DNA from: Candidatus Eisenbergiella merdipullorum
GTDB lineage: Bacteria > Bacillota > Clostridia > Lachnospirales > Lachnospiraceae
Length of the DNA stretch: 55,577 nucleotides
Reading direction: 5' to 3'
Assembly: GCA_019118445.1 (NCBI GenBank)
Contig: DWYY01000158.1
Coordinates: 1 to 55,577, forward strand
Shown here: positions 1 to 55,577 of the stretch, one piece after another
Layout: each line of letters opens with the position of its first letter
Numbering within the stretch: the first letter of the stretch is position 1
The notes under the pieces: generated by a model
Told to the model about the DNA's origin: nothing
What the model saw: only the letters and a program-made list of their open reading frames with translations
The model's database searches: none
Translations under genes and position numbers: made by a program

Positions 1-58
1 GCCTCTGCTCTATTCCGGCAGTCCCGTTCCTCTGTCATGCTCCGGCAGCAGCGCTGGA

Positions 59-2074
59 TCAGCAGATTTCCGCTCCTGCAGGCATTTCTTTTTCCGGAAC
101 CACGAGTGCCAGGTTGCCGTCCGCATCCTCCGCGCACAGCAGCATGCCCTCAGATACAACGCCTGCAAGTGTGGCGGGCTTTAGGTTCACGAGCACCATT
201 ACCTTCTTTCCCACCATCTCCTGCGCGGTATAGTGCGCTTTGATGCCGGAAACGATCTGTTTCACCTGGCTGCCGATCTTCACCTGGGAGCAGAGCAGCT
301 TTTTGGACTTCTTCACCTCTTCGCAGGCGATGATCTCGCCCACCTGGAACTGCAGCTTTGCGAAATCATCGTAAGTGATCTCCGGCTTCGCTTCGATGTC
401 GATCCCGGCTTCCGCATCACTTTGTGAAGCATCACTTTGTGAAGCATCACTTTGTGATGCGCTATTCTGTGCTTCTGCGGCAGCCTTTCTTTCCGCGAAC
501 ATGGCCTCCGCCTTTTCCACGACCTCCTTCACGTCAAGCCGTGCGAACAGGATCTGCGGCTTTTCCGTCACCTTTGTCCCATTCACATAATGGCCGAACG
601 TGCCGCACTCTTCAAAGGAAGGAAGGACGGCATTCAGTTGTCCGGCGATATTCGCGGCAGTGCCCGGCATATAGGGCTCCAGCAGGGAAGCGCCGATGGT
701 GATGGATTCCACCAGGTTGTACAGGACGGTGGACAGACGGTCCTTCTTCGCCTCATCCTTTGCCAGCACCCAGGGCTCCGTCTCGTCAATATACTTGTTG
801 CAGCGTTTGAAAAGGGCAAAAATTTCTGTGATGGCATCCGCGACGCGCAGATCCTCCATTTTGGCGGCCACCTTCGCATAGGTTCCGGTCACCACAGCCT
901 TCAGGTCCTCATCCACAGCTTCCGCCGCGCCTTTGTCGCAGATAACGCCGCCGAAATACTTATTGCTCATGGAAATGGTGCGGTTCACCAGATTCCCAAG
1001 GGTGTTGGCGAGGTCGGAATTGATCCGGTCCGTCATGAGCTCCCAGCTTATCACGCCGTCGTTTTCAAAGGGCATCTCATGCAGCACAAAATAACGCACC
1101 GCGTCCACGCCGAAGAAATCCACCAGATCGTCCGCGTACATCACGTTTCCTTTGGATTTGCTCATCTTGCCGTCGCCCTGCAGCAGCCAGGGATGGCCGA
1201 AGATCTTTTTCGGCAGCGGCTCGCCCAGCGCCATCAGGAAGATGGGCCAGTAGATCGTATGGAAGCGGATGATATCCTTGCCGATCAGATGCAGGTCGGC
1301 AGGCCACAGCTTTTCGTACTGCTCACTGCTGTTTCCGTCCGCATCATAGCCGATTCCGGTGATATAATTGGTCAGGGCGTCCAGCCACACATAGACCACG
1401 TGCTTCTCGTCAAAATCCACCGGGATCCCCCACTTGAAGGAAGTTCTGGACACACACAGGTCCTGCAGGCCGGGCAGCAGGAAGTTGTTCATCATCTCGT
1501 TCTTGCGGGACACGGGCTGGATGAACTCCGGATGTTCATTGATATGCCTGATCAGCCTGTCCGCATACTTACTCATTCTGAAAAAATAGGCTTCTTCCTT
1601 CGCAGGCTTTACCTCCCGCCCGCAGTCCGGACATTTTCCGTCCACCAGCTGGGACTGGGTCCAGAAGGATTCGCATGGCGTACAGTAAAGTCCTTCATAA
1701 TAGCCTTTGTATATATCTCCCTGATCGTAAAGCCGCCTGAAGATCTTCTGCACCTGCTTCACATGATCCGGGTCCGTGGTGCGGATGAACTTATCATAAG
1801 AGGTCCCCATCAGATCCCACAGGCGCTTCACCTCGCCCGCCACCTTGTCCACATATTCCTGGGGGGATACGCCAGCCTCTTCGGCCTTCAGCTCGATCTT
1901 CTGTCCGTGCTCGTCCGTTCCGGTCTGGAAAAACACGTCGTAGCCGTCTTTTCTCTTGAACCTGGCGATGCTGTCCGCCAGCACGGCTTCATAGGTGTTG
2001 CCGATATGGGGCTTGCCCGAGGTATAGGCAATGGCCGTGGTGATATAATATTTTCCTTTCATCTTTTCGCTCAT
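59..2074 (-). CDS. metG: Methionyl-tRNA synthetase
   Basis: Charges tRNA-Met with methionine in the cytoplasm (class I synthetase, 671 aa). The class I HIGH motif appears as HIGN at residues 23-26, the zinc knuckle as CTPC/CPDC at Cys131, 134, 148 and 151, and the second signature as KMSKS at 303-307. The C-terminal ~110 residues are the EMAP/Trbp111-like OB-fold tRNA-binding domain found in dimeric MetG. An upstream in-frame ATG at 2107 was rejected: AAGGAG precedes the ATG at 2074 with good spacing, and 2107 lies just behind the leader terminator. A Ser/Asp-rich linker made by a 15-bp tandem repeat joins the domains. Expression is controlled by the T-box leader upstream. No clear terminator is seen in the 58 bases after the stop. 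Confidence 0.97.
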   Translation of the reverse strand: MSEKMKGKYYITTAIAYTSGKPHIGNTYEAVLADSIARFKRKDGYDVFFQTGTDEHGQKIELKAEEAGVSPQEYVDKVAGEVKRLWDLMGTSYDKFIRTTDPDHVKQVQKIFRRLYDQGDIYKGYYEGLYCTPCESFWTQSQLVDGKCPDCGREVKPAKEEAYFFRMSKYADRLIRHINEHPEFIQPVSRKNEMMNNFLLPGLQDLCVSRTSFKWGIPVDFDEKHVVYVWLDALTNYITGIGYDADGNSSEQYEKLWPADLHLIGKDIIRFHTIYWPIFLMALGEPLPKKIFGHPWLLQGDGKMSKSKGNVMYADDLVDFFGVDAVRYFVLHEMPFENDGVISWELMTDRINSDLANTLGNLVNRTISMSNKYFGGVICDKGAAEAVDEDLKAVVTGTYAKVAAKMEDLRVADAITEIFALFKRCNKYIDETEPWVLAKDEAKKDRLSTVLYNLVESITIGASLLEPYMPGTAANIAGQLNAVLPSFEECGTFGHYVNGTKVTEKPQILFARLDVKEVVEKAEAMFAERKAAAEAQNSASQSDASQSDASQSDAEAGIDIEAKPEITYDDFAKLQFQVGEIIACEEVKKSKKLLCSQVKIGSQVKQIVSGIKAHYTAQEMVGKKVMVLVNLKPATLAGVVSEGMLLCAEDADGNLALVVPEKEMPAGAEIC
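414..458. repeat. 15-bp tandem repeat inside metG
   Basis: Three consecutive copies of GCATCACTTTGTGA(A/T) encode the repeated pentapeptide ASQSD in the linker between the MetG body and its C-terminal tRNA-binding domain. The unit is a multiple of three, so copy-number change would alter linker length without breaking the frame. Confidence 0.9.
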
Positions 2075-2118
2075 GTTCTTTTCGCTCCTTTCTTCTTTCC
2101 CGCCCATAAAATAACGAA

Positions 2119-2165
2119 GCCCGCCTTCTCAATTTTAAGCTTTCGTTAAAATCAAGAAGACGGGC
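2119..2165 (-). terminator. T-box terminator hairpin
   Basis: GCCCG-CTTCT and AGAAG-CGGGC arms form a long stem whose AT-rich inner part (TTTTAA/TTAAAA) also pairs. It is followed on the minus strand by a T-rich tail (TTCGTTATTTTA). The hairpin overlaps the antiterminator side of the T-box, as expected for transcription attenuation. Confidence 0.85.
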
Positions 2166-2416
2166 GTCATTCCCGTGGTACCACTTCTCTTCACCGCAGC
2201 CTCGCGGATACGGCCTCATCAGGTACTGTAAGCACAATACCCTGCCGCTGTAACAGGCGGCACCTGTCGCAGCCTTACCGCATAAAGCGGCTCGGTGCGC
2301 TGCTCCGTAAGCCATGTTCCACCGTTTTCCGTCAGGCCTTCTCAGCCGGTGCTGCCACCATCCGGCCCTCTCTGTAGGACTTCCCGCGATGTACTCTCTT
2401 CTTCAACGCTTTTTGT
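2119..2416 (-). promoter_or_regulatory. T-box leader of metG (Met specifier)
   Basis: A roughly 300-nt leader runs from the metG promoter to a terminator hairpin. Its 3' part carries the T-box core TGGTACCAC (about 2175-2183), whose TGGT pairs with the ACCA end of uncharged tRNA in this family. The Stem I region begins with an AGTA element (2392-2395). An ATG at 2315-2313, in the expected specifier-loop area after GGAAC, fits tRNA-Met and the downstream gene. Uncharged tRNA-Met would favour the antiterminator and allow metG transcription. The specifier assignment is by eye and not from a folded structure. Confidence 0.9.
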
Positions 2417-2422
2417 CTTTAC

Positions 2423-2451
2423 AGATTAACACACTGGCGGGAGATTGTCAA
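2423..2451 (-). promoter_or_regulatory. metG promoter
   Basis: A perfect -35 TTGACA (2451-2446) is separated by exactly 17 bp from -10 TAATCT (2428-2423). It is a housekeeping sigma-A type promoter, and its start would fall near 2416, just ahead of the T-box Stem I. Confidence 0.85.
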
Positions 2452-2488
2452 ACCAGGATTTGATAGCAACTATACGGTTATGAAACAG

Positions 2489-2517
2489 TTGACCGAAAAG
2501 GGATGCAATGGTATGCT
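2489..2517 (+). promoter_or_regulatory. Promoter of the AraC-type regulator
   Basis: TTGACC (2489-2494), 17 bp, TATGCT (2512-2517) is the best sigma-A match upstream of the regulator. It diverges from the metG promoter about 40 bp away, so the two promoters occupy one short intergenic region. Confidence 0.55.
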
Positions 2518-2560
2518 CAGGATGCGATAAGCCGAAAATATAGATAAGAAGGGGTGGAAA

Positions 2561-3367
2561 ATGCCAATTTACTTCAGCAGCACATTGTGCCGTGAACCAT
2601 TTCAGTTTGATTCCCTTGGGATACACTGGGAGCAGGAGCCAATTCACAGGCCGAAAGGCTTTCCGCTTTATCATTATCTTCAGACGGATAGGGGCATCGG
2701 CTCCATCACCGTTGGGAATGACACTTATCTTCTGGAAGAGGATCAGGGAATCCTTCTTGCCCCGGGCGTACCGCATGAATACCACGGGGAAGGGAACAGA
2801 TGGCTTACCTTCTTCGCCACCTTCAGCGGTCTGCTGCAGGAGGGCATTCCTCTGCTTTTTCAGAATGCGCCGGTCATTCTGGCGGAAAAGGAAAAAGGGC
2901 GGATGATCCGGCACATCATTCAGAGGGCAGCGGACAGTTTTGAGAGTACGCCGTTTGACCTGGATCAGAGATCCATATACAGCTATCAGCTGCTTCTGCT
3001 TCTGGCAGACTGCAGGAAACAATTGAAATCCGGGAGCGCTGCCGTGGAAAAGTACGTGCGTCCGGTCCTGAAGATCATACAGGACAGATACATGGAAACC
3101 CTGACGTTAGAAGAGCTCAGCGGCAGAGTTTATATTTCCTCCCAGTATCTGTCCCGGCTTTTTACCGAATACACCGGGTGTTCCGTTTACGAATACCTGA
3201 CCAGCTACCGCATGATACGGGCAAAGGAGCTCCTGCTCCGCCGCCCGGATCTAAGCATCCAGGTCATTGCCAATGACGTGGGATATTCCGATGCCAGCCA
3301 TTTCATCCTGATGTTCCGGAAAGCGACGGGAATGACGCCGGGAACATTCCGGAAGATGCATCTGTAG
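2561..3367 (+). CDS. AraC-family transcriptional regulator
   Basis: This 268-aa protein has the usual AraC sugar-regulator layout. An N-terminal cupin-like sensor domain (about residues 20-100, with the conserved LLAPGVPHEY turn) is followed by a C-terminal double helix-turn-helix (about 165-268). The first HTH contains LTLEELSGRVYISSQYLSRLF and the second IQVIANDVGYSDASHFILMFRK, ending in the family signature GMTPGTFRK. The SD AAGGGGTGG precedes the ATG. It stands at the distal end of the mannosidase run and is convergent with the UroD-like gene, so it may control that run, but no matching operator was found near its own promoter. The inducer is not predictable from sequence. Confidence 0.9.
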   Translation: MPIYFSSTLCREPFQFDSLGIHWEQEPIHRPKGFPLYHYLQTDRGIGSITVGNDTYLLEEDQGILLAPGVPHEYHGEGNRWLTFFATFSGLLQEGIPLLFQNAPVILAEKEKGRMIRHIIQRAADSFESTPFDLDQRSIYSYQLLLLLADCRKQLKSGSAAVEKYVRPVLKIIQDRYMETLTLEELSGRVYISSQYLSRLFTEYTGCSVYEYLTSYRMIRAKELLLRRPDLSIQVIANDVGYSDASHFILMFRKATGMTPGTFRKMHL

Positions 3368-3419
3368 GGCAGGCAGCAGCCTGGAGCGGTCTGAAAGGCG
3401 ATCCGGCTGAAGTCACAGT

Positions 3420-4409
3420 TCAGGCGTTCAGCGCCAGCAGTTCATCATAACGGTCATAGTTTCCATATTGTCTCCACAGGTCGTTCATCATTTCATAGCG
3501 GCTCAATGGCAGCCCTGTATAAGCACAGTTGGACGTGGAAAACACATATCCTCTTCCTGCAGCCATTCCCTCCCTGAGTGAACGCAATACATCCGCGCGG
3601 CATTCCTCCTCTGTTCCGGTCTGCAGCAGTCCGCAATTCACATTTCCGATCAGAGCGATGTCATTTCCTATGATCTTGCGCACCTCCGGAATTGAAACGC
3701 CTCCCTGTGGATCCAGGGAATGAAAGGCGTCCGGCTTGCAGTCTGCCATCTGCTTCAGGATCGGCATGATATTTCCGTCGGTATGCTTGATCGTATAATA
3801 TCCCATTTTCCGATATTCCGCGATGGTTTCCTTCAGGAACGGGACCACCAGCTCATCAAATGCCTCCGGGCTGTAAAAGGGATTGGTATTAAAGCAGTAG
3901 TCCGCACAGAGGGCGAACCCATCCAGAAGATGGCCTCGCTCGTCGATGATCCTGGCCTGTTCCAGCGATCTTTCCATCCTCCGTTTTGTTTCATCATTTA
4001 ATTTTTCCGGTTCTTCAAACATCTGAATGGAAAATTCCATCATGGTATCTCCATCCGGAATGGACCAGGTCGGATCACCGTGCTTCATGATGAAAAATTC
4101 ATCTCCGCTCTTTTCCCGGATCAGTTCCAGAAGCCAGATCGTGCTTTCAATGTCAGCCGGATTCGGATGGATAAAGATCGCGCTGTGACCATATTTTCTT
4201 GCCGTGTCAATATACAACTGAGCCATTTCGTTCATATGCAGATTGCGTTCGTTCTGGCTCATCTGGTTCCACTGTTCATAAAACCGATGGGAAGGGTGAA
4301 CCTTTCCAAAAGCCTCCATCGTCAGGAAGAATACCAGTTCAAAGGTAGGCACCTGACCGCCGATCGGTTCACATTTCAGGGTTTTGATAAATCTCTCTCT
4401 GTGTGTCAT
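3420..4409 (-). CDS. UroD/MtaA-superfamily protein
   Basis: This 329-aa protein belongs to the uroporphyrinogen decarboxylase superfamily, in the branch that includes corrinoid-dependent methyltransferases (MtaA/CmuA type) rather than heme-pathway HemE. Candidate metal ligands are visible: His in KHTDGN, Cys in GNVNCG and Cys in TSNCAYTG, the His-Cys-Cys pattern of zinc-dependent methyl transfer members. The start at 4409 is chosen because GGAGGAGAG sits 2-10 bases upstream of it; an ATG at 4445 lacks an SD and would overlap the preceding gene. It is the last gene of the mannosidase run. No corrinoid protein or partner methyltransferase lies nearby, so its substrate is unknown; a demethylation role on glycans is only speculation. 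Confidence 0.8.
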   Translation of the reverse strand: MTHRERFIKTLKCEPIGGQVPTFELVFFLTMEAFGKVHPSHRFYEQWNQMSQNERNLHMNEMAQLYIDTARKYGHSAIFIHPNPADIESTIWLLELIREKSGDEFFIMKHGDPTWSIPDGDTMMEFSIQMFEEPEKLNDETKRRMERSLEQARIIDERGHLLDGFALCADYCFNTNPFYSPEAFDELVVPFLKETIAEYRKMGYYTIKHTDGNIMPILKQMADCKPDAFHSLDPQGGVSIPEVRKIIGNDIALIGNVNCGLLQTGTEEECRADVLRSLREGMAAGRGYVFSTSNCAYTGLPLSRYEMMNDLWRQYGNYDRYDELLALNA

Positions 4410-4441
4410 TTTCTCTCCTCCTGCTGCAATGTATTTATGGT

Positions 4442-7003
4442 TCATATCCCTGTTTTTGAAATAACAGCTTCCTCCACATTAAATGCCCCTATCCGAACGG
4501 AAATGAGCTTAGGATCTTCACAATACAAACGTATCTTTGTTCTCTCTCCCGGAAGCAGATACAGATAATTATCAGAAAAATACAGATAGCCGCTTTCCCT
4601 GGTCTCTCCTTCTCCCGCATGCGCATCTTCCAGCTTCAGCCCTGCCGCCGTCTGACCCCCCATATTGCGAAGCTCCAGGATCCATCCCTCAAAAGACGGG
4701 ACGATCTGCGCTTTGACTTCAGTCTTTGGCAGACAGGTAAGCGGTGCCAGCGTAGTTTTAGTAAAGCAGTACCGGTTCGCCGCCATCGTTTCTCCGGATT
4801 CATCACATGCGTCCAGAAGCAGATAAAATATTTCGCTTGAGATCTCTTTGGAAGGACAGCGGAGCTTCCCTGCGCAGACGGCTTTTTCCGCCTCCTGCTT
4901 CTTCCAGCCGCAGCTCAGCTCCTCCTGTGCATAGAGGCATCCATCTTGTCCTACAAGCCTGACAAGGATCCGGGCCGGTCTGCGGCCCTCTTCTGTGGAC
5001 TGCCAGAAAATATGTGTTTCAAAAACCTCCTTATCCTTCCATGTCTGCGAAGCGAATTCCGCCGTTACCACATCCTGCGCATAAGCTTTTTTGATTCCAT
5101 AATAAGCGGGTTTGGGCTCTGCATAATAATCTACGCTACAGGTACATGTATTGTTCGGATAGGGTTCATTGAACTGCCAGGGGAATGTACCACTACAGGA
5201 AAGAGCTCTTCTCCGGTTGGCCTCCACCGCATATTTCAGTCCTTCATATTGAAGGAACTGGCTTGCCCGCACCACTGTTCCGATATCTGAAAGCACACCG
5301 CCAAAGCATTCCTGAAGCAGCGGGTAATTATTCCACCAGGATCCTCTGTGAAAATAGTATTCATTCTCTCTGGACGGAGGCCACAGATGCTCCTTTTTCA
5401 TGTTTTTCAACAGGGCGTATTCGTTTGTCATTCCTTCCACGCCAAACTCGCTGGAAAGCAGAGAGGTGCCCGCATTATACAGTGTATACTGTGCCGTCAT
5501 GCCCTGATGCTCCCAGGGGCCATGTACATCGTGCAGGCCAAGTGGATCCTCTCTGATATTTTCCAATGTATTATTGAACATCCTTCCTGTAGGAGAGGAT
5601 TCCAGGAAATATCTGGAAGGGTCAAGATTTTTCACCTGTCCTGCCAAAATGCTGATCACCGGCACCTCCATGGAGATCATGCGGTTTCCCGGACCGGATA
5701 ATTCATTGCCGCCGCCCCATATGGCAAGCGCAGGATGGTGCTTCTTTTCCGGTATGATCCATTCCGCCTCTCTGCGCATCAGTTCCAGGAATTCCGGGTC
5801 CTGGGAAGGTTCATTTTCAATCCCTGAGCTGGACTGGATAAATTCCTGCCAGATCAGAATACCGTTTTCATCACAGAAATCGTAAAATTCCTCCCTCTCG
5901 ATCAGACCGCCTCCCCAGACACGCAGACAGTTGACATGCGCCTGTTTTGCCAAAAGGAGGAGACGGCGCAGCTTTTCCGGCCGTTTTCGTCCGTACATAA
6001 CATCAATGGGCACCCAGTTATATCCCTTGAGATAAATTTTTCTTCCATTGATACAGGCTGTATATGGTCTGGCCGTTGTATCTTCCGTCTCATTCGGCAC
6101 AAATTTCAGATCCCGGATACCGAAAGAAATGTATCTCTCATCTGTATCCTCCTCTTTCCCCTCTGTCACACCGGCAGTCAGATGAAGGAAATATATCGGC
6201 TGTTCTCCATATCCGTTCGGCCACCACAGCTCAGGGTCTTTCACCGTTAAACGGAAAGCCGCTTTATCGCCGAAAACGGGGACTTCCTGCCAGGAGACAG
6301 CCACCCCATTCCGCAGGATCTCCGCTCTGACCCGCTGCGTTCCCTCCGCCACGACCGTTCCTTCTACAGAAGCCGTTGTAAGGCTTCCATTCAGGCTGAC
6401 TTCAAAATCCGGGCTGGACAAACGAACCTTACCCGTAATTTCCAGCCACACGTCCTTCCAGATCCCCATGTGGATCATCCGCGGGCAAAAATCCCACCAA
6501 TAGGTCATCCGGCTTTTATGCGTCTTCACATAACGCGTTTTGCTCACCTGACACTGTTCATCCGGCGCTTTATTCAATACGACTGCCAGCAGGTTCCTCT
6601 TTCCGGTTTCCAGCAGACCTGTCACGTCAAAAACGGCAGGCGTATACATGCTGTGATGCTCTCCGATTAGCCGATCGTTCAGAAAAATAAGCGCATCATA
6701 ATCCACCCCATCCAGATGGAGATACACGCGCTTTCCCTCCAAGTTTTCAGAAATTGGAAATTCCTTCCGATAGATCCAGGTACGTTCCGGGATCCATTCC
6801 GCCAAAAGGCTGTTTTTCTCAAAATAAGGATCGGGGATCTCTCCGCAGCGGTACATATCATCCGTAACGCTTCCCGGTACAGATGCCGGTTTCCACCAGC
6901 GGATATCCCTGGTTTCCCTTTTTTCCCCATCTCTCCAGATCCAGTCTTCTCCCACATAATGCTTGCAGGCCCAATCATTTCCATTTAAACTGATTTTTTT
7001 CAA
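4442..7003 (-). CDS. GH2 beta-mannosidase (TTG start)
   Basis: This 853-aa protein is predicted to remove terminal beta-linked mannose from the non-reducing end of oligosaccharides in the cytoplasm. It opens with the GH2 beta-mannosidase signature (LNGNDW, then VPGSV and a DPYFEKNSL-type segment). The jelly-roll and immunoglobulin-like domains are followed by the (beta/alpha)8 domain. The acid/base Glu is in WGGGNELSG and the nucleophile Glu in SSEFGVEGM. The start is TTG at 7003, not ATG: AAGAGGGA lies 7 bases upstream and the protein begins in alignment with the family. No signal peptide is present. It follows the MATE gene by 25 bp and is a paralogue of the GH2 at 29253-31934. Confidence 0.92.
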   Translation of the reverse strand: MKKISLNGNDWACKHYVGEDWIWRDGEKRETRDIRWWKPASVPGSVTDDMYRCGEIPDPYFEKNSLLAEWIPERTWIYRKEFPISENLEGKRVYLHLDGVDYDALIFLNDRLIGEHHSMYTPAVFDVTGLLETGKRNLLAVVLNKAPDEQCQVSKTRYVKTHKSRMTYWWDFCPRMIHMGIWKDVWLEITGKVRLSSPDFEVSLNGSLTTASVEGTVVAEGTQRVRAEILRNGVAVSWQEVPVFGDKAAFRLTVKDPELWWPNGYGEQPIYFLHLTAGVTEGKEEDTDERYISFGIRDLKFVPNETEDTTARPYTACINGRKIYLKGYNWVPIDVMYGRKRPEKLRRLLLLAKQAHVNCLRVWGGGLIEREEFYDFCDENGILIWQEFIQSSSGIENEPSQDPEFLELMRREAEWIIPEKKHHPALAIWGGGNELSGPGNRMISMEVPVISILAGQVKNLDPSRYFLESSPTGRMFNNTLENIREDPLGLHDVHGPWEHQGMTAQYTLYNAGTSLLSSEFGVEGMTNEYALLKNMKKEHLWPPSRENEYYFHRGSWWNNYPLLQECFGGVLSDIGTVVRASQFLQYEGLKYAVEANRRRALSCSGTFPWQFNEPYPNNTCTCSVDYYAEPKPAYYGIKKAYAQDVVTAEFASQTWKDKEVFETHIFWQSTEEGRRPARILVRLVGQDGCLYAQEELSCGWKKQEAEKAVCAGKLRCPSKEISSEIFYLLLDACDESGETMAANRYCFTKTTLAPLTCLPKTEVKAQIVPSFEGWILELRNMGGQTAAGLKLEDAHAGEGETRESGYLYFSDNYLYLLPGERTKIRLYCEDPKLISVRIGAFNVEEAVISKTGI

Positions 7004-7028
7004 TTTTTGATCCCTCTTTTTTGTCTCT

Positions 7029-8378
7029 CTAACCTTTCGGCTCCCTCATCCATTTCCCGCTGGAAATCCTCCATACATAGCAGAACGACCGAACGACCCA
7101 GTCCACTCCCATCGCCGCCCAGATCCCCATCAAGCCCATATGAAATCCCAGCACAAACAGGTAACTGAAGCCGATACGGAAAATCCACATGCATCCCAGC
7201 GAGATCACCATGGTATAGGTTGCGTCCATTGCGGCTCTGAGCGCATTAGGCAGAGCAAAGCCGGACGGATAAAAAAGCATGGCGCAGACAGAATGAAAAA
7301 TGATCACCTGTGCTGCCAGCACGCGCGTTGCCTCCGTTACCTGATACATCCCCGCGATCTGCCCCGACAGCAGGATGATCCCCACGTTCAGAATAGCCAT
7401 AAACAGATAGGCATACCCCATCAGCTTCTTTACATAGTATTTTGCCTGGCTGACTGCAGATGCCCCCAGCGCCTGTCCGACAACTGTGATCATGGCGATG
7501 CCGATTGCCGAGGAAGGAATCACCGCAACTCCGGCTACCGTTCCGACAATGGCGTTTGCCGCGATCGCTGTGGTTCCAAGTCCGGCCACCAGACTCTGTA
7601 CCAGGATTTTCCCCACCTGAAAAATGCAGTTATCCATCCCGGTGGGGATTCCTACTTTGAAGATGTCTCTTAATATGTTCCAGTCCAGGCGCAGGCGGAT
7701 CCTTCTGCTGTAATGCAGCGGATGCCTGTCGCTGCGGAGAATGCAGAACATGACGCAGGCTCCAAGGATCCGGGAGACCAGGGTGGAAAATGCTGCGCCA
7801 AAGACACCCAGACCGAAACCGAATATCAAAATGGCGTTTCCGATGATATTGACAATATTCATCATCAGGGAGATCCACATGGTGATTTTGGAATTTCCCA
7901 TAGCCCTGCTCAGGCCTGCACTCGCATTATAAATACCGAGGAATGGAAAGGACAACGCGGTAAGATAAAAATAGGTTACCGCGTTCTCCATCACATCCGC
8001 TTCCACCTTTCCAAAAATCAGGGAAAGGATCTGGCGGTTCAAGGCAATTGAAAACATCGCGATCACCAGCGCTATCCCGGTTACGCACAACAGAAGCTGA
8101 TCCGCTGTCCTTCCAGCCTCCTCCTGTCTTTTCTCTCCCAGACGGCGCGCTGCCATTACCGCCCCGCCCGTCGCAAGAGAATTGAAGGTGTTGATAAGCA
8201 GGATATTAATGGAATCTACCAACGAGATCCCGGATACTGCGGCTTCCCCGGCGCTGGAAACCATAACAGAATCAGCCATTCCCACAGTCAGCCCCAACAC
8301 CTGTTCCAGTACCAGAGGGATGATCAGGGCACGCAGCTGCCGGCCTGTAAAGGAAAAGACTGTCTTGTCCTCTTCCAT
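7029..8378 (-). CDS. MATE-family efflux transporter
   Basis: This 449-aa integral membrane protein has about twelve hydrophobic segments arranged as two six-helix halves. It carries the MATE-type N-terminal pattern (IPLVLEQVLGLTVGMADSVMV) and a matching pattern near residue 240. Family members exchange Na+ or H+ for drugs or metabolites. The start at 8378 is preferred over 8420, because GGGGAGA lies upstream and the protein then begins like its relatives. It is embedded between GH3 and GH2 glycosidase genes, 25-50 bp from each, so it is probably co-transcribed with them. Whether it exports a toxic aglycone, a sugar product or something unrelated cannot be told. Confidence 0.9.
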   Translation of the reverse strand: MEEDKTVFSFTGRQLRALIIPLVLEQVLGLTVGMADSVMVSSAGEAAVSGISLVDSINILLINTFNSLATGGAVMAARRLGEKRQEEAGRTADQLLLCVTGIALVIAMFSIALNRQILSLIFGKVEADVMENAVTYFYLTALSFPFLGIYNASAGLSRAMGNSKITMWISLMMNIVNIIGNAILIFGFGLGVFGAAFSTLVSRILGACVMFCILRSDRHPLHYSRRIRLRLDWNILRDIFKVGIPTGMDNCIFQVGKILVQSLVAGLGTTAIAANAIVGTVAGVAVIPSSAIGIAMITVVGQALGASAVSQAKYYVKKLMGYAYLFMAILNVGIILLSGQIAGMYQVTEATRVLAAQVIIFHSVCAMLFYPSGFALPNALRAAMDATYTMVISLGCMWIFRIGFSYLFVLGFHMGLMGIWAAMGVDWVVRSFCYVWRISSGKWMREPKG

Positions 8379-8427
8379 AATGTCTGTTTCTCCCCTATAC
8401 CCGGATAAAGCTCCGGACAATTTCTTT

Positions 8428-10548
8428 TTATTGTAAGATCACTTCCCGACTGACCGTCTTTCTTCCCATCAGCCCTTCACTGTAAGCATCCGGCTGACAT
8501 CCTCCCGCGGATACCCGGAATGCTCCGCCTTCATATTTTCTCTCTCCATCCGCGCAGATCACCTGAAACTGTTCCGGTTCGATCTGAAAGGCCAGCTTCT
8601 TTTCTTCACCAGGCGCGAGGTGTACACGCGCGAAGCTGCACAGCTTATGATGAGGCACCCGTTCACTGGCTTCCAGGTCCTTCAGATAAATCTGGACCAC
8701 CTCATCTCCTTCCATTTTCCCGATATTCTTTACGACCACGCTGCCGCAAAGCTCTTCTCCCGCCAGGATCTTTTCCTTTTCCAGGCAGAGATCCCGATAT
8801 TCAAATTCCGTATAGGACAGGCCGAAGCCAAATGGAAAGAGCGGGTCCTCCTTCAGGAATTTATAGGTTCTTCCCTCCATGGAATAATCTGTGAACTCCG
8901 GAAGGCTGTTGTCATTATGATAGAAGGTCACTGGAAGCCTGCCGGAAGGGCTGTAGTTCCCTGCGAGGAGATCCGCCACCGCCTTTCCTCCCTGTCCGCC
9001 CGGATACCAGGCCTGAATGATGGCATCTGCATGTTCATTTCCGTAATCAAAATCAATGGCGCTTCCGGAAAGATTGACAAGAACGACCGGCGTATTTCTC
9101 TCACATGCCGTCTTTACCATCTCCCTCTGGCACTGGGGCAGATACAGATCCTTCTTATCGCCGCCAAGCTCCTTGTCGGCCATTTCCTCACCTTCGATCG
9201 TCTCATCCATACCAGTTACCAGGATCACAACATCGGCCTCATCCGTCATTCCCTTTACTTCTGCCAGACGATCTCCCGCATATCCGGGATCCTCCAGCTT
9301 GTATTCATAAAGATGAGAGCCTTCGCTGTAGTTTACCCTTGCCTCAGGAAATTCTGCGCGGATCCCTTCCAGAACTGTAATGTACTGATTGGCGGTCCCA
9401 TGGTAGTTTCCTTCCAGTGCCACAATGGAATTGGCATTAGGGCCGATCACCGCGATTTTTTTGATCTTCTTTTTATCCAGCGGCAGGATTCCATTATTCT
9501 TCAAAAGTACCAGGGATTCCCTGGCCATCCTCAGGTTGAGCTCCTGATGCTCAGGACAGTCTACGGCATCCATCCCGATGCTGTCAAACGGCGTCTTTTT
9601 GTCGAACATGCCCAGCTTCATCCTGGTGGTCAGAAGCCGTGTGGCTGATGTCCGGATCATTTCCTCCGTGATCAGTCCTTCCTCATACGCTTTCATCAGA
9701 TAAGCATACATATTTCCGCAGTTCAGGTCACAGCCGTTCTTCAATGCAAGAGCGACGGATTCCACCGGCGTTTCCGTGATGCCATGATGCAGATGGAAAT
9801 CAGAAATGGCCCAGCAGTCGGAAGTCACATAGCCTTTAAATCCCCATTTCCCGCGCAGCAGATCTACCAGCAGGGCTTTGCTTCCACAGCAGGGTTCTCC
9901 GTTGGTCCTGTTATAAGCTCCCATAAACCCTTCCACGCCGCAGGCTGCCAGCGCATGGAAAGCCGGAAGATAGGTCTCTTCCATATCCTGCAAAGTTACC
10001 TGCGCATCAAACTCATGCCGGAGCTTCTCCGGTCCGCTGTGAACTGCAAAATGTTTGGCACAGGCTGCCGTTTTCAGATATCTGGGATCATCTCCCTGCA
10101 GTCCCTCCACGAATGCCACTCCCATCCGTGAGGTCAGAAAGGGATCCTCCCCATAGGTTTCCTGTCCTCTTCCCCATCTTGGGTCGCGAAAAATGTTTAC
10201 ATTCGGCGACCAGAATGTGATCCCCTTATAAATGCCATAGTCCTCATACTTCTGATACATGTTATATTTTGCCCGGCCTTCTGTGGAAATAGCGTCCGCC
10301 ACCTCCTTCAAAAGCTCTGGATCAAACGATGCGGCCATTCCGATCGCCTGCGGAAATACCGTTGCCATTCCACATCTCGCCACCCCATGCAGCGCCTCAT
10401 TCCACCAATTGTAAAATGGGATCCCCACATGTTCCACCTTGGCGGCTCCAAAAAGCATCTGCGAAGCACATTCCTCCAGTGTCATATGCTCCACCATATC
10501 TCTGGCACGCTCTTCAAACGACAAACTTTCATCCTGATATTTTTCCAT
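8428..10548 (-). CDS. GH3 beta-glycosidase
   Basis: This 706-aa retaining glycosidase has the three GH3 domains: an N-terminal (alpha/beta)8 barrel (to about residue 310), an alpha/beta sandwich, and a C-terminal fibronectin III-like domain. The nucleophile Asp lies in GYVTSDCWAI. Substrate-contact motifs such as WWNEALHGVA and FRDPRWGRGQETYGEDP resemble the beta-xylosidase/beta-glucosidase branch. The start at 10548 has the SD GAGGAAAAT; the ATG at 10578 would overlap nagA and lacks an SD. There is no signal peptide, so the enzyme is cytoplasmic. Its exact substrate (beta-glucoside, beta-xyloside or beta-N-acetylglucosaminide) is open. Confidence 0.93.
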   Translation of the reverse strand: MEKYQDESLSFEERARDMVEHMTLEECASQMLFGAAKVEHVGIPFYNWWNEALHGVARCGMATVFPQAIGMAASFDPELLKEVADAISTEGRAKYNMYQKYEDYGIYKGITFWSPNVNIFRDPRWGRGQETYGEDPFLTSRMGVAFVEGLQGDDPRYLKTAACAKHFAVHSGPEKLRHEFDAQVTLQDMEETYLPAFHALAACGVEGFMGAYNRTNGEPCCGSKALLVDLLRGKWGFKGYVTSDCWAISDFHLHHGITETPVESVALALKNGCDLNCGNMYAYLMKAYEEGLITEEMIRTSATRLLTTRMKLGMFDKKTPFDSIGMDAVDCPEHQELNLRMARESLVLLKNNGILPLDKKKIKKIAVIGPNANSIVALEGNYHGTANQYITVLEGIRAEFPEARVNYSEGSHLYEYKLEDPGYAGDRLAEVKGMTDEADVVILVTGMDETIEGEEMADKELGGDKKDLYLPQCQREMVKTACERNTPVVLVNLSGSAIDFDYGNEHADAIIQAWYPGGQGGKAVADLLAGNYSPSGRLPVTFYHNDNSLPEFTDYSMEGRTYKFLKEDPLFPFGFGLSYTEFEYRDLCLEKEKILAGEELCGSVVVKNIGKMEGDEVVQIYLKDLEASERVPHHKLCSFARVHLAPGEEKKLAFQIEPEQFQVICADGERKYEGGAFRVSAGGCQPDAYSEGLMGRKTVSREVILQ

Positions 10549-10555
10549 ATTTTCC

Positions 10556-11686
10556 TCATTTCTGTACGGCTTTTCCACCGATATACACCTGTTTCAGCTC
10601 CATATCCGGCGTAACCACCAGCATATCCGCCAGAAGCCCCTTTCGGATATCTCCGATTTCCGTTTCCAGTCCCATCGCTCTTGCCGGGTTCAGGCATGCC
10701 GCCGCGATCGCCTTTTCAGGTGAAATCCCAAAAGAGATCACATTCCGGCACTCTTCAAAAACATTACTGACGGAGCAGGCCAGGGTCCCATCTGCCAGTG
10801 CAGCTCTTTTTCCCTTAACGTGGACCTCCAGTCCCCCCAGACTGTACACACCGTCTCCCATCCCGGCCGCACTCAGGGAATCCGAGACGATACAAAGCTT
10901 TTCCGCATTAGAAGCGAATGTCATGCGCACCACGGAAGGATGTACATGAATGCCGTCGCAGATCAGCTCAGCCCATACCCTTCTGTCATTCACCATTCCC
11001 ACCACGCCCGGCTCTCTGTGCCTAAGCTCATTCATCGCGTTAAAAAGATGGGTGACATGGTCAGCCCCGGCATCCACCGCCAGGTTCGCGGTCTCATAAT
11101 CCGCGCTTGTATGCGCGATAGAAATCTTTTTTCTGCCCGCATAGGTACGGATAAAATCCATCGCACCGTCCAGCGTTGGATCCAGATCCACCAGACGGAT
11201 ATTCCCTCCCGAACAGGCATCCAGTTCTTCAAAGAAGGCACAGTCCGGTTTTTTCAGATATGCGGGATCGTGACAGCCCTTTTTATCAGGCCCCAGAAAG
11301 GGGCCTTCCATATTGATCCCCCAGATCCTTGCCCCTTCGCCCTCCGCTTCCATGGCTCCCCGGATGCGCTCCATCATCTCCCGGCTATAGTTTTCTTCCA
11401 TCGTCATGGTCGTTGCGAGCAGTGATGTCACTCCGCATTTTGCATATGAGCTTAGGATCCGTACCAGCTCCCCGGACGGAGAATCCGAAAAATCCGCTCC
11501 CGCCCTTCCATGGGTGTGTACGTCAAAGAAGCCGGGAAGCAGCCATTTTCCGGTGAGGTCACATACGGCTTCTCCGGATCTGGCGGAAAGCTCTCTTCCC
11601 ATTTCCGAAATCCGGTCTCCTGTTACGCGCACATCCATCCTTCTGAATCTTCCTGTACAAAAGACAGTTCCACCCTGAAACAGCAT
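10556..11686 (-). CDS. nagA: N-acetylglucosamine-6-phosphate deacetylase
   Basis: Hydrolyses GlcNAc-6-phosphate to glucosamine-6-phosphate and acetate in amino-sugar catabolism. The 376-aa amidohydrolase shows the metal ligands DVHTHG (His57, His59), NMEGPFLG, AHTSADYETA and THLFNAMNEL, plus CDGIHVHP and the catalytic Asp in IVSDSLSAAGMGDG. The start at 11686 is chosen from the SD GAGAGGTGG. It sits between GH38 and GH3 genes, with gaps of 11 and 7 bp, so it is translated from the same mRNA. No nagB is present in the window. Its presence implies that the glycan handled by this operon releases N-acetylhexosamine. Confidence 0.93.
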   Translation of the reverse strand: MLFQGGTVFCTGRFRRMDVRVTGDRISEMGRELSARSGEAVCDLTGKWLLPGFFDVHTHGRAGADFSDSPSGELVRILSSYAKCGVTSLLATTMTMEENYSREMMERIRGAMEAEGEGARIWGINMEGPFLGPDKKGCHDPAYLKKPDCAFFEELDACSGGNIRLVDLDPTLDGAMDFIRTYAGRKKISIAHTSADYETANLAVDAGADHVTHLFNAMNELRHREPGVVGMVNDRRVWAELICDGIHVHPSVVRMTFASNAEKLCIVSDSLSAAGMGDGVYSLGGLEVHVKGKRAALADGTLACSVSNVFEECRNVISFGISPEKAIAAACLNPARAMGLETEIGDIRKGLLADMLVVTPDMELKQVYIGGKAVQK

Positions 11687-11697
11687 CGTTCCACCTC

Positions 11698-14148
11698 TCA
11701 CTCCGCTTTCTCTTCAGACTCCGGATTCAGTCTGGAAAGAGGCCTTTCCAGCATATCGCATTCCACAAAGCCCTCTGCAGTCAGCTTTGCCGTCTTGATC
11801 TGATAAGGCTTCAGTTCCGTTTTCCATTCTTTTCCCCGGCAGCTTGCCTGAAAACGGCCTCCAAGCCCTTCTGTCTCAAAGACCCTGACCACCAGATCCT
11901 CTGCACAGGCAAAGCTCTGCTTCACACAGGAAACCGCCGCATTTTCTTTTTTCATATCCATGACAGCGCCGGTGCGCAGCCAGCGTTCTCCGGGATGATT
12001 GCTGTCTCCCAGGTATTCCACAGGCATGTGAAGACGATCCGCTTCCTCGAACAGACGGAAGTTTGACAACTTCCCTTCATGGGCGATCAGGCGGAGCTGA
12101 TAATCCCAGACGCCCTGATCCATAAACGCCGTTTCCAGATCCTCCGGAAGCGGCCCCTTCCCTCCGCGTGCGTGAACGCTGCTTCTTGATAAAAGAAGAC
12201 GGTATTCATTTTCCTTCTGCTGGCAGGCATAAACGCCGTCATTGAGTATGGAAATCCCGCTTCCGTCTTCCGCGGAAACGTCCGCGAAGCGGTGCTGGTA
12301 ATGCTCCATATTCCGATCCGTACAGGAAATCTTATGCTCCGTCAGAAAAGCTGTTTCTGTCCTCACATCCGGATTTTTGGCATTCACCGGAACACACAGG
12401 CTGATCTGCCTGTGCTTTTCCATATTGTGAAGCCGCACATCCATCTTCAGCATATCGCCGCCCTTTTCCAGAATATAGTCGATGCGCATCTCCGAACGTT
12501 CCCATGCCAGCAGCACTCTCACGACAGCCCGCATGGGATTGGACTCCAGTACATGGATTTTGGTGGTTTCAAAACATCCAAGCAATTTTTCTTCCCACAC
12601 GTCTTCTCCCCATGCGCCTCTGTCATCATAAAAAACTTTGATCGCGCAGGGGGCTGAGAGAAGCTGCTTTCCATTCTTTACCAGGCTTTCCGGGCAGCCC
12701 GTTTTTCCGTTCAACCTGATCTGAAGGATGCCGTTGTCCAGCATGGTTTCCGATGCCTGGACACAGGGCGGCTGGGCGGAGGAATTGGGGCCCTCTCCAA
12801 TAACGCGGTAGATCGCATAGCCATATGCCGGAACCTGCGCTTCAAACAGGATCCCCTTTCTGCTGTCCGGAGAAAAATTATGATACTGCGTTTCACAGCA
12901 GTAAATCTCTTCCCCTTTTGGATCCCGCATTCTGAGCGGCTTTTTTTGAGCTCTCGGCACATATACGTCGGCGGCGAATACGCCGGAGAAATCGCTTCCG
13001 CAGGGATTGACCAGCACCAGCGGGAAGCCATCCCCCCTGGTATCCAGCCCGTTGGCAATTGCCTGAATGCCGTCATAGATCACATGCTCCGCCATGGAAA
13101 TGGCCGTATCAAACTCTCTGCACGCCTGCGTCCTTGCGGGTTCAATGCTGGTTCCCGCCAGCACATCGTGAAACTGATTGAACAGCGTTTCCTTCCAGGC
13201 ATACTCCAGCTTTTCCTCAGGAGTTTTCCAGCTCCTTACGCCCAGCTCTGAAGCCATGGCAGAAATCGCTTCTGCCGTAACAAGTCTCCATTCCGCTCTT
13301 CTGTTTTTCTGTTTGATCTCCCTGTCAGAGCTATAGCAGCCAAAATAGATCCGTCCCAGCTCTCCCGTCACCTCAGGAAGCTTTGAGGCATCCACCTTTT
13401 GAAAAAAAGCCTTCATAGTGGAGAAATCCAGCGTCCCCGCAGGATATTCCTCACGCAGCTCATATATGGTCCGGATATTGTCGATGGTAGGGCCGCCGCC
13501 GTGATTTCCCACCCCGTAAAATACCGCCATGCGGTCATATCCGATCTCCTCCAGCCCCTCCCTGCTCTCTTTGATGTTAAATTCCAGCGCAGGCCGGGTC
13601 CAGGCCATGTATTCCCCTCCGGTACGCTCTGCCGTCACCTGGCTTCCATCCGGAGACTTCCAGATGAACATACAGGGCAGTGGTACATTTTTTCTATCCG
13701 GACGGCTTACGATATTGCAGAACACTCCGCAGCCGTTCATAATGGCAGGCAGATTTGCACCGTGTCCGAAACTGTCCGGGTTAAAGCCAACCGTCACCTC
13801 TTTTCCAAATTCCTCCATCACAAAATGCTTTCCATACAGGAAATGGCGGATCAAAGCCTCTCCGGAGGGAAGGTCGCAGTCGGGTTCTACCCACATGCCG
13901 CCTTCGATCTCCCAACGGCCTTCCTTCACCCGCTCTTTGATTCTTTCAAACAGCCAGGGACAGTTTTCCTTCAGCCAGGCCAGGAAACCGATGCTCGTCT
14001 GACTGAATTTGAAATCCGCAAATTCCTCCATCCGGTCCAGCGCGGAGGCAAAAGAGGACTTTACCTCCTGCATGCCTTCCGCACGGTTCCACAGCCATAC
14101 CGGATCAATGTGCGTGTAACCGATCATGTCATATTTTTTCTCGTCCAT
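11698..14148 (-). CDS. GH38 alpha-mannosidase (copy 1)
   Basis: Predicted zinc-dependent retaining exo-alpha-mannosidase, 816 aa, cytoplasmic (no signal peptide). Zinc-site residues are visible in YTHIDPVWLW (His13, Asp15), and the nucleophile Asp is in GFNPDSFGHG. The WVEPDCDLPSGEA loop, GVGNHGGGPT and FNQFHDVLAGTS motifs complete the GH38 catalytic set. The C-terminal half is the beta-sandwich typical of the family. The SD GGAGA lies upstream. It is closest in layout to the copies at 14174 and 38168 and differs from the longer copy at 31974, so the window holds at least two GH38 types. Confidence 0.93.
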   Translation of the reverse strand: MDEKKYDMIGYTHIDPVWLWNRAEGMQEVKSSFASALDRMEEFADFKFSQTSIGFLAWLKENCPWLFERIKERVKEGRWEIEGGMWVEPDCDLPSGEALIRHFLYGKHFVMEEFGKEVTVGFNPDSFGHGANLPAIMNGCGVFCNIVSRPDRKNVPLPCMFIWKSPDGSQVTAERTGGEYMAWTRPALEFNIKESREGLEEIGYDRMAVFYGVGNHGGGPTIDNIRTIYELREEYPAGTLDFSTMKAFFQKVDASKLPEVTGELGRIYFGCYSSDREIKQKNRRAEWRLVTAEAISAMASELGVRSWKTPEEKLEYAWKETLFNQFHDVLAGTSIEPARTQACREFDTAISMAEHVIYDGIQAIANGLDTRGDGFPLVLVNPCGSDFSGVFAADVYVPRAQKKPLRMRDPKGEEIYCCETQYHNFSPDSRKGILFEAQVPAYGYAIYRVIGEGPNSSAQPPCVQASETMLDNGILQIRLNGKTGCPESLVKNGKQLLSAPCAIKVFYDDRGAWGEDVWEEKLLGCFETTKIHVLESNPMRAVVRVLLAWERSEMRIDYILEKGGDMLKMDVRLHNMEKHRQISLCVPVNAKNPDVRTETAFLTEHKISCTDRNMEHYQHRFADVSAEDGSGISILNDGVYACQQKENEYRLLLSRSSVHARGGKGPLPEDLETAFMDQGVWDYQLRLIAHEGKLSNFRLFEEADRLHMPVEYLGDSNHPGERWLRTGAVMDMKKENAAVSCVKQSFACAEDLVVRVFETEGLGGRFQASCRGKEWKTELKPYQIKTAKLTAEGFVECDMLERPLSRLNPESEEKAE

Positions 14149-14173
14149 TTTCCGTCTATCTCCATTTCTGCTC

Positions 14174-16645
14174 TCACTGTTCCAGTAAATTCACTTTTCT
14201 GCAGGTTCCATCTTCAGATACGGAAAGCGTCAGGATTTCATATGCTCCAATCTCATACCTCAGTTCCTTCCCGTTTAAAAGGATCGTTCCCGCCGTCCGC
14301 TTTCCTTCCGTCTCAAACAGGCGCAGGATCCATTCTCTTCCATCCTCCGCCGCCTTCACGCAGCCGAGCTCCACGTTGTCCTCCGGGATATGGATTCCCT
14401 GCCATCTGACAAGCCTCCTTTTCCCTGCGTGGCGGCAGTCCGTTGTGAAAAGAAGCGGTTTTGCGGCGGCCTCCGCAAGCCGGAAGCGTTCATGGGCAGA
14501 CAGAGCGGCTCCGTGCGGGCGCAGCAGGAATATGAACTCCTGTTTTCCCATGTCCGTATATTCATAGCCTTCCAGGGGATTGTACCAGTTTTTTCCGTTT
14601 CCCTGCGCATAAATGGCACTGCGCGCGATCGGAATACAGAGCCGGCTTCCTTCCATGGAAAAAGCATACTTCCCATCATTTGCCACAAGAAAGCCCTCCC
14701 CGCACGATCGTTTCTGCGCATTTCGGCTTCCCATCTCCGTGATATCCACAAACCGGTGCATGCTGTATTCCTGTCCGTCCATCGTTTCGGTCCGCACCGT
14801 TTCATAGGCGCCCTCCCGGAATGCCACCGCCTTCTGCACCGTCAGCGGAAACTCTGCCTTCAGCATCTGCCATTCCCGGTCCCAGAACAGATGGTTCACC
14901 ACCTCGACCTGCTTCGCGTCATGGTACAGGATGTATTCCTGCTTCAGTACGCTTCCTCCAAGCCGGAAAACGGCGCGCACCACCTTTCGCATGCTTCCTT
15001 CTTCCACCAGCCGCAGGGAAACAGGCCTGAGCTCTTCTCCTGTGGGGCCGAACTCCCGCCCCTGATCTCCTCCCCAGGTATCTCTCTCGTCCTTCCACAC
15101 AGGAAAGGTAACAGGGCCGTTCAACGCTTCATAACCGCTCTGTTTGTCATACAGGCTGCACAGATATCCCTTCTCATTAAAAGCCACACGCAAATATCCG
15201 TTTTCCAGGACTGCAGCCTCCGGCTCGAATCCGCTCTCCGCTTCTTCCGAGGTTCTCCTGCCGTCACTGCACAGCTCTGATTCTCCGATGAGCGTCCGGT
15301 ATACGGCAAAGCCGAGAGCCGGAACGTGAGCGTCAAAAACAATGCCCCTTCTTCCGCCGATGTTATAATTGCGCGCTTTTGCCGTTGTATGCACTCTCTG
15401 ATAAGGAATCTCTCTTCCGTCCGGATCGCGCAGGATCAGCCCGTCCTTGCAGAACCAGTTCAGCTCCGTTGCCACCGGGCCATCGTGATCCTGTCCTGTG
15501 GGGTTAAACAACAGCAGCGGAAATCCTTCTCCCTCTGTATCCATCTGCGCCATCATATGCTGCATGGAGAGAACCCACAGCTTTTTCGCCTCCGCGCCTG
15601 CTCCGGAAAGCTGAGAGACGGCTTCATCCCTGGCAGGCTTGATCGCCGTGCCGCCCAGTGTATCATGGAACTGGCAAAACAGAAGTGTTTTCCAGAGCGA
15701 ACGCATGATGTCTTTTTCCTTCTGCTCAGCTTCGGTCCCGAGAAACAGGTGTTCCATGGCAAGCATGCTGTCCGCCGTAAGGAGCCTTCCCTCTATCCTG
15801 CGGTTCGTCCTTTTCAGCCTTCCGTCCATGCTATAGCAGCCGGTATTGATCCGGTCAAAGTAATCCCGGCGGACCGGCAGCCTCTTTTTTTCTTCCTCTG
15901 ACAGGCTGTCGAAAAACTCCCGGTAAGTTCCAAAGGGCAGGCTCAGCTCCGGCTTTTCCTCCCGCAATCTTTGAACGGCCAGAATATTCTCCTTTGTCGG
16001 GCCTCCGCCGTGGTTCCCCACCCCATAGCAGCAGACCATGGAAGGAAGCAAGGCCCTGTCCATAGCGGCCTGTGCCATTTCCGCCGCTTCCTTAGTCGGC
16101 TCATAAAACCAGGTAGTGTACTCGCTCGGCAGGCTGATGGCATTCACCCTGCTCCCATCCGCGCTCTCCCAGACGAACACGGGCGTATCCAGTCTTGGAC
16201 GCATAAAAACATATTCCTGCATGCCGCTCTTTTGCAGGATCTGAGGCAGCATGGAGTTGTGCCCAAAGCTGTCCACGTTGGACGCCGTCCGACAGGAAAC
16301 GCCGAATTTTTTCTGAAAATACCGCTGGCCGTATAACCCCTGACGCACAAAGGCTTCTCCGCAGGGCAGAATACAGTCCGGCTCGATGAACCAGCCTCCA
16401 GTCAGCTCCCATCTGCCCTCCTTTACCCGTTCGCGGATTTCCGCAAACATATCCGGCGCAACCGTCTCGATCCATTCAAAAAAGGCGGCGGACGTGGATG
16501 TGAATTTCACCTCCGGAAACTCCCTCATCCGGTCCAGGGCGGAAGCAAAGGTGGCCTTCACTTCCTGCATGCCCTCATCCCAATCCCAGAACCAGACAGG
16601 ATCAATATGTGAATTTCCGATCATGTAAAGAGTTTTCTTTTTCAT
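14174..16645 (-). CDS. GH38 alpha-mannosidase (copy 2)
   Basis: This 823-aa predicted alpha-mannosidase is the first gene after the promoter at 16704-16732. Catalytic motifs are SHIDPVWFWD, SNVDSFGHNS (nucleophile Asp), WFIEPDCILPCGEA, GVGNHGGGPT and CQFHDTLGGT. The SD is GGGGG directly before AAAT-ATG. No export signal is present. It lies 25 bp upstream of copy 1 and is probably co-transcribed and co-translated with it. The two neighbours share motif order and length but are clearly diverged, which suggests an old duplication and different linkage preferences rather than dosage. Confidence 0.92.
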   Translation of the reverse strand: MKKKTLYMIGNSHIDPVWFWDWDEGMQEVKATFASALDRMREFPEVKFTSTSAAFFEWIETVAPDMFAEIRERVKEGRWELTGGWFIEPDCILPCGEAFVRQGLYGQRYFQKKFGVSCRTASNVDSFGHNSMLPQILQKSGMQEYVFMRPRLDTPVFVWESADGSRVNAISLPSEYTTWFYEPTKEAAEMAQAAMDRALLPSMVCCYGVGNHGGGPTKENILAVQRLREEKPELSLPFGTYREFFDSLSEEEKKRLPVRRDYFDRINTGCYSMDGRLKRTNRRIEGRLLTADSMLAMEHLFLGTEAEQKEKDIMRSLWKTLLFCQFHDTLGGTAIKPARDEAVSQLSGAGAEAKKLWVLSMQHMMAQMDTEGEGFPLLLFNPTGQDHDGPVATELNWFCKDGLILRDPDGREIPYQRVHTTAKARNYNIGGRRGIVFDAHVPALGFAVYRTLIGESELCSDGRRTSEEAESGFEPEAAVLENGYLRVAFNEKGYLCSLYDKQSGYEALNGPVTFPVWKDERDTWGGDQGREFGPTGEELRPVSLRLVEEGSMRKVVRAVFRLGGSVLKQEYILYHDAKQVEVVNHLFWDREWQMLKAEFPLTVQKAVAFREGAYETVRTETMDGQEYSMHRFVDITEMGSRNAQKRSCGEGFLVANDGKYAFSMEGSRLCIPIARSAIYAQGNGKNWYNPLEGYEYTDMGKQEFIFLLRPHGAALSAHERFRLAEAAAKPLLFTTDCRHAGKRRLVRWQGIHIPEDNVELGCVKAAEDGREWILRLFETEGKRTAGTILLNGKELRYEIGAYEILTLSVSEDGTCRKVNLLEQ

Positions 16646-16703
16646 ATTTCCCCCATTTTCCTGTACTTCTTTCCGTCGTTATTTTCATAGAAACAGCAAT
16701 CAC

Positions 16704-16732
16704 ATTTTATCATTTATTGTTCATTTTTTCAA
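16704..16732 (-). promoter_or_regulatory. Promoter of the second mannosidase run
   Basis: A -35 TTGAAA (16732-16727) and a -10 TAAAAT (16709-16704) are separated by exactly 17 bp in an AT-rich 130-bp gap. It would drive the genes from 16645 down to 3420. Inverted repeats cover the -35 and the spacer. Confidence 0.75.
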
Positions 16733-16774
16733 TTTAAAATTGAATTTTTATGACTTTTTTTGAACAATATATGA
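16710..16774. promoter_or_regulatory. Nested inverted repeats, candidate operator
   Basis: Two dyads overlap the promoter. The outer pair is TCATTTATTGTTCA (16710-16723, inside the -35/-10 spacer) and TGAACAATATATGA (16761-16774), which match as inverted copies at 13 of 14 positions. The inner one is a perfect 8-bp-arm palindrome, TTCAATTT-A-AAATTGAA (16728-16744), covering the -35. Paired half-sites around a core promoter are typical of dimeric or looping regulators. The protein that binds here is not identified; the AraC-type and DeoR-type proteins in this window are candidates. Confidence 0.6.
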
Positions 16775-16775
16775 C

Positions 16776-18608
16776 TTATCGATCAGTCTCCATCCTGCTT
16801 CTTTCAAAATCACGCTCAGCTCCTTTCACTGTCACAAGCATCTCCGCCTGGGTGCCCAGACAGCCGTCCTCAGTCCACATCCGGCAGCCAATACGCGCCC
16901 GCCTCAGCTCTCTTTCCGGCGCTTTCACGGTAAAGGTGCAGGACCGCTCCCCTTTCCCGAGCAATCGTTGTGGTTCCTCGCAGCCAAAGCCCTCCGGCAG
17001 AAGAAGAGAAAGCCGCACTTGCTGATCCCGCTCTGACAAAAGCCTTACTTCTGTTTGGAAGGTTTCCCCACAGGCTGCTTCCTTCTGATATGGGAAAAAG
17101 GCCAGATGAAAGTCATTACCCGGATTTCGTTCCCCATTCTCCGGAAGAAGCTGTCTGTGCAGCTGCTCCAACTGTTTTCCATCCTCCTTCAGCGCCTCAT
17201 AAAAAGCCTGATCGGGCCGTATCCAGGGCCAGTGCCCGGAAAGGATCCAGTCCGGTCTGAACATCTCATAAAGCCGGGCGCTCCGACTGAAATCAGCATA
17301 ATCAAAGATGTTCTTATATACATAGTTGGGCATCCGTCCATCCCCTCCGGAATACTGATCCCCGGTGCAGAGAAACCTCTGCCCGTCCGCTTCAAAAAGA
17401 AAACCTGCCGCGAAACGGGTGTGTCCGGAAAGCGCAAAGGGCGTGATCTCATACTCCTCCCACCGGAAGGGCTGTCCACATTTCACCCGTCTGTCCACAG
17501 ATATGGGATCATACCACAGGCAGGGGATGTCATAATAATCCGGATGCTCCAGAATATCCGCATACTCCTCCGGACAGATCACCTTCGCCCCGTATACCCG
17601 CTTCAGCAGATTGAGCCCCGCGACATGGTCATCATGATAATGCGTGGGAATACAGGCATCAATAGAAGCTACTCCGAACTCTCTCATCAGCGAAGGTATG
17701 GTATACAGCCAGGGGCGGCGGGCACTCCTGTCCGTTCCGGAAGCCGGACCTGCCATAAAATCATACCCAAAGTCGATCATAAGCGCCTTTCTGCTCTCCG
17801 AAAGGAGCACATAGGAATTCGCCATGCTGGTCCTGTTGAACAGAACATGCTCCGTGATCTTCTCATAGGGACGTTCCCTAAGCTGAAACAGGCGCGGATT
17901 CTGTCCGCGCAGATTCCGGAGCCTGGCAAGACCGTCTACCGTCGGTTCCACTGCCTTTTTCGTTTCCATCAGCTCTCCATGGGAAGGAAGCAGCCAGCGG
18001 ATATCCCTGTCAGAAAGATCCAGCAGAGACAGGATCGTATATGGGATTCCCTCTCCCCCGTTATAGCTCCACTGAGTGGCCGCCAGCGACCATACCTTTC
18101 CCGGCGCATAGATCAGATCCCCTGTAAACGCTGCCTTTCCCTCCCCGGTTTCCACCACGACGGAAACCGATCCTGTGGTATGGCCTGGCGTCGGAAGAAT
18201 GAAGAAGTCCATGCCTCCAAAAGAACGGGTTTCATAATCCTGAAGCGGCTGAGCGGGTACCGATTCCAGGATGGAAAAACGGTCCTGCCGGTTATTATAA
18301 TTATTGTAGATCTCTCTGGCCTGCCACATATGGGAAGCCTCCGCCACAAGACCGTATTCCGTTTCCGGAACAAAAACCGGGATCTGTTCCCGCACGGCCC
18401 GCTTCAGTCCTTCCGCCTGATCTCTGTGATGGTGAGTCAGAAGAACCGCTTCTACCTTCGTGACCCCTATTTCCTTCAGCAGATCCAACACCCGGCCTGT
18501 TCCAAAATCGATCAGAACAGCCCTGTCACCTTTTTTCACCACATATACATTGCAGGAATCGCTGACGCAATAGATTCCCTGCAGCACCTCTGTGAGTGCT
18601 TCTGCCAT
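16776..18608 (-). CDS. Tandem metallo-beta-lactamase-fold protein
   Basis: This 610-aa protein contains two metallo-beta-lactamase-fold domains (about residues 10-230 and 265-470) and a C-terminal beta-rich extension. In the second domain the metal motif is canonical (THYHDDH), followed by LSGHTRFAAG and CTGDQ. In the first the motif is HHHRDQ at 59-64, where the final His of HxHxDH is Gln, although later ligands (PGHTTG, FTGD) are kept. The second site is therefore the likely catalytic one. The SD AAAGGAGGA precedes the ATG. It is the last gene of the 33-kb run, after the FAD oxidoreductase. The substrate is unknown; such proteins act as hydrolases, lactonases or phosphodiesterases. Confidence 0.85.
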   Translation of the reverse strand: MAEALTEVLQGIYCVSDSCNVYVVKKGDRAVLIDFGTGRVLDLLKEIGVTKVEAVLLTHHHRDQAEGLKRAVREQIPVFVPETEYGLVAEASHMWQAREIYNNYNNRQDRFSILESVPAQPLQDYETRSFGGMDFFILPTPGHTTGSVSVVVETGEGKAAFTGDLIYAPGKVWSLAATQWSYNGGEGIPYTILSLLDLSDRDIRWLLPSHGELMETKKAVEPTVDGLARLRNLRGQNPRLFQLRERPYEKITEHVLFNRTSMANSYVLLSESRKALMIDFGYDFMAGPASGTDRSARRPWLYTIPSLMREFGVASIDACIPTHYHDDHVAGLNLLKRVYGAKVICPEEYADILEHPDYYDIPCLWYDPISVDRRVKCGQPFRWEEYEITPFALSGHTRFAAGFLFEADGQRFLCTGDQYSGGDGRMPNYVYKNIFDYADFSRSARLYEMFRPDWILSGHWPWIRPDQAFYEALKEDGKQLEQLHRQLLPENGERNPGNDFHLAFFPYQKEAACGETFQTEVRLLSERDQQVRLSLLLPEGFGCEEPQRLLGKGERSCTFTVKAPERELRRARIGCRMWTEDGCLGTQAEMLVTVKGAERDFERSRMETDR

Positions 18609-18624
18609 TTTGATTCCTCCTTTT

Positions 18625-18655
18625 AAGAAAAGGAAACGGCTCCGCAGCAGTTTCC
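18625..18655 (-). terminator. Terminator-like hairpin before the MBL gene
   Basis: Arms GGAAACTGC and GCCGTTTCC (one mismatch) form a stem over a 6-nt loop and are followed on the minus strand by TTTTCTT. It lies in the 73-bp gap after the FAD oxidoreductase, just before the SD of the MBL gene. It could reduce read-through into the last gene rather than end transcription completely. Confidence 0.45.
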
Positions 18656-18681
18656 CCTGTTTGTCAGCATATCTTTCGTAT

Positions 18682-21387
18682 TTACCACTCTTTCCGGCAG
18701 ATCCTTCTCTGCCCTGTTTTCAAAAGCCGCTTCTCCTTTTTGGCCGAAAGCGCAATGGTCCGGTTTGAGCAGGCCGCCATTTCATTCAGAAGCGCTTCTC
18801 CTTCCTCCGGCGCGATCCGCGCCAGCGCCCGGCCAAGGAGCATGCGCAGGATCAACAGACGCTCCGTCAGAATATCACAGTCCAGCGGATGCGCCCAGGC
18901 GTCCTTCAGCTCCGGCAGCTCATACAACCGGCGCAGAAAAGGGAGAAAGCCGGAGAAGCCGGTTCGTTCCGCCGCATAGGAAAAGGCTTCCACATAATGA
19001 AAGATTCCTTTCCGGATATCCCGATAATCCCTCTCTTCTTTTAAAAGGCGGTCAAACACCTCTTCGAAAATAGAAAGTATTTCCTTTTTCCGGGACCAGG
19101 CGAGGGCATTCATGCGATAGGTAAACTCGGTCATCACGCCGTGATCCGGCAGCAGCTGGGCACAGGTTGTGGGCCCCTGCCGTATGGGCAGTCCTTTTTG
19201 AGCAGCCAGCTCCCGCTTCATTTCCTCAAGCAGGATATCCGTTCCCAGATCACTCCCATGCCAGAGCAGATAAACAGCCAGACAGGCCTGCTGTTCTGTA
19301 ATTTTTCTCATTTCCTCCCCGTTTGGAGCATTTGCCTTCTTTTTCTCCAGTTCGGCGAACCGCCGTTCCAGAACGGGCAGCGCTTCCTCAGCATCCGCGC
19401 ATATCAGTGCCAGGCTCCCGCTCTCCCTGCGCTCGCATTCCTCAAACGGCATGTCGATCCAGTGGGTTCTGAGCGTCAGGACCTCTTCTGCCGCCTTCTG
19501 CAGCTGCGGCTTCTGTGCGGAAAGCCAAAGGGGATCGCCGGTGGATTCCCGGATTCTTTTTTGGTAAACGGAGGGCTCCAGCTTTCCGATGCTGCAGCCC
19601 GCACGGAGCGCTTCCGCCGCCAGCAGGCCAAGCACAGCTCCCTGATGCATCAGATCCGCCTGCATCCGAATCCCCGGAAAAGCTCCTCTCGTACATGAAA
19701 TGGCCTTTCCCGCAACGACCAGGCCTTCGATTTCCTTCCCCTCCACGTCCACAGGCAGACATGCGCCAAGCGGAATCTGTACGCAGTTCTGGGGCGGAAG
19801 TATTCCGGCATATATCATATCCGCCGAAAGCTTTCCTTTCGGGTCGTAGTTGGAAAAACAGGTATATATCCCGTCTTCCCAGTTCCTGAAAGTAACAACA
19901 TCCCTTAACGTCACCGTCTTTCTTCCGCGAATGTGGCGCGATTCCCGCAGCGCCACATAGGTCCCGTGGTCATAGATATTGTCTCCCCGCCTTCTTCCTA
20001 TACGGATAAAATCTGTAAAACTCTGCAGGTCGTCCAGCACAACGGCGGAGGAAAAATTGTTCTTATAGGTGCCGGGCGTCCGATACTGCGCCAGAGAGGC
20101 CCAATAGGTCACATAGTCGCGTTCCGACCCATACTCGTAATCCGCGCCTGCAAGAACAGCAAGGTCTCCGTCACCCGTAGCGTCGATCACACAGTCCGCT
20201 TCTGCTTCCAGACAGCCTTCCGGCAGCCTTGCGAGAACGCCGCACACTTTTTGCTTTTCGTCCTTCTTCACATCATAAACCGTTGCCAGGGTACGAATAT
20301 CCACACCGGCTTCCCGGTTCATCTCCTCCAGAACACATGCCTTTATGCCGGGGTGAAAGGTATCGAAACCGCTCCATATGCCAGCCGGATGCGGAATGCC
20401 ATAACGATCCTCCAGCGCGCCCGTTCTCTCATCCACTTCCCGCACATCCTTAAACCGGTTTCCGAACCAGTAGGCGCTGACGCCTCCCGCCGTTCCGGTT
20501 CCTCCCAGCACCTCATTCTGTTCCAGCAGGAGCACCCTGCAGCCATTTCTCGCCGCATACAGAGCAGCCATAGCTCCTGCAGTCCCGCCTCCCACAACGA
20601 TCAGATCATATTTCCCTGCCGCAGATACGGGAGCGCACCATTCCTTTCTTCCTGTTTCCTGCACTCTCTGCAGGTCACGCATTCCATCCTCCAGACAGGA
20701 CCGCACCGGCACCAGACGGTCAAACCCATCCTGTGCGAACCTTCCCGCCAGCAGAGAACTGTCCTCCTGCTTTCTGACGGCAAACGCATCCAGCACACTT
20801 TTTACCGCATGCGGATAGAAGGCATCCCCTGCTGCGCCTTCCGTATCCGGTACCTGTGCATATAAAATCTCTCCTGTGCTTTCCGCTTCCTCATTCCGAT
20901 ACAAATGCATGGCAAAGCAGTTTCTTTTCTCCACCCGTTTCTGTACCGGGTAAAAAACATCCGTTAAAAAGGATACTCTGCCGCATTTGGCACAGCATTC
21001 CACCAAAAGTCTGCCGTCGCTCCGGACAGATGCACAGATCGGACGAACCTGGTAAAAATACCGGATCCCTCTTTCATCACACCAGTCCTCCAACCGTCGT
21101 TTCAGCCGATCCGGATGAAGAAGGCCGGGCGCTTCCCATACCTGGCCGGACATCCATTCTTCCCACAGCCTGCCTTCCGGCGTATCCTTCTGCGGAATAT
21201 CTTCCGGCGTCAGACAATATCGGTGCGGTGTACAGATTTCTCCTCCCAGATAGGTTTCTGCAGCCAACAGCAGTACCGCATTTTCCTCTCCATCTTCTGT
21301 CCTAAGCCGGGACGCCAGCGCCAGCTGTCTGAGCCCCCCGCCTTCCAGAATATACTGTTTTCGCATATCTGCCCTCTTTGTCCCCAT
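18682..21387 (-). CDS. Large FAD-dependent oxidoreductase
   Basis: This 901-aa protein has a central FAD-binding Rossmann domain beginning at about residue 259 (VVGGGTAGAMAAL, GGGTAG at 266-271, then LLEQNEVLGGTG). A later segment (VDCVIDATGDGDLAVLAGA-like) is typical of the FAD-dependent oxidoreductase family related to fumarate reductase and fructosyl-amine-type enzymes. The first ~250 residues look like a worn second copy of such a domain (EGGGLRQLALASRL, later AETYLGGEI). The C-terminal ~250 residues are helical and charged. GGGGAG supports the start at 21387; an ATG at 21366 is also possible. It is adjacent to gtfA and the MBL gene. The redox substrate, perhaps a sugar, is unknown. Confidence 0.82.
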   Translation of the reverse strand: MGTKRADMRKQYILEGGGLRQLALASRLRTEDGEENAVLLLAAETYLGGEICTPHRYCLTPEDIPQKDTPEGRLWEEWMSGQVWEAPGLLHPDRLKRRLEDWCDERGIRYFYQVRPICASVRSDGRLLVECCAKCGRVSFLTDVFYPVQKRVEKRNCFAMHLYRNEEAESTGEILYAQVPDTEGAAGDAFYPHAVKSVLDAFAVRKQEDSSLLAGRFAQDGFDRLVPVRSCLEDGMRDLQRVQETGRKEWCAPVSAAGKYDLIVVGGGTAGAMAALYAARNGCRVLLLEQNEVLGGTGTAGGVSAYWFGNRFKDVREVDERTGALEDRYGIPHPAGIWSGFDTFHPGIKACVLEEMNREAGVDIRTLATVYDVKKDEKQKVCGVLARLPEGCLEAEADCVIDATGDGDLAVLAGADYEYGSERDYVTYWASLAQYRTPGTYKNNFSSAVVLDDLQSFTDFIRIGRRRGDNIYDHGTYVALRESRHIRGRKTVTLRDVVTFRNWEDGIYTCFSNYDPKGKLSADMIYAGILPPQNCVQIPLGACLPVDVEGKEIEGLVVAGKAISCTRGAFPGIRMQADLMHQGAVLGLLAAEALRAGCSIGKLEPSVYQKRIRESTGDPLWLSAQKPQLQKAAEEVLTLRTHWIDMPFEECERRESGSLALICADAEEALPVLERRFAELEKKKANAPNGEEMRKITEQQACLAVYLLWHGSDLGTDILLEEMKRELAAQKGLPIRQGPTTCAQLLPDHGVMTEFTYRMNALAWSRKKEILSIFEEVFDRLLKEERDYRDIRKGIFHYVEAFSYAAERTGFSGFLPFLRRLYELPELKDAWAHPLDCDILTERLLILRMLLGRALARIAPEEGEALLNEMAACSNRTIALSAKKEKRLLKTGQRRICRKEW

Positions 21388-21427
21388 TCAGCGCTCCCCA
21401 GGCTGGCCGGTTTTCTGCTTTTTACCG

Positions 21428-22861
21428 TTATTTCATTTCATAATCAAATGCGCTGTCTGCACAGCGGATCCGGAACGCCTTCGTCTTCAGATCCGCCGTC
21501 AGAACGGCACGGCAGCCATTGCTTTCCCGGATGATCTCCAGCCTGTCATCCGGCAGATCGGAAACCCGAAATCCTTCATCGAACGCCGGATATTCGTTGC
21601 GGATCCGCATCAGCGCGCACAGCTCCTTCACCACCGGTTTCTGAGCTTCCTTCTCAATTTCTTCCACCGTATAATTGTGTCGGCTGATATTTCTCGGGAA
21701 ATCCGTTCTGCGCATCAGCTCATAATCGTTTTCCCCGGCAAGCAGCCCCATATAGTATACCTGCGGCACACCAGGCGCAAAAAACTGGATGGCCCTCGCC
21801 AGCAGATATGCCCGGTCATCCTCCCCCAGCGCAGAATAGTAGGTACAGTTGATCTGATATACCACCGGCTTGTCCTTCGCCTTTGCTGAAAAGTCCATTT
21901 TAAAATTTGCCCCGTATTTTTCTGTCTGGTCGATCACCTGCTGCAGCTCCTCCTCCGTCAGAAGATCCTCCACATCCACGGTTCCGATGCCGTCATGGGT
22001 ATCCAGAGTGGTGTACTGATCCTTAGGACAGATAGAAAACCAGTGCTTCAGCCTTCTGCAATTTCCGGTATACAGCGTGTGCAGCACCAGAACGGGAAGA
22101 GCGAAATCATAGACCGGGTATCCTTTTTCTGATATTTTGAGCTGGATCTTGTAGTTATCATGGATCTCCGGCAGCATGGGCACATTCCTTTCTGCCAGCA
22201 CGTCCGCCACCCGCTTCATGCAGTCCCACATCTCCGGCTCCACGAAAAAGCAGGAGGTCCCCAGCTTTTTCGTAGCGAAAGCAAATGCGTCCAGACGGAT
22301 CATGGATGCCCCGTGATCCATCAGCCCGCGCAGGGAACGTTCCACAAATTCCCACGTAATGGGACTTTCCAGATTCAGATCCATCTGCTCCTCGCTGAAC
22401 GTACACCAGATGTCCTCCTGCGTGCCGTCAGCAAATGTGATCCTTTCACAGGGAGCATGGTTTTTGCGTTTATTGAGCATGTCGATCTGCTCCTGGGTAG
22501 GCGTTCCGCCCGGCCAGAAATCCTTGAAGCGGATGAACATATCCTTATAGGGAGAATCCTCATGCCGCTGCACGAAGTCCAGAAACTGGGGAGAGCGGCG
22601 GGAAAGATGATTGATCATAAAATCATACATCAGTTCATATTTTTCCGCCAGCGCCGCAATATCATCCCACGTTCCAAAGGCGGGATCCACCGTGTCATAG
22701 GTCAGCGGCGCAAATCCCCGGTCCCCCGAGCTGGGGAAAAAGGGAAGGATGTGGATGGAGCCGATTTCCCTGGAAAAATGCTCATCCAGCACCTGTTTCA
22801 GTTCCTTCAGATTTTTGCCGAAGCTGTCGGCATAGGTAATCAACATGATCTTGTTTTTCAT
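21428..22861 (-). CDS. gtfA: Sucrose phosphorylase (GH13_18)
   Basis: Predicted to split sucrose with phosphate into glucose-1-phosphate and fructose. The 477-aa sequence runs in parallel with streptococcal GtfA as I recall it: an early MLITYADS segment, HILPFFPSSGDRGFAP, MYDFMINHLSR, the nucleophile Asp in IRLDAFAFATKK, the acid/base Glu in LPEIHD, and TTLDTHDGIG. The start at 22861 has GGAGG 7-8 bases upstream; the ATG at 22897 was rejected. Near relatives use sucrose-6-phosphate or glucosylglycerate, so the acceptor should be tested. Two GH36-family genes lie in the same run, fitting stepwise breakdown of raffinose-family sugars into galactose and sucrose and then glucose-1-phosphate. Confidence 0.9.
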   Translation of the reverse strand: MKNKIMLITYADSFGKNLKELKQVLDEHFSREIGSIHILPFFPSSGDRGFAPLTYDTVDPAFGTWDDIAALAEKYELMYDFMINHLSRRSPQFLDFVQRHEDSPYKDMFIRFKDFWPGGTPTQEQIDMLNKRKNHAPCERITFADGTQEDIWCTFSEEQMDLNLESPITWEFVERSLRGLMDHGASMIRLDAFAFATKKLGTSCFFVEPEMWDCMKRVADVLAERNVPMLPEIHDNYKIQLKISEKGYPVYDFALPVLVLHTLYTGNCRRLKHWFSICPKDQYTTLDTHDGIGTVDVEDLLTEEELQQVIDQTEKYGANFKMDFSAKAKDKPVVYQINCTYYSALGEDDRAYLLARAIQFFAPGVPQVYYMGLLAGENDYELMRRTDFPRNISRHNYTVEEIEKEAQKPVVKELCALMRIRNEYPAFDEGFRVSDLPDDRLEIIRESNGCRAVLTADLKTKAFRIRCADSAFDYEMK

Positions 22862-22884
22862 GTCAGTCCTCCTTTTTCTTTTTT

Positions 22885-24348
22885 CTAACACCGGCACGGC
22901 CGGCGGGCAAGAAGCGCATGCCGGTCCGCTTCTTCCAGCATATCCCGCAGAAGCTCATATTTCACCGGCAAAAAATCCAGTTCAAACCAAAGGTTTTTCT
23001 TTTCTTTCGGATCATTCTTCAAATCATACAACTCTCCAAAATTCGCTCCCTGATATTCTACAAGTTTCCAGTTTTGGGAGATAAAGCAGCGATAACGTAC
23101 AGCATCCTTTTCTTCTTTGAACTCGGCAATGATCCCCTTGCGGTCGAGGCTTCCGCCTTCCAGAAGAGGACGCAGAGACATACCGTCGCATCCCCCTGGA
23201 ACCTCTATATTTAAAAAATCCAGAATTGTAGGATAAAGATCCACAAGAGAGACCGGCGCATCTACTGCCTGGGGTTGGATTTTACCCGGCCATACCATAA
23301 AAAGTGGAACCCGTAGTACTTCCTCAAAAGCAAGCGGGCCCTTTTCTCCAAGGCCATGGTCATACAGCATATCCCCGTGATCGCTGGTCACGATCAGGAG
23401 CGTATCTTCAAAAACGCCATAAGCTTTCAGGAGCCGGATCACCTGCTTCATCTGGCTGTCAAACAGCTCTACCATGGAATAATAGTAGCTGCGTGCCATA
23501 TATATTTCTTCTTCGGAGGCATCCCTCCAGACGGTATCCTGGTTTCCTGCGATGCCAAATCTCCCTCCCCATTCTTCCTCGATCCGCCCTTCATACAGCG
23601 CTTTTTGCGGTCCGATCCTGCTATCAAGCTCTCTATCCGGAAACGGAATTTTTTCTTTCGGTATTTTGGGCCACTTCTCCGGTACAGACAACGGATGATG
23701 CGGATCCTGAAAGCCGATATTCAAATAAAACGGCCGGGATATCTCCCTTGTCTGAAGAAACGCTTCCAGACGGTCCGTGATCCAGGCGCCGCTGTGCAAT
23801 TCCGGCGGCATTCCCCAATCCCCCGTCTGATAGGCATCTTTTTCAAAAAGGCGTTTCACCTGCAACTGAGGCATATGACAGCCCTTTCGGATCCCCTTTC
23901 CGGCCAGCCAGACTTCATAATGGCCGTTTACTCCCCAGTCCGTATGCCCTACCGAAAGCTCTGCTGTCTCAAAGCCCGCAAAATCAACGAACGGTTTCCC
24001 TTCCGATGCGTCAGCCGTTTCCGGCGAAAGCACATCCCATGGATAGAAATGGGCCTTCCCCAGTTGATGGGTCCGATAACCCCTTTGGGTCAGTACCGTA
24101 CTCAAAAAACGGCCGGTATCCGTCGGAATGGTTCCGATATTATAGGAGCCGTGGCGGGAAGGAAGCTGACCGGTCATGATGGATACCCGCGACGGCGTAC
24201 ATACCGGATTGGCACAATAGGCCCTCTCAAACCGCGCTCCGCACGCGGCAAGCTCATCCAGGGCCGGGGTATGGATAAAGCTGTTTCCATTACAGCCCAG
24301 GCTGTCAAATCTCTGCTGATCTGTAGTGATCAAAATGACATTTGTCAT
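22885..24348 (-). CDS. Cytoplasmic sulfatase (Cys-type)
   Basis: This 487-aa protein of the alkaline phosphatase/sulfatase superfamily is predicted to remove sulfate esters from sugars. The formylglycine motif is CTPSR, with Cys50 to be oxidised by an anaerobic radical-SAM maturase not encoded here. Metal ligands are ILITTDQQR near the N terminus and TSDHGDMLYDHG near residue 315. There is no signal peptide, so the enzyme acts inside the cell on imported sugars. The start at 24348 is placed by GAGGAA at proper spacing; an ATG at 24354 would give a 4-bp overlap with GH36. It lies between sucrose phosphorylase and alpha-galactosidase. Phosphonate-ester or other hydrolase activity cannot be excluded. 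Confidence 0.9.
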   Translation of the reverse strand: MTNVILITTDQQRFDSLGCNGNSFIHTPALDELAACGARFERAYCANPVCTPSRVSIMTGQLPSRHGSYNIGTIPTDTGRFLSTVLTQRGYRTHQLGKAHFYPWDVLSPETADASEGKPFVDFAGFETAELSVGHTDWGVNGHYEVWLAGKGIRKGCHMPQLQVKRLFEKDAYQTGDWGMPPELHSGAWITDRLEAFLQTREISRPFYLNIGFQDPHHPLSVPEKWPKIPKEKIPFPDRELDSRIGPQKALYEGRIEEEWGGRFGIAGNQDTVWRDASEEEIYMARSYYYSMVELFDSQMKQVIRLLKAYGVFEDTLLIVTSDHGDMLYDHGLGEKGPLAFEEVLRVPLFMVWPGKIQPQAVDAPVSLVDLYPTILDFLNIEVPGGCDGMSLRPLLEGGSLDRKGIIAEFKEEKDAVRYRCFISQNWKLVEYQGANFGELYDLKNDPKEKKNLWFELDFLPVKYELLRDMLEEADRHALLARRPCRC

Positions 24349-24350
24349 GT

Positions 24351-26450
24351 TCATTCCTCTGCATACACAATACGAAACAGCCTGGCGCTGTTCTTAGGCT
24401 GACTGACCGTCAGCCGCCGCTTTTCATGTTCCCATCTGAAGGAACAGGGCAGATGTTTAGGATATGCCAGCTCCACCGAAGCGATGGGCTGCTCCAGCTC
24501 CTCCAGCCCGAGCTCCAGCTCTTCCCCTTCCTCTTCCAGCCTCCAAACAGCCAGATGGGCACATTCTTCGTTGAAAAATCCAAGAGCAAAGCGCTGGTCG
24601 CAGAAGGCCGGCATGCCAAGCGGCCAGAAAGGGTAGGATTTCTTTATCAGATGCCGTATCCTCTTATAATATCCGATCGCCTCCCGGATCAGCTCTCTGT
24701 TTTCCTCCGACAGCCTGGCCAGGTGGCCGCTCTGGTGGATACGCATGAGCATGGCATTGACCATGTTGAAGGCCGTCTGTTCCGCATCCGCATCAAAAAG
24801 CGGATAGGCCCAGACCGCATTCTGCTCCGGTGTCACTGCCGCAGGAGCCGCCGCAGAGATCGCCGCATAGGAGCGATAGTCGGTCTGATCGCTGCTGGAC
24901 TGGATGCTGTGTCTGGAAAGCAGGGCGTCGGTGATGCGCATGCCTCCGCTGCCGCAGTTTTCAATGACCAGATCCGGATATTTCTCAAAAATGTGATCCA
25001 GCCATTCCAGATAGGCCCGGTTATGGCCCAGAAGCCCGTCCCCCGCGCTGTCCGCCGACTTTTCTGTTCCGATTCCCGCGTTGATGTTATAATCCATCTT
25101 GATATAACCCGCGCCGTACTCCTCCACGAGGCGGCGTATCACTCCGTCCGCAAACTCGCGCACCTGCGGATTCCTGTAGTCCAACTGATAACGTCCATGA
25201 TCGATGACCCGCTTCCCATGCCGCATGAAAAACCATTCATCGGGCAGCTTATCCGCGATCGGGCAGCGGATCCCCATCACCTCAAGCTCCAGCCACAGGC
25301 CCGGGATCATCCCCTTTTCGCGGATGTAGGAAAGCACCTTTCCGATCCCGTCCGGCCAGCGTTTTGGGGCAGGCTCCCATTCCCCTACCCGGGACCACCA
25401 GGAACCGTCGGCATACCAGCCCGCATCAATGGTATAGTATTCGCAGCCGATCTCAGCCGCCGCATCGATCAGCGGATATTCCTTCTCTGCCGTGGGATCA
25501 CCGCTCAGGCAATTCATGAAATCATTGAAGATCACAGGAAGCATCTCATTGTCCGCATTTTTGCGGCGCACAAAACGTCTGTAATCCGTCATCTTCCGGA
25601 CCGCATCCGGAAATCCCTTTTCGGTGGGGGCAACCGCCGCGCGCACGCTCTCAAAGCATTCCCCCGGCTGCAGGCAGTGATACCAGTGATTCTCCGCCTC
25701 CGTCGGGCCAGATAGCTGCAGATAGATCTGATCCCGGCTGTCTCCGATCTCCCAGTGCCAGGAGCCGTTATGGAGAATGGAAAAATACCAGCCCTCCCCG
25801 GTTGTCTGATCTTCCACATAACCCATGGGCAGATATTCCGCCGAAGTCCAGGTTCCTGTCGCGTAGAAGGATATCCGTTTGGTGGAGTAATGGAATACCT
25901 TGTACATCCCCAGTTCCGGCAGGCTCCAGGTTTTCCACTGAAATTCCCCGTACCAGCTGTTGGAGGGCACCATCAGCCTGGCCGCCTGATCCCAGGAAAG
26001 GGATGATGCTTTTGTCAGGCCGTTCAGACAGAAGGAGGAGATGTAGGTGAGTCCTACCTCTTCTTTTCCCATGTTTTCCACTTCCGTCCAGCTCTCCAGA
26101 ACGCCGGTGTTTTCGATAAACTGCAGGCAGCTTCTGACTTCCAGGCCGCCTGCAGGATCCTTTTGCGTCACTGTGATACAGCGCCCCTTTGGGGTCCGTT
26201 TATCCGACAGCTTCTCAAATACCAGGCGCTTTCCCGGAAGTGTTCCGGTATATTTGCTCCCATGATGATCATCCTGATCCTCTCCGGCCGCCTGGACTTC
26301 CACCAGCCGATATCCCTCCTTCTGGCCCGGGACTATCTGCGCCTTCTGAAAGGGTGTCCTCTGGCAATGCAGCAGATAAACCGTACCCTCGTCAGATACC
26401 TCAATTACCAGGCAGATCCCGCTCTCTTCAATCCGATATTGCTGACTCAT
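24351..26450 (-). CDS. GH36 alpha-galactosidase
   Basis: This 699-aa enzyme is predicted to release terminal alpha-galactose (raffinose, stachyose, galactomannan side chains or glycolipid glycans) in the cytoplasm. It has an N-terminal beta-supersandwich, then the (beta/alpha)8 domain with the nucleophile Asp in YIKMDYN and the acid/base Asp in SSSDQTDYRSY, plus the YYTIDAGWY entry motif. The C-terminal beta domain is complete. The length is typical of bacterial GH36. Its stop codon nearly touches the sulfatase start, implying translational coupling. It is distinct from the raffinose-synthase-like GH36 at 27131. Confidence 0.93.
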   Translation of the reverse strand: MSQQYRIEESGICLVIEVSDEGTVYLLHCQRTPFQKAQIVPGQKEGYRLVEVQAAGEDQDDHHGSKYTGTLPGKRLVFEKLSDKRTPKGRCITVTQKDPAGGLEVRSCLQFIENTGVLESWTEVENMGKEEVGLTYISSFCLNGLTKASSLSWDQAARLMVPSNSWYGEFQWKTWSLPELGMYKVFHYSTKRISFYATGTWTSAEYLPMGYVEDQTTGEGWYFSILHNGSWHWEIGDSRDQIYLQLSGPTEAENHWYHCLQPGECFESVRAAVAPTEKGFPDAVRKMTDYRRFVRRKNADNEMLPVIFNDFMNCLSGDPTAEKEYPLIDAAAEIGCEYYTIDAGWYADGSWWSRVGEWEPAPKRWPDGIGKVLSYIREKGMIPGLWLELEVMGIRCPIADKLPDEWFFMRHGKRVIDHGRYQLDYRNPQVREFADGVIRRLVEEYGAGYIKMDYNINAGIGTEKSADSAGDGLLGHNRAYLEWLDHIFEKYPDLVIENCGSGGMRITDALLSRHSIQSSSDQTDYRSYAAISAAAPAAVTPEQNAVWAYPLFDADAEQTAFNMVNAMLMRIHQSGHLARLSEENRELIREAIGYYKRIRHLIKKSYPFWPLGMPAFCDQRFALGFFNEECAHLAVWRLEEEGEELELGLEELEQPIASVELAYPKHLPCSFRWEHEKRRLTVSQPKNSARLFRIVYAEE

Positions 26451-26474
26451 AGGTTTCCCCCATATTTTTTCTCA

Positions 26475-27092
26475 TCACTTTTTCTTCATCTTCGCAAGTT
26501 CTTCTTCGGAAATGACCAATGGCTCGCCCAGCACACGGGAAGCGATAATGGTTTTCGCAACGGTTTCCAACACTTCCATTTTGTTAAATGCCGCCATCAG
26601 ATCCTTTCCCATAGTGAGCGCTCCATGATTTTGCATCAGGACCGCGTCGTTATCCTTTGCCAGAGGGCGTACCGATTCCGCCAGCTCCTGGCTTCCCGGC
26701 GCCGCATATCCGGCCAGCGCCACTCCTTTGAGCATCATGCTGGTTTCGATCAGACAGTTGTCCGGGATATTTTTCCCGGCCATGGCGAATGCCGTGGCAA
26801 AAACAGGGTGGGTATGGATCACCGCCTTTACATCCTCCCTGGCCTCATAGACCGCCCGATGTACCGGATATTCCTTGCTGGCCTTTCCATTTCCTTCCAC
26901 AACGGTTCCGTCAAAATTCAGTACCAGCATCTCCTCCGGCTTCACGAAGCCCTTATTCTTTCCAGAAGGCGTCAGCAGAATATGTTCTCCGGAAACACGC
27001 ATGCTCACATTTCCGTCCGTCGCCGCTACCAAGTTTCTCTCATACAACAGATGACAGATCTGCGCCAATTCTTTTCTCTGTTCCTCATACAT
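26475..27092 (-). CDS. Class II aldolase/adducin-family protein
   Basis: This 205-aa zinc-dependent aldolase is of the fuculose-phosphate aldolase family. Visible motifs are ATDGNVSMRV, LTPSGKNKGF, the zinc ligands in VIHTHPVFATAFA, and QNHGALTMG. Family members cleave fuculose-1-P, rhamnulose-1-P or other phosphorylated keto-sugars, or act as 3-oxo-tetronate-4-phosphate decarboxylase (OtnC). It is a compact single-domain protein of normal length. A four-carbon acid sugar kinase lies 10 kb upstream in the same run and could supply its substrate, but that pairing is inference. SD GAGGAAAAT. Confidence 0.88.
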   Translation of the reverse strand: MYEEQRKELAQICHLLYERNLVAATDGNVSMRVSGEHILLTPSGKNKGFVKPEEMLVLNFDGTVVEGNGKASKEYPVHRAVYEAREDVKAVIHTHPVFATAFAMAGKNIPDNCLIETSMMLKGVALAGYAAPGSQELAESVRPLAKDNDAVLMQNHGALTMGKDLMAAFNKMEVLETVAKTIIASRVLGEPLVISEEELAKMKKK

Positions 27093-27130
27093 GATGATTT
27101 TCCTCTGTTTCCGCCGCCTCAGAGCGGCAT

Positions 27131-29191
27131 TTATGCCTGAAAAGTGACCACGACCAGCATGCTGCCTTCCGCCGCATCCTCAATGCGGTACAGGCCATCC
27201 TGCTCCTTCAGCCGTAAGGTCATATCTTTTCCGTTGACCATGCAGCATTCCACCTTTTTCGAGCTGTAGAAAGCGAAGGTTCCATTCTCCTCCATGACCG
27301 CCCAGAAACCGTTTTCCATCTCCTGCAGCTCTTTTGCCGCGAGGAAGGAAATATATTTGTCCGTCAGTCCTACGACCGCGCCGTTTTCCGTAACGGGTAC
27401 GAGCAGATACAGGGCATAGCCGTCAGGCGCAAGGCGGATGGGAAGCTTTTCCTCATACGCGAGCACCTGTCCCGTTCCCTCGTCCTGGTCATAACAGTAA
27501 TAACTGCCTGCAGGCAGATCATAGATATCCGAAGGAGAGATCCAGCCTTCCGCTTCCTTTCCGCTCAGGTTATAAACAGCGATCGCTCCGCCCTTCTGTT
27601 CTGAATTTCCTATATCGGCAAGATTCGTCAGCCGGATCAGCCCTCCCTTCGTGGGATCCGAAAACAGGCAATCCTGCGCCGGCTTCGCGGTCCGGCTCAT
27701 TCTGAGGATCCTGCCATCCTTCGTTACCAGGGGCTTTACTGCTTCCGGATCCGTATCTCCGATCCGGTCGCTGAAATATACCGGTCCGCCACTGACGGCA
27801 CGCAGCAGGGCATGCTTCTTCGCGTCCGGATGGAAGGTCCAGAACATATCCCAGTCGCAATAATAAAATTCATCATGATATACTGCATTATAGGCATTCT
27901 GCAGAAGATGTTCCGTAAAGCCATCCGGATTATCCGGCACGAAGTCATCGCTGTTTCTGCTCAGCCCGCTCCCCTGCCTTCCCAGAATGTTCTCCATTCC
28001 CATGCCCATACAGTTGATCAGATTCCCTCCCATATACGCGGCTGCCGCACCCTCCAGCGCCTTATGGGTTTCCCTAGCCGCCCGACATACCGGAATTTCA
28101 TTTTCATAATAATTTTTGATGGCACTCTGGCCGTCCACCTTGACGAAATCGATTCCTTCCCGCCTGAGAAGCTCATACCAGTCCCGATAGAAACCATATC
28201 CCTTCCGGGCATCCGGCCAGGGAAGAAGTTTTCCCGTTTCCGTCTGATACAGATTTTCTTCCTCCTGATGGTGAGCGCGGCTTCCGGGCTCTATGCCTCC
28301 CCAGTAGCCGCCCAGCGCATGCCAGACTCCCACATGTTTCACCGCCGTGTCCGCCTTGATATCGGCGATCATCCCAGAAAAGCCCTCCGGAAATTTATCT
28401 TTTTCCGGCATCAGGTCATACATCCTCTGCTCCCGCACCGACTGCCATCCATCATCCAGAAGCATCCAGCGTACCGGAATCTTCTTTTCGGAAAGCTCCC
28501 TTGCCTTGGCGCGCACCTTATCCTCTGAAATATCGGTATAGAAAGCGTCCCAGCTGCACCAGCCCAGCTCCTCGAACACCGCCGGATAGGTCTTTTGCTC
28601 CCTGGTAAGAGCCCCTGTCTCTTCCGCCGCGGCCATCGCGCAGGCATGCACCGCTTCATAGACCGTGCCGCCCTCAGCGTAGAAAAAGACCGGTTCCTCG
28701 ATCTGGGAAAGACCTCCCCGGTAAGCGGTAAGATTCAGGCAAAGCCATCCTTCCCTTCCGCCCCCCGCCATGGTCTTCGCATCCCTTCCCGCAGGCAGAA
28801 GCAGACAGCCATATCTGTCTTCATATTTCAGATAAACGCATTGCGTCCGTTCCGGCAGCTCTTCCCATTTTTCCACGAACGCCGGTCTTGTCCACCAGTC
28901 CCGGTGCAGATAAAGGGCTGTCATGCGCACAGGCTGTTCCTTCAGGACCATGCAGACGGTTACCGGATCGACGGACGCCAGATTATCATTTTCACGGAAA
29001 GGCTCATTCTTCAGGGAAACCCGGATACGTCCCAGAGCACAGCTTTCTTTCCGCTCCATTTCAAGCCTTCCTGCAATTCCTTCCTCCAACGCTTCAAACA
29101 CCGTCTCTTCCGTGCGTTCCGCCTTCAGTTTTCTCTGCCCGGTTTTCTGTCTGTTCACAATGATCTCCACGTTTTCCAACTGAAATATCAT
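27131..29191 (-). CDS. GH36-like protein of the raffinose synthase/Sip1 type
   Basis: This 686-aa protein of clan GH-D is related to plant raffinose synthase/seed imbibition proteins and to bacterial alpha-galactosidases of that branch. Motifs: RWMLLDDGWQS, GVWHALGGYWGG, nucleophile Asp in DFVKVDGQSA, acid/base Asp in SRNSDDF, and YCDWDMFWT. No signal peptide. It could hydrolyse alpha-galactosides or transfer galactose; the sequence alone does not decide. It lies between the GH2 beta-mannosidase and the class II aldolase and is followed 1 kb later by the canonical GH36, so two different alpha-galactoside enzymes are encoded in one run. Confidence 0.85.
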   Translation of the reverse strand: MIFQLENVEIIVNRQKTGQRKLKAERTEETVFEALEEGIAGRLEMERKESCALGRIRVSLKNEPFRENDNLASVDPVTVCMVLKEQPVRMTALYLHRDWWTRPAFVEKWEELPERTQCVYLKYEDRYGCLLLPAGRDAKTMAGGGREGWLCLNLTAYRGGLSQIEEPVFFYAEGGTVYEAVHACAMAAAEETGALTREQKTYPAVFEELGWCSWDAFYTDISEDKVRAKARELSEKKIPVRWMLLDDGWQSVREQRMYDLMPEKDKFPEGFSGMIADIKADTAVKHVGVWHALGGYWGGIEPGSRAHHQEEENLYQTETGKLLPWPDARKGYGFYRDWYELLRREGIDFVKVDGQSAIKNYYENEIPVCRAARETHKALEGAAAAYMGGNLINCMGMGMENILGRQGSGLSRNSDDFVPDNPDGFTEHLLQNAYNAVYHDEFYYCDWDMFWTFHPDAKKHALLRAVSGGPVYFSDRIGDTDPEAVKPLVTKDGRILRMSRTAKPAQDCLFSDPTKGGLIRLTNLADIGNSEQKGGAIAVYNLSGKEAEGWISPSDIYDLPAGSYYCYDQDEGTGQVLAYEEKLPIRLAPDGYALYLLVPVTENGAVVGLTDKYISFLAAKELQEMENGFWAVMEENGTFAFYSSKKVECCMVNGKDMTLRLKEQDGLYRIEDAAEGSMLVVVTFQA

Positions 29192-29252
29192 ATCATTTCC
29201 TTCCTTTCCACCGCTCCAGGCTAAACAGCTTTTTGCAGAAAACTATCCTTAT

Positions 29253-31934
29253 TTACAGCCAGTGCGCTTCCAGCTCAGGCTGGATCGTACCGTCATAATT
29301 GCCCGTTTCCGCAAAGCCGCCAAAATCTTTGGGGATCAGCAGGAAAGAAAAGGTTCTCTCTTCCTGCGGAAACAGAATTCTGTCATTATCCGTTCCGAGA
29401 AGGGCATATCCTTCCGTTTTAAGTTCAACACCCGCGTCCAGAACAGCCCGTTCTCCCGTATTTTTTACGGTGACAAGAACCATCTTCCGCCCGTTCTGTC
29501 CATCCTTCCAGATCACACTCCTGATCTCCACCTTTCCCGGCGTCTTGCGGAGAGGTGCGAAAACCTCCGGCTTTCCGGTTCCAAACACATATGTATTTTC
29601 TGAAACGCAGCGGCCCTGCGTCTCCAGCAGGAGGGTTATGAATATCAGATCCCTTCCCGCAGGATCGACTGAAAGGCTTCCGATCCGGCACGATCCATTT
29701 TCCGGGATCTGCACCGAAGACTGATCTTCCCGGAGCAACGTTCCCGAAAGATCCTGGATCCGCACACGCACCGCTGCATCAAAGGCTGCCCCGTCATTTT
29801 CCACATACACCTGCATTTCGGCGGGCTCGCTGCCAGAAAGGTTCAGACTGCTGTAATCCAGAGAAATATGACAGGCTTCATAAACGCGCTTTGTCTGATA
29901 GTAAGCGGTCTTCGTCTCTCCATACCAGTCCACCAGATTGGTACAGGACGAATTGGGCCAGGGTTCATTGATCTGCCAGATGATCACGCCGCTGTTGTGA
30001 AATGCCCGTCTGCGGTCCGATTCCAGAATGAACCTGAGCCCTTCCCCCTGCATGTACTGGCTGCATCTGGTGAACAGATACAGATTTTCAGGCGTTTTGG
30101 CAATCGATCCGAACAGCTCACAGTCACGGAAATAGGTTCCCCACCACTCTCCATGATGCTGCCAGTTTTGATCTTCCACCATAGGCGTGGGGTGCAGGGA
30201 GCTTTCCGGCAAAAACTTTTTCAGGCTTTTTACGCTCGTCGCAGCATCCATTCCGAATTCGCTGTGAAACAGACTGTCGGACTGACCGTAAAGCTCATAA
30301 TGTCCCGGATTGCCGCCATAACTCCAGTTACCGTGTACATCATGGCTGACGCCCTTTTCCCGGGTGACATATTCTCTTGGCCCCGAAGCGGAGGTGGGAA
30401 GGAACAGACGGCGGCCGTCATACTGCTCCACGATCTCCTTGAGCATGGCAATGTTGGGGTTGTCATAGCCGCAGGGACGATCCGGCGCTTCCATCAGCTC
30501 ATTTCCGCCGCTGTACACCGCAAGGCTGACATGGTTCCTCTTTTCCTTCACCGCAGTGATGGCAGTCTCCTTCAGCAGCTCCAAAAATTCCGGACGCTGG
30601 GAAGGAATGTTATCAATGCCTGAGCTGGACTGGATAAACTCCTGCCAGATCAGGATCCCGTTCGCATCGCAGAGATCGTAGAATACTTCCTTCTCGATCA
30701 GCCCGCCGCCCCAGACACGCACCAGGTTCACTCCGGCATTGACCATGGCTGCCACCATATGCTCATACTGCTGGTCGGTCACATTTCCATAGAGATGATC
30801 CAGCGGCGTCATGTTCACGCCCTTGACATATATTTTCCTGCCGTTTACCACAAATATATAGGGCAGAGCGCCTGCGGGAGCATCTTCGTTCTGTTCCATG
30901 GAAAGGGATCGGATTCCTGTCAGCTTTTCCTTTCGGTCAAGGACCTGTCCGGACTCATCCTCCAGTTCCAGCTTCAGACGATACAGCCAGGGCTTTCCGG
31001 CCCCATTGGGATTCCAGAGAGCGGGGCCTTCCACTTCCAGCGTTTCCGAAAATGCTCCGTCCCGCACCGGGATCGTCCAGGCCAGGCGGACGGTGTCCGC
31101 CTTTTTCCGCGTCTCCTCGGCCATGGCCCGTCCTTCCGCCATGGCCCGCCCTTCCGCCATGGCCCGTTCTTCTGCCATGGCCTTCAGCGCAGACACATCT
31201 TTGCTTTCCAAAAGCAGGGGACCTTCCAGCGTCACTTTTACGGAGAGCTTCTGCGTTGTCTTCGTCTGTATGGCAGCAGTTTTTCCCGCAAGAAAAATCT
31301 GCCCCGCCTTTCCGGACAGGCCGCTGTCCACATGAAGCTCTGCAAGCTCTGCCTCCTCAGGAACATGCAGCAACACATCCTGCCAAATGCCGATATTAAC
31401 TAGATGAGTAGAAAAATCCCATTTGTAGTTAAAACGGCTTTTCTGCGTAAAGGTTTGAGAAGTAAAGCCGATCTGCGCCATCTCATGCGGAATCCCCTTC
31501 ATCAAGACCAAAAGCCTGTTTTCCTCCTGGATTTTTCCGGTCAGTTCCACTTCAAAAGGAGTGTACATGCCCACATGACTGCCGCAGCTTACATCATTGA
31601 AAAATACTTCCGCCTCATAGTCCAGACCGAGAAACCGGAGAATGACCCTCTCCTTTCTGAGATCACACCCATTCATTTCGGCAGGAAAGGAGGTCCGGTA
31701 CATCCACCAGCGGTTTTCCACCCATTCGCACTTCAGGCTGTTCTGCCCTAAGTAGGGGTCCTCGATCAGGCCCGCCTTCCACAGATCATAATGTACGCCT
31801 CCCGGGATATGAGCTGGGATCCACCCCGTCACGCCCTGCAGCGTCTGCCCGGTTTCCATGCTCTTTTCTTTTATGGGCACATAAGGCCAGTAGCCCTTTA
31901 CTTCCCAGGAAAGCTTCGTCAATGACAGTTCCAT
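29253..31934 (-). CDS. GH2 beta-mannosidase (second copy)
   Basis: This 893-aa cytoplasmic protein has beta-mannosidase layout: IPGGVHYDL and DPYLGQNSLKCEWVE near the N terminus, acid/base Glu in YSGGNELMEAP and nucleophile Glu in LFHSEFGMDA. It ends with immunoglobulin-like domains. An insertion of MAEGRA-type tandem repeats lies near residue 260, between the jelly-roll and the following sandwich domain. GGAGG precedes the ATG at normal distance. It resembles the GH2 at 4442-7003 in layout but is longer and clearly diverged. It is expected to act on beta-mannose exposed after the alpha-mannosidases. Confidence 0.92.
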   Translation of the reverse strand: MELSLTKLSWEVKGYWPYVPIKEKSMETGQTLQGVTGWIPAHIPGGVHYDLWKAGLIEDPYLGQNSLKCEWVENRWWMYRTSFPAEMNGCDLRKERVILRFLGLDYEAEVFFNDVSCGSHVGMYTPFEVELTGKIQEENRLLVLMKGIPHEMAQIGFTSQTFTQKSRFNYKWDFSTHLVNIGIWQDVLLHVPEEAELAELHVDSGLSGKAGQIFLAGKTAAIQTKTTQKLSVKVTLEGPLLLESKDVSALKAMAEERAMAEGRAMAEGRAMAEETRKKADTVRLAWTIPVRDGAFSETLEVEGPALWNPNGAGKPWLYRLKLELEDESGQVLDRKEKLTGIRSLSMEQNEDAPAGALPYIFVVNGRKIYVKGVNMTPLDHLYGNVTDQQYEHMVAAMVNAGVNLVRVWGGGLIEKEVFYDLCDANGILIWQEFIQSSSGIDNIPSQRPEFLELLKETAITAVKEKRNHVSLAVYSGGNELMEAPDRPCGYDNPNIAMLKEIVEQYDGRRLFLPTSASGPREYVTREKGVSHDVHGNWSYGGNPGHYELYGQSDSLFHSEFGMDAATSVKSLKKFLPESSLHPTPMVEDQNWQHHGEWWGTYFRDCELFGSIAKTPENLYLFTRCSQYMQGEGLRFILESDRRRAFHNSGVIIWQINEPWPNSSCTNLVDWYGETKTAYYQTKRVYEACHISLDYSSLNLSGSEPAEMQVYVENDGAAFDAAVRVRIQDLSGTLLREDQSSVQIPENGSCRIGSLSVDPAGRDLIFITLLLETQGRCVSENTYVFGTGKPEVFAPLRKTPGKVEIRSVIWKDGQNGRKMVLVTVKNTGERAVLDAGVELKTEGYALLGTDNDRILFPQEERTFSFLLIPKDFGGFAETGNYDGTIQPELEAHWL
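31121..31182. repeat. 18-bp tandem repeat inside GH2
   Basis: Three 18-bp copies beginning CCATGGCCCG and a partial fourth encode repeated MAEGRA/MAEERA hexapeptides on the minus strand. The insert is alanine/glutamate-rich, probably a helical surface loop, and stays in frame whatever the copy number. Confidence 0.85.
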
Positions 31935-31973
31935 TTTTCCTCCATGCCGGAGCGCCTTTGCTCCCTCTAAAAA

Positions 31974-34900
31974 TTAAGAAAAATATACCTTAAAGGTTTT
32001 TATTTCAAAGCAGCCGATGTCAAAGGTGAGACGGTCCTGCTCTGCCTGTATCTGCGTTTCTCCTTCTTCACAGAGGTTAGTTTCCGCGATGCGCACTACC
32101 GGGCGGCCGAATATCAGCTCTGCGCTACCCTTCCTGTTTTTATATTCATACAGGCGGATCACCACTGCCTTTCCATCCTCTGAACGCTTTACGGTATCGA
32201 TCAGCACATGGTCGCTTCCTGTATGTACCAGGCTGTCCCGGGCAAAATCCTTCTGTCCCTCCATTCCCTTCACCATGCCCGTCAATACCGGCATGTTCAG
32301 ATCCATTGCGGCCTTTTGCACATCGGAGCGCTCCAGGCTTCCTGCATGGGGATAGAGAGAATAAGTGAAATGATGGATCTTCCGATCCGCCGTTTCATCC
32401 GGCCTTACAGCGGATTTGATCAGAGAAAGGCCGATCACATTCCCCTGAATGTCATAACCGTATTTGCAGTCGTTCAAAATAGCAACTCCATAATCTCCTT
32501 CCGACAGATCCGCCCATCTGTGGCCGGATACCTCAAACCGCGCAAAATCCCATTCTGTGTTGATATGGGTGGGACGCCGGACGCTGCCGAACTGGATCTC
32601 ATAGGCCGCTTCTTCAGAATGAACGTCCACCGGGAAATACACCTTCAGAAGAACCTGCTTCTCCTTCCAATCCACTGTGGTCACAAAATCGATCCTGCGG
32701 CTCCTCTCATACAGCACCATATCCTGCTGCAGCGTAGAACGGTTAAATTTCCAGCTTTGGCGGACCACAACAGTCTCTCCCCGTTTTTCCACCTTTCTTT
32801 CTGTCAAAGCAAATGGCGCATAGGGCTTTTCCTTATAATAAACGTCCACATCCCAGGCATCGAATCTCTGCGGTTTATCCTCATAGGCAGTAAAGACGTT
32901 CATCGGCCTGCCACAGTCCACACGGCGCCCGTTTTCCAGATCGTACAGGGCTTCGATCTCCCCGTTTCCGTTAAAGACGATCCGATAGAACGGTGTCTCG
33001 ATCTCATTGCCAGCCATCCGCATGCGCTCCGCTGCCCCTGCGGCGTTGCCCATTCCAGCAGCCTCTTCTGCCGTTTTTTCTTCTCCCTTTCTGATCTGAA
33101 GGGTCTTATAGCCATAGGCCGGCATCCCCTTCACATAGACCAGAACACCGCCTTCTGCCTGGGAAACAGGCAAAATTCCGGTTTCATCTGCCAAGAGGAT
33201 ATTCTCATCAGTCTCTTTCTGACAGGGGATAAAAACATAATCCGAACGTTCAAATCCGGTCATGTTATACAGGACCACAGAATCCTTTTCCACCCGTATC
33301 GTTTCGTTCACTTTTTTCTGTGCCGCCTCGAGCAGTACCCTGCCTTCTTTTCTGATCGACTCATAATCCTTCGTGGTATCCTCATAGACCTGGCGGATCG
33401 AAGAGCCGGGGAGAATGTCATGGAACTGATTCAGAAGGACTCTTTCCCAAATACGGTCCAATGCCTCCTTAGGCCAGGCATATCCCGCATCCAGCCCTGC
33501 CATCACAGACATTGCTTCAATGTTATGAAGCAGGATCTCCGTCTTTCTGTTGTAGCGTTTATTGGCCGCCTGGGAGGTATAGGTGCCGCGGTGCAGCTCA
33601 AAATACAGCTCGCCTTCCCATTTTCCCAGCTTATTATGATCTGTATGGCTGTATATTTTTTCAAAATACTGTTCTGCCGTACAGATCTCCACCTTGGGGA
33701 TTCCGGGAATATTTTTCATCACGCGGCTCTGCTCCAGCATTTCTCTGGTTGGTCCGCCGCCTCCGTCTCCCCAGCCGAACGCAATGAGAAGCTCATCATT
33801 TTTGTCCTTATCCTTATAATTCTTCCAGACGCCGACCACCTCTTCCGGATCCATATGTCCGTTATAGGTATAAAACCAGGAGCCGTCCTCCGGCGTGGTG
33901 ATAAAATGCGTAAAGATCTCTGATCCGTCAATACCCTTCCACATAAAAGTATCATAGGGAAAATGATTGTACTGGTTCCAGGATATTTTGGTGGTCATGA
34001 AATATTTCATACCGCTCTTCTTCATGATCTGGGGAAATGCTGCGGAATAGCCAAACACATCCGGCAGCCATACCAGATATGTTTCCTTTCCAAATTCCTC
34101 TTTGATAAACCGCTTTCCATAAACGAACTGACGCACCAGAGACTCCCCTGAGGGAATGTTGGTATCCGGTTCCACCCACATGCCTCCGGTAATTTCCCAG
34201 CGTCCTTCCCGGATGCGCTCCTTCACCTGCTCATAAATCTCCGGATAGTCCTCCTTTAAGAACTGATAAAGCTGCGGTGAGGAATGCATATACCGGTATT
34301 CCGGATACTGCTTCATCAGATTGAGCACCGTTGCAAAGGTTCTGGACGCCTTTTCCCGCGTGGCGCACAGTCTCCACAGCCAGGCCATATCGATATGGGA
34401 ATGCCCTACGCCGTATACGGCAGGCTTGATCTCTTCCACCTGCGCATACGCGTCCAGCTTTTCCTGAATATAATCCAGAGCGGTACGGATGGAGCTGTAA
34501 TAAGCTTCTTCCTTATAGTTCAAAAAGTCTACTCTCTGGAATGTTTCATTTAAAAGCTGCGTAAGACGTATCCGCCTAAGATCATTTTCATCCAACAGAA
34601 GCGCGCACCTGCGTACCGTATCAATGACAAAGCAGAACCTGTCTACTGCCATGTCGATCAGAAGGAGCTGAGCCACCTTAAAGGTGCGGAATCTGGGCGG
34701 GACCAGAACGCCGCTCCATACTTTCAGCGCGATGGAAAGCTTTTTCTCCTGATTCCAGGAAGGCTCCAGCAGCACCTCTTCATGCCAGATATCCACCGCC
34801 TGTACCGGTTTCCCATTTAAATACAGCAGTCCCTCTGCAGTGGAATCTCCCCCGTCCCTCGGTCCTGGAAGCAGCCGGAGAGCGATCTGCCCCTCCCGGA

Positions 34901-35159
34901 AGGATTCCGGGATCTCCGTTTCCGTCCGGAACCAGGCTACCCTGTCATAACCGCCCCAGGTGTCCCACAGCCGGAAGTCCTTCCAGCCGGAATCGTCATA
35001 ATCCACCTGCCAGGCATCGTCAATCCTTTCGTCCATGGAAGTCTCAAAATACTTCCACTGTTCCAGATCCACCGCTTTCCGGATTCTGGAAGGCCGGATA
35101 TCCTCATCAATATATTTCTCTATTTTTTCCAGCACAAAATGCGGATCCTTTACCTTCAT
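31974..35159 (-). CDS. GH38 alpha-mannosidase, long Man2C1-like type (copy 3)
   Basis: This 1061-aa protein adds an N-terminal beta-sandwich domain of about 240 residues to the GH38 core, as in cytosolic Man2C1 and yeast Ams1-like enzymes. Core motifs: GHSHIDMAWLW, WLPDVFGYS (nucleophile Asp), GMWVEPDTNIPSGESLVRQF, FGWGDGGGGPT and NQFHDILPGSS. It therefore belongs to a different branch from the other three GH38 proteins here. The start at 35159 is chosen for its GGGAG at 8-base spacing; the ATG at 35183 has only a weak SD. No signal peptide. It follows the ROK kinase by 51 bp. Confidence 0.92.
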   Translation of the reverse strand: MKVKDPHFVLEKIEKYIDEDIRPSRIRKAVDLEQWKYFETSMDERIDDAWQVDYDDSGWKDFRLWDTWGGYDRVAWFRTETEIPESFREGQIALRLLPGPRDGGDSTAEGLLYLNGKPVQAVDIWHEEVLLEPSWNQEKKLSIALKVWSGVLVPPRFRTFKVAQLLLIDMAVDRFCFVIDTVRRCALLLDENDLRRIRLTQLLNETFQRVDFLNYKEEAYYSSIRTALDYIQEKLDAYAQVEEIKPAVYGVGHSHIDMAWLWRLCATREKASRTFATVLNLMKQYPEYRYMHSSPQLYQFLKEDYPEIYEQVKERIREGRWEITGGMWVEPDTNIPSGESLVRQFVYGKRFIKEEFGKETYLVWLPDVFGYSAAFPQIMKKSGMKYFMTTKISWNQYNHFPYDTFMWKGIDGSEIFTHFITTPEDGSWFYTYNGHMDPEEVVGVWKNYKDKDKNDELLIAFGWGDGGGGPTREMLEQSRVMKNIPGIPKVEICTAEQYFEKIYSHTDHNKLGKWEGELYFELHRGTYTSQAANKRYNRKTEILLHNIEAMSVMAGLDAGYAWPKEALDRIWERVLLNQFHDILPGSSIRQVYEDTTKDYESIRKEGRVLLEAAQKKVNETIRVEKDSVVLYNMTGFERSDYVFIPCQKETDENILLADETGILPVSQAEGGVLVYVKGMPAYGYKTLQIRKGEEKTAEEAAGMGNAAGAAERMRMAGNEIETPFYRIVFNGNGEIEALYDLENGRRVDCGRPMNVFTAYEDKPQRFDAWDVDVYYKEKPYAPFALTERKVEKRGETVVVRQSWKFNRSTLQQDMVLYERSRRIDFVTTVDWKEKQVLLKVYFPVDVHSEEAAYEIQFGSVRRPTHINTEWDFARFEVSGHRWADLSEGDYGVAILNDCKYGYDIQGNVIGLSLIKSAVRPDETADRKIHHFTYSLYPHAGSLERSDVQKAAMDLNMPVLTGMVKGMEGQKDFARDSLVHTGSDHVLIDTVKRSEDGKAVVIRLYEYKNRKGSAELIFGRPVVRIAETNLCEEGETQIQAEQDRLTFDIGCFEIKTFKVYFS

Positions 35160-35210
35160 TCCCGTTTCTCCCTGTTCTATCATCTTTCATCGTTCAGAAA
35201 ATCTCAAAGC

Positions 35211-36182
35211 TCAGATATCTGCCAGCAGATTCCCCGCCACAGACAGCGCCGCATAATCTCCAAGTTCTTCGCCAAGCCCTGCGGGAACCACTTCACAGAC
35301 CTGACGGGTGAGAGAAAGCGCCTCTTTACGGATTTCTTCCTCCATGGGCTTTCTTAAAATCTTTTCCTGACGCAGGAATATGCTTCCGATCACAATCCTC
35401 TGCGGGTTCAGGATGTCCATCAGCATGGCGACGCCGCGGCCGAGCATCCGGCCCGTTTCCTCCAGAATAGAAAGCGCCAGCTCATCTTTCTCCTGCGCTG
35501 CAAGCCCGATATCCATCGTGGTGATCTCCTCCGGAGCCCGGTTTCCCTTCAGAATGGACGTATGGCGTCCTTCCTTCAGCCATTCCTTCACCCTCTGCCT
35601 TCCATAGCGCGCGATGCCTCCGCCGCTGCAGAAGCCTTCAAAAGATCCTCTCTTTCCGTATCCCTCTGGTCCATCCTCGGCAAGTCTCACATGGCCTGCC
35701 TCTCCGGCCATATCGTTGGTGCCGGTATACAGCTTTCCATTCAGGATCAGTCCCGCCCCAAGGCCGGTTCCAAAGGTGAGAAAAATCATGTTTTTCGTCC
35801 CTTTTCCCGCGCCCCAGAGCCATTCTGCCAGTGCACAGGCATTGGCGTCATTCTGAACGGCAGCCGGCACGCCGAAGGCTTCCCTGAAGGGCGTTACCAC
35901 ATCCACATGATCCCAGTTGGGCAGGTTAGGCGGGCAGAGAATTAAGCCCTTTTCGGAATCCAATGGGCTTCCACAGCTTACACCCACCGCAGCCAGCGCC
36001 ACCTCCGGATGCGCCACGCACATTTCCCTGAGCGTATCCACCAGCTTTTTTACCGCCTCCTCCGGGGTTTTCGGCGTGGGAAATTTTTCCTTATACAGAA
36101 TTGAGATATTCTTCTCTTCCTCTTTTCCGATGGTCACGGCGCACTTCGTTCCACCGATGTCAATTCCGGCCAGATATTTCAT
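35211..36182 (-). CDS. ROK-family sugar kinase
   Basis: This 323-aa protein shows the ROK ATP-binding start (GIDIGGTKCAV), the catalytic Asp in VQNDANACALAEW, FGTGLGAGLILNG and GEAGHVRL. The cysteine-rich zinc motif of many ROK glucokinases is not intact: only FCSGGG remains near residue 185. The start at 36182 overlaps the SIS stop by 4 bp (ATGA) with GAGGAGGAA upstream, and the in-frame ATG at 36290 lies well inside the SIS gene. It is a kinase rather than a repressor because there is no N-terminal HTH. The substrate is probably a free hexose or N-acetylhexosamine released by the mannosidases. Confidence 0.9.
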   Translation of the reverse strand: MKYLAGIDIGGTKCAVTIGKEEEKNISILYKEKFPTPKTPEEAVKKLVDTLREMCVAHPEVALAAVGVSCGSPLDSEKGLILCPPNLPNWDHVDVVTPFREAFGVPAAVQNDANACALAEWLWGAGKGTKNMIFLTFGTGLGAGLILNGKLYTGTNDMAGEAGHVRLAEDGPEGYGKRGSFEGFCSGGGIARYGRQRVKEWLKEGRHTSILKGNRAPEEITTMDIGLAAQEKDELALSILEETGRMLGRGVAMLMDILNPQRIVIGSIFLRQEKILRKPMEEEIRKEALSLTRQVCEVVPAGLGEELGDYAALSVAGNLLADI

Positions 36183-36817
36183 CCAAAAAATTCCTCCTCG
36201 ATCATCCTGCACAGGGCATGATATACCGGCAGATGCAGTTCCTGAACGTCCGGCGTAAAGGAAGCGGGCACACAAATGCAGACATCGCATAACTCCTTCA
36301 GCCTTCCGCCGCCCTCTCCGGTCAGCCCGATCGCAGCCATCCCCTTTACCCTTGCGGTTTCCACAGCGTAGATCACGTTTTTGGAATTGCCGGAGGTACT
36401 GATGCCGAGCAGCGCGCTCTCCGGGTTTCCGTAGCCATATACCTGCTGCGCGAAGACCAGCTCCGGAACAGCGTCATTCGCATAGGCCGTGGAAAGCGCG
36501 ATATTTCCCGTCAGAGGGATCGCCGGCAGACTTCCCTGCAGCTTTTCTCCCAGCAGCTTTCCATATTCCGAAGATATCTTCATAAATTTTTCCTTTTCCG
36601 CCTCCGGCAGGGGCCTCTTTACCGCGAACTCCTTCATCAGCTCTCCGACGATATGCTCGCTGTCCGCTCCACTTCCGCCGTTTCCGCAGACCAGAAGCAG
36701 TCCTTTATTTTCATAGGTTTTCCTTAGGATTTCAAAGGCTTTCCAGATTTCCTCCCTGCATCCTTGCAGAACGGGATATCTTTCCACCAGTCTGTCCAGT
36801 TCTTTTTTTGCCGACAT
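36179..36817 (-). CDS. SIS-domain phosphosugar isomerase (GmhA-like)
   Basis: This 212-aa single SIS domain has the phosphosugar-binding loop LLVCGNGGSGADSEHIVGEL, and a second conserved stretch LLGISTSGNSKNVIYA. This pattern is closest to sedoheptulose-7-phosphate isomerase (GmhA) and related phosphosugar isomerases. The start at 36817 has the SD AAAGGAAAGG. It is translationally coupled to the ROK kinase by an ATGA overlap, suggesting that the two act in sequence on one sugar phosphate. No other heptose-pathway genes are present, so a role in LPS-type heptose synthesis is unlikely. Confidence 0.87.
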   Translation of the reverse strand: MSAKKELDRLVERYPVLQGCREEIWKAFEILRKTYENKGLLLVCGNGGSGADSEHIVGELMKEFAVKRPLPEAEKEKFMKISSEYGKLLGEKLQGSLPAIPLTGNIALSTAYANDAVPELVFAQQVYGYGNPESALLGISTSGNSKNVIYAVETARVKGMAAIGLTGEGGGRLKELCDVCICVPASFTPDVQELHLPVYHALCRMIEEEFFG

Positions 36818-36836
36818 AGCCGTATTCCTTTCCTTT

Positions 36837-38117
36837 TTACTCCAGTCTGAGCTTTTCCATCGCCTTATACACAAATTCCGGGGTTCCGAAGCTGCCGGAT
36901 TTTAAGACCATCCGGTAATGGGGCTCTTCCACGCTTTCGCAGGTGGGCAGCCCCGCTTCGATCTCTTCCAGCACCTTCATCCCCCTCACACCGAGATGAG
37001 CACACAGAGAAGCGGAAGTATCCCCTCCACAGACGATGATCCGCCGTATTTTAAGCCGCATGATCGCTTTTTGGGAGATCACGGAAAGCAGGCCGGAAAC
37101 CATGGAGGAAACTTCCGTATTGTCAATGCCTTTCTTTGCAGCCATCCTCTTGGTCTGTTCCACCTCTTCCGGGCGGTTCATGGAATGGATCATGACAAAA
37201 TCCGAGGTTCTGTACGCCTTTTCAATCTCCGTAAGGACCCGTTCCTCTTCCGCTTTTTTCTCCTGCCCGTCGAATACCCTTGTGGTATCCACAGTGATCA
37301 CCGGATACCCTTTTTCCTTCATATATGCCGTCTGGCCGATGGTCTGAGGCGTCAGGCTGCCCGCCATACAGAATACCTTATCCTGCACCACACGAAACGC
37401 ATGAGGCTTTTGCTTCTGCCTCCTGCCCGCTTCCAGACGCGCCAGGTACTCGGAAAGCGCCGAGCTTCCGCAGAGAACCTTCTCTTCTCTCAACACTCTT
37501 GCAAGAAGCTCCAGATCCCGGTTGTCGCGCACATCCATGATCACATAGCTGTACCGGCCCCTGGCATCCTCCAGCGCCTGCCTGACAGCCTCCTCCCCAC
37601 GGTCATAGACCTCATAATGGATGGCTCCGACCTTCCGCTTCGTCTGCTCCTGCAGGATCTCCACCAGATCAGACTTCCTCATGGGATGGACCGGATCATT
37701 CCGGAACTGGGAATTTTCCAGAAGCGTTCCATTCACATAGTGAAGGCTGTGGAGCGTGGTTCTCCCATTATTCGGGAATCCCAGCACCACTACGGCAAAT
37801 TCCTCTCCCAGCGCATCCAGCATGGCATCAAATTCCGCGCCGATATTCCCGCGGAAGACGGAGCATTGTTTATCAATATACTGCGTTACATTCTCCTTTG
37901 GCAGTCTTTCCAGCGCATGGAACACCTTATGATACGCATTTTCATGGGTATCAAACCTGGAATCCGTGTCAATGATCAGAGCATCACAGGGAGGATATTC
38001 TGTACTTCCTTCCTCTTCATAGCTGTAAACATAAGCATCCAGACCTGCCTTCGCATACATGATGCCAATATCATTGGCCCCTGTCACATCATCTGCTATC
38101 ACAATTGTTCCGGGCAT
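36837..38117 (-). CDS. Four-carbon acid sugar kinase family protein (DUF1537)
   Basis: This 426-aa protein carries the N-terminal DDVTGAND substrate domain and the C-terminal nucleotide-binding motif VCGGDTSASL of the former DUF1537 family, now known from D-threonate, D-erythronate and 3-oxo-tetronate kinases (DtnK/OtnK). It would phosphorylate an acid sugar for later oxidation or decarboxylation. The usual partners (PdxA2 or the LtnD/OtnC/OtnI set) are not adjacent; only a generic class II aldolase occurs 10 kb downstream. It is followed by the SIS gene at 19 bp. The true substrate in this glycan locus is therefore uncertain. Confidence 0.87.
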   Translation of the reverse strand: MPGTIVIADDVTGANDIGIMYAKAGLDAYVYSYEEEGSTEYPPCDALIIDTDSRFDTHENAYHKVFHALERLPKENVTQYIDKQCSVFRGNIGAEFDAMLDALGEEFAVVVLGFPNNGRTTLHSLHYVNGTLLENSQFRNDPVHPMRKSDLVEILQEQTKRKVGAIHYEVYDRGEEAVRQALEDARGRYSYVIMDVRDNRDLELLARVLREEKVLCGSSALSEYLARLEAGRRQKQKPHAFRVVQDKVFCMAGSLTPQTIGQTAYMKEKGYPVITVDTTRVFDGQEKKAEEERVLTEIEKAYRTSDFVMIHSMNRPEEVEQTKRMAAKKGIDNTEVSSMVSGLLSVISQKAIMRLKIRRIIVCGGDTSASLCAHLGVRGMKVLEEIEAGLPTCESVEEPHYRMVLKSGSFGTPEFVYKAMEKLRLE

Positions 38118-38133
38118 GTTTTAAACCTCGTTT

Positions 38134-38149
38134 CCGCCGCCTGCGGCGG
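38134..38149 (-). repeat. GC-rich intercistronic hairpin
   Basis: CCGCCGC-CT-GCGGCGG is a perfect dyad in the 50-bp gap between the GH38 at 38168 and the DUF1537 kinase. It has no U-tract, so it is more likely an mRNA stability or processing element than a terminator. Confidence 0.6.
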
Positions 38150-38167
38150 CATGTCAAAATAAATCGT

Positions 38168-40591
38168 TCACATTTCAAGCAAATTCACTTCCGTCACAGG
38201 AAGGCTGCTGTCATAGGGGAGCTTCACTGTCTTGATCTCGCAGGGCTCAAATGAAAGCCGTACCTCCCGGTCCATAAAGGGCACCTTGAGTACCGCCTCA
38301 CCGGATTGCTTCTTTGTTTCCCACGCACGGATGATAATGCCATCCTTCTCTTCGCTTTCTTTTACGGCGCCGATCAGGGCATGGGAACATTCCAGGGACA
38401 GGAAGGACTGCGCCTGCGGCTGTTTTCCCGCATGATAGGTTTCGATCACCGTCAGAGGCCGCACATTGATCTCCTTTGCGTGCTGGATCACATCCGCATC
38501 CTTCCAGGAACCTTCGTGAGGGATCAGGATATAAGTGAATTCCTGCAGACCGTCGTCCACATATTTATACTCCATTCCCTCTTCCAGCTTCTTAGGATCG
38601 TGATGAGCAAAAACGGAATTTTTCAGCACCGTCAGATTCATCTCATCCACGTCCATATTGTAGCTGTACTTCGCGTCATTTGCGATCGCAAGGCCATACA
38701 TCACAGGCTTTTTGAAATGCTCTCCCGTAAAGTCAAACCAGGTCTGTCCGGGTTCCTCCTCTCCGTTCGCGCTCTTTTCAATGTAGCCATAGGGGATCTC
38801 ATAGGTGGGCCTGCGGAAATTCAGATTCACCGGATACTTGATCTTCAGCTGGGTCTGCGGCTCTCTCCAGTCCACCTGCACCTTCACCTCCACATAGTCC
38901 AGATCCCGGTACAGCCGGAAATCCTGAACCACAAAGGAACGGTTATACTGATACTTGATCCTGAGCGCAGAGCGCACCGGGCCTTCCTCCAGGACCTTCA
39001 TGTAAACCATTTTCATATTCCCAAGCTGCTTGTCAAACTTATAAATGTTGTGAGCCCAGGTATCATATTTATCTTCGATCACCGCAAGACGTCCGCCTTC
39101 CCGGCGCAGCACCTCCAGATCCGCCTTCTTATCATAAAGGCTTTCCATATATCCGCTGCATGCCGAGAATTTCAGCCGGAACCGGTCGTTTTCCAGCGTG
39201 GTATCCGTCACTGCCACCTTAGGGAAACGGGGCGCGTCCTCCACATTCAGATACAGCTTGAACAGGGCATACCCCATGCTCGGCAGATCCGCCACAAACA
39301 GAAGGCGGGACTGTCCGTTTACCGTAGCCTCCGACTGGATCCTCTGGGCCGGGATCACATTGCCCTCATGATCGGTGAGCTTGAAATCATCATTGCTTAA
39401 ACCGCGTACCTCCAGATCGATAGCCATTTTCCCTTCCCAGGCGTGGGAATTGAATACAACGATGGGGCGCATGGTCACATCCTCTTCAATATCGATATCC
39501 CAGGAGATGGCCTGAATGGCATAATTTAAATTTTCCTGTCCGATAGCCATAGCCCTCCCATACTGGTAAGAGGCGTCGTCATAAGCGGAAGGGATGCTGG
39601 TTCCCGCCAGGATATCATGGAACTGATCAAACAGGACGCCCTTCCACGCTTTTCCGAAATCATCCGGATAGGGCTGACCCTCCACCAGATTGGCGATGGC
39701 GCTCCAGCTCTCGGCCTCGATCAGCTTATTCTCCGCACGGCGGTTCTCCCGCTTCACCCGGGACATGACGCTGTAGCAGCCGCTTGCGTGATGCTGCAGA
39801 TCCCCGGTATATTCCGGATAGGTCTTCCCGTTCTTTCTCACCGAATCAAAGAAATGTTCCATTGTATCCATTTCCATGACAGGCATGTCCTCTCTGGCAT
39901 TCAGCTCATGGATGCTGCGGATGTTCTCCTTCGTAGGGCCGCCGCCGTGGTTGCCCACGCCGTAGAACAGCATCAGCTCATCTTCCCCATCCTCCAGCTC
40001 GCATTTCAGCCGGTCGGCATACTTCTCCAGATCCTTTCCCCAGGTGCAGTATTCATAGGGGATCCGATAGGTCATCACCTCACTGCCGTCCATGGACTTC
40101 CAGCAAAAGATCCTGCCCGGAAGCCCTTTTTCATTCGGCATGGGACGCATGAACACATAGTTCTTCATGCCGCTTTTTTTCATGATCTGCGGCAGATTTC
40201 CGTTATGGCCGAAGCTGTCCACATTGTAGCCGGTAACTGCCATTTTCCCGAATTTCTCCAGGAAATATCTCTGTCCGTACAGTCCCTGCCGCACAAAGGC
40301 TTCCCCGGACGGGATGTTGCAGTCCGGCTGGATCCACCAGCCTCCGGCCAGCTCCCATCTGCCTTCCTTCACCCTCTGCCTGATCTCTTCAAACATGGCC
40401 GGGTTGTTCTTCTCGATCCATTCATAATATGCCGCAGAGCTGCAGGTGAAGACAAAATCCTCATCCTCCTTCATCCGGTCCAGTGCGGAGCGGAACGTGG
40501 CCTTCGCTTCCTGAAAGCCCTCCTGCCAGTTCCACAGCCATACCGGATCCAGATGCGCGTTTCCTATCATATATAACTTTTTCTCTTTCAT
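38168..40591 (-). CDS. GH38 alpha-mannosidase (copy 4)
   Basis: This 807-aa predicted alpha-mannosidase has the same layout as copies 1 and 2. Motifs: GNAHLDPVWLWN (Leu replaces the usual Ile), YNVDSFGHNG with the nucleophile Asp, WWIQPDCNIPSGEAFVRQG, GVGNHGGGPT and FDQFHDILAGTS. The SD is AAGGAATCTGGAG. It is cytoplasmic and complete at both ends. It is the first glycosidase after the transporter and kinase genes in the direction of transcription, separated from the ABC exporter by a 77-bp gap with no clear promoter. Confidence 0.93.
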   Translation of the reverse strand: MKEKKLYMIGNAHLDPVWLWNWQEGFQEAKATFRSALDRMKEDEDFVFTCSSAAYYEWIEKNNPAMFEEIRQRVKEGRWELAGGWWIQPDCNIPSGEAFVRQGLYGQRYFLEKFGKMAVTGYNVDSFGHNGNLPQIMKKSGMKNYVFMRPMPNEKGLPGRIFCWKSMDGSEVMTYRIPYEYCTWGKDLEKYADRLKCELEDGEDELMLFYGVGNHGGGPTKENIRSIHELNAREDMPVMEMDTMEHFFDSVRKNGKTYPEYTGDLQHHASGCYSVMSRVKRENRRAENKLIEAESWSAIANLVEGQPYPDDFGKAWKGVLFDQFHDILAGTSIPSAYDDASYQYGRAMAIGQENLNYAIQAISWDIDIEEDVTMRPIVVFNSHAWEGKMAIDLEVRGLSNDDFKLTDHEGNVIPAQRIQSEATVNGQSRLLFVADLPSMGYALFKLYLNVEDAPRFPKVAVTDTTLENDRFRLKFSACSGYMESLYDKKADLEVLRREGGRLAVIEDKYDTWAHNIYKFDKQLGNMKMVYMKVLEEGPVRSALRIKYQYNRSFVVQDFRLYRDLDYVEVKVQVDWREPQTQLKIKYPVNLNFRRPTYEIPYGYIEKSANGEEEPGQTWFDFTGEHFKKPVMYGLAIANDAKYSYNMDVDEMNLTVLKNSVFAHHDPKKLEEGMEYKYVDDGLQEFTYILIPHEGSWKDADVIQHAKEINVRPLTVIETYHAGKQPQAQSFLSLECSHALIGAVKESEEKDGIIIRAWETKKQSGEAVLKVPFMDREVRLSFEPCEIKTVKLPYDSSLPVTEVNLLEM

Positions 40592-40668
40592 CTCCAGATT
40601 CCTTTCCTTATTTTTCTTAATAGATATGAATTACAGCCGCTTTCTCCTGCCGCGCTTCCTTTTGCCCT

Positions 40669-41475
40669 TCAGCCGTTCGCGCTGGTGTATCTGCGCACGC
40701 CGGCCTGAAACATTTTCCTGGACAGGACAAAAGCCAGAAGCGGGACCGCGATCCCCCACACAAGCTGCAGCGCCGACAGCTTTCCCAAAACCGCCATCCC
40801 CGGCCAGTTCGTCACCAGAAAGATGGGGATCAGGAACGTACCGATCTGCTTGATGATCTTAGGGTAGAGCTCCATCGGCATATTGTTATAATCCCACAGG
40901 GCCGAATACAGGGTGTTGACCGCATTCAGCGAAGTCACCCAGAATACAAGCAGGGAAGCCATCAGCCCTAAGGAGTAGGTCAGGACGATCCCGCAGATCA
41001 GGTAAAATACAAAAACCGCAATGCCGGAAAGCGTAACGGCAATCCCGCTCCTGTTCCAGCCATACACGATCAGGGCCGTTCCCACAAACACATTCGGGCA
41101 GGCCAGCGCGAAATTATATTTTCCAAAGGTCTGCAGGAACTGGAGCGATCCCGGCTTTGTCATGATCAGATCCAGATCCCCCTTCACCACCGTATCCGGA
41201 ATGCTGTTCACCCCGCTTAAAAGCATCCAGATACCTGTCATGAAAATATAGGTGCCGACAAAAACGATCACCATATCCGGAGTCAGGCTCCCCACATTCA
41301 TTCCCGTCGTGATCACCACATACAGATAGACTAGCTTGATGAGCATATAGGCCAGCTCCACGCAGACTCCCGAAGCAAAGTTCAGCGGATATTCCATCAC
41401 CGACTGTAGGGAAAGCTTTCCGAAATGGACGGCGACCTTCACATACCATCCGAATTCATGTAACCTTTCTTTCAT
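40669..41475 (-). CDS. ABC-2-type exporter permease, subunit 2
   Basis: This 268-aa membrane protein has about six hydrophobic segments and belongs to the ABC-2 permease group with ABC2_membrane_6 (DUF990-like) architecture. It pairs with the permease at 41500 and the ATPase at 42320. The start at 41475 is set by GGAGGGAGAC; the ATG at 41487 is within the SD region. It is too small to be self-sufficient, so a heterodimeric exporter is expected. The exported substrate is unknown; relatives move lipids, drugs or polysaccharide precursors. Confidence 0.85.
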   Translation of the reverse strand: MKERLHEFGWYVKVAVHFGKLSLQSVMEYPLNFASGVCVELAYMLIKLVYLYVVITTGMNVGSLTPDMVIVFVGTYIFMTGIWMLLSGVNSIPDTVVKGDLDLIMTKPGSLQFLQTFGKYNFALACPNVFVGTALIVYGWNRSGIAVTLSGIAVFVFYLICGIVLTYSLGLMASLLVFWVTSLNAVNTLYSALWDYNNMPMELYPKIIKQIGTFLIPIFLVTNWPGMAVLGKLSALQLVWGIAVPLLAFVLSRKMFQAGVRRYTSANG

Positions 41476-41499
41476 GTCTCCCTCCATACTTCTTCCGCA

Positions 41500-42300
41500 T
41501 TATCCTCCGACCGCCACATATTTTTTCAGCCCGCGCGACCAGGCGATCCGGGCCAGGACGGCGAGGATCAGGATCCAGACAAGCTGGATCCCAAGCACCT
41601 GGACAGCCTCCGCTGCCGGAACCGTCCCGGCCAGGATCTGGATGGGATAGTTCACCGTATAGGTCAGCGGGATATATCTCGCGATCGCTTCATAGGTGCT
41701 TCCGAATACGGAAACCGGAAAAACGCCCCCGCTCATGACCATGATCACCACGCTCATCGCATGGAAAAAATTTCCAATCTCCGTCAGCCAGAAGGCCAGC
41801 ATGCTGAGACAGAAAAAAAGGAAAAAATTCAGGATGGCCGCCAGGATCAGGGATGGGAAAAAAAGCGCCACCGAAGCGGGCGATACCGTAAAGTCCACCG
41901 CAAAAAACAGCACGGCCAGAGCCGCAAAGGTCACAAATATCATGGTGATCATCGCGGAAAACTTGTTCCCCACCGCATCGCATAATCGGAAGCCGATGTA
42001 ATTGACCGGTCTCACCAGATATTTGGCAATGCCTCCGGAATGGATATCCTCATTCACCGTATATTCCACTCCGGTCGCAGTGAATTTGCTCACCGCCCCC
42101 GCCACCACCACATACATGATCATCTGCGGGAATGTATAGCCGTACAGCGCGTCCCCGCCGCTTCCCGAATACATGCTGATCCAGATGAATACCTGCATGA
42201 TGATGGGAAATACCGTGCTCAGCAGGTTCATAAAAAAGTCAAATCGAAATTCCATGGAGTTGGAAACCCCAACCAGAAAGGCCGTCTTATATTTCCGCAT
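41500..42300 (-). CDS. ABC-2-type exporter permease, subunit 1
   Basis: This 266-aa integral membrane protein has about six transmembrane segments and the conserved N-terminal pattern (MEFRFDFFMNLLSTVFPIIMQ), followed by a long loop containing the EYTVNEDIHSG and KYLVRPVNY motifs typical of this ABC-2 family. The start at 42300 has GGTGAGGG upstream. It is encoded 19 bp after the ATPase and 24 bp before the partner permease, so all three subunits come from one transcript. Confidence 0.87.
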   Translation of the reverse strand: MRKYKTAFLVGVSNSMEFRFDFFMNLLSTVFPIIMQVFIWISMYSGSGGDALYGYTFPQMIMYVVVAGAVSKFTATGVEYTVNEDIHSGGIAKYLVRPVNYIGFRLCDAVGNKFSAMITMIFVTFAALAVLFFAVDFTVSPASVALFFPSLILAAILNFFLFFCLSMLAFWLTEIGNFFHAMSVVIMVMSGGVFPVSVFGSTYEAIARYIPLTYTVNYPIQILAGTVPAAEAVQVLGIQLVWILILAVLARIAWSRGLKKYVAVGG

Positions 42301-42319
42301 GACACATCCCTCACCTTTC

Positions 42320-43291
42320 TTAGGCGTACAGACGCGCAATGCTCTCTTCCAGCGGCACGGCGTCGATTTCCAGATCCGCCGCCGGAAAAGCTTCGCACAG
42401 CCTGCGGATCAGCCCTGTGGTTTCCCCCGCCGCGCACTCCAGAGACGCCTTCAGAGGCTCCCATTCCCGCACCGCTCCGAATCCGTCCAGCTCTTCCTTT
42501 GCGACCGGACGGTCCCAGGTTACCTTTACCACCCTCCTGTCGGAAAAAATATCCCGGATATGCTCCAGCGTCCCGTCATAAACCAGGCTTCCGTGGCTGA
42601 TCACCATGGTGCGCCGGCACAGCTCCTCCACATCCTTCAGGTAATGGCTGGTCAGAAGCATCGTGGCCCCGTATTTCCGATTGTATTCCTTTAAAAATTC
42701 CCTGATATTGCTCTGGGCGATAAAATCCAGGCCGATGGTAGGCTCGTCCAGAAAGATCACCCTCGGACGATGCAAAAGGGCAGCGATCATCTCCATCTTC
42801 ATCCTTTCCCCAAGGGAAAGGCGTCTGACCTGCACCCTTAAAAATTCCTCCACGCCGAACAGGCTGACCAGCTCGTCCAGCGTTTTCTTATACTCCTCAT
42901 CAGATAATTCATAAATGTCTTTATTCAGTTCAAAGGAATCGATCGCCGGAAGGTTCAGCCATAGCTGGGACTTCTGTCCGGCGACATAAGCAAACTGCTT
43001 TTTGAACGCTTTCTTTCTCTCCCACGGAATATAGCCGTTCACATGTACTCCCCCAGAAGTGGGATAGAGGATCCCGGAAAGCATTTTTATGGTCGTCGTC
43101 TTTCCAGCTCCGTTCGGCCCCAGGAATCCTACAATCTCACCCTCCGGAATGCGAAAAGAGATGTCCTTTACCGCATGCCGGATGTTCTGCGTCCTGTGAA
43201 ACAGGTTTTTGACCGAGCTCTTCATGCCCGCATCCTTTTCATAATAGGTGAAATCCCGACAGAGATGTTCCACCACGATTCCCCGTTCCAT
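42320..43291 (-). CDS. ABC exporter ATP-binding protein
   Basis: This 323-aa ATPase has Walker A GPNGAGKTT at 58-66, signature LSLGERMKME, Walker B VIFLDEPTIGLD and the H-loop LTSHYLKD. It also has the C-terminal ~100-residue extension of the DrrA-type exporter group. It works with the two adjacent ABC-2 permeases. It is not the missing ATPase of the sugar importer, whose ATPases have the MalK/UgpC layout with an OB-fold tail. The Lys-rich insert (KSSVKNLFHR) before Walker A is characteristic of this exporter group. SD GAGGGAGAA. It lies 31 bp after the aldolase. Confidence 0.92.
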   Translation of the reverse strand: MERGIVVEHLCRDFTYYEKDAGMKSSVKNLFHRTQNIRHAVKDISFRIPEGEIVGFLGPNGAGKTTTIKMLSGILYPTSGGVHVNGYIPWERKKAFKKQFAYVAGQKSQLWLNLPAIDSFELNKDIYELSDEEYKKTLDELVSLFGVEEFLRVQVRRLSLGERMKMEMIAALLHRPRVIFLDEPTIGLDFIAQSNIREFLKEYNRKYGATMLLTSHYLKDVEELCRRTMVISHGSLVYDGTLEHIRDIFSDRRVVKVTWDRPVAKEELDGFGAVREWEPLKASLECAAGETTGLIRRLCEAFPAADLEIDAVPLEESIARLYA

Positions 43292-43322
43292 AATTCTCCC
43301 TCATTTACCGTGTCTGGTCGAC

Positions 43323-44279
43323 TCAGTTCTGCGTGCCTGCCATGCTTTCTTCGGTCCTGAAATAAACGGTGGAAAAATGTTTGACAATCTCCGGCGCTTT
43401 TCCTGCGCTTAACAGATAATTCTTAATTTTATCCTCTACCAGCAGCCTTACCGCTTCCTGGCATTTTTCGATCACATCCTCCGGATAGGCATTCAGCTCC
43501 GCTTCCGTCATGTGTCCTTCTCTTCCCACGACCGCCAGCATCGCCAGTTCCAGATCTGTCGCGATATTGACCTTGCTCACGCCTCCGGAGGGCATCTGAG
43601 CCGCCTTCGTCACCATCTCGCTGGGAACGCCTGATCCCCCGTGCAGGACAAGCGGCGTATCCGTCAGCTTATTGATGGCCTCCAGGATGGCATAGTCTAC
43701 CTTAGGCTGCCTTACCGTATAGACGCCATGCGCTGTTCCAACGGATACCGCCAGGCAGTCCACATTCGTTTCCTCGCAAAAGGACTTTGCTTCCTGAGGA
43801 TCCGTATACATCTCTTCATCCTTATCCGTCTCCACGAAATCCGTGGTCCCGATCTTTCCCAGCTCCGCTTCCACCGTGATGTTTCTCGGATGAGCCATGG
43901 CGACCACCTCTTTGGTCACCGCAACATTGTCCGCATATTCCATCTCAGACGCATCGATCATCACGGAGGTAAATCCCGCGTCCATTGCTTCACGGATCAC
44001 GTCCAGCGTCTTGGTATGATCCAGATGAAGTGCCAGGGGTACCTGGGGATCCAGCTCCTTCACCACACGGTAGAATTCATCCGCGAATTCCTTCACTCCT
44101 ACCTTGTGCCGGATCACTTCCTTCTCTGAGAGCTGTACGATCACCGGGGAATTGGTATTGACCGCCGCCTGAATGATCGGTTTGATCAGTTTCGTATACC
44201 TTGCGGAAAAAGAGCCCACCGCATATCTGTTTTCCCTTGCATCCTTTAAAAGTTCCGTTAAATTCTGTACGTTAGACAT
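43323..44279 (-). CDS. Class II ketose-bisphosphate aldolase
   Basis: This 318-aa zinc aldolase is of the fructose/tagatose-bisphosphate family. Zinc and active-site motifs are visible: ALHLDHTKTLD, VEAELGKIG, VSVGTAHGVY, LHGGSGVPSE and SKVNIATDLE. It would cleave a ketose-bisphosphate to dihydroxyacetone phosphate and an aldehyde phosphate. The start at 44279 overlaps the FGGY kinase stop by 8 bp with AAGGAGA upstream, which indicates translational coupling. The kinase probably makes its substrate, or a phosphoketose one step before it. A tagatose-bisphosphate or a less usual ketose is equally possible. Confidence 0.92.
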   Translation of the reverse strand: MSNVQNLTELLKDARENRYAVGSFSARYTKLIKPIIQAAVNTNSPVIVQLSEKEVIRHKVGVKEFADEFYRVVKELDPQVPLALHLDHTKTLDVIREAMDAGFTSVMIDASEMEYADNVAVTKEVVAMAHPRNITVEAELGKIGTTDFVETDKDEEMYTDPQEAKSFCEETNVDCLAVSVGTAHGVYTVRQPKVDYAILEAINKLTDTPLVLHGGSGVPSEMVTKAAQMPSGGVSKVNIATDLELAMLAVVGREGHMTEAELNAYPEDVIEKCQEAVRLLVEDKIKNYLLSAGKAPEIVKHFSTVYFRTEESMAGTQN

Positions 44280-45774
44280 TCTGCACATCTCCTTTTTTAC
44301 AAAGCTTCACTAATATATCCACCATCGGCAAATACCGCTCCTTCCAGATTCTCTGATAAGCCTCGCTTCTTTCCGGATCCGGCATATAAGTTTCTCTCTT
44401 ATTCAGGCAAGCCTGCAGAAATCGTTCCGCGGCCTCCTTTCCTCTGTTTTTCTGTAAAAACAAAGCGGCGGCGCCGCACAATGTTGCCTCCGGCATGTCC
44501 GGCACTATCACATTTTTCTTCAGGATATCCGCCTTTAGCTGCATCATGACATGGTTATGGACGGAACCTCCCGCACATAAGATCCGGCTGTCCTGAATTC
44601 CATGCTCCTTTCTCAGGATTTCCATCAGCCAGGCGGACTGGTACTGGATCCCTTCCATCATTCCCTTCAGGACCGTCCAGCCGTCCATTTCCTCATGAAG
44701 TCCTATCAAGGTCCCACGCGCAGAAGCTTCATACAGGGGGCTTCCCATCCCCGTCAGAAAAGGGAAATACAAAAGCCCGGTAGGCTGCATTTCCAGCGTT
44801 TCCAGGCCCTGATTCATATTTTCATAGGAAAGCCCGGAAAGCTGCAGCTTCGTCCGGAACCATTCCACGGAATGCCCCGAGGACGGCACGTTCGCCATGA
44901 AAAAATATCCCCCGTCCACATAGGGACCATACAGCAGCCCTGTATCCATGCTGATTTTCAGGGAACCGCCCGTACAGCCGCCGGGTACCGGCAGCCGCAG
45001 TCTCCCCACATAGGTTTCCGATGTCCCCGCGCTGTCGCAGATCCCCTCTTCCTCCTGATGAAGAAGCGCAAAAGCGGCACAGATGTGGTCATGTCCCGCG
45101 ATCGCCACCGGAATCTTCCTTCCGTCCGCGCTCAGATAGGTTCCCACCACGCTGCCGGAAGGAACCACCTCTGGAAAATTGGACAGATTCAAACCGTATT
45201 CCTGAATCCTCCCGGCATCCCAGCGCTTCCGTCCGATATCGTACACATAGGTTCTCGCTGCAAATCCGGGCTCCGTGACCAGGCGTCCGGTCAGCTTCCA
45301 GGCAATATAATCGCACATGGAAAGCCATACCGCGTCATCCTTTTCCATTTTTGTTTCTTCCAGCAGCCACAGGAATTTGTATATCCCATACTTATAGCTG
45401 TTTCTCAGCCCTGTTTTGGAGAATACTTCCTTTTCCCTTTCCTCTGTCATCCCTCCTGCCAGCCTGGCAGTCCTTCCGTCAAACCAGGGCAGTATGGCGG
45501 TCCGCTCCTTTCCGGTCCTTCTGTCCACGATCAGGCCGGCTTCCGCCATCCCCGTGATGCTGATTCCCGCCACATGTATATCCCGGCATTCCAACAGGCT
45601 TTCCATCTGAGAGCGCACGATCTTCCAAACCCGCTCCGGACGATATACGTTTCCATATCCGTCAGGATCCAGCGGCGTATCCTCTTTCCTGCTTCCCAGT
45701 ACCACGCCGTTTTCATCAAATAGCTGGGCCTTCATATGTGTGGTTCCTATGTCAATTCCTATGATCGCATCCAT
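44272..45774 (-). CDS. FGGY-family carbohydrate kinase
   Basis: This 500-aa kinase has the phosphate-binding start IGIDIGTTHMKAQLF, a central IAGHDHICAAF segment, and the C-terminal nucleotide motif LCAGGSVHNHVMMQLKAD. The family phosphorylates ketopentoses, glycerol, gluconate and similar sugars. The xylulokinase-like layout suits a keto-sugar. The start at 45774 has AAGAGGCGG; the ATG at 45822 overlaps the neighbouring gene and was rejected. It lies 44 bp after the racemase-like gene and is coupled to the aldolase downstream. The exact sugar is unknown. Confidence 0.92.
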   Translation of the reverse strand: MDAIIGIDIGTTHMKAQLFDENGVVLGSRKEDTPLDPDGYGNVYRPERVWKIVRSQMESLLECRDIHVAGISITGMAEAGLIVDRRTGKERTAILPWFDGRTARLAGGMTEEREKEVFSKTGLRNSYKYGIYKFLWLLEETKMEKDDAVWLSMCDYIAWKLTGRLVTEPGFAARTYVYDIGRKRWDAGRIQEYGLNLSNFPEVVPSGSVVGTYLSADGRKIPVAIAGHDHICAAFALLHQEEEGICDSAGTSETYVGRLRLPVPGGCTGGSLKISMDTGLLYGPYVDGGYFFMANVPSSGHSVEWFRTKLQLSGLSYENMNQGLETLEMQPTGLLYFPFLTGMGSPLYEASARGTLIGLHEEMDGWTVLKGMMEGIQYQSAWLMEILRKEHGIQDSRILCAGGSVHNHVMMQLKADILKKNVIVPDMPEATLCGAAALFLQKNRGKEAAERFLQACLNKRETYMPDPERSEAYQRIWKERYLPMVDILVKLCKKGDVQNV

Positions 45775-45818
45775 TGATCCGCCTCTTATATCTTTTTCCA
45801 GTCCGTCCGCATTCCGTA

Positions 45819-46472
45819 TCAAAGCCCCAGGACTTTTCCCAGCTTCTCGATTCCCAGCTCAGGACTTGTCAGCACCTTTTCCCCATCTTTTCCGGACAGC
45901 TTCACCGCGTCCGCCATGGATGCCTGCGCCAGCACGATCACATCAGAGGTGTCAATATACCGATTTACAGCTTCCGCGATCTTCGCGTCATGCACCTCTT
46001 TCTGTCCATCCATCAGGGCGCTGTAGGCTCCTTCCACCAGCACCGTATTGATCGTGACCTTTTTTCCCGCCGCCGCAGCCTTGCGCTCCACCAGGTTTAC
46101 TGTTGGATTCAGCGTGGAAGCCAGTGTGGCAAACACGCTGATCACGGTTCCCATCTCTACGGCCCTTTCACACATGGCCTCGTCAATCCGGAATACCGGG
46201 ATGGAGAGCATCTGGTCCGCTTCCTCCGCGAATTCTCCCACTGTGGAGCAGGCTGATAACACCGCGTCCACACCCAGCTTTTCCAGGATCTTCGCATAGG
46301 AGATCCACCGTTCCTTCACATAATCCACATTATGCAGCTCTCTCATATCACCCAGGATGGAGTCATCCAGGATATTGACGATCTCCGTGCCCGGATATTT
46401 TTTCCTGACCAGCCCGTTCAGGCTGGAAATGGTTGCAGACGTTGTATGTATGATTCCGATTTTCTTTCCCAT
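45819..46472 (-). CDS. Asp/Glu racemase-superfamily protein
   Basis: This 217-aa protein has the two-domain layout of the Asp/Glu/hydantoin racemase superfamily. The first catalytic cysteine is present (LSACSTVGE, Cys75). The second, normally in a DVIVLxCT-like motif, is replaced in VIVLAQASMAD by Ala184. With one cysteine it cannot act by the standard two-base racemase mechanism. Similar single-cysteine members occur in sugar-utilisation operons with no established function. It starts one base after the importer permease stop, so it belongs to the same transcript. Sugar epimerisation or a regulatory role are guesses. Confidence 0.75.
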   Translation of the reverse strand: MGKKIGIIHTTSATISSLNGLVRKKYPGTEIVNILDDSILGDMRELHNVDYVKERWISYAKILEKLGVDAVLSACSTVGEFAEEADQMLSIPVFRIDEAMCERAVEMGTVISVFATLASTLNPTVNLVERKAAAAGKKVTINTVLVEGAYSALMDGQKEVHDAKIAEAVNRYIDTSDVIVLAQASMADAVKLSGKDGEKVLTSPELGIEKLGKVLGL

Positions 46473-46473
46473 C

Positions 46474-47310
46474 TTACTTTACAGCCCCTCCTACGTTCAT
46501 TCCTTCGATGAAATAATTCTGGAAGCAGAAGAACAGAACCAGGATTGGGATCATGGAGAGGAAGGATACTGCCATCAGATAATTCCATTCTGTATAGCCC
46601 TGTCCCTTAAACACCTGAAGGCCGAGCTGAAGCGTATACATCTTTCTGTCGCTCAGATAAAGCAGAGGGCCCTGGAAATCACTCCATGAACCTTTAAACG
46701 AGATCAGCGCAATCGTCGCCATTACAGGTTTTACCAGCGGCATCATCAGTTTTCCCCATATATAGAAATGGCCCGCTCCATCCATCTTCGCAGCTTCCAT
46801 TAATTCATTCGGTATAGTCCGGTAAAACTGCCGCATCATAAAAATATGAAACGCATTTCCGAAAAAGGCCGGGACGATGAGCGGAAGATATGTATTGACC
46901 CATCCTATTTTTGAGAAAATAACATAAGTAGGAACCAGAGTGATAAAACTCGGGATCATCATCGTCGCAAGGATTAAAGTAAAAAGAAAATTCTTTCCTG
47001 CGAATTCAATCTTGGCAAAACCATAGGAAACAAATGAATTTACGAAAACGCTTCCTATGATATTGAAAAAGACAATGATCAACGTATTAATTGTATATCT
47101 GGTAAACGGAGCTTTATTCCACGCAATTATGAAATTTTCAAACAAAGGTTTTTCCGGCAACAGTTTAGGCGGATACATTGCAACTTCCGGGGCCGATTTC
47201 AGCGCAGTGCTTATCATCCATAAAATGGGGAATAGAATGATCACAGCCCCTAATGACAGAATAATAAACAGAATTGTATTTGTAATTTTCCGTTTTCTGG
47301 ATTTACTCAT
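46474..47310 (-). CDS. Sugar ABC importer permease (MalG type)
   Basis: This 278-aa membrane protein has six predicted transmembrane helices and the EAA loop ELMEAAKMDGAGHFYIWGKLMMPLVKP that docks to the ATPase. It is the second permease of a carbohydrate-uptake-1 family importer. The start at 47310 overlaps the MalF-type stop by 8 bp with GGAGGGCGG upstream. No importer ATPase follows; such systems commonly share an MsmX/UgpC-type ATPase encoded elsewhere. The C-terminal end (EGMNVGGAVK) is the family-typical finish. Confidence 0.93.
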   Translation of the reverse strand: MSKSRKRKITNTILFIILSLGAVIILFPILWMISTALKSAPEVAMYPPKLLPEKPLFENFIIAWNKAPFTRYTINTLIIVFFNIIGSVFVNSFVSYGFAKIEFAGKNFLFTLILATMMIPSFITLVPTYVIFSKIGWVNTYLPLIVPAFFGNAFHIFMMRQFYRTIPNELMEAAKMDGAGHFYIWGKLMMPLVKPVMATIALISFKGSWSDFQGPLLYLSDRKMYTLQLGLQVFKGQGYTEWNYLMAVSFLSMIPILVLFFCFQNYFIEGMNVGGAVK

Positions 47311-48232
47311 TTCCGCCCTCCTCATAATATACCCACTTCTTGGAAACCTTATTATTGATGATGGTCAAGATCATGACAACCACAAAAAGGAACCAGCACA
47401 GGGCGTTGGCATATCCGGTATCAAAATTTTTAAACGCCTGATTCCAGACATGCAGATTGTAAAACAGTAATGATCCCGCAGGTTTTCCAGTACCGTCTCC
47501 GGAGAAAATATATCCTTCCTGAAATACCTGAAATGCTCCGATTATACCAATCGTCAGATTATAGAAAATAATGGGAGACAACAGTGGAACCGTAATTTTG
47601 GTAAACTGCTTCCATCCGCTCGCTCCATCCAGACTTGCAGCTTCATAATAATCCTGGGGAATGCTCTGAAGCCTCGCCAGATACAGAAGCATCTGACCGC
47701 CTAGTCCCCACAGATGCATCAGGATAATAGAAGGTTTCGTCCAGTCAGGATCCGTCAGCCAGGACGGCCCGTCAATTCCGATCAGCCCAAGCGCCGTGTT
47801 TACCAGGCCACTCTTAGGATCCAGCATCAGCATCCACAGAAAGTAGGTTCCGACGCCAACCATAATGGAAGGCAAATAATAAATAGTCCGAAACGTTCTT
47901 AACCCAAATACAGATTTGTTCAAGATCACGGCGACGATTACTCCCCCTATGGTAACCAGAGGGATATTAAGCACCGCATAATATAACGTATTCCCAAGTG
48001 CCTTATAAAAAAGCTGATCTTTAAAAAACATTCTTTCATAGTTTGCCAGACCATTAAAATCAATCTTGAGCATATTATAGTCTGCAAAACTCGTTACCAG
48101 TGAAAAAATCATCGGGCCCAATGTAAGTCCGCACAGGCCGATCAGCCAGGGCAGAATAAATATGTAGCCATATACATTTTCTCGACCTTTTCTGGTTTTT
48201 ATCCCGAGTGCGTTCAGAATCCTTCCAAACAT
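47303..48232 (-). CDS. Sugar ABC importer permease (MalF type)
   Basis: This 309-aa permease has six transmembrane segments and the EAA loop YYEAASLDGASGWKQFTKITVPLLSP. With the MalG-type protein it forms the membrane channel for the lipoprotein encoded upstream. The start at 48232 is preferred (AAGAAGGGAC upstream); the ATG at 48295 would place coding sequence across the stem-loop described at 48258-48293. It lacks the long MalF-specific periplasmic loop, as is usual in Gram-positive oligosaccharide importers. Confidence 0.93.
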   Translation of the reverse strand: MFGRILNALGIKTRKGRENVYGYIFILPWLIGLCGLTLGPMIFSLVTSFADYNMLKIDFNGLANYERMFFKDQLFYKALGNTLYYAVLNIPLVTIGGVIVAVILNKSVFGLRTFRTIYYLPSIMVGVGTYFLWMLMLDPKSGLVNTALGLIGIDGPSWLTDPDWTKPSIILMHLWGLGGQMLLYLARLQSIPQDYYEAASLDGASGWKQFTKITVPLLSPIIFYNLTIGIIGAFQVFQEGYIFSGDGTGKPAGSLLFYNLHVWNQAFKNFDTGYANALCWFLFVVVMILTIINNKVSKKWVYYEEGGNE

Positions 48233-48257
48233 GTTCTGTCCCTTCTTTCCCTTATAA

Positions 48258-48293
48258 GGAAAGGCTCTTACCCCTATCAGGAAGAGCCTTTCC
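48258..48293 (-). repeat. Stem-loop between binding-protein and permease genes
   Basis: GGAAAGGCTCTTA and GAAGAGCCTTTCC (12 paired bases) flank a 10-nt loop. No U-tract follows on the minus strand. Such hairpins after sugar-binding-protein genes usually protect the upstream mRNA, allowing more binding protein than permease. Confidence 0.75.
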
Positions 48294-48309
48294 AAACCAT
48301 CATATCTTC

Positions 48310-49698
48310 TTATTCATGAGTGGCTATGAAATCCGCAAACGCCTGCTGCGCTCTGTCAAGAACCTCATCAGTCGGGGAAATTCCAAGCGTTCCTTCATCA
48401 ATAATCGGATTGATCACATCCTGATATCCTTTAATACTATTCGGAACAATCACTGTAGAGGTCTGCTCCAAAGCTTTTGCAATATCTGCAACCAGAGGCT
48501 TCTGGAAAAATTCAGAATCTTCGGTGAAATCATTTCTGCCGGAAAAATCTCCCAAATTCGTGCAAAGATAGTCCTGAACCTCATAGCTCGTCGCATATTT
48601 GATAAACTCATAAGCTCCTTCAGGATTCTTGGCTCCCTTGGGGATTTCCAGGACGAAGCCGCCGCCGTTCGCAGTATGACCATTTCCTTCCTTAAATTCT
48701 GGAAGAAGGATGACGCCGTAATTCAGATCCGGCGCAGACTGTGCCAGTGCAGCAGTATATGCGGAAGTCTGAACAACCATCGACATCGTTCCGGACGCAA
48801 ACGGATCTGCCATGCCCGAAGAGAATGCAGCGGACAACTCATCATAAGTAGACTGTCCATAATAATCCATCCAACTTCTCACCCACGCAAAAGCTTCCTT
48901 ATTCACATCAGAATTCACGGTAGGTTCGGCAGTGTCCGGATCAAACCAGCAAGGACCGCCATTTGCGTTAATCAGCCATGTATCTACGCCGCCGTTACCT
49001 ACAACAGGCATAAATCCAATTCTCGTCCACTCATCGCCATCCTGCACATCCAGTTTGTGGGCTGCCTCCCAGAGATCATCCCATGTCTGGATATCCTCCG
49101 GGCTGATGCCCGCTTCTTCAAAATGATCCTTGTTGTAATAAATAACACGCGTATCTACAGAGAACGGAAGCGCGTATACAGAACCATCATCACCGGTGCA
49201 AGCTTCCATGTACTGCTCATAAAAACCGCTAGTTACATCATCTGTCAAATACGCGTCGAGGGGCTCAACCTGTCCTTCCTGCGCACGGAACTTTACCTCT
49301 TCCATGCTGTTCGCCATAATGTCACAGGGATCTCCTGCCGCAATCTGTGCAATATTTTTGGTAAAAATATCACCAAACGGAATGTCTACATAGGTCACAT
49401 GGTACTTGCTCTGAGAAGCATTAAAATCCGAAACCATCTGATCAATATAAGGCTTCCTCGCATCACTGCTCCACCATGCCCAGAACTCCAGCTCGATCAC
49501 TTCTCCATTGTCTTCTGCAGCTGCCGCTTCTGTGGATGCGCTTTCTGCCGCCGTACTTTCTGCCGTTGTTTCAGCAGATGCCGCGCTGCTTGCCGGCGTC
49601 GTACTTTCGCTGGAAGTAGAGGTACTGCTTCCGCATCCTGCAAGGGTTGCAACCATCATGGCAGCAGTCAAAAGACCTGCCAACAGTTTCTTTTTCAT
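48310..49698 (-). CDS. Sugar-binding lipoprotein of ABC importer
   Basis: This 462-aa extracellular solute-binding protein (family 1) is anchored by a lipobox LAGC with lipidated Cys22. A Ser/Thr/Ala-rich flexible linker of about 40 residues follows, then the binding domain beginning VIELEFWAWW. It captures oligosaccharides outside the membrane and hands them to the two permeases downstream. It is the first gene after the promoter at 49735-49763. The start at 49698 is supported by GAGGAGGA at 8 bases; the ATG at 49704 is too close to it. Ligand identity is not predictable, but the operon content points to mannose- or galactose-containing oligosaccharides. Confidence 0.95.
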   Translation of the reverse strand: MKKKLLAGLLTAAMMVATLAGCGSSTSTSSESTTPASSAASAETTAESTAAESASTEAAAAEDNGEVIELEFWAWWSSDARKPYIDQMVSDFNASQSKYHVTYVDIPFGDIFTKNIAQIAAGDPCDIMANSMEEVKFRAQEGQVEPLDAYLTDDVTSGFYEQYMEACTGDDGSVYALPFSVDTRVIYYNKDHFEEAGISPEDIQTWDDLWEAAHKLDVQDGDEWTRIGFMPVVGNGGVDTWLINANGGPCWFDPDTAEPTVNSDVNKEAFAWVRSWMDYYGQSTYDELSAAFSSGMADPFASGTMSMVVQTSAYTAALAQSAPDLNYGVILLPEFKEGNGHTANGGGFVLEIPKGAKNPEGAYEFIKYATSYEVQDYLCTNLGDFSGRNDFTEDSEFFQKPLVADIAKALEQTSTVIVPNSIKGYQDVINPIIDEGTLGISPTDEVLDRAQQAFADFIATHE

Positions 49699-49734
49699 GT
49701 ACATATCCTCCTCTGTTTTTTTGATTGTGTCATC

Positions 49735-49763
49735 ATAATATCATATATGTTCATATTTTGCAA
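49735..49763 (-). promoter_or_regulatory. Promoter of the importer/glycosidase run
   Basis: TTGCAA (-35, 49763-49758), 17 bp, TATTAT (-10, 49740-49735). Start of transcription would be near 49728. It is the only good promoter seen for the 33-kb run ending at 16776. Phased repeats lie immediately upstream. Confidence 0.8.
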
Positions 49764-49766
49764 CAC

Positions 49767-49827
49767 TTTTTGAATATTTTTTGAATATTTTTGATTCTTT
49801 TTTGACTATCACTTTTTTTGATTTTTG
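49767..49827. promoter_or_regulatory. Helically phased T-tract direct repeats
   Basis: Six T-tracts (A-tracts on the minus strand) at 49767-49771, 49777-49782, 49788-49792, 49798-49803, 49813-49819 and 49822-49826 are each followed by G. The first four have centres exactly 10.5 bp apart (49769, 49779.5, 49790, 49800.5) with repeats of the form TTTTTGA-A/C-TA. Such phasing bends DNA and is also the spacing of direct-repeat operators bound by some DeoR-family regulators. The array ends 3 bp upstream of the -35. Confidence 0.75.
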
Positions 49828-50100
49828 TCAACCTTTATATGCTATTTATATTTCATAATATTTTAATAGTTAAATTGTATATTTTTCACAATTTCACACG
49901 TCTAACTTGCCTTTTTTTACCCCATCTCAAATCCCAGTTTTTGTCATGTTTATGAGACAGGTCTTTTCAATTTTTTACATTCTTTTCCATTTTTCTATTT
50001 TTCTTTTTCATAAAAATATATTTCTGCAACACCTTTTTAATTTTCCGAATTGACGCCTTATTTCTGCCCGCTCGTATTCTTTTCATCATTCCTTTCATTC
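49828..50100. other. AT-rich intergenic DNA with no gene
   Basis: The remainder of the roughly 500-bp divergent region is about three-quarters A+T and holds no ORF with a ribosome binding site, no RNA gene and no terminator that I could recognise. It lies between the importer operator array and the deoR promoter and is probably a regulatory spacer. Confidence 0.6.
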
Positions 50101-50140
50101 AATATTTTTCAAAAATAATCATCATATTCTGAAAAATATT
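50101..50140. promoter_or_regulatory. Inverted repeat at the deoR promoter, candidate operator
   Basis: Perfect 11-bp arms AATATTTTTCA (50101-50111) and TGAAAAATATT (50130-50140) are separated by 18 bp; the right arm touches the -35 of the deoR promoter. AAAAATATTCA (50132-50142) is the complement of TGAATATTTTT, which also occurs at 49771-49781 and 49782-49792 beside the importer promoter. A shared binding site for the DeoR protein is plausible. Confidence 0.55.
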
Positions 50141-50167
50141 CACATTTTATTCGTTCTATGATATAAT
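50139..50167 (+). promoter_or_regulatory. deoR-type gene promoter
   Basis: TTCACA (50139-50144), 17 bp, TATAAT (50162-50167). The -10 is perfect and the -35 differs at one base. It directs the regulator gene that starts at 50204, divergent from the importer promoter. Confidence 0.85.
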
Positions 50168-50203
50168 GGGAATAGATATAATATGAAAGGGAGGAGAGAT
50201 CAT

Positions 50204-50941
50204 ATGATTCCTGCTGTACGCCAGGAAAAAATCCTGGAACTTTTATCCAATAACGAAATCGTTTCCACCGATTCTCTCATAAAAGAGCTTGATGTTTCTG
50301 TTTCCACGCTTCGTCGGGATCTGATGAAATTGGAAGACGAAAAAAAGATCACGCTTTTACACGGCGGTGGTGTCCGCCTGTCGCAGAAGGCCACAGAATT
50401 GAATATCTCCACAAAGCTGGAACTCAATAAGGAAGCTAAGGAAAGGATCGCGCGCAAAGCAGCCTCTCTGGTAGAAAACGGAGATACCATTTTCATGGAT
50501 CCTTCCAGCACTACCTATCTGATGATCCCCTTCCTGGCAGGCAAAGATATTACCGTTGTTACCAACGGCATCTCCCATATCAATCAACTTACAGCTATGG
50601 ATATTCCAAGCATTATGGTTGGCGGCTCCATCAAGAAAACCACAAATTCCTGCATCGGACCTATTACGGAAAGCACTTTAAAAACCTTCTACTTTAATAA
50701 ATGCTTTCTCGGCGCCAGCGGGTTTTCCATTTCCTCTGGCATCACCAATCACGATATTCACGAAAGGGTCATCAAGCTGCTTGCGCTCAAGAACTCCTGT
50801 CAGCCCTATTTTCTTCTGGACCATACAAAATACGGCGTCATTACCATGGTACAGGTAGCCAGCCTGGAGGAATATCCTATATTAATAGATGAGATCCCAG
50901 ATGATCTAAAGGATTATAACAATTTCATTCTATGCGAATAA
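50204..50941 (+). CDS. DeoR-family transcriptional regulator
   Basis: This 245-aa repressor-type protein has an N-terminal winged HTH (about residues 5-55: RQEKILELLSNNEIVSTDSL, then DVSVSTLRRDLMKLE). The C-terminal sugar-phosphate-sensing domain shows GDTIFMDPSST, VVTNGISH and the DHTKYG end motif. The start at 50204 has GGGAGGAG at 9 bases; the ATG at 50183 has no SD. It lies divergent from the importer operon and convergent with the pentose operon, and its own promoter carries the candidate operator repeats. Autoregulation and control of the importer run by a sugar phosphate are inferred. Confidence 0.92.
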   Translation: MIPAVRQEKILELLSNNEIVSTDSLIKELDVSVSTLRRDLMKLEDEKKITLLHGGGVRLSQKATELNISTKLELNKEAKERIARKAASLVENGDTIFMDPSSTTYLMIPFLAGKDITVVTNGISHINQLTAMDIPSIMVGGSIKKTTNSCIGPITESTLKTFYFNKCFLGASGFSISSGITNHDIHERVIKLLALKNSCQPYFLLDHTKYGVITMVQVASLEEYPILIDEIPDDLKDYNNFILCE

Positions 50942-50946
50942 TTTTA

Positions 50947-50990
50947 TCAGGGGCTGCACACGATGAAGGCGGCAGCCCCTGATTCTTTTC
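50947..50990 (+). terminator. Intrinsic terminator after the DeoR gene
   Basis: TCAGGGGCTGC and GCAGCCCCTGA form a perfect 11-bp stem (50947-50982) followed by TTCTTTTC. It lies between the convergent DeoR and dehydrogenase genes. The stem can also form in minus-strand RNA, but the tail there is poorer in T. Confidence 0.88.
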
Positions 50991-50998
50991 AATTATTT

Positions 50999-51967
50999 TT
51001 ATACACAATATCCTGTTTCCATATCCACCACATTCTTCAGCGGCTCGCCTTTCCGGAAGCGTTCCAGGTTCTCCGCAAAGATGTCGCAGATCTGCGCCAG
51101 CGTTTCCGGCAGGGAGTAACCGCCGGAGACATGGGGCGTGATCAGCGCGCCGGGGGCGTTCCAAAGGGGATGATCGGCAGGGAGGGGCTCCGGATCGGTC
51201 ACATCCAGGGCAGCCCCCGCGATTTTCCCAGCATAGAGAGCATCGCTCAGCGCGTCCGTGTCAACAGCAGTTCCGCGGCCCACGTTCAGGACGACTGCAT
51301 TGGTGGAAAGCAGCCCGATCCGCTCCCGGTTCAGAATATGATAAGTGGATGCATTTCCCGGAAGGCTCAGCGCCACCACGTCTGCAGCGGGCAGAAGCCT
51401 GTCCAGATCCTCCAGGCCGTGGATTTCATCAGCTGCCGCTTCCTGCGGCGCCGTTTTTTCTGAAACACGCCTTCGGATTCCTATGGTATAACATCCCAGC
51501 GCTTTCATCTTTCGGGCGAAGGTTCTGCCGATGTCTCCCAGGCCGATCACAAGTACGGTGGTTCCCTGGATCACACCCACATTTCCTTCCTTTTTCCATT
51601 CCCGGCGCAGCTGATCGGCATAATACAGATTCAGCTTTTTGCGAAGCATGAAAAGACAGGCGATCATGTGCTCCGAAATAGCAAGGCCATAGGCTCCGGT
51701 CGCGTTGGTCAGTACCGCTCCCTCCGGAAGAAGGCCGGGCTCGCAATAGCCTTCCGTTCCCGCATTGTTCAGCTGGATCCACTTCAGCTTCTGCGCCCAG
51801 CGGACCTGGGATGGATCATCCAGATTTCCGAGGATCACATCCGTATCGGAAAGCAGTTCCTCCGTGATATCACTTTTCAGCCTGAAGACAGGCTGATAAG
51901 GCCCGGAAGCTTCCATGATCTGTTTCTTCTGTTCCTCCGTAAACGGCGGCGTCACTACGATTTTCAT
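50999..51967 (-). CDS. D-isomer-specific 2-hydroxyacid dehydrogenase
   Basis: This 322-aa NAD(P)-dependent enzyme interconverts 2-hydroxy acids and 2-keto acids. The nucleotide motif is VIGLGDIGRTFA, and the catalytic Arg, Glu and His lie in NVGRGTAVD, DVTDPEPLP and TPHVSGGY. The start at 51967 has GGAGG at 5-base spacing; the ATG at 51991 has no SD. It is the last gene of the pentose operon, 62 bp after rpe. The substrate is not fixed by sequence; glyoxylate/hydroxypyruvate-like and sugar-acid substrates are typical. Confidence 0.9.
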   Translation of the reverse strand: MKIVVTPPFTEEQKKQIMEASGPYQPVFRLKSDITEELLSDTDVILGNLDDPSQVRWAQKLKWIQLNNAGTEGYCEPGLLPEGAVLTNATGAYGLAISEHMIACLFMLRKKLNLYYADQLRREWKKEGNVGVIQGTTVLVIGLGDIGRTFARKMKALGCYTIGIRRRVSEKTAPQEAAADEIHGLEDLDRLLPAADVVALSLPGNASTYHILNRERIGLLSTNAVVLNVGRGTAVDTDALSDALYAGKIAGAALDVTDPEPLPADHPLWNAPGALITPHVSGGYSLPETLAQICDIFAENLERFRKGEPLKNVVDMETGYCV

Positions 51968-52029
51968 TCCTACCTCCATACTGCAGCGCATATTTGTGTC
52001 AGGGCCGCATCGATTCGGTCCCGGCAGCT

Positions 52030-52707
52030 TCAGGCCAGATCCGTCTGTTCTTCGTGACCGTCCAGGATCTCCATCATATCCCTGACATTTCGCGTGATAT
52101 CTCCGCGAAAAACAGCAGAGCCCGCCACAATGACGTTTGCTCCTGCATCCAGCACAAGAGAGATGTTCTCCTTCGTAATGCCGCCGTCCACCTCAATGTC
52201 CACGTTCAGTCCTTTTTCCCTGATCATTTTTCTGGCCTCCCGGATCCTGGCCGTGGAGGCAGGAAGGTATCTCTGGCCGCCAAAGCCCGGCTCCACCGTC
52301 ATCACAAGAAGCATATCCGCCTTATCCAGATATTTTTCCACACAACGGATCGGAGTGGCAGGCTTGACAGAAAGCCCCGCCTTCCTGCCCAGGCTGTGGA
52401 TCCAGTCCAGAGTTTCCTCCACGTTGCTGCAGGCTTCCAGATGCACCGTGATGATATCCGCTCCGCTTCTGGCAAAATCAGCCGCGTAGCGGATCGGCTC
52501 TTCCACCATGAGGTGTACGTCAAAAATGATATCCGTATATTTTCTCAGAGAGGACACTACGCACATCCCGAAGGAAATGGAGGGCACAAACATGCCGTCC
52601 ATGATGTCAATATGCAGATACTTCGCTCCGGCCTGCTGCACCAGATCGATCTGTTCTCCCAGCTTCGCGCAGTCCGCCGCCAGGATGGATGGAGACAGTA
52701 TGTTCAT
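52030..52707 (-). CDS. rpe: Ribulose-phosphate 3-epimerase
   Basis: Interconverts ribulose-5-phosphate and xylulose-5-phosphate in the pentose phosphate pathway. The 225-aa TIM barrel has the expected metal and catalytic residues in SPSILAADCAKL, YLHIDIMDGMFVPS, FDVHLMVEEP, MTVEPGFGGQ and DIEVDGGI. The SD AAGAGGAAG precedes the ATG. It follows the transketolase C-terminal gene with a hairpin-containing gap and precedes the dehydrogenase. With AraD it converts L-ribulose-5-P-derived xylulose-5-P and ribulose-5-P into the substrates of the transketolase encoded beside it. Confidence 0.96.
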   Translation of the reverse strand: MNILSPSILAADCAKLGEQIDLVQQAGAKYLHIDIMDGMFVPSISFGMCVVSSLRKYTDIIFDVHLMVEEPIRYAADFARSGADIITVHLEACSNVEETLDWIHSLGRKAGLSVKPATPIRCVEKYLDKADMLLVMTVEPGFGGQRYLPASTARIREARKMIREKGLNVDIEVDGGITKENISLVLDAGANVIVAGSAVFRGDITRNVRDMMEILDGHEEQTDLA

Positions 52708-52730
52708 ACTTCCTCTTTTCTGCTGCCTAA

Positions 52731-52757
52731 GGGCAGCATTTCATCTGGCTGCTGCCC
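52731..52757 (-). repeat. Intercistronic hairpin between transketolase and rpe
   Basis: GGGCAGCA and TGCTGCCC form a perfect 8-bp stem with an 11-nt loop just upstream of rpe. It has no U-tract. It may stabilise the transketolase mRNA or adjust rpe translation. Confidence 0.6.
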
Positions 52758-52770
52758 TGTCTGCATGGCG

Positions 52771-53724
52771 TTATTTCATGAATTCCTTAACTTTCGCATA
52801 GATGCCGTTTCCGTCCAGCCCGTACTTGGCCACAAGCTCGGCCGCCGTTCCGGATTCTCCGAACATATCGTTCATGCCGATGCGCAGGACGGGAGTGGGC
52901 GCCTTCTCACTGAGAGCCTCGCAGACCGCGCCGCCAAGACCGCCGATGATAGTGTGTTCTTCCGCCGTCACGACCTTTCCGGTCTTCTTCGCGGATTTTA
53001 CGACCAGCTCCGTATCCAGAGGCTTGATGGTATGGATATTGATGACTTCCGCGCTGATGCCGTCGGCTGCCAGCTTCTCCGCCGCTTCCAGGGCAGAGGA
53101 AACGCAGATGCCCGTGGCCACAATGGTCACGTCGCTGCCTTCGCGCAGGAGCTCTCCCTTTCCGATTTCAAAATGATAATCCTCTCTGTCATTGATGATC
53201 GGAACCGCCGCGCGTCCGAAGCGCAGGTATACGGGACCCACATACTCAATGGCAGCCTTGACCGCAGCCCTGGCTTCCACTGCGTCGCTGGGATTGATCA
53301 CCACCATGCCGGGAATGGCGCGCATCAGGGCCATGTCCTCCAGGCACTGGTGGGAAGCGCCGTCTTCACCCACGGTGATTCCTGCATGGGTAGCGCCGAT
53401 CTTCACATTCAGATGAGGATAGCCGATAGAATTGCGTACTTGTTCATAGGCACGTCCCGCCGCAAACATGGCGAAGGAACTGGCAAAGGGGATTTTTCCC
53501 ACGGTGGAAAGACCTGCCGCTATCCCCATCATGTCGCATTCCGCGATCCCGCAATCGATGTGGCGGTCCGGAAATGCCTTCCGAAACGCATCTGTTTTCG
53601 TAGCATTTGCCAGATCCGCATCCAGGACCACAAGGTCAGGATACTGTGCGCCAAATTCCGCCAGAGCCTTTCCATAGGCTTCTCTGGTCGCCATTTTCTG
53701 AACGGTCTTAGTTACTTCTGACAT
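52771..53724 (-). CDS. Transketolase, C-terminal subunit
   Basis: This 317-aa half carries the pyrimidine-binding and C-terminal domains of transketolase. It contains DCGIAECDMMGIAAGLS with the catalytic Glu that activates thiamine diphosphate, THAGITVGEDGASHQ, and the C-terminal transketolase fold. It overlaps the N-terminal half by 13 bp (ATGTCAGAAGTAA), so the two subunits are coupled. The gene pair replaces a one-piece transketolase, as is common in Clostridia. The enzyme moves two-carbon units between pentose phosphates. Dehydrogenase E1-type substrates are unlikely in this context. Confidence 0.94.
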   Translation of the reverse strand: MSEVTKTVQKMATREAYGKALAEFGAQYPDLVVLDADLANATKTDAFRKAFPDRHIDCGIAECDMMGIAAGLSTVGKIPFASSFAMFAAGRAYEQVRNSIGYPHLNVKIGATHAGITVGEDGASHQCLEDMALMRAIPGMVVINPSDAVEARAAVKAAIEYVGPVYLRFGRAAVPIINDREDYHFEIGKGELLREGSDVTIVATGICVSSALEAAEKLAADGISAEVINIHTIKPLDTELVVKSAKKTGKVVTAEEHTIIGGLGGAVCEALSEKAPTPVLRIGMNDMFGESGTAAELVAKYGLDGNGIYAKVKEFMK

Positions 53725-54548
53725 AATGCTTCACCTACTTTCTCCAAATCTGCCATTGCCACCGCGAACTGCTCGTCATTGGGGGCCTTTCCATGCCACT
53801 CCACGCTGCCTTCCATGAAGGAAACGCCCTTGCCCTTCAGGCTGTGCGCGATGATCGCGGTGGGCATGCCTTTCGTTTCCCTCGCTTCTTTGAACGCGGC
53901 GCGCAGTTCATCGAAATCATGCGCGTTCACGTTGATCACATGAAAATTGAAGGCTTCAAATTTTTTATCAATGGGATACGGAGAGCAGACCTTATCGATG
54001 GGTCCGTCAATCTGCAGGCCGTTGTTGTCCACGATCACCACCAGGTTATCCAGCTTGTGGAAGCCGGCGAACATGGATGCCTCCCAAACCTGGCCTTCTT
54101 CGATCTCTCCGTCTCCGAGCAGGGTATAGACCCGGTAATCTCTGTTGTCCAGCTTGCCGCCGAGCGCCATCCCCACTGCCGCGGAAATGCCCTGTCCCAG
54201 GGAGCCGCTGGACATGTCCACTCCGGGTGTATACTGCATACAGGGATGCCCCTGCAGATAAGAGCCGAGATGCCTGAGTGTGGTCAGATCCTCCACCGGG
54301 AAATATCCTCTGTGCGCCAGAGTGGAGTACAGTGCAGGGGCGTTGTGCCCCTTGGAAAGCACGAAACGGTCCCGTTCCGGCATATTCGGGTTCTTAGGAT
54401 CGATGTTCATCTCTTCAAAATAGAGATAGGTAAAGATGTCCGCTGCAGACAGGGATCCGCCGGGATGTCCGCATTTCGCGCTGTGCACGCCGATGATTAT
54501 CCCCTTGCGGATCTCGTTCGCCATTTTGGCGAGTTCAAGATTCTCCAT
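53712..54548 (-). CDS. Transketolase, N-terminal subunit
   Basis: This 278-aa half holds the thiamine-diphosphate phosphate-binding domain: HSAKCGHPGGSLSAADI near the N terminus, LSKGHNAPALY, SGSLGQGISAAVG, GDGEIEEGQVWEA and VDNNGLQIDGP. The start at 54548 has GGAGG at 8 bases; an ATG at 54590 lies in a hairpin region without an SD. It must pair with the C-terminal half to make an active enzyme. It is encoded between araD and the C-terminal subunit, so its role is in feeding pentose phosphates into the non-oxidative pathway. Confidence 0.94.
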   Translation of the reverse strand: MENLELAKMANEIRKGIIIGVHSAKCGHPGGSLSAADIFTYLYFEEMNIDPKNPNMPERDRFVLSKGHNAPALYSTLAHRGYFPVEDLTTLRHLGSYLQGHPCMQYTPGVDMSSGSLGQGISAAVGMALGGKLDNRDYRVYTLLGDGEIEEGQVWEASMFAGFHKLDNLVVIVDNNGLQIDGPIDKVCSPYPIDKKFEAFNFHVINVNAHDFDELRAAFKEARETKGMPTAIIAHSLKGKGVSFMEGSVEWHGKAPNDEQFAVAMADLEKVGEALCQK

Positions 54549-54581
54549 GAAATTTTCCTCCGTCTTTCTATTTGGAAACCG

Positions 54582-54606
54582 CCCGGCCATTTAAGGCTGT
54601 GCCGGG
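54582..54606 (-). repeat. Intercistronic hairpin between araD and transketolase
   Basis: CCCGGC and GCCGGG arms flank a 13-nt loop in the 110-bp gap after araD. There is no U-tract. It is the second of three GC-rich hairpins found in gaps of this operon. Confidence 0.55.
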
Positions 54607-54659
54607 AAGCTCCAGTCGGGCCGCCATCAGACAGCCCCGCGTGGCTTACTCAGTTTACC

Positions 54660-55364
54660 CTATTTTACCCCTGTTTGTCCATAGTAAGCGTGCGCGCCGT
54701 GTTTTCTGTAGTAATGCTTGTCCTGAAGCTCCTGCGGAGCGGGCTGGATGCGGGGATTGATGACCTCCGCGCGGTAGGCCATTTTGGCCACTTCCTCAAG
54801 AACGACTGCGTTATGCACGGCTTCATGGGCATCCTTGCCCCAGGCAAAAGGACCGTGATTCTTACAGAGGACTGCCGGAACAGCAGTCGGATCCTTTCCC
54901 ATCGCCTTAAATTCATTTACGATCAGATGACCGGTATTTTCCTCATAGGCCTCTTCGATCTCCTCTTTGGTCAGACAGCGCAGGCAGGGAACCTCTCCGT
55001 AAATATAGTCCGCATGAGTGGTTCCGTAGCAGGGGATGCCCCTTCCGGCCTGCGCCCAACTGGTCGCGTAGGAGGAATGGGTGTGGACGATCCCTCCGAT
55101 CGCGGAAAACGCTTTGTAGATCTCCACATGAGTTGCGGTATCGGAGGAGGGGTTATACCTCCCTTCCACCTTTTTCCCGTTCAGGTCCACGATGACCATG
55201 TCGTCCGGCGTGAGTTTGTCATAGTCCACGCCGCTTGGCTTGATGGCAAAGAGACCGCTCTCCCTGTCGATCTCGCTCACATTTCCCCATGTAAAGGTCA
55301 CAAGCCCGTATTTGGGAAGCAGCATATTTGCTTCATATACTCTTTTTTTCAGTTCTTCTAACAT
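54660..55364 (-). CDS. araD: L-ribulose-5-phosphate 4-epimerase
   Basis: Converts L-ribulose-5-phosphate to D-xylulose-5-phosphate (234 aa, zinc-dependent, class II aldolase fold). The AraD-specific set is present: [21 protein letters not shown], zinc ligands in [29 protein letters not shown] and [10 protein letters not shown]. The C-terminal end has the conserved [14 protein letters not shown] with the catalytic Tyr. It follows the probable sugar kinase and precedes the transketolase genes. UlaF/SgbE, the ascorbate-pathway relatives, share these motifs, so L-arabinose or L-ascorbate could be the source. Confidence 0.94.
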
Positions 55365-55381
55365 TGTTTATGCCTTTCTGG

Positions 55382-55406
55382 ACCGGGCCCTTTTCCAGAG
55401 CCCGGT
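55382..55406 (-). repeat. Intercistronic hairpin upstream of araD
   Basis: ACCGGGC and GCCCGGT arms with an 11-nt loop lie between the partial kinase gene and araD. No U-tract follows. It is the third hairpin of this type in the pentose operon. Confidence 0.6.
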
Positions 55407-55436
55407 TCCTTTCAATACCAGATGGCCTGCCGTTTC

Positions 55437-55577
55437 CTATATAAGGGATTCCACAGCCGCCTTTTCAATGGGAAGACCGGCCGTATAGCGCTTCACGAAT
55501 ACGTTGAAGCCTTCCACATCCTTCTCATCGGGATTCAGGGTTATGCCCTCCTGTCCTGCAAATACGGCACGATTCAG
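55437..55577 (-). CDS. C-terminal end of a probable FGGY sugar kinase (partial)
   Basis: Only the last 46 codons are in the window, ending in TAG at 55439-55437; the 5' part lies beyond the right edge. The tail contains [11 protein letters not shown] and [16 protein letters not shown]. This resembles the end of FGGY-family pentulose kinases, which often precede araD and split transketolase genes in Lachnospiraceae. The assignment rests on that similarity from memory and on context. A ribulokinase or xylulokinase-like role would supply L-ribulose-5-phosphate or xylulose-5-phosphate to the operon. Confidence 0.5.

Follow-up and report, generated by a model that had tools for sequence, protein, structure and literature searches.

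A Locus with Four GH38 Genes in Candidatus Eisenbergiella merdipullorum, Putatively Involved in the Intracellular Breakdown of an Imported Mixed Glycan

Gene content and organization of the locus

The genes of a 55,577-nucleotide stretch of the Candidatus Eisenbergiella merdipullorum genome (the window, meaning the whole stretch of DNA analyzed) suggest that it probably carries a catabolic locus, in which an imported mixed glycan would be digested in the cytoplasm and a lower branch would process a further component. The locus comprises 29 genes at 3420–49704, all on the minus strand and with a largest gap of 130 bp, forming a block of approximately 46 kilobases. A divergent DeoR-family regulator assigned by Pfam (50183–50941, plus strand), which several related loci carry at the same position ahead of the importer genes, probably controls it. 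Pfam scans of 40 window ORFs showed four GH38, two GH2, two GH36-family, one GH3 and one GH13 protein, an amidohydrolase, a sulfatase, and a sugar-type importer. Pfam and NCBIfam thus agree with the inventory of an earlier note on this DNA, which listed these families, with NagA and one importer. That note covered 12 enzymes and three importer genes, 15 of the 29 in total. The other 14 encode a MATE transporter, an FAD oxidoreductase, a double MBL-fold protein, a URO-D-like protein, three ABC-2 exporter components, and seven lower-pathway proteins (ROK, SIS, DUF1537, FGGY, FBA, an Asp/Glu-racemase-fold protein, and a class II aldolase).

A promoter-like site on the minus strand (16704–16732) falls within the widest gap between genes of the run, and a second transcription start is possible there; the stretch containing it has 15 promoter-like sites versus 14.2 in shuffles. 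Such sites were about as frequent as in shuffles in two of the three stretches, and more frequent in 41800–55577 (22 versus 14.3, sd 3.4). Terminator-like counts exceeded shuffles by 1.3 to 1.5 sd in all three stretches.

GH38 enzymes

The four GH38 genes are GH38a (11698–14148), GH38b (14174–16645), GH38c (31974–35183), a long form with a C-terminal beta-sandwich domain, and GH38d (38168–40591). The genome (a bin 77.8% complete) has six GH38 genes, including these four. In all four proteins, the GH38 N-terminal, middle, and C-terminal domains scored over the Pfam cut-offs, and the HxD, D-x-FG[HY], and QFHD motifs were kept. We take HxD and D-x-FG[HY] to be the GH38 metal and nucleophile motifs. 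The loss of catalytic residues, which the earlier note had named as a refuting outcome, was not seen in these motifs in any of the four.

The tree placed GH38a, b, c, and d each in its own clade with orthologues elsewhere (support 100/99 or 100/100). The four genes are therefore not recent duplicates, and the tree rules out recent tandem duplication. GH38c was also considered as a mannosylglycerate hydrolase and rejected (149.5 bits against a cut-off of 1138). The structure model of GH38d was poor (pLDDT 66.2) and was set aside.

Other hydrolases and cell location

Pfam assigned GH2a (4442–7003), GH2b (29253–31934), a GH3 protein with C-terminal and Fn3-like domains (8428–10578), and a melibiase-type GH36 protein (24351–26450). 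GH2b is beta-mannosidase-like, and solved beta-mannosidases are its nearest structures, a comparison that covered GH2b only. The Raffinose_syn/GH36-type protein (27131–29191, PF05691) has KVD and SDDF motifs. The GH13 protein (21428–22897) is of the sucrose-phosphorylase type (686.5 bits against an NCBIfam cut-off of 334.4), and NagA (10556–11701) was annotated as N-acetylglucosamine-6-phosphate deacetylase (272.8 against 225.65). The translation of the Cys-type sulfatase (22885–24354) contains CTPSRVSIMTG, which we take to fit the Cys-type sulfatase signature, and the same genome encodes a sulfatase maturase (C153). The run also encodes an FAD-dependent oxidoreductase (18682–21387, PF12831), a double metallo-beta-lactamase-fold protein assigned by Pfam (16776–18608), and a Pfam-assigned URO-D-like protein (3420–4445). 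For the last, the related loci examined gave no match at E 1e-20, and L076 has a relative at 26%.

The hydropathy of the first 80 residues, given as a 12-residue Kyte–Doolittle mean and not as the output of a signal-peptide predictor, reached at most 1.38 in the 11 hydrolase-type proteins (four GH38, two GH2, two GH36, GH3, GH13, and the sulfatase), compared with 2.29 in the sugar-binding protein. The scan found no hydrophobic N-terminus among the 11, in line with the earlier claim that the hydrolases have no signal peptide.

Importer and exporters

The importer consists of a lipoprotein-like sugar-binding protein (48310–49704, PF01547/PF13416), whose hydrophobic N-terminus is followed by a Cys, and MalF-like (47303–48295) and MalG-like (46474–47325) permeases, both PF00528. 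No importer-type ATPase was found in the 29-gene run; its sole ABC ATPase (42320–43291; best NCBIfam match drrA, under cut-off) sits with two ABC-2 exporter membrane proteins (41500–42339 and 40669–41487, both PF06182). The gene families and the intact GH38 motifs support the earlier proposal of oligosaccharide import by an ABC transporter with stepwise cytoplasmic breakdown. The contrast it drew with SusCD systems also holds, as no SusC or SusD Pfam match occurred among the 40 window ORFs scanned.

An exporter set with the same subunits (80–84%; 80% for the membrane protein at 41500–42339) adjoins a second type of locus in G011, which rules out an exporter unique to the genome of the window. 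The MATE efflux transporter (7029–8420; Pfam, NCBIfam) has orthologues (55–73%) in seven related loci, those of G317, E. tayi, G318, G311, G315, G190, and L019. No match at E 1e-20 was found in the examined pieces of CE91-St56, G316, and G319, where the G319 contig ends early.

Lower-pathway gene set

The predicted lower-pathway set comprises ASPrac, an FGGY kinase, aldolases, a 3-oxotetronate-kinase-like DUF1537 protein, SIS, and ROK. ASPrac (45819–46472, PF01177) is an Asp/Glu-racemase-fold protein with one invariant cysteine, as judged from Pfam, an alignment, and a structure model. Cys75 was present in all 30 aligned rows, while the site of the second racemase cysteine reads Q-x-S-M in 30/30, so that the two cysteines of Asp/Glu racemases are not both there. 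The model (pLDDT 94.0) had glutamate/aspartate racemases as its best Foldseek matches. Only one of the 20 contexts of ASPrac relatives examined elsewhere, from 32 non-own matches, lies beside GH38, which counts against the proposed function.

FBA (43323–44288) is a Pfam-assigned class II ketose-bisphosphate aldolase (TIGR00167, 242 against 215.6). The remaining members are the FGGY-family sugar kinase (44272–45822; Pfam), the DUF1537 sugar-acid kinase (36837–38117), a GmhA-like SIS-domain sugar-phosphate isomerase (36179–36874), the ROK sugar kinase (35211–36290), and ALDII1, a class II aldolase/adducin-fold enzyme assigned by Pfam (26475–27092). SIS and ROK were assigned by Pfam, and their true starts are probably internal. 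Among the matches listed, DUF1537, FGGY, SIS, ROK, and ALDII1 scored under the NCBIfam cut-offs, which also weighs against the proposed function. The nearest NCBIfam model of DUF1537 is 3-oxo-tetronate kinase (253 bits against 350). Such a kinase with an aldolase-II-fold protein is shared with tetronate catabolism of the OtnK/OtnC type, but in this locus both proteins are under the equivalog cut-offs and are tied to glycosidases.

Related loci in other genomes

Orthologous loci recur in other Lachnospiraceae, with four GH38 per stretch in five of ten such genomes and in CE91-St56. A total of 15 loci with GH38d were found, 14 of them close (69–88% identity). Two pairs appear almost identical, and the match to GH38d and GH38c is only partial in L019. 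All 14 close loci have at least part of GH38c, and all have FBA, which lies upstream of GH38d. ROK is present in 13/14 and DUF1537 in 11/14; of the 13 loci covered on the upstream side, 11 have both ASPrac and FGGY.

A second, paralogous locus type was found in five genomes of the genus with the same core order, GH13-FADox-GH38b-GH38d-ASPrac-FGGY-FBA-DUF1537-SIS-ALDII1 (in G011 across two contigs). The first locus of CE91-St56 and E. tayi is without ASPrac, FGGY, DUF1537, SIS, ALDII1, and GH36raf, and their second locus has them. Counting against the proposed function, the 20 kb around second-type GH38d in G058 and G063, from other genera, showed no ASPrac, FGGY, FBA, DUF1537, or ALDII1, and the lower-pathway set was absent from four more distant GH38 contexts (27–38%).

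A family-wide GH38 search of 299 genomes found four GH38 within 60 kb on one contig only in the genome of the window; at most eight candidates were scored per genome, so per-genome counts are lower bounds. Across the family as a whole, four-GH38 loci seem rare. No description of a four-GH38 locus was found in the open-licence literature searched. Stretches with four GH38 recur in relatives.

Comparison with known systems and alternative explanations

Import followed by digestion is a known mode and not a novelty of this locus. It is described for S. pneumoniae and B. longum and proposed for C. acnes. B. longum has three GH38 with GH125 in one operon (PMC10154615) and digests high-mannose N-glycans inside the cell (PMC11758915). 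The grouped GH38 genes and intracellular digestion are shared, whereas the window locus has four GH38, no GH125, and additional GH36, GH13, sulfatase, and rare-sugar genes. The NgtS-P1-P2 locus of S. pneumoniae (PMC5215778) likewise combines a ROK kinase and cytoplasmic GH38 with an ABC importer that lacks an ATPase of its own; it has one GH38, with GH125, GH92, GH29, GH20C, and a separate EndoD, accessory families unmatched in the window. For the GH38/GH5_18/GH20 locus of C. acnes (PMC6160142), alpha- and beta-mannosidase acting in the cytoplasm, accompanied by genes for an ABC transporter, have been proposed, as here, but with GH5_18 in place of GH2 and one GH38. Xanthan utilization clusters, in which PL8 lyase and GH88 are described adjoining GH38 (PMC12827396), have markers that were both absent from the 40 window ORFs scanned.

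A locus of the S. pneumoniae, C. acnes, or B. longum kind, importing Man3–Man9-GlcNAc fragments of N-glycans for cleavage by GH38, GH2 beta-mannosidase, and NagA, seems rather unlikely. GH38, ROK, beta-mannosidase-like GH2, and NagA do share a unit with the importer, the cytoplasmic mode has the precedents above, and two related loci, in G317 and G316, contain GH20C-type genes. The unit has the ABC sugar importer with ROK kinase of Gram-positive N-glycan loci, but not their pairing of GH38 with GH125. No GH20 was found among the 40 window ORFs, and no GH125 there or in the 77.8% complete genome; CE91-St56 and E. tayi carry GH125 away from their related locus. Among 13 genus genomes, none has the endoglycosidase GH85 and one has GH92. 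Two GH36-type proteins, GH13, and the lower-pathway set would remain unexplained. N-glycan specificity is unsupported.

The GH36-type pair, the sucrose-phosphorylase-type GH13 over its curated cut-off, and the two GH2, with GH2b nearest solved beta-mannosidases, would suit plant-seed oligosaccharides: galactomannan fragments (GH36 and GH2), raffinose-family sugars (GH36 and GH13 phosphorylase), and plant high-mannose glycans (GH38). We regard this as unlikely, since beta-mannans do not need four distinct GH38, and the use of mannose, galactose, glucose, and fructose does not need the lower-pathway set. It is improbable that small-molecule glycosides are imported and deglycosylated and the aglycone pumped out by MATE or the ABC-2 exporter. 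MATE orthologues in seven related loci and the exporter next to the second-type locus of G011 are consistent with this, but MATE was missing at the above threshold from the pieces of three genomes, and to our knowledge GH38 enzymes do not release aglycones.

Proposed function and significance

In the catabolic locus that we favor, a lipoprotein-dependent ABC importer, with an ATPase from elsewhere, would take up short hetero-oligosaccharides that other enzymes or organisms have set free outside the cell. The imported chain would contain alpha-mannose-type, alpha-galactose/alpha-glucose-type, and beta-linked residues. In the cytoplasm, four non-redundant GH38, two GH2, two GH36-type proteins, GH3, the GH13 phosphorylase, the sulfatase, and NagA would remove sugars singly. 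Hexoses may pass through ROK, SIS, and FBA towards glycolysis. The further component would probably be a sugar acid or a ketose, handled by ASPrac, FGGY, DUF1537, and the class II aldolase, which are members of the same unit. MATE and, in the genome of the window, the ABC-2 pump may expel unusable product.

The lower-pathway set and the paralogous second locus point to a substrate component beyond plain hexoses. A mannose-containing glycan is plausible. The earlier "mannose-rich glycans", read from family names only, is overstated: such names need not imply specificity for mannose, and mannose alone accounts neither for the GH36-type pair and GH13 nor for the rare-sugar kinase/aldolase set. 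We tentatively suggest, while holding it doubtful, that the glycan acted on by the GH38 a/b/d clades carries a unit of a rare ketose or sugar acid, and that this unit is handled by a new enzyme set recurring in both paralogous types of locus. That set would consist of a single-cysteine racemase-fold isomerase or lyase, FGGY and DUF1537 kinases, two aldolases, the FAD oxidoreductase, and an MBL-fold hydrolase. No paper on such a GH38 pathway in Lachnospiraceae was found in the open-licence literature searched.

The four co-occurring GH38 clades provide material to test linkage specialization. If the proposed function is true, the recurring lower-pathway genes would be a direct handle on which sugar the glycan contains, and gut Lachnospiraceae would own a dedicated intracellular route for a mixed glycan.

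Gene content and active sites

The window is contig C89 of a 3.70 Mb bin (205 contigs, 77.8% complete). It carries a run of 29 minus-strand genes with gaps of at most 130 bp, bounded by a binding-protein gene at 48310-49704 and a URO-D-like gene at 3420-4445. The earlier note rightly described a multi-GH38 hydrolase locus on this strand, and its hydrolase list was borne out by Pfam and NCBIfam profile matches. Its account covers 15 of these genes. The remaining 14 encode kinases, aldolases, isomerase-type proteins, an FAD protein, an MBL-fold protein, a MATE pump, the three components of an ABC-2 exporter and the URO-D-like protein. The latter distantly resembles corrinoid methyltransferases (45 bits, cut-off 244), its frame overlaps GH2a (4442-7003) by 4 bases, and no close relative was seen in the related-locus pieces compared. 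The double metallo-beta-lactamase (MBL)-fold protein (16776-18608, minus strand) has 610 aa in two MBL-fold halves and falls below every NCBIfam cut-off. Among the loci compared, it occurred only in G316 and the similar L014 and L016, and single-domain MBL proteins adjoin GH38b in G318 and G317.

The earlier note named inactive GH38 catalytic residues as a possible refutation; a motif scan of the translations found the GH38 motifs intact in all four proteins, both glutamate motifs in both GH2 proteins and all three motifs in GH13. Its claim that the hydrolases lack signal peptides agrees with a simple hydropathy scan, in which none of 11 hydrolase-type proteins had a hydrophobic N-terminus. 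Since the sulfatase reads CTPSR and the genome encodes an anaerobic sulfatase maturase (407 bits, cut-off 349), a sulfatase working in the cytoplasm would be feasible.

Past DeoR, a separate pentose cluster (50999-55364) encodes a 2-hydroxyacid dehydrogenase, a ribulose-phosphate epimerase, a split transketolase and an epimerase of the AraD type that exceeds its cut-off. This cluster was not seen in the pieces examined from eight relatives.

GH38 genes and related loci

GH38a (11698-14148), GH38b (14174-16645) and GH38d (38168-40591) share 33-36% pairwise identity, and each shares 24-30% with GH38c (31974-35183). In a tree of 40 rows, they fell into four separate clades (support 100/99 or 100/100) with orthologues in other genomes; two further GH38 proteins of this genome (L002, L003) fell outside these clades. 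GH38c is closest to Ams1-type and other solved alpha-mannosidases, and GH38d matches the same relatives more weakly.

Among named organisms, E. tayi DSM 26961 and Candidatus Eisenbergiella merdigallinarum have the closest GH38d relatives, both at 86%, and an 88% relative lies on a short contig from the MAG of an uncultured member of the Lachnospiraceae. The GH38d search gave 15 loci: L020 is distant (about 40%), and the other 14 are close, at 69-88%. The 14 close loci contained FBA (14/14), GH38c at least in part (14/14), ROK (13/14) and DUF1537 (11/14), and the racemase-fold protein ASPrac with FGGY occurred in 11 of the 13 whose upstream side was covered. The longer pieces from eight genomes also held GH2b, GH36raf, ALDII1, GH36mel, sulfatase, GH13, FADox, GH38b, GH38a, NagA, GH3, MATE and GH2a, in varying order and completeness. 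Four strong GH38 genes stood in a single stretch in five of ten genomes compared (G311, G312, G316, G317, G318), among which G312 and G318 look close, and also in CE91-St56 (1632376-1644889); G314, resembling G316, had three plus a 41-bit match. Across a spread of 299 family genomes, GH38 (E 1e-20) occurred in at least 64; among the matches listed, where no more than 8 candidates per genome were scored and counts per genome are lower bounds, four within 60 kb were found only in the window's own genome.

A second, paralogous cluster (31-74% identity to the window proteins) occurs in G001, G003, G005 (CE91-St56), G011 and G012 (E. tayi), all of the same genus as the window. Its order is GH13-FADox-GH38b-GH38d-ASPrac-FGGY-FBA-DUF1537-SIS-ALDII1. 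ROK adjoins it in 5/5 genomes, GH2 in 4/5 (not seen on the G011 contig), GH36raf in three (G001, G005, G012) and GH3 in G001 and G011. The G011 cluster is split across two contigs, which probably join, judging from two FGGY ends; the G012 GH38d is spread over two frames.

The ABC-2 exporter (40669-43291; two membrane proteins and an ATPase) lies between FBA and GH38d in this genome only, among the loci compared, and a set at 80-84% ends the second-type locus of G011. A 770-aa glycyl radical enzyme and its activase adjoin the first-type (window-like) locus in CE91-St56 (L052:3606-6853), E. tayi and G317, after GH2b in the latter two. The other copies are 72-84% identical to that of CE91-St56, and a 39% relative of the enzyme lies within the G316 locus. 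The enzyme reached no cut-off of the specific NCBIfam models, and the window's genome (bin 77.8% complete) gave no match at E 1e-100.

Predicted function

Published studies model ABC import followed by cytoplasmic GH38-based digestion in S. pneumoniae (PMC5215778), propose it in C. acnes (PMC6160142), and report three GH38 genes in one B. longum operon (PMC10154615) and intracellular digestion in that species (PMC11758915). The window locus appears to work alike, and the earlier reading of oligosaccharide import and intracellular digestion is likely. The claimed novelty is weaker than stated. No description of a four-GH38 locus was found in the open-licence literature searched, but the mode is already known and four-GH38 stretches recur in relatives. 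Despite the likeness to known N-glycan systems, we do not file the locus as an N-glycan locus because the usual companions are missing. GH125 was not found in the window's genome (77.8% complete); it occurs in 8/13 genus genomes, sited away from the locus in CE91-St56 and E. tayi. GH85 was found in 0/13 and GH92 in 1/13.

The less ordinary part of the locus is a recurrent rare-sugar set missing from the earlier account: ASPrac, FGGY, FBA, DUF1537, SIS, ROK and ALDII1, predicted kinases, aldolases and isomerases. CE91-St56 and E. tayi lack ASPrac, FGGY and the rest of this set, except FBA and ROK, in their first-type loci but carry it in the second. There is no strict rule joining the set to GH38, because G058 has ROK-GH13-FADox-GH38b-GH38d-SIS without other second-type genes, G063 has only GH38d, SIS and ROK (20 kb examined in each), and four contexts of more distant GH38 contain none of the set.

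The ASPrac model (pLDDT 94.0) has a fold like glutamate/aspartate racemases (Foldseek best E 1.1e-7). Ordinary two-thiol racemisation is unlikely, since there is one Cys only, kept in 30/30 aligned rows. The family is wider than GH38 loci: it occurs in 30/299 family genomes and adjoins GH38 in 1 of 20 contexts examined. Within the genus, seven of 13 genomes have it, six of them inside first- or second-type loci. One relative (L026:5342-12158) is clustered with an FGGY kinase, FBA, a protein of 474 aa with a weak likeness to D-threonate kinase (41 bits), and an IolO-like epimerase and a sulfoquinovose-isomerase-like protein, both below cut-off.

The closest NCBIfam model to DUF1537 is 3-oxo-tetronate kinase, below cut-off. 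This match, the ASPrac features, FGGY and the two aldolase types argue that the substrate may include a candidate ketose or sugar-acid component, handled by the predicted rare-sugar set.
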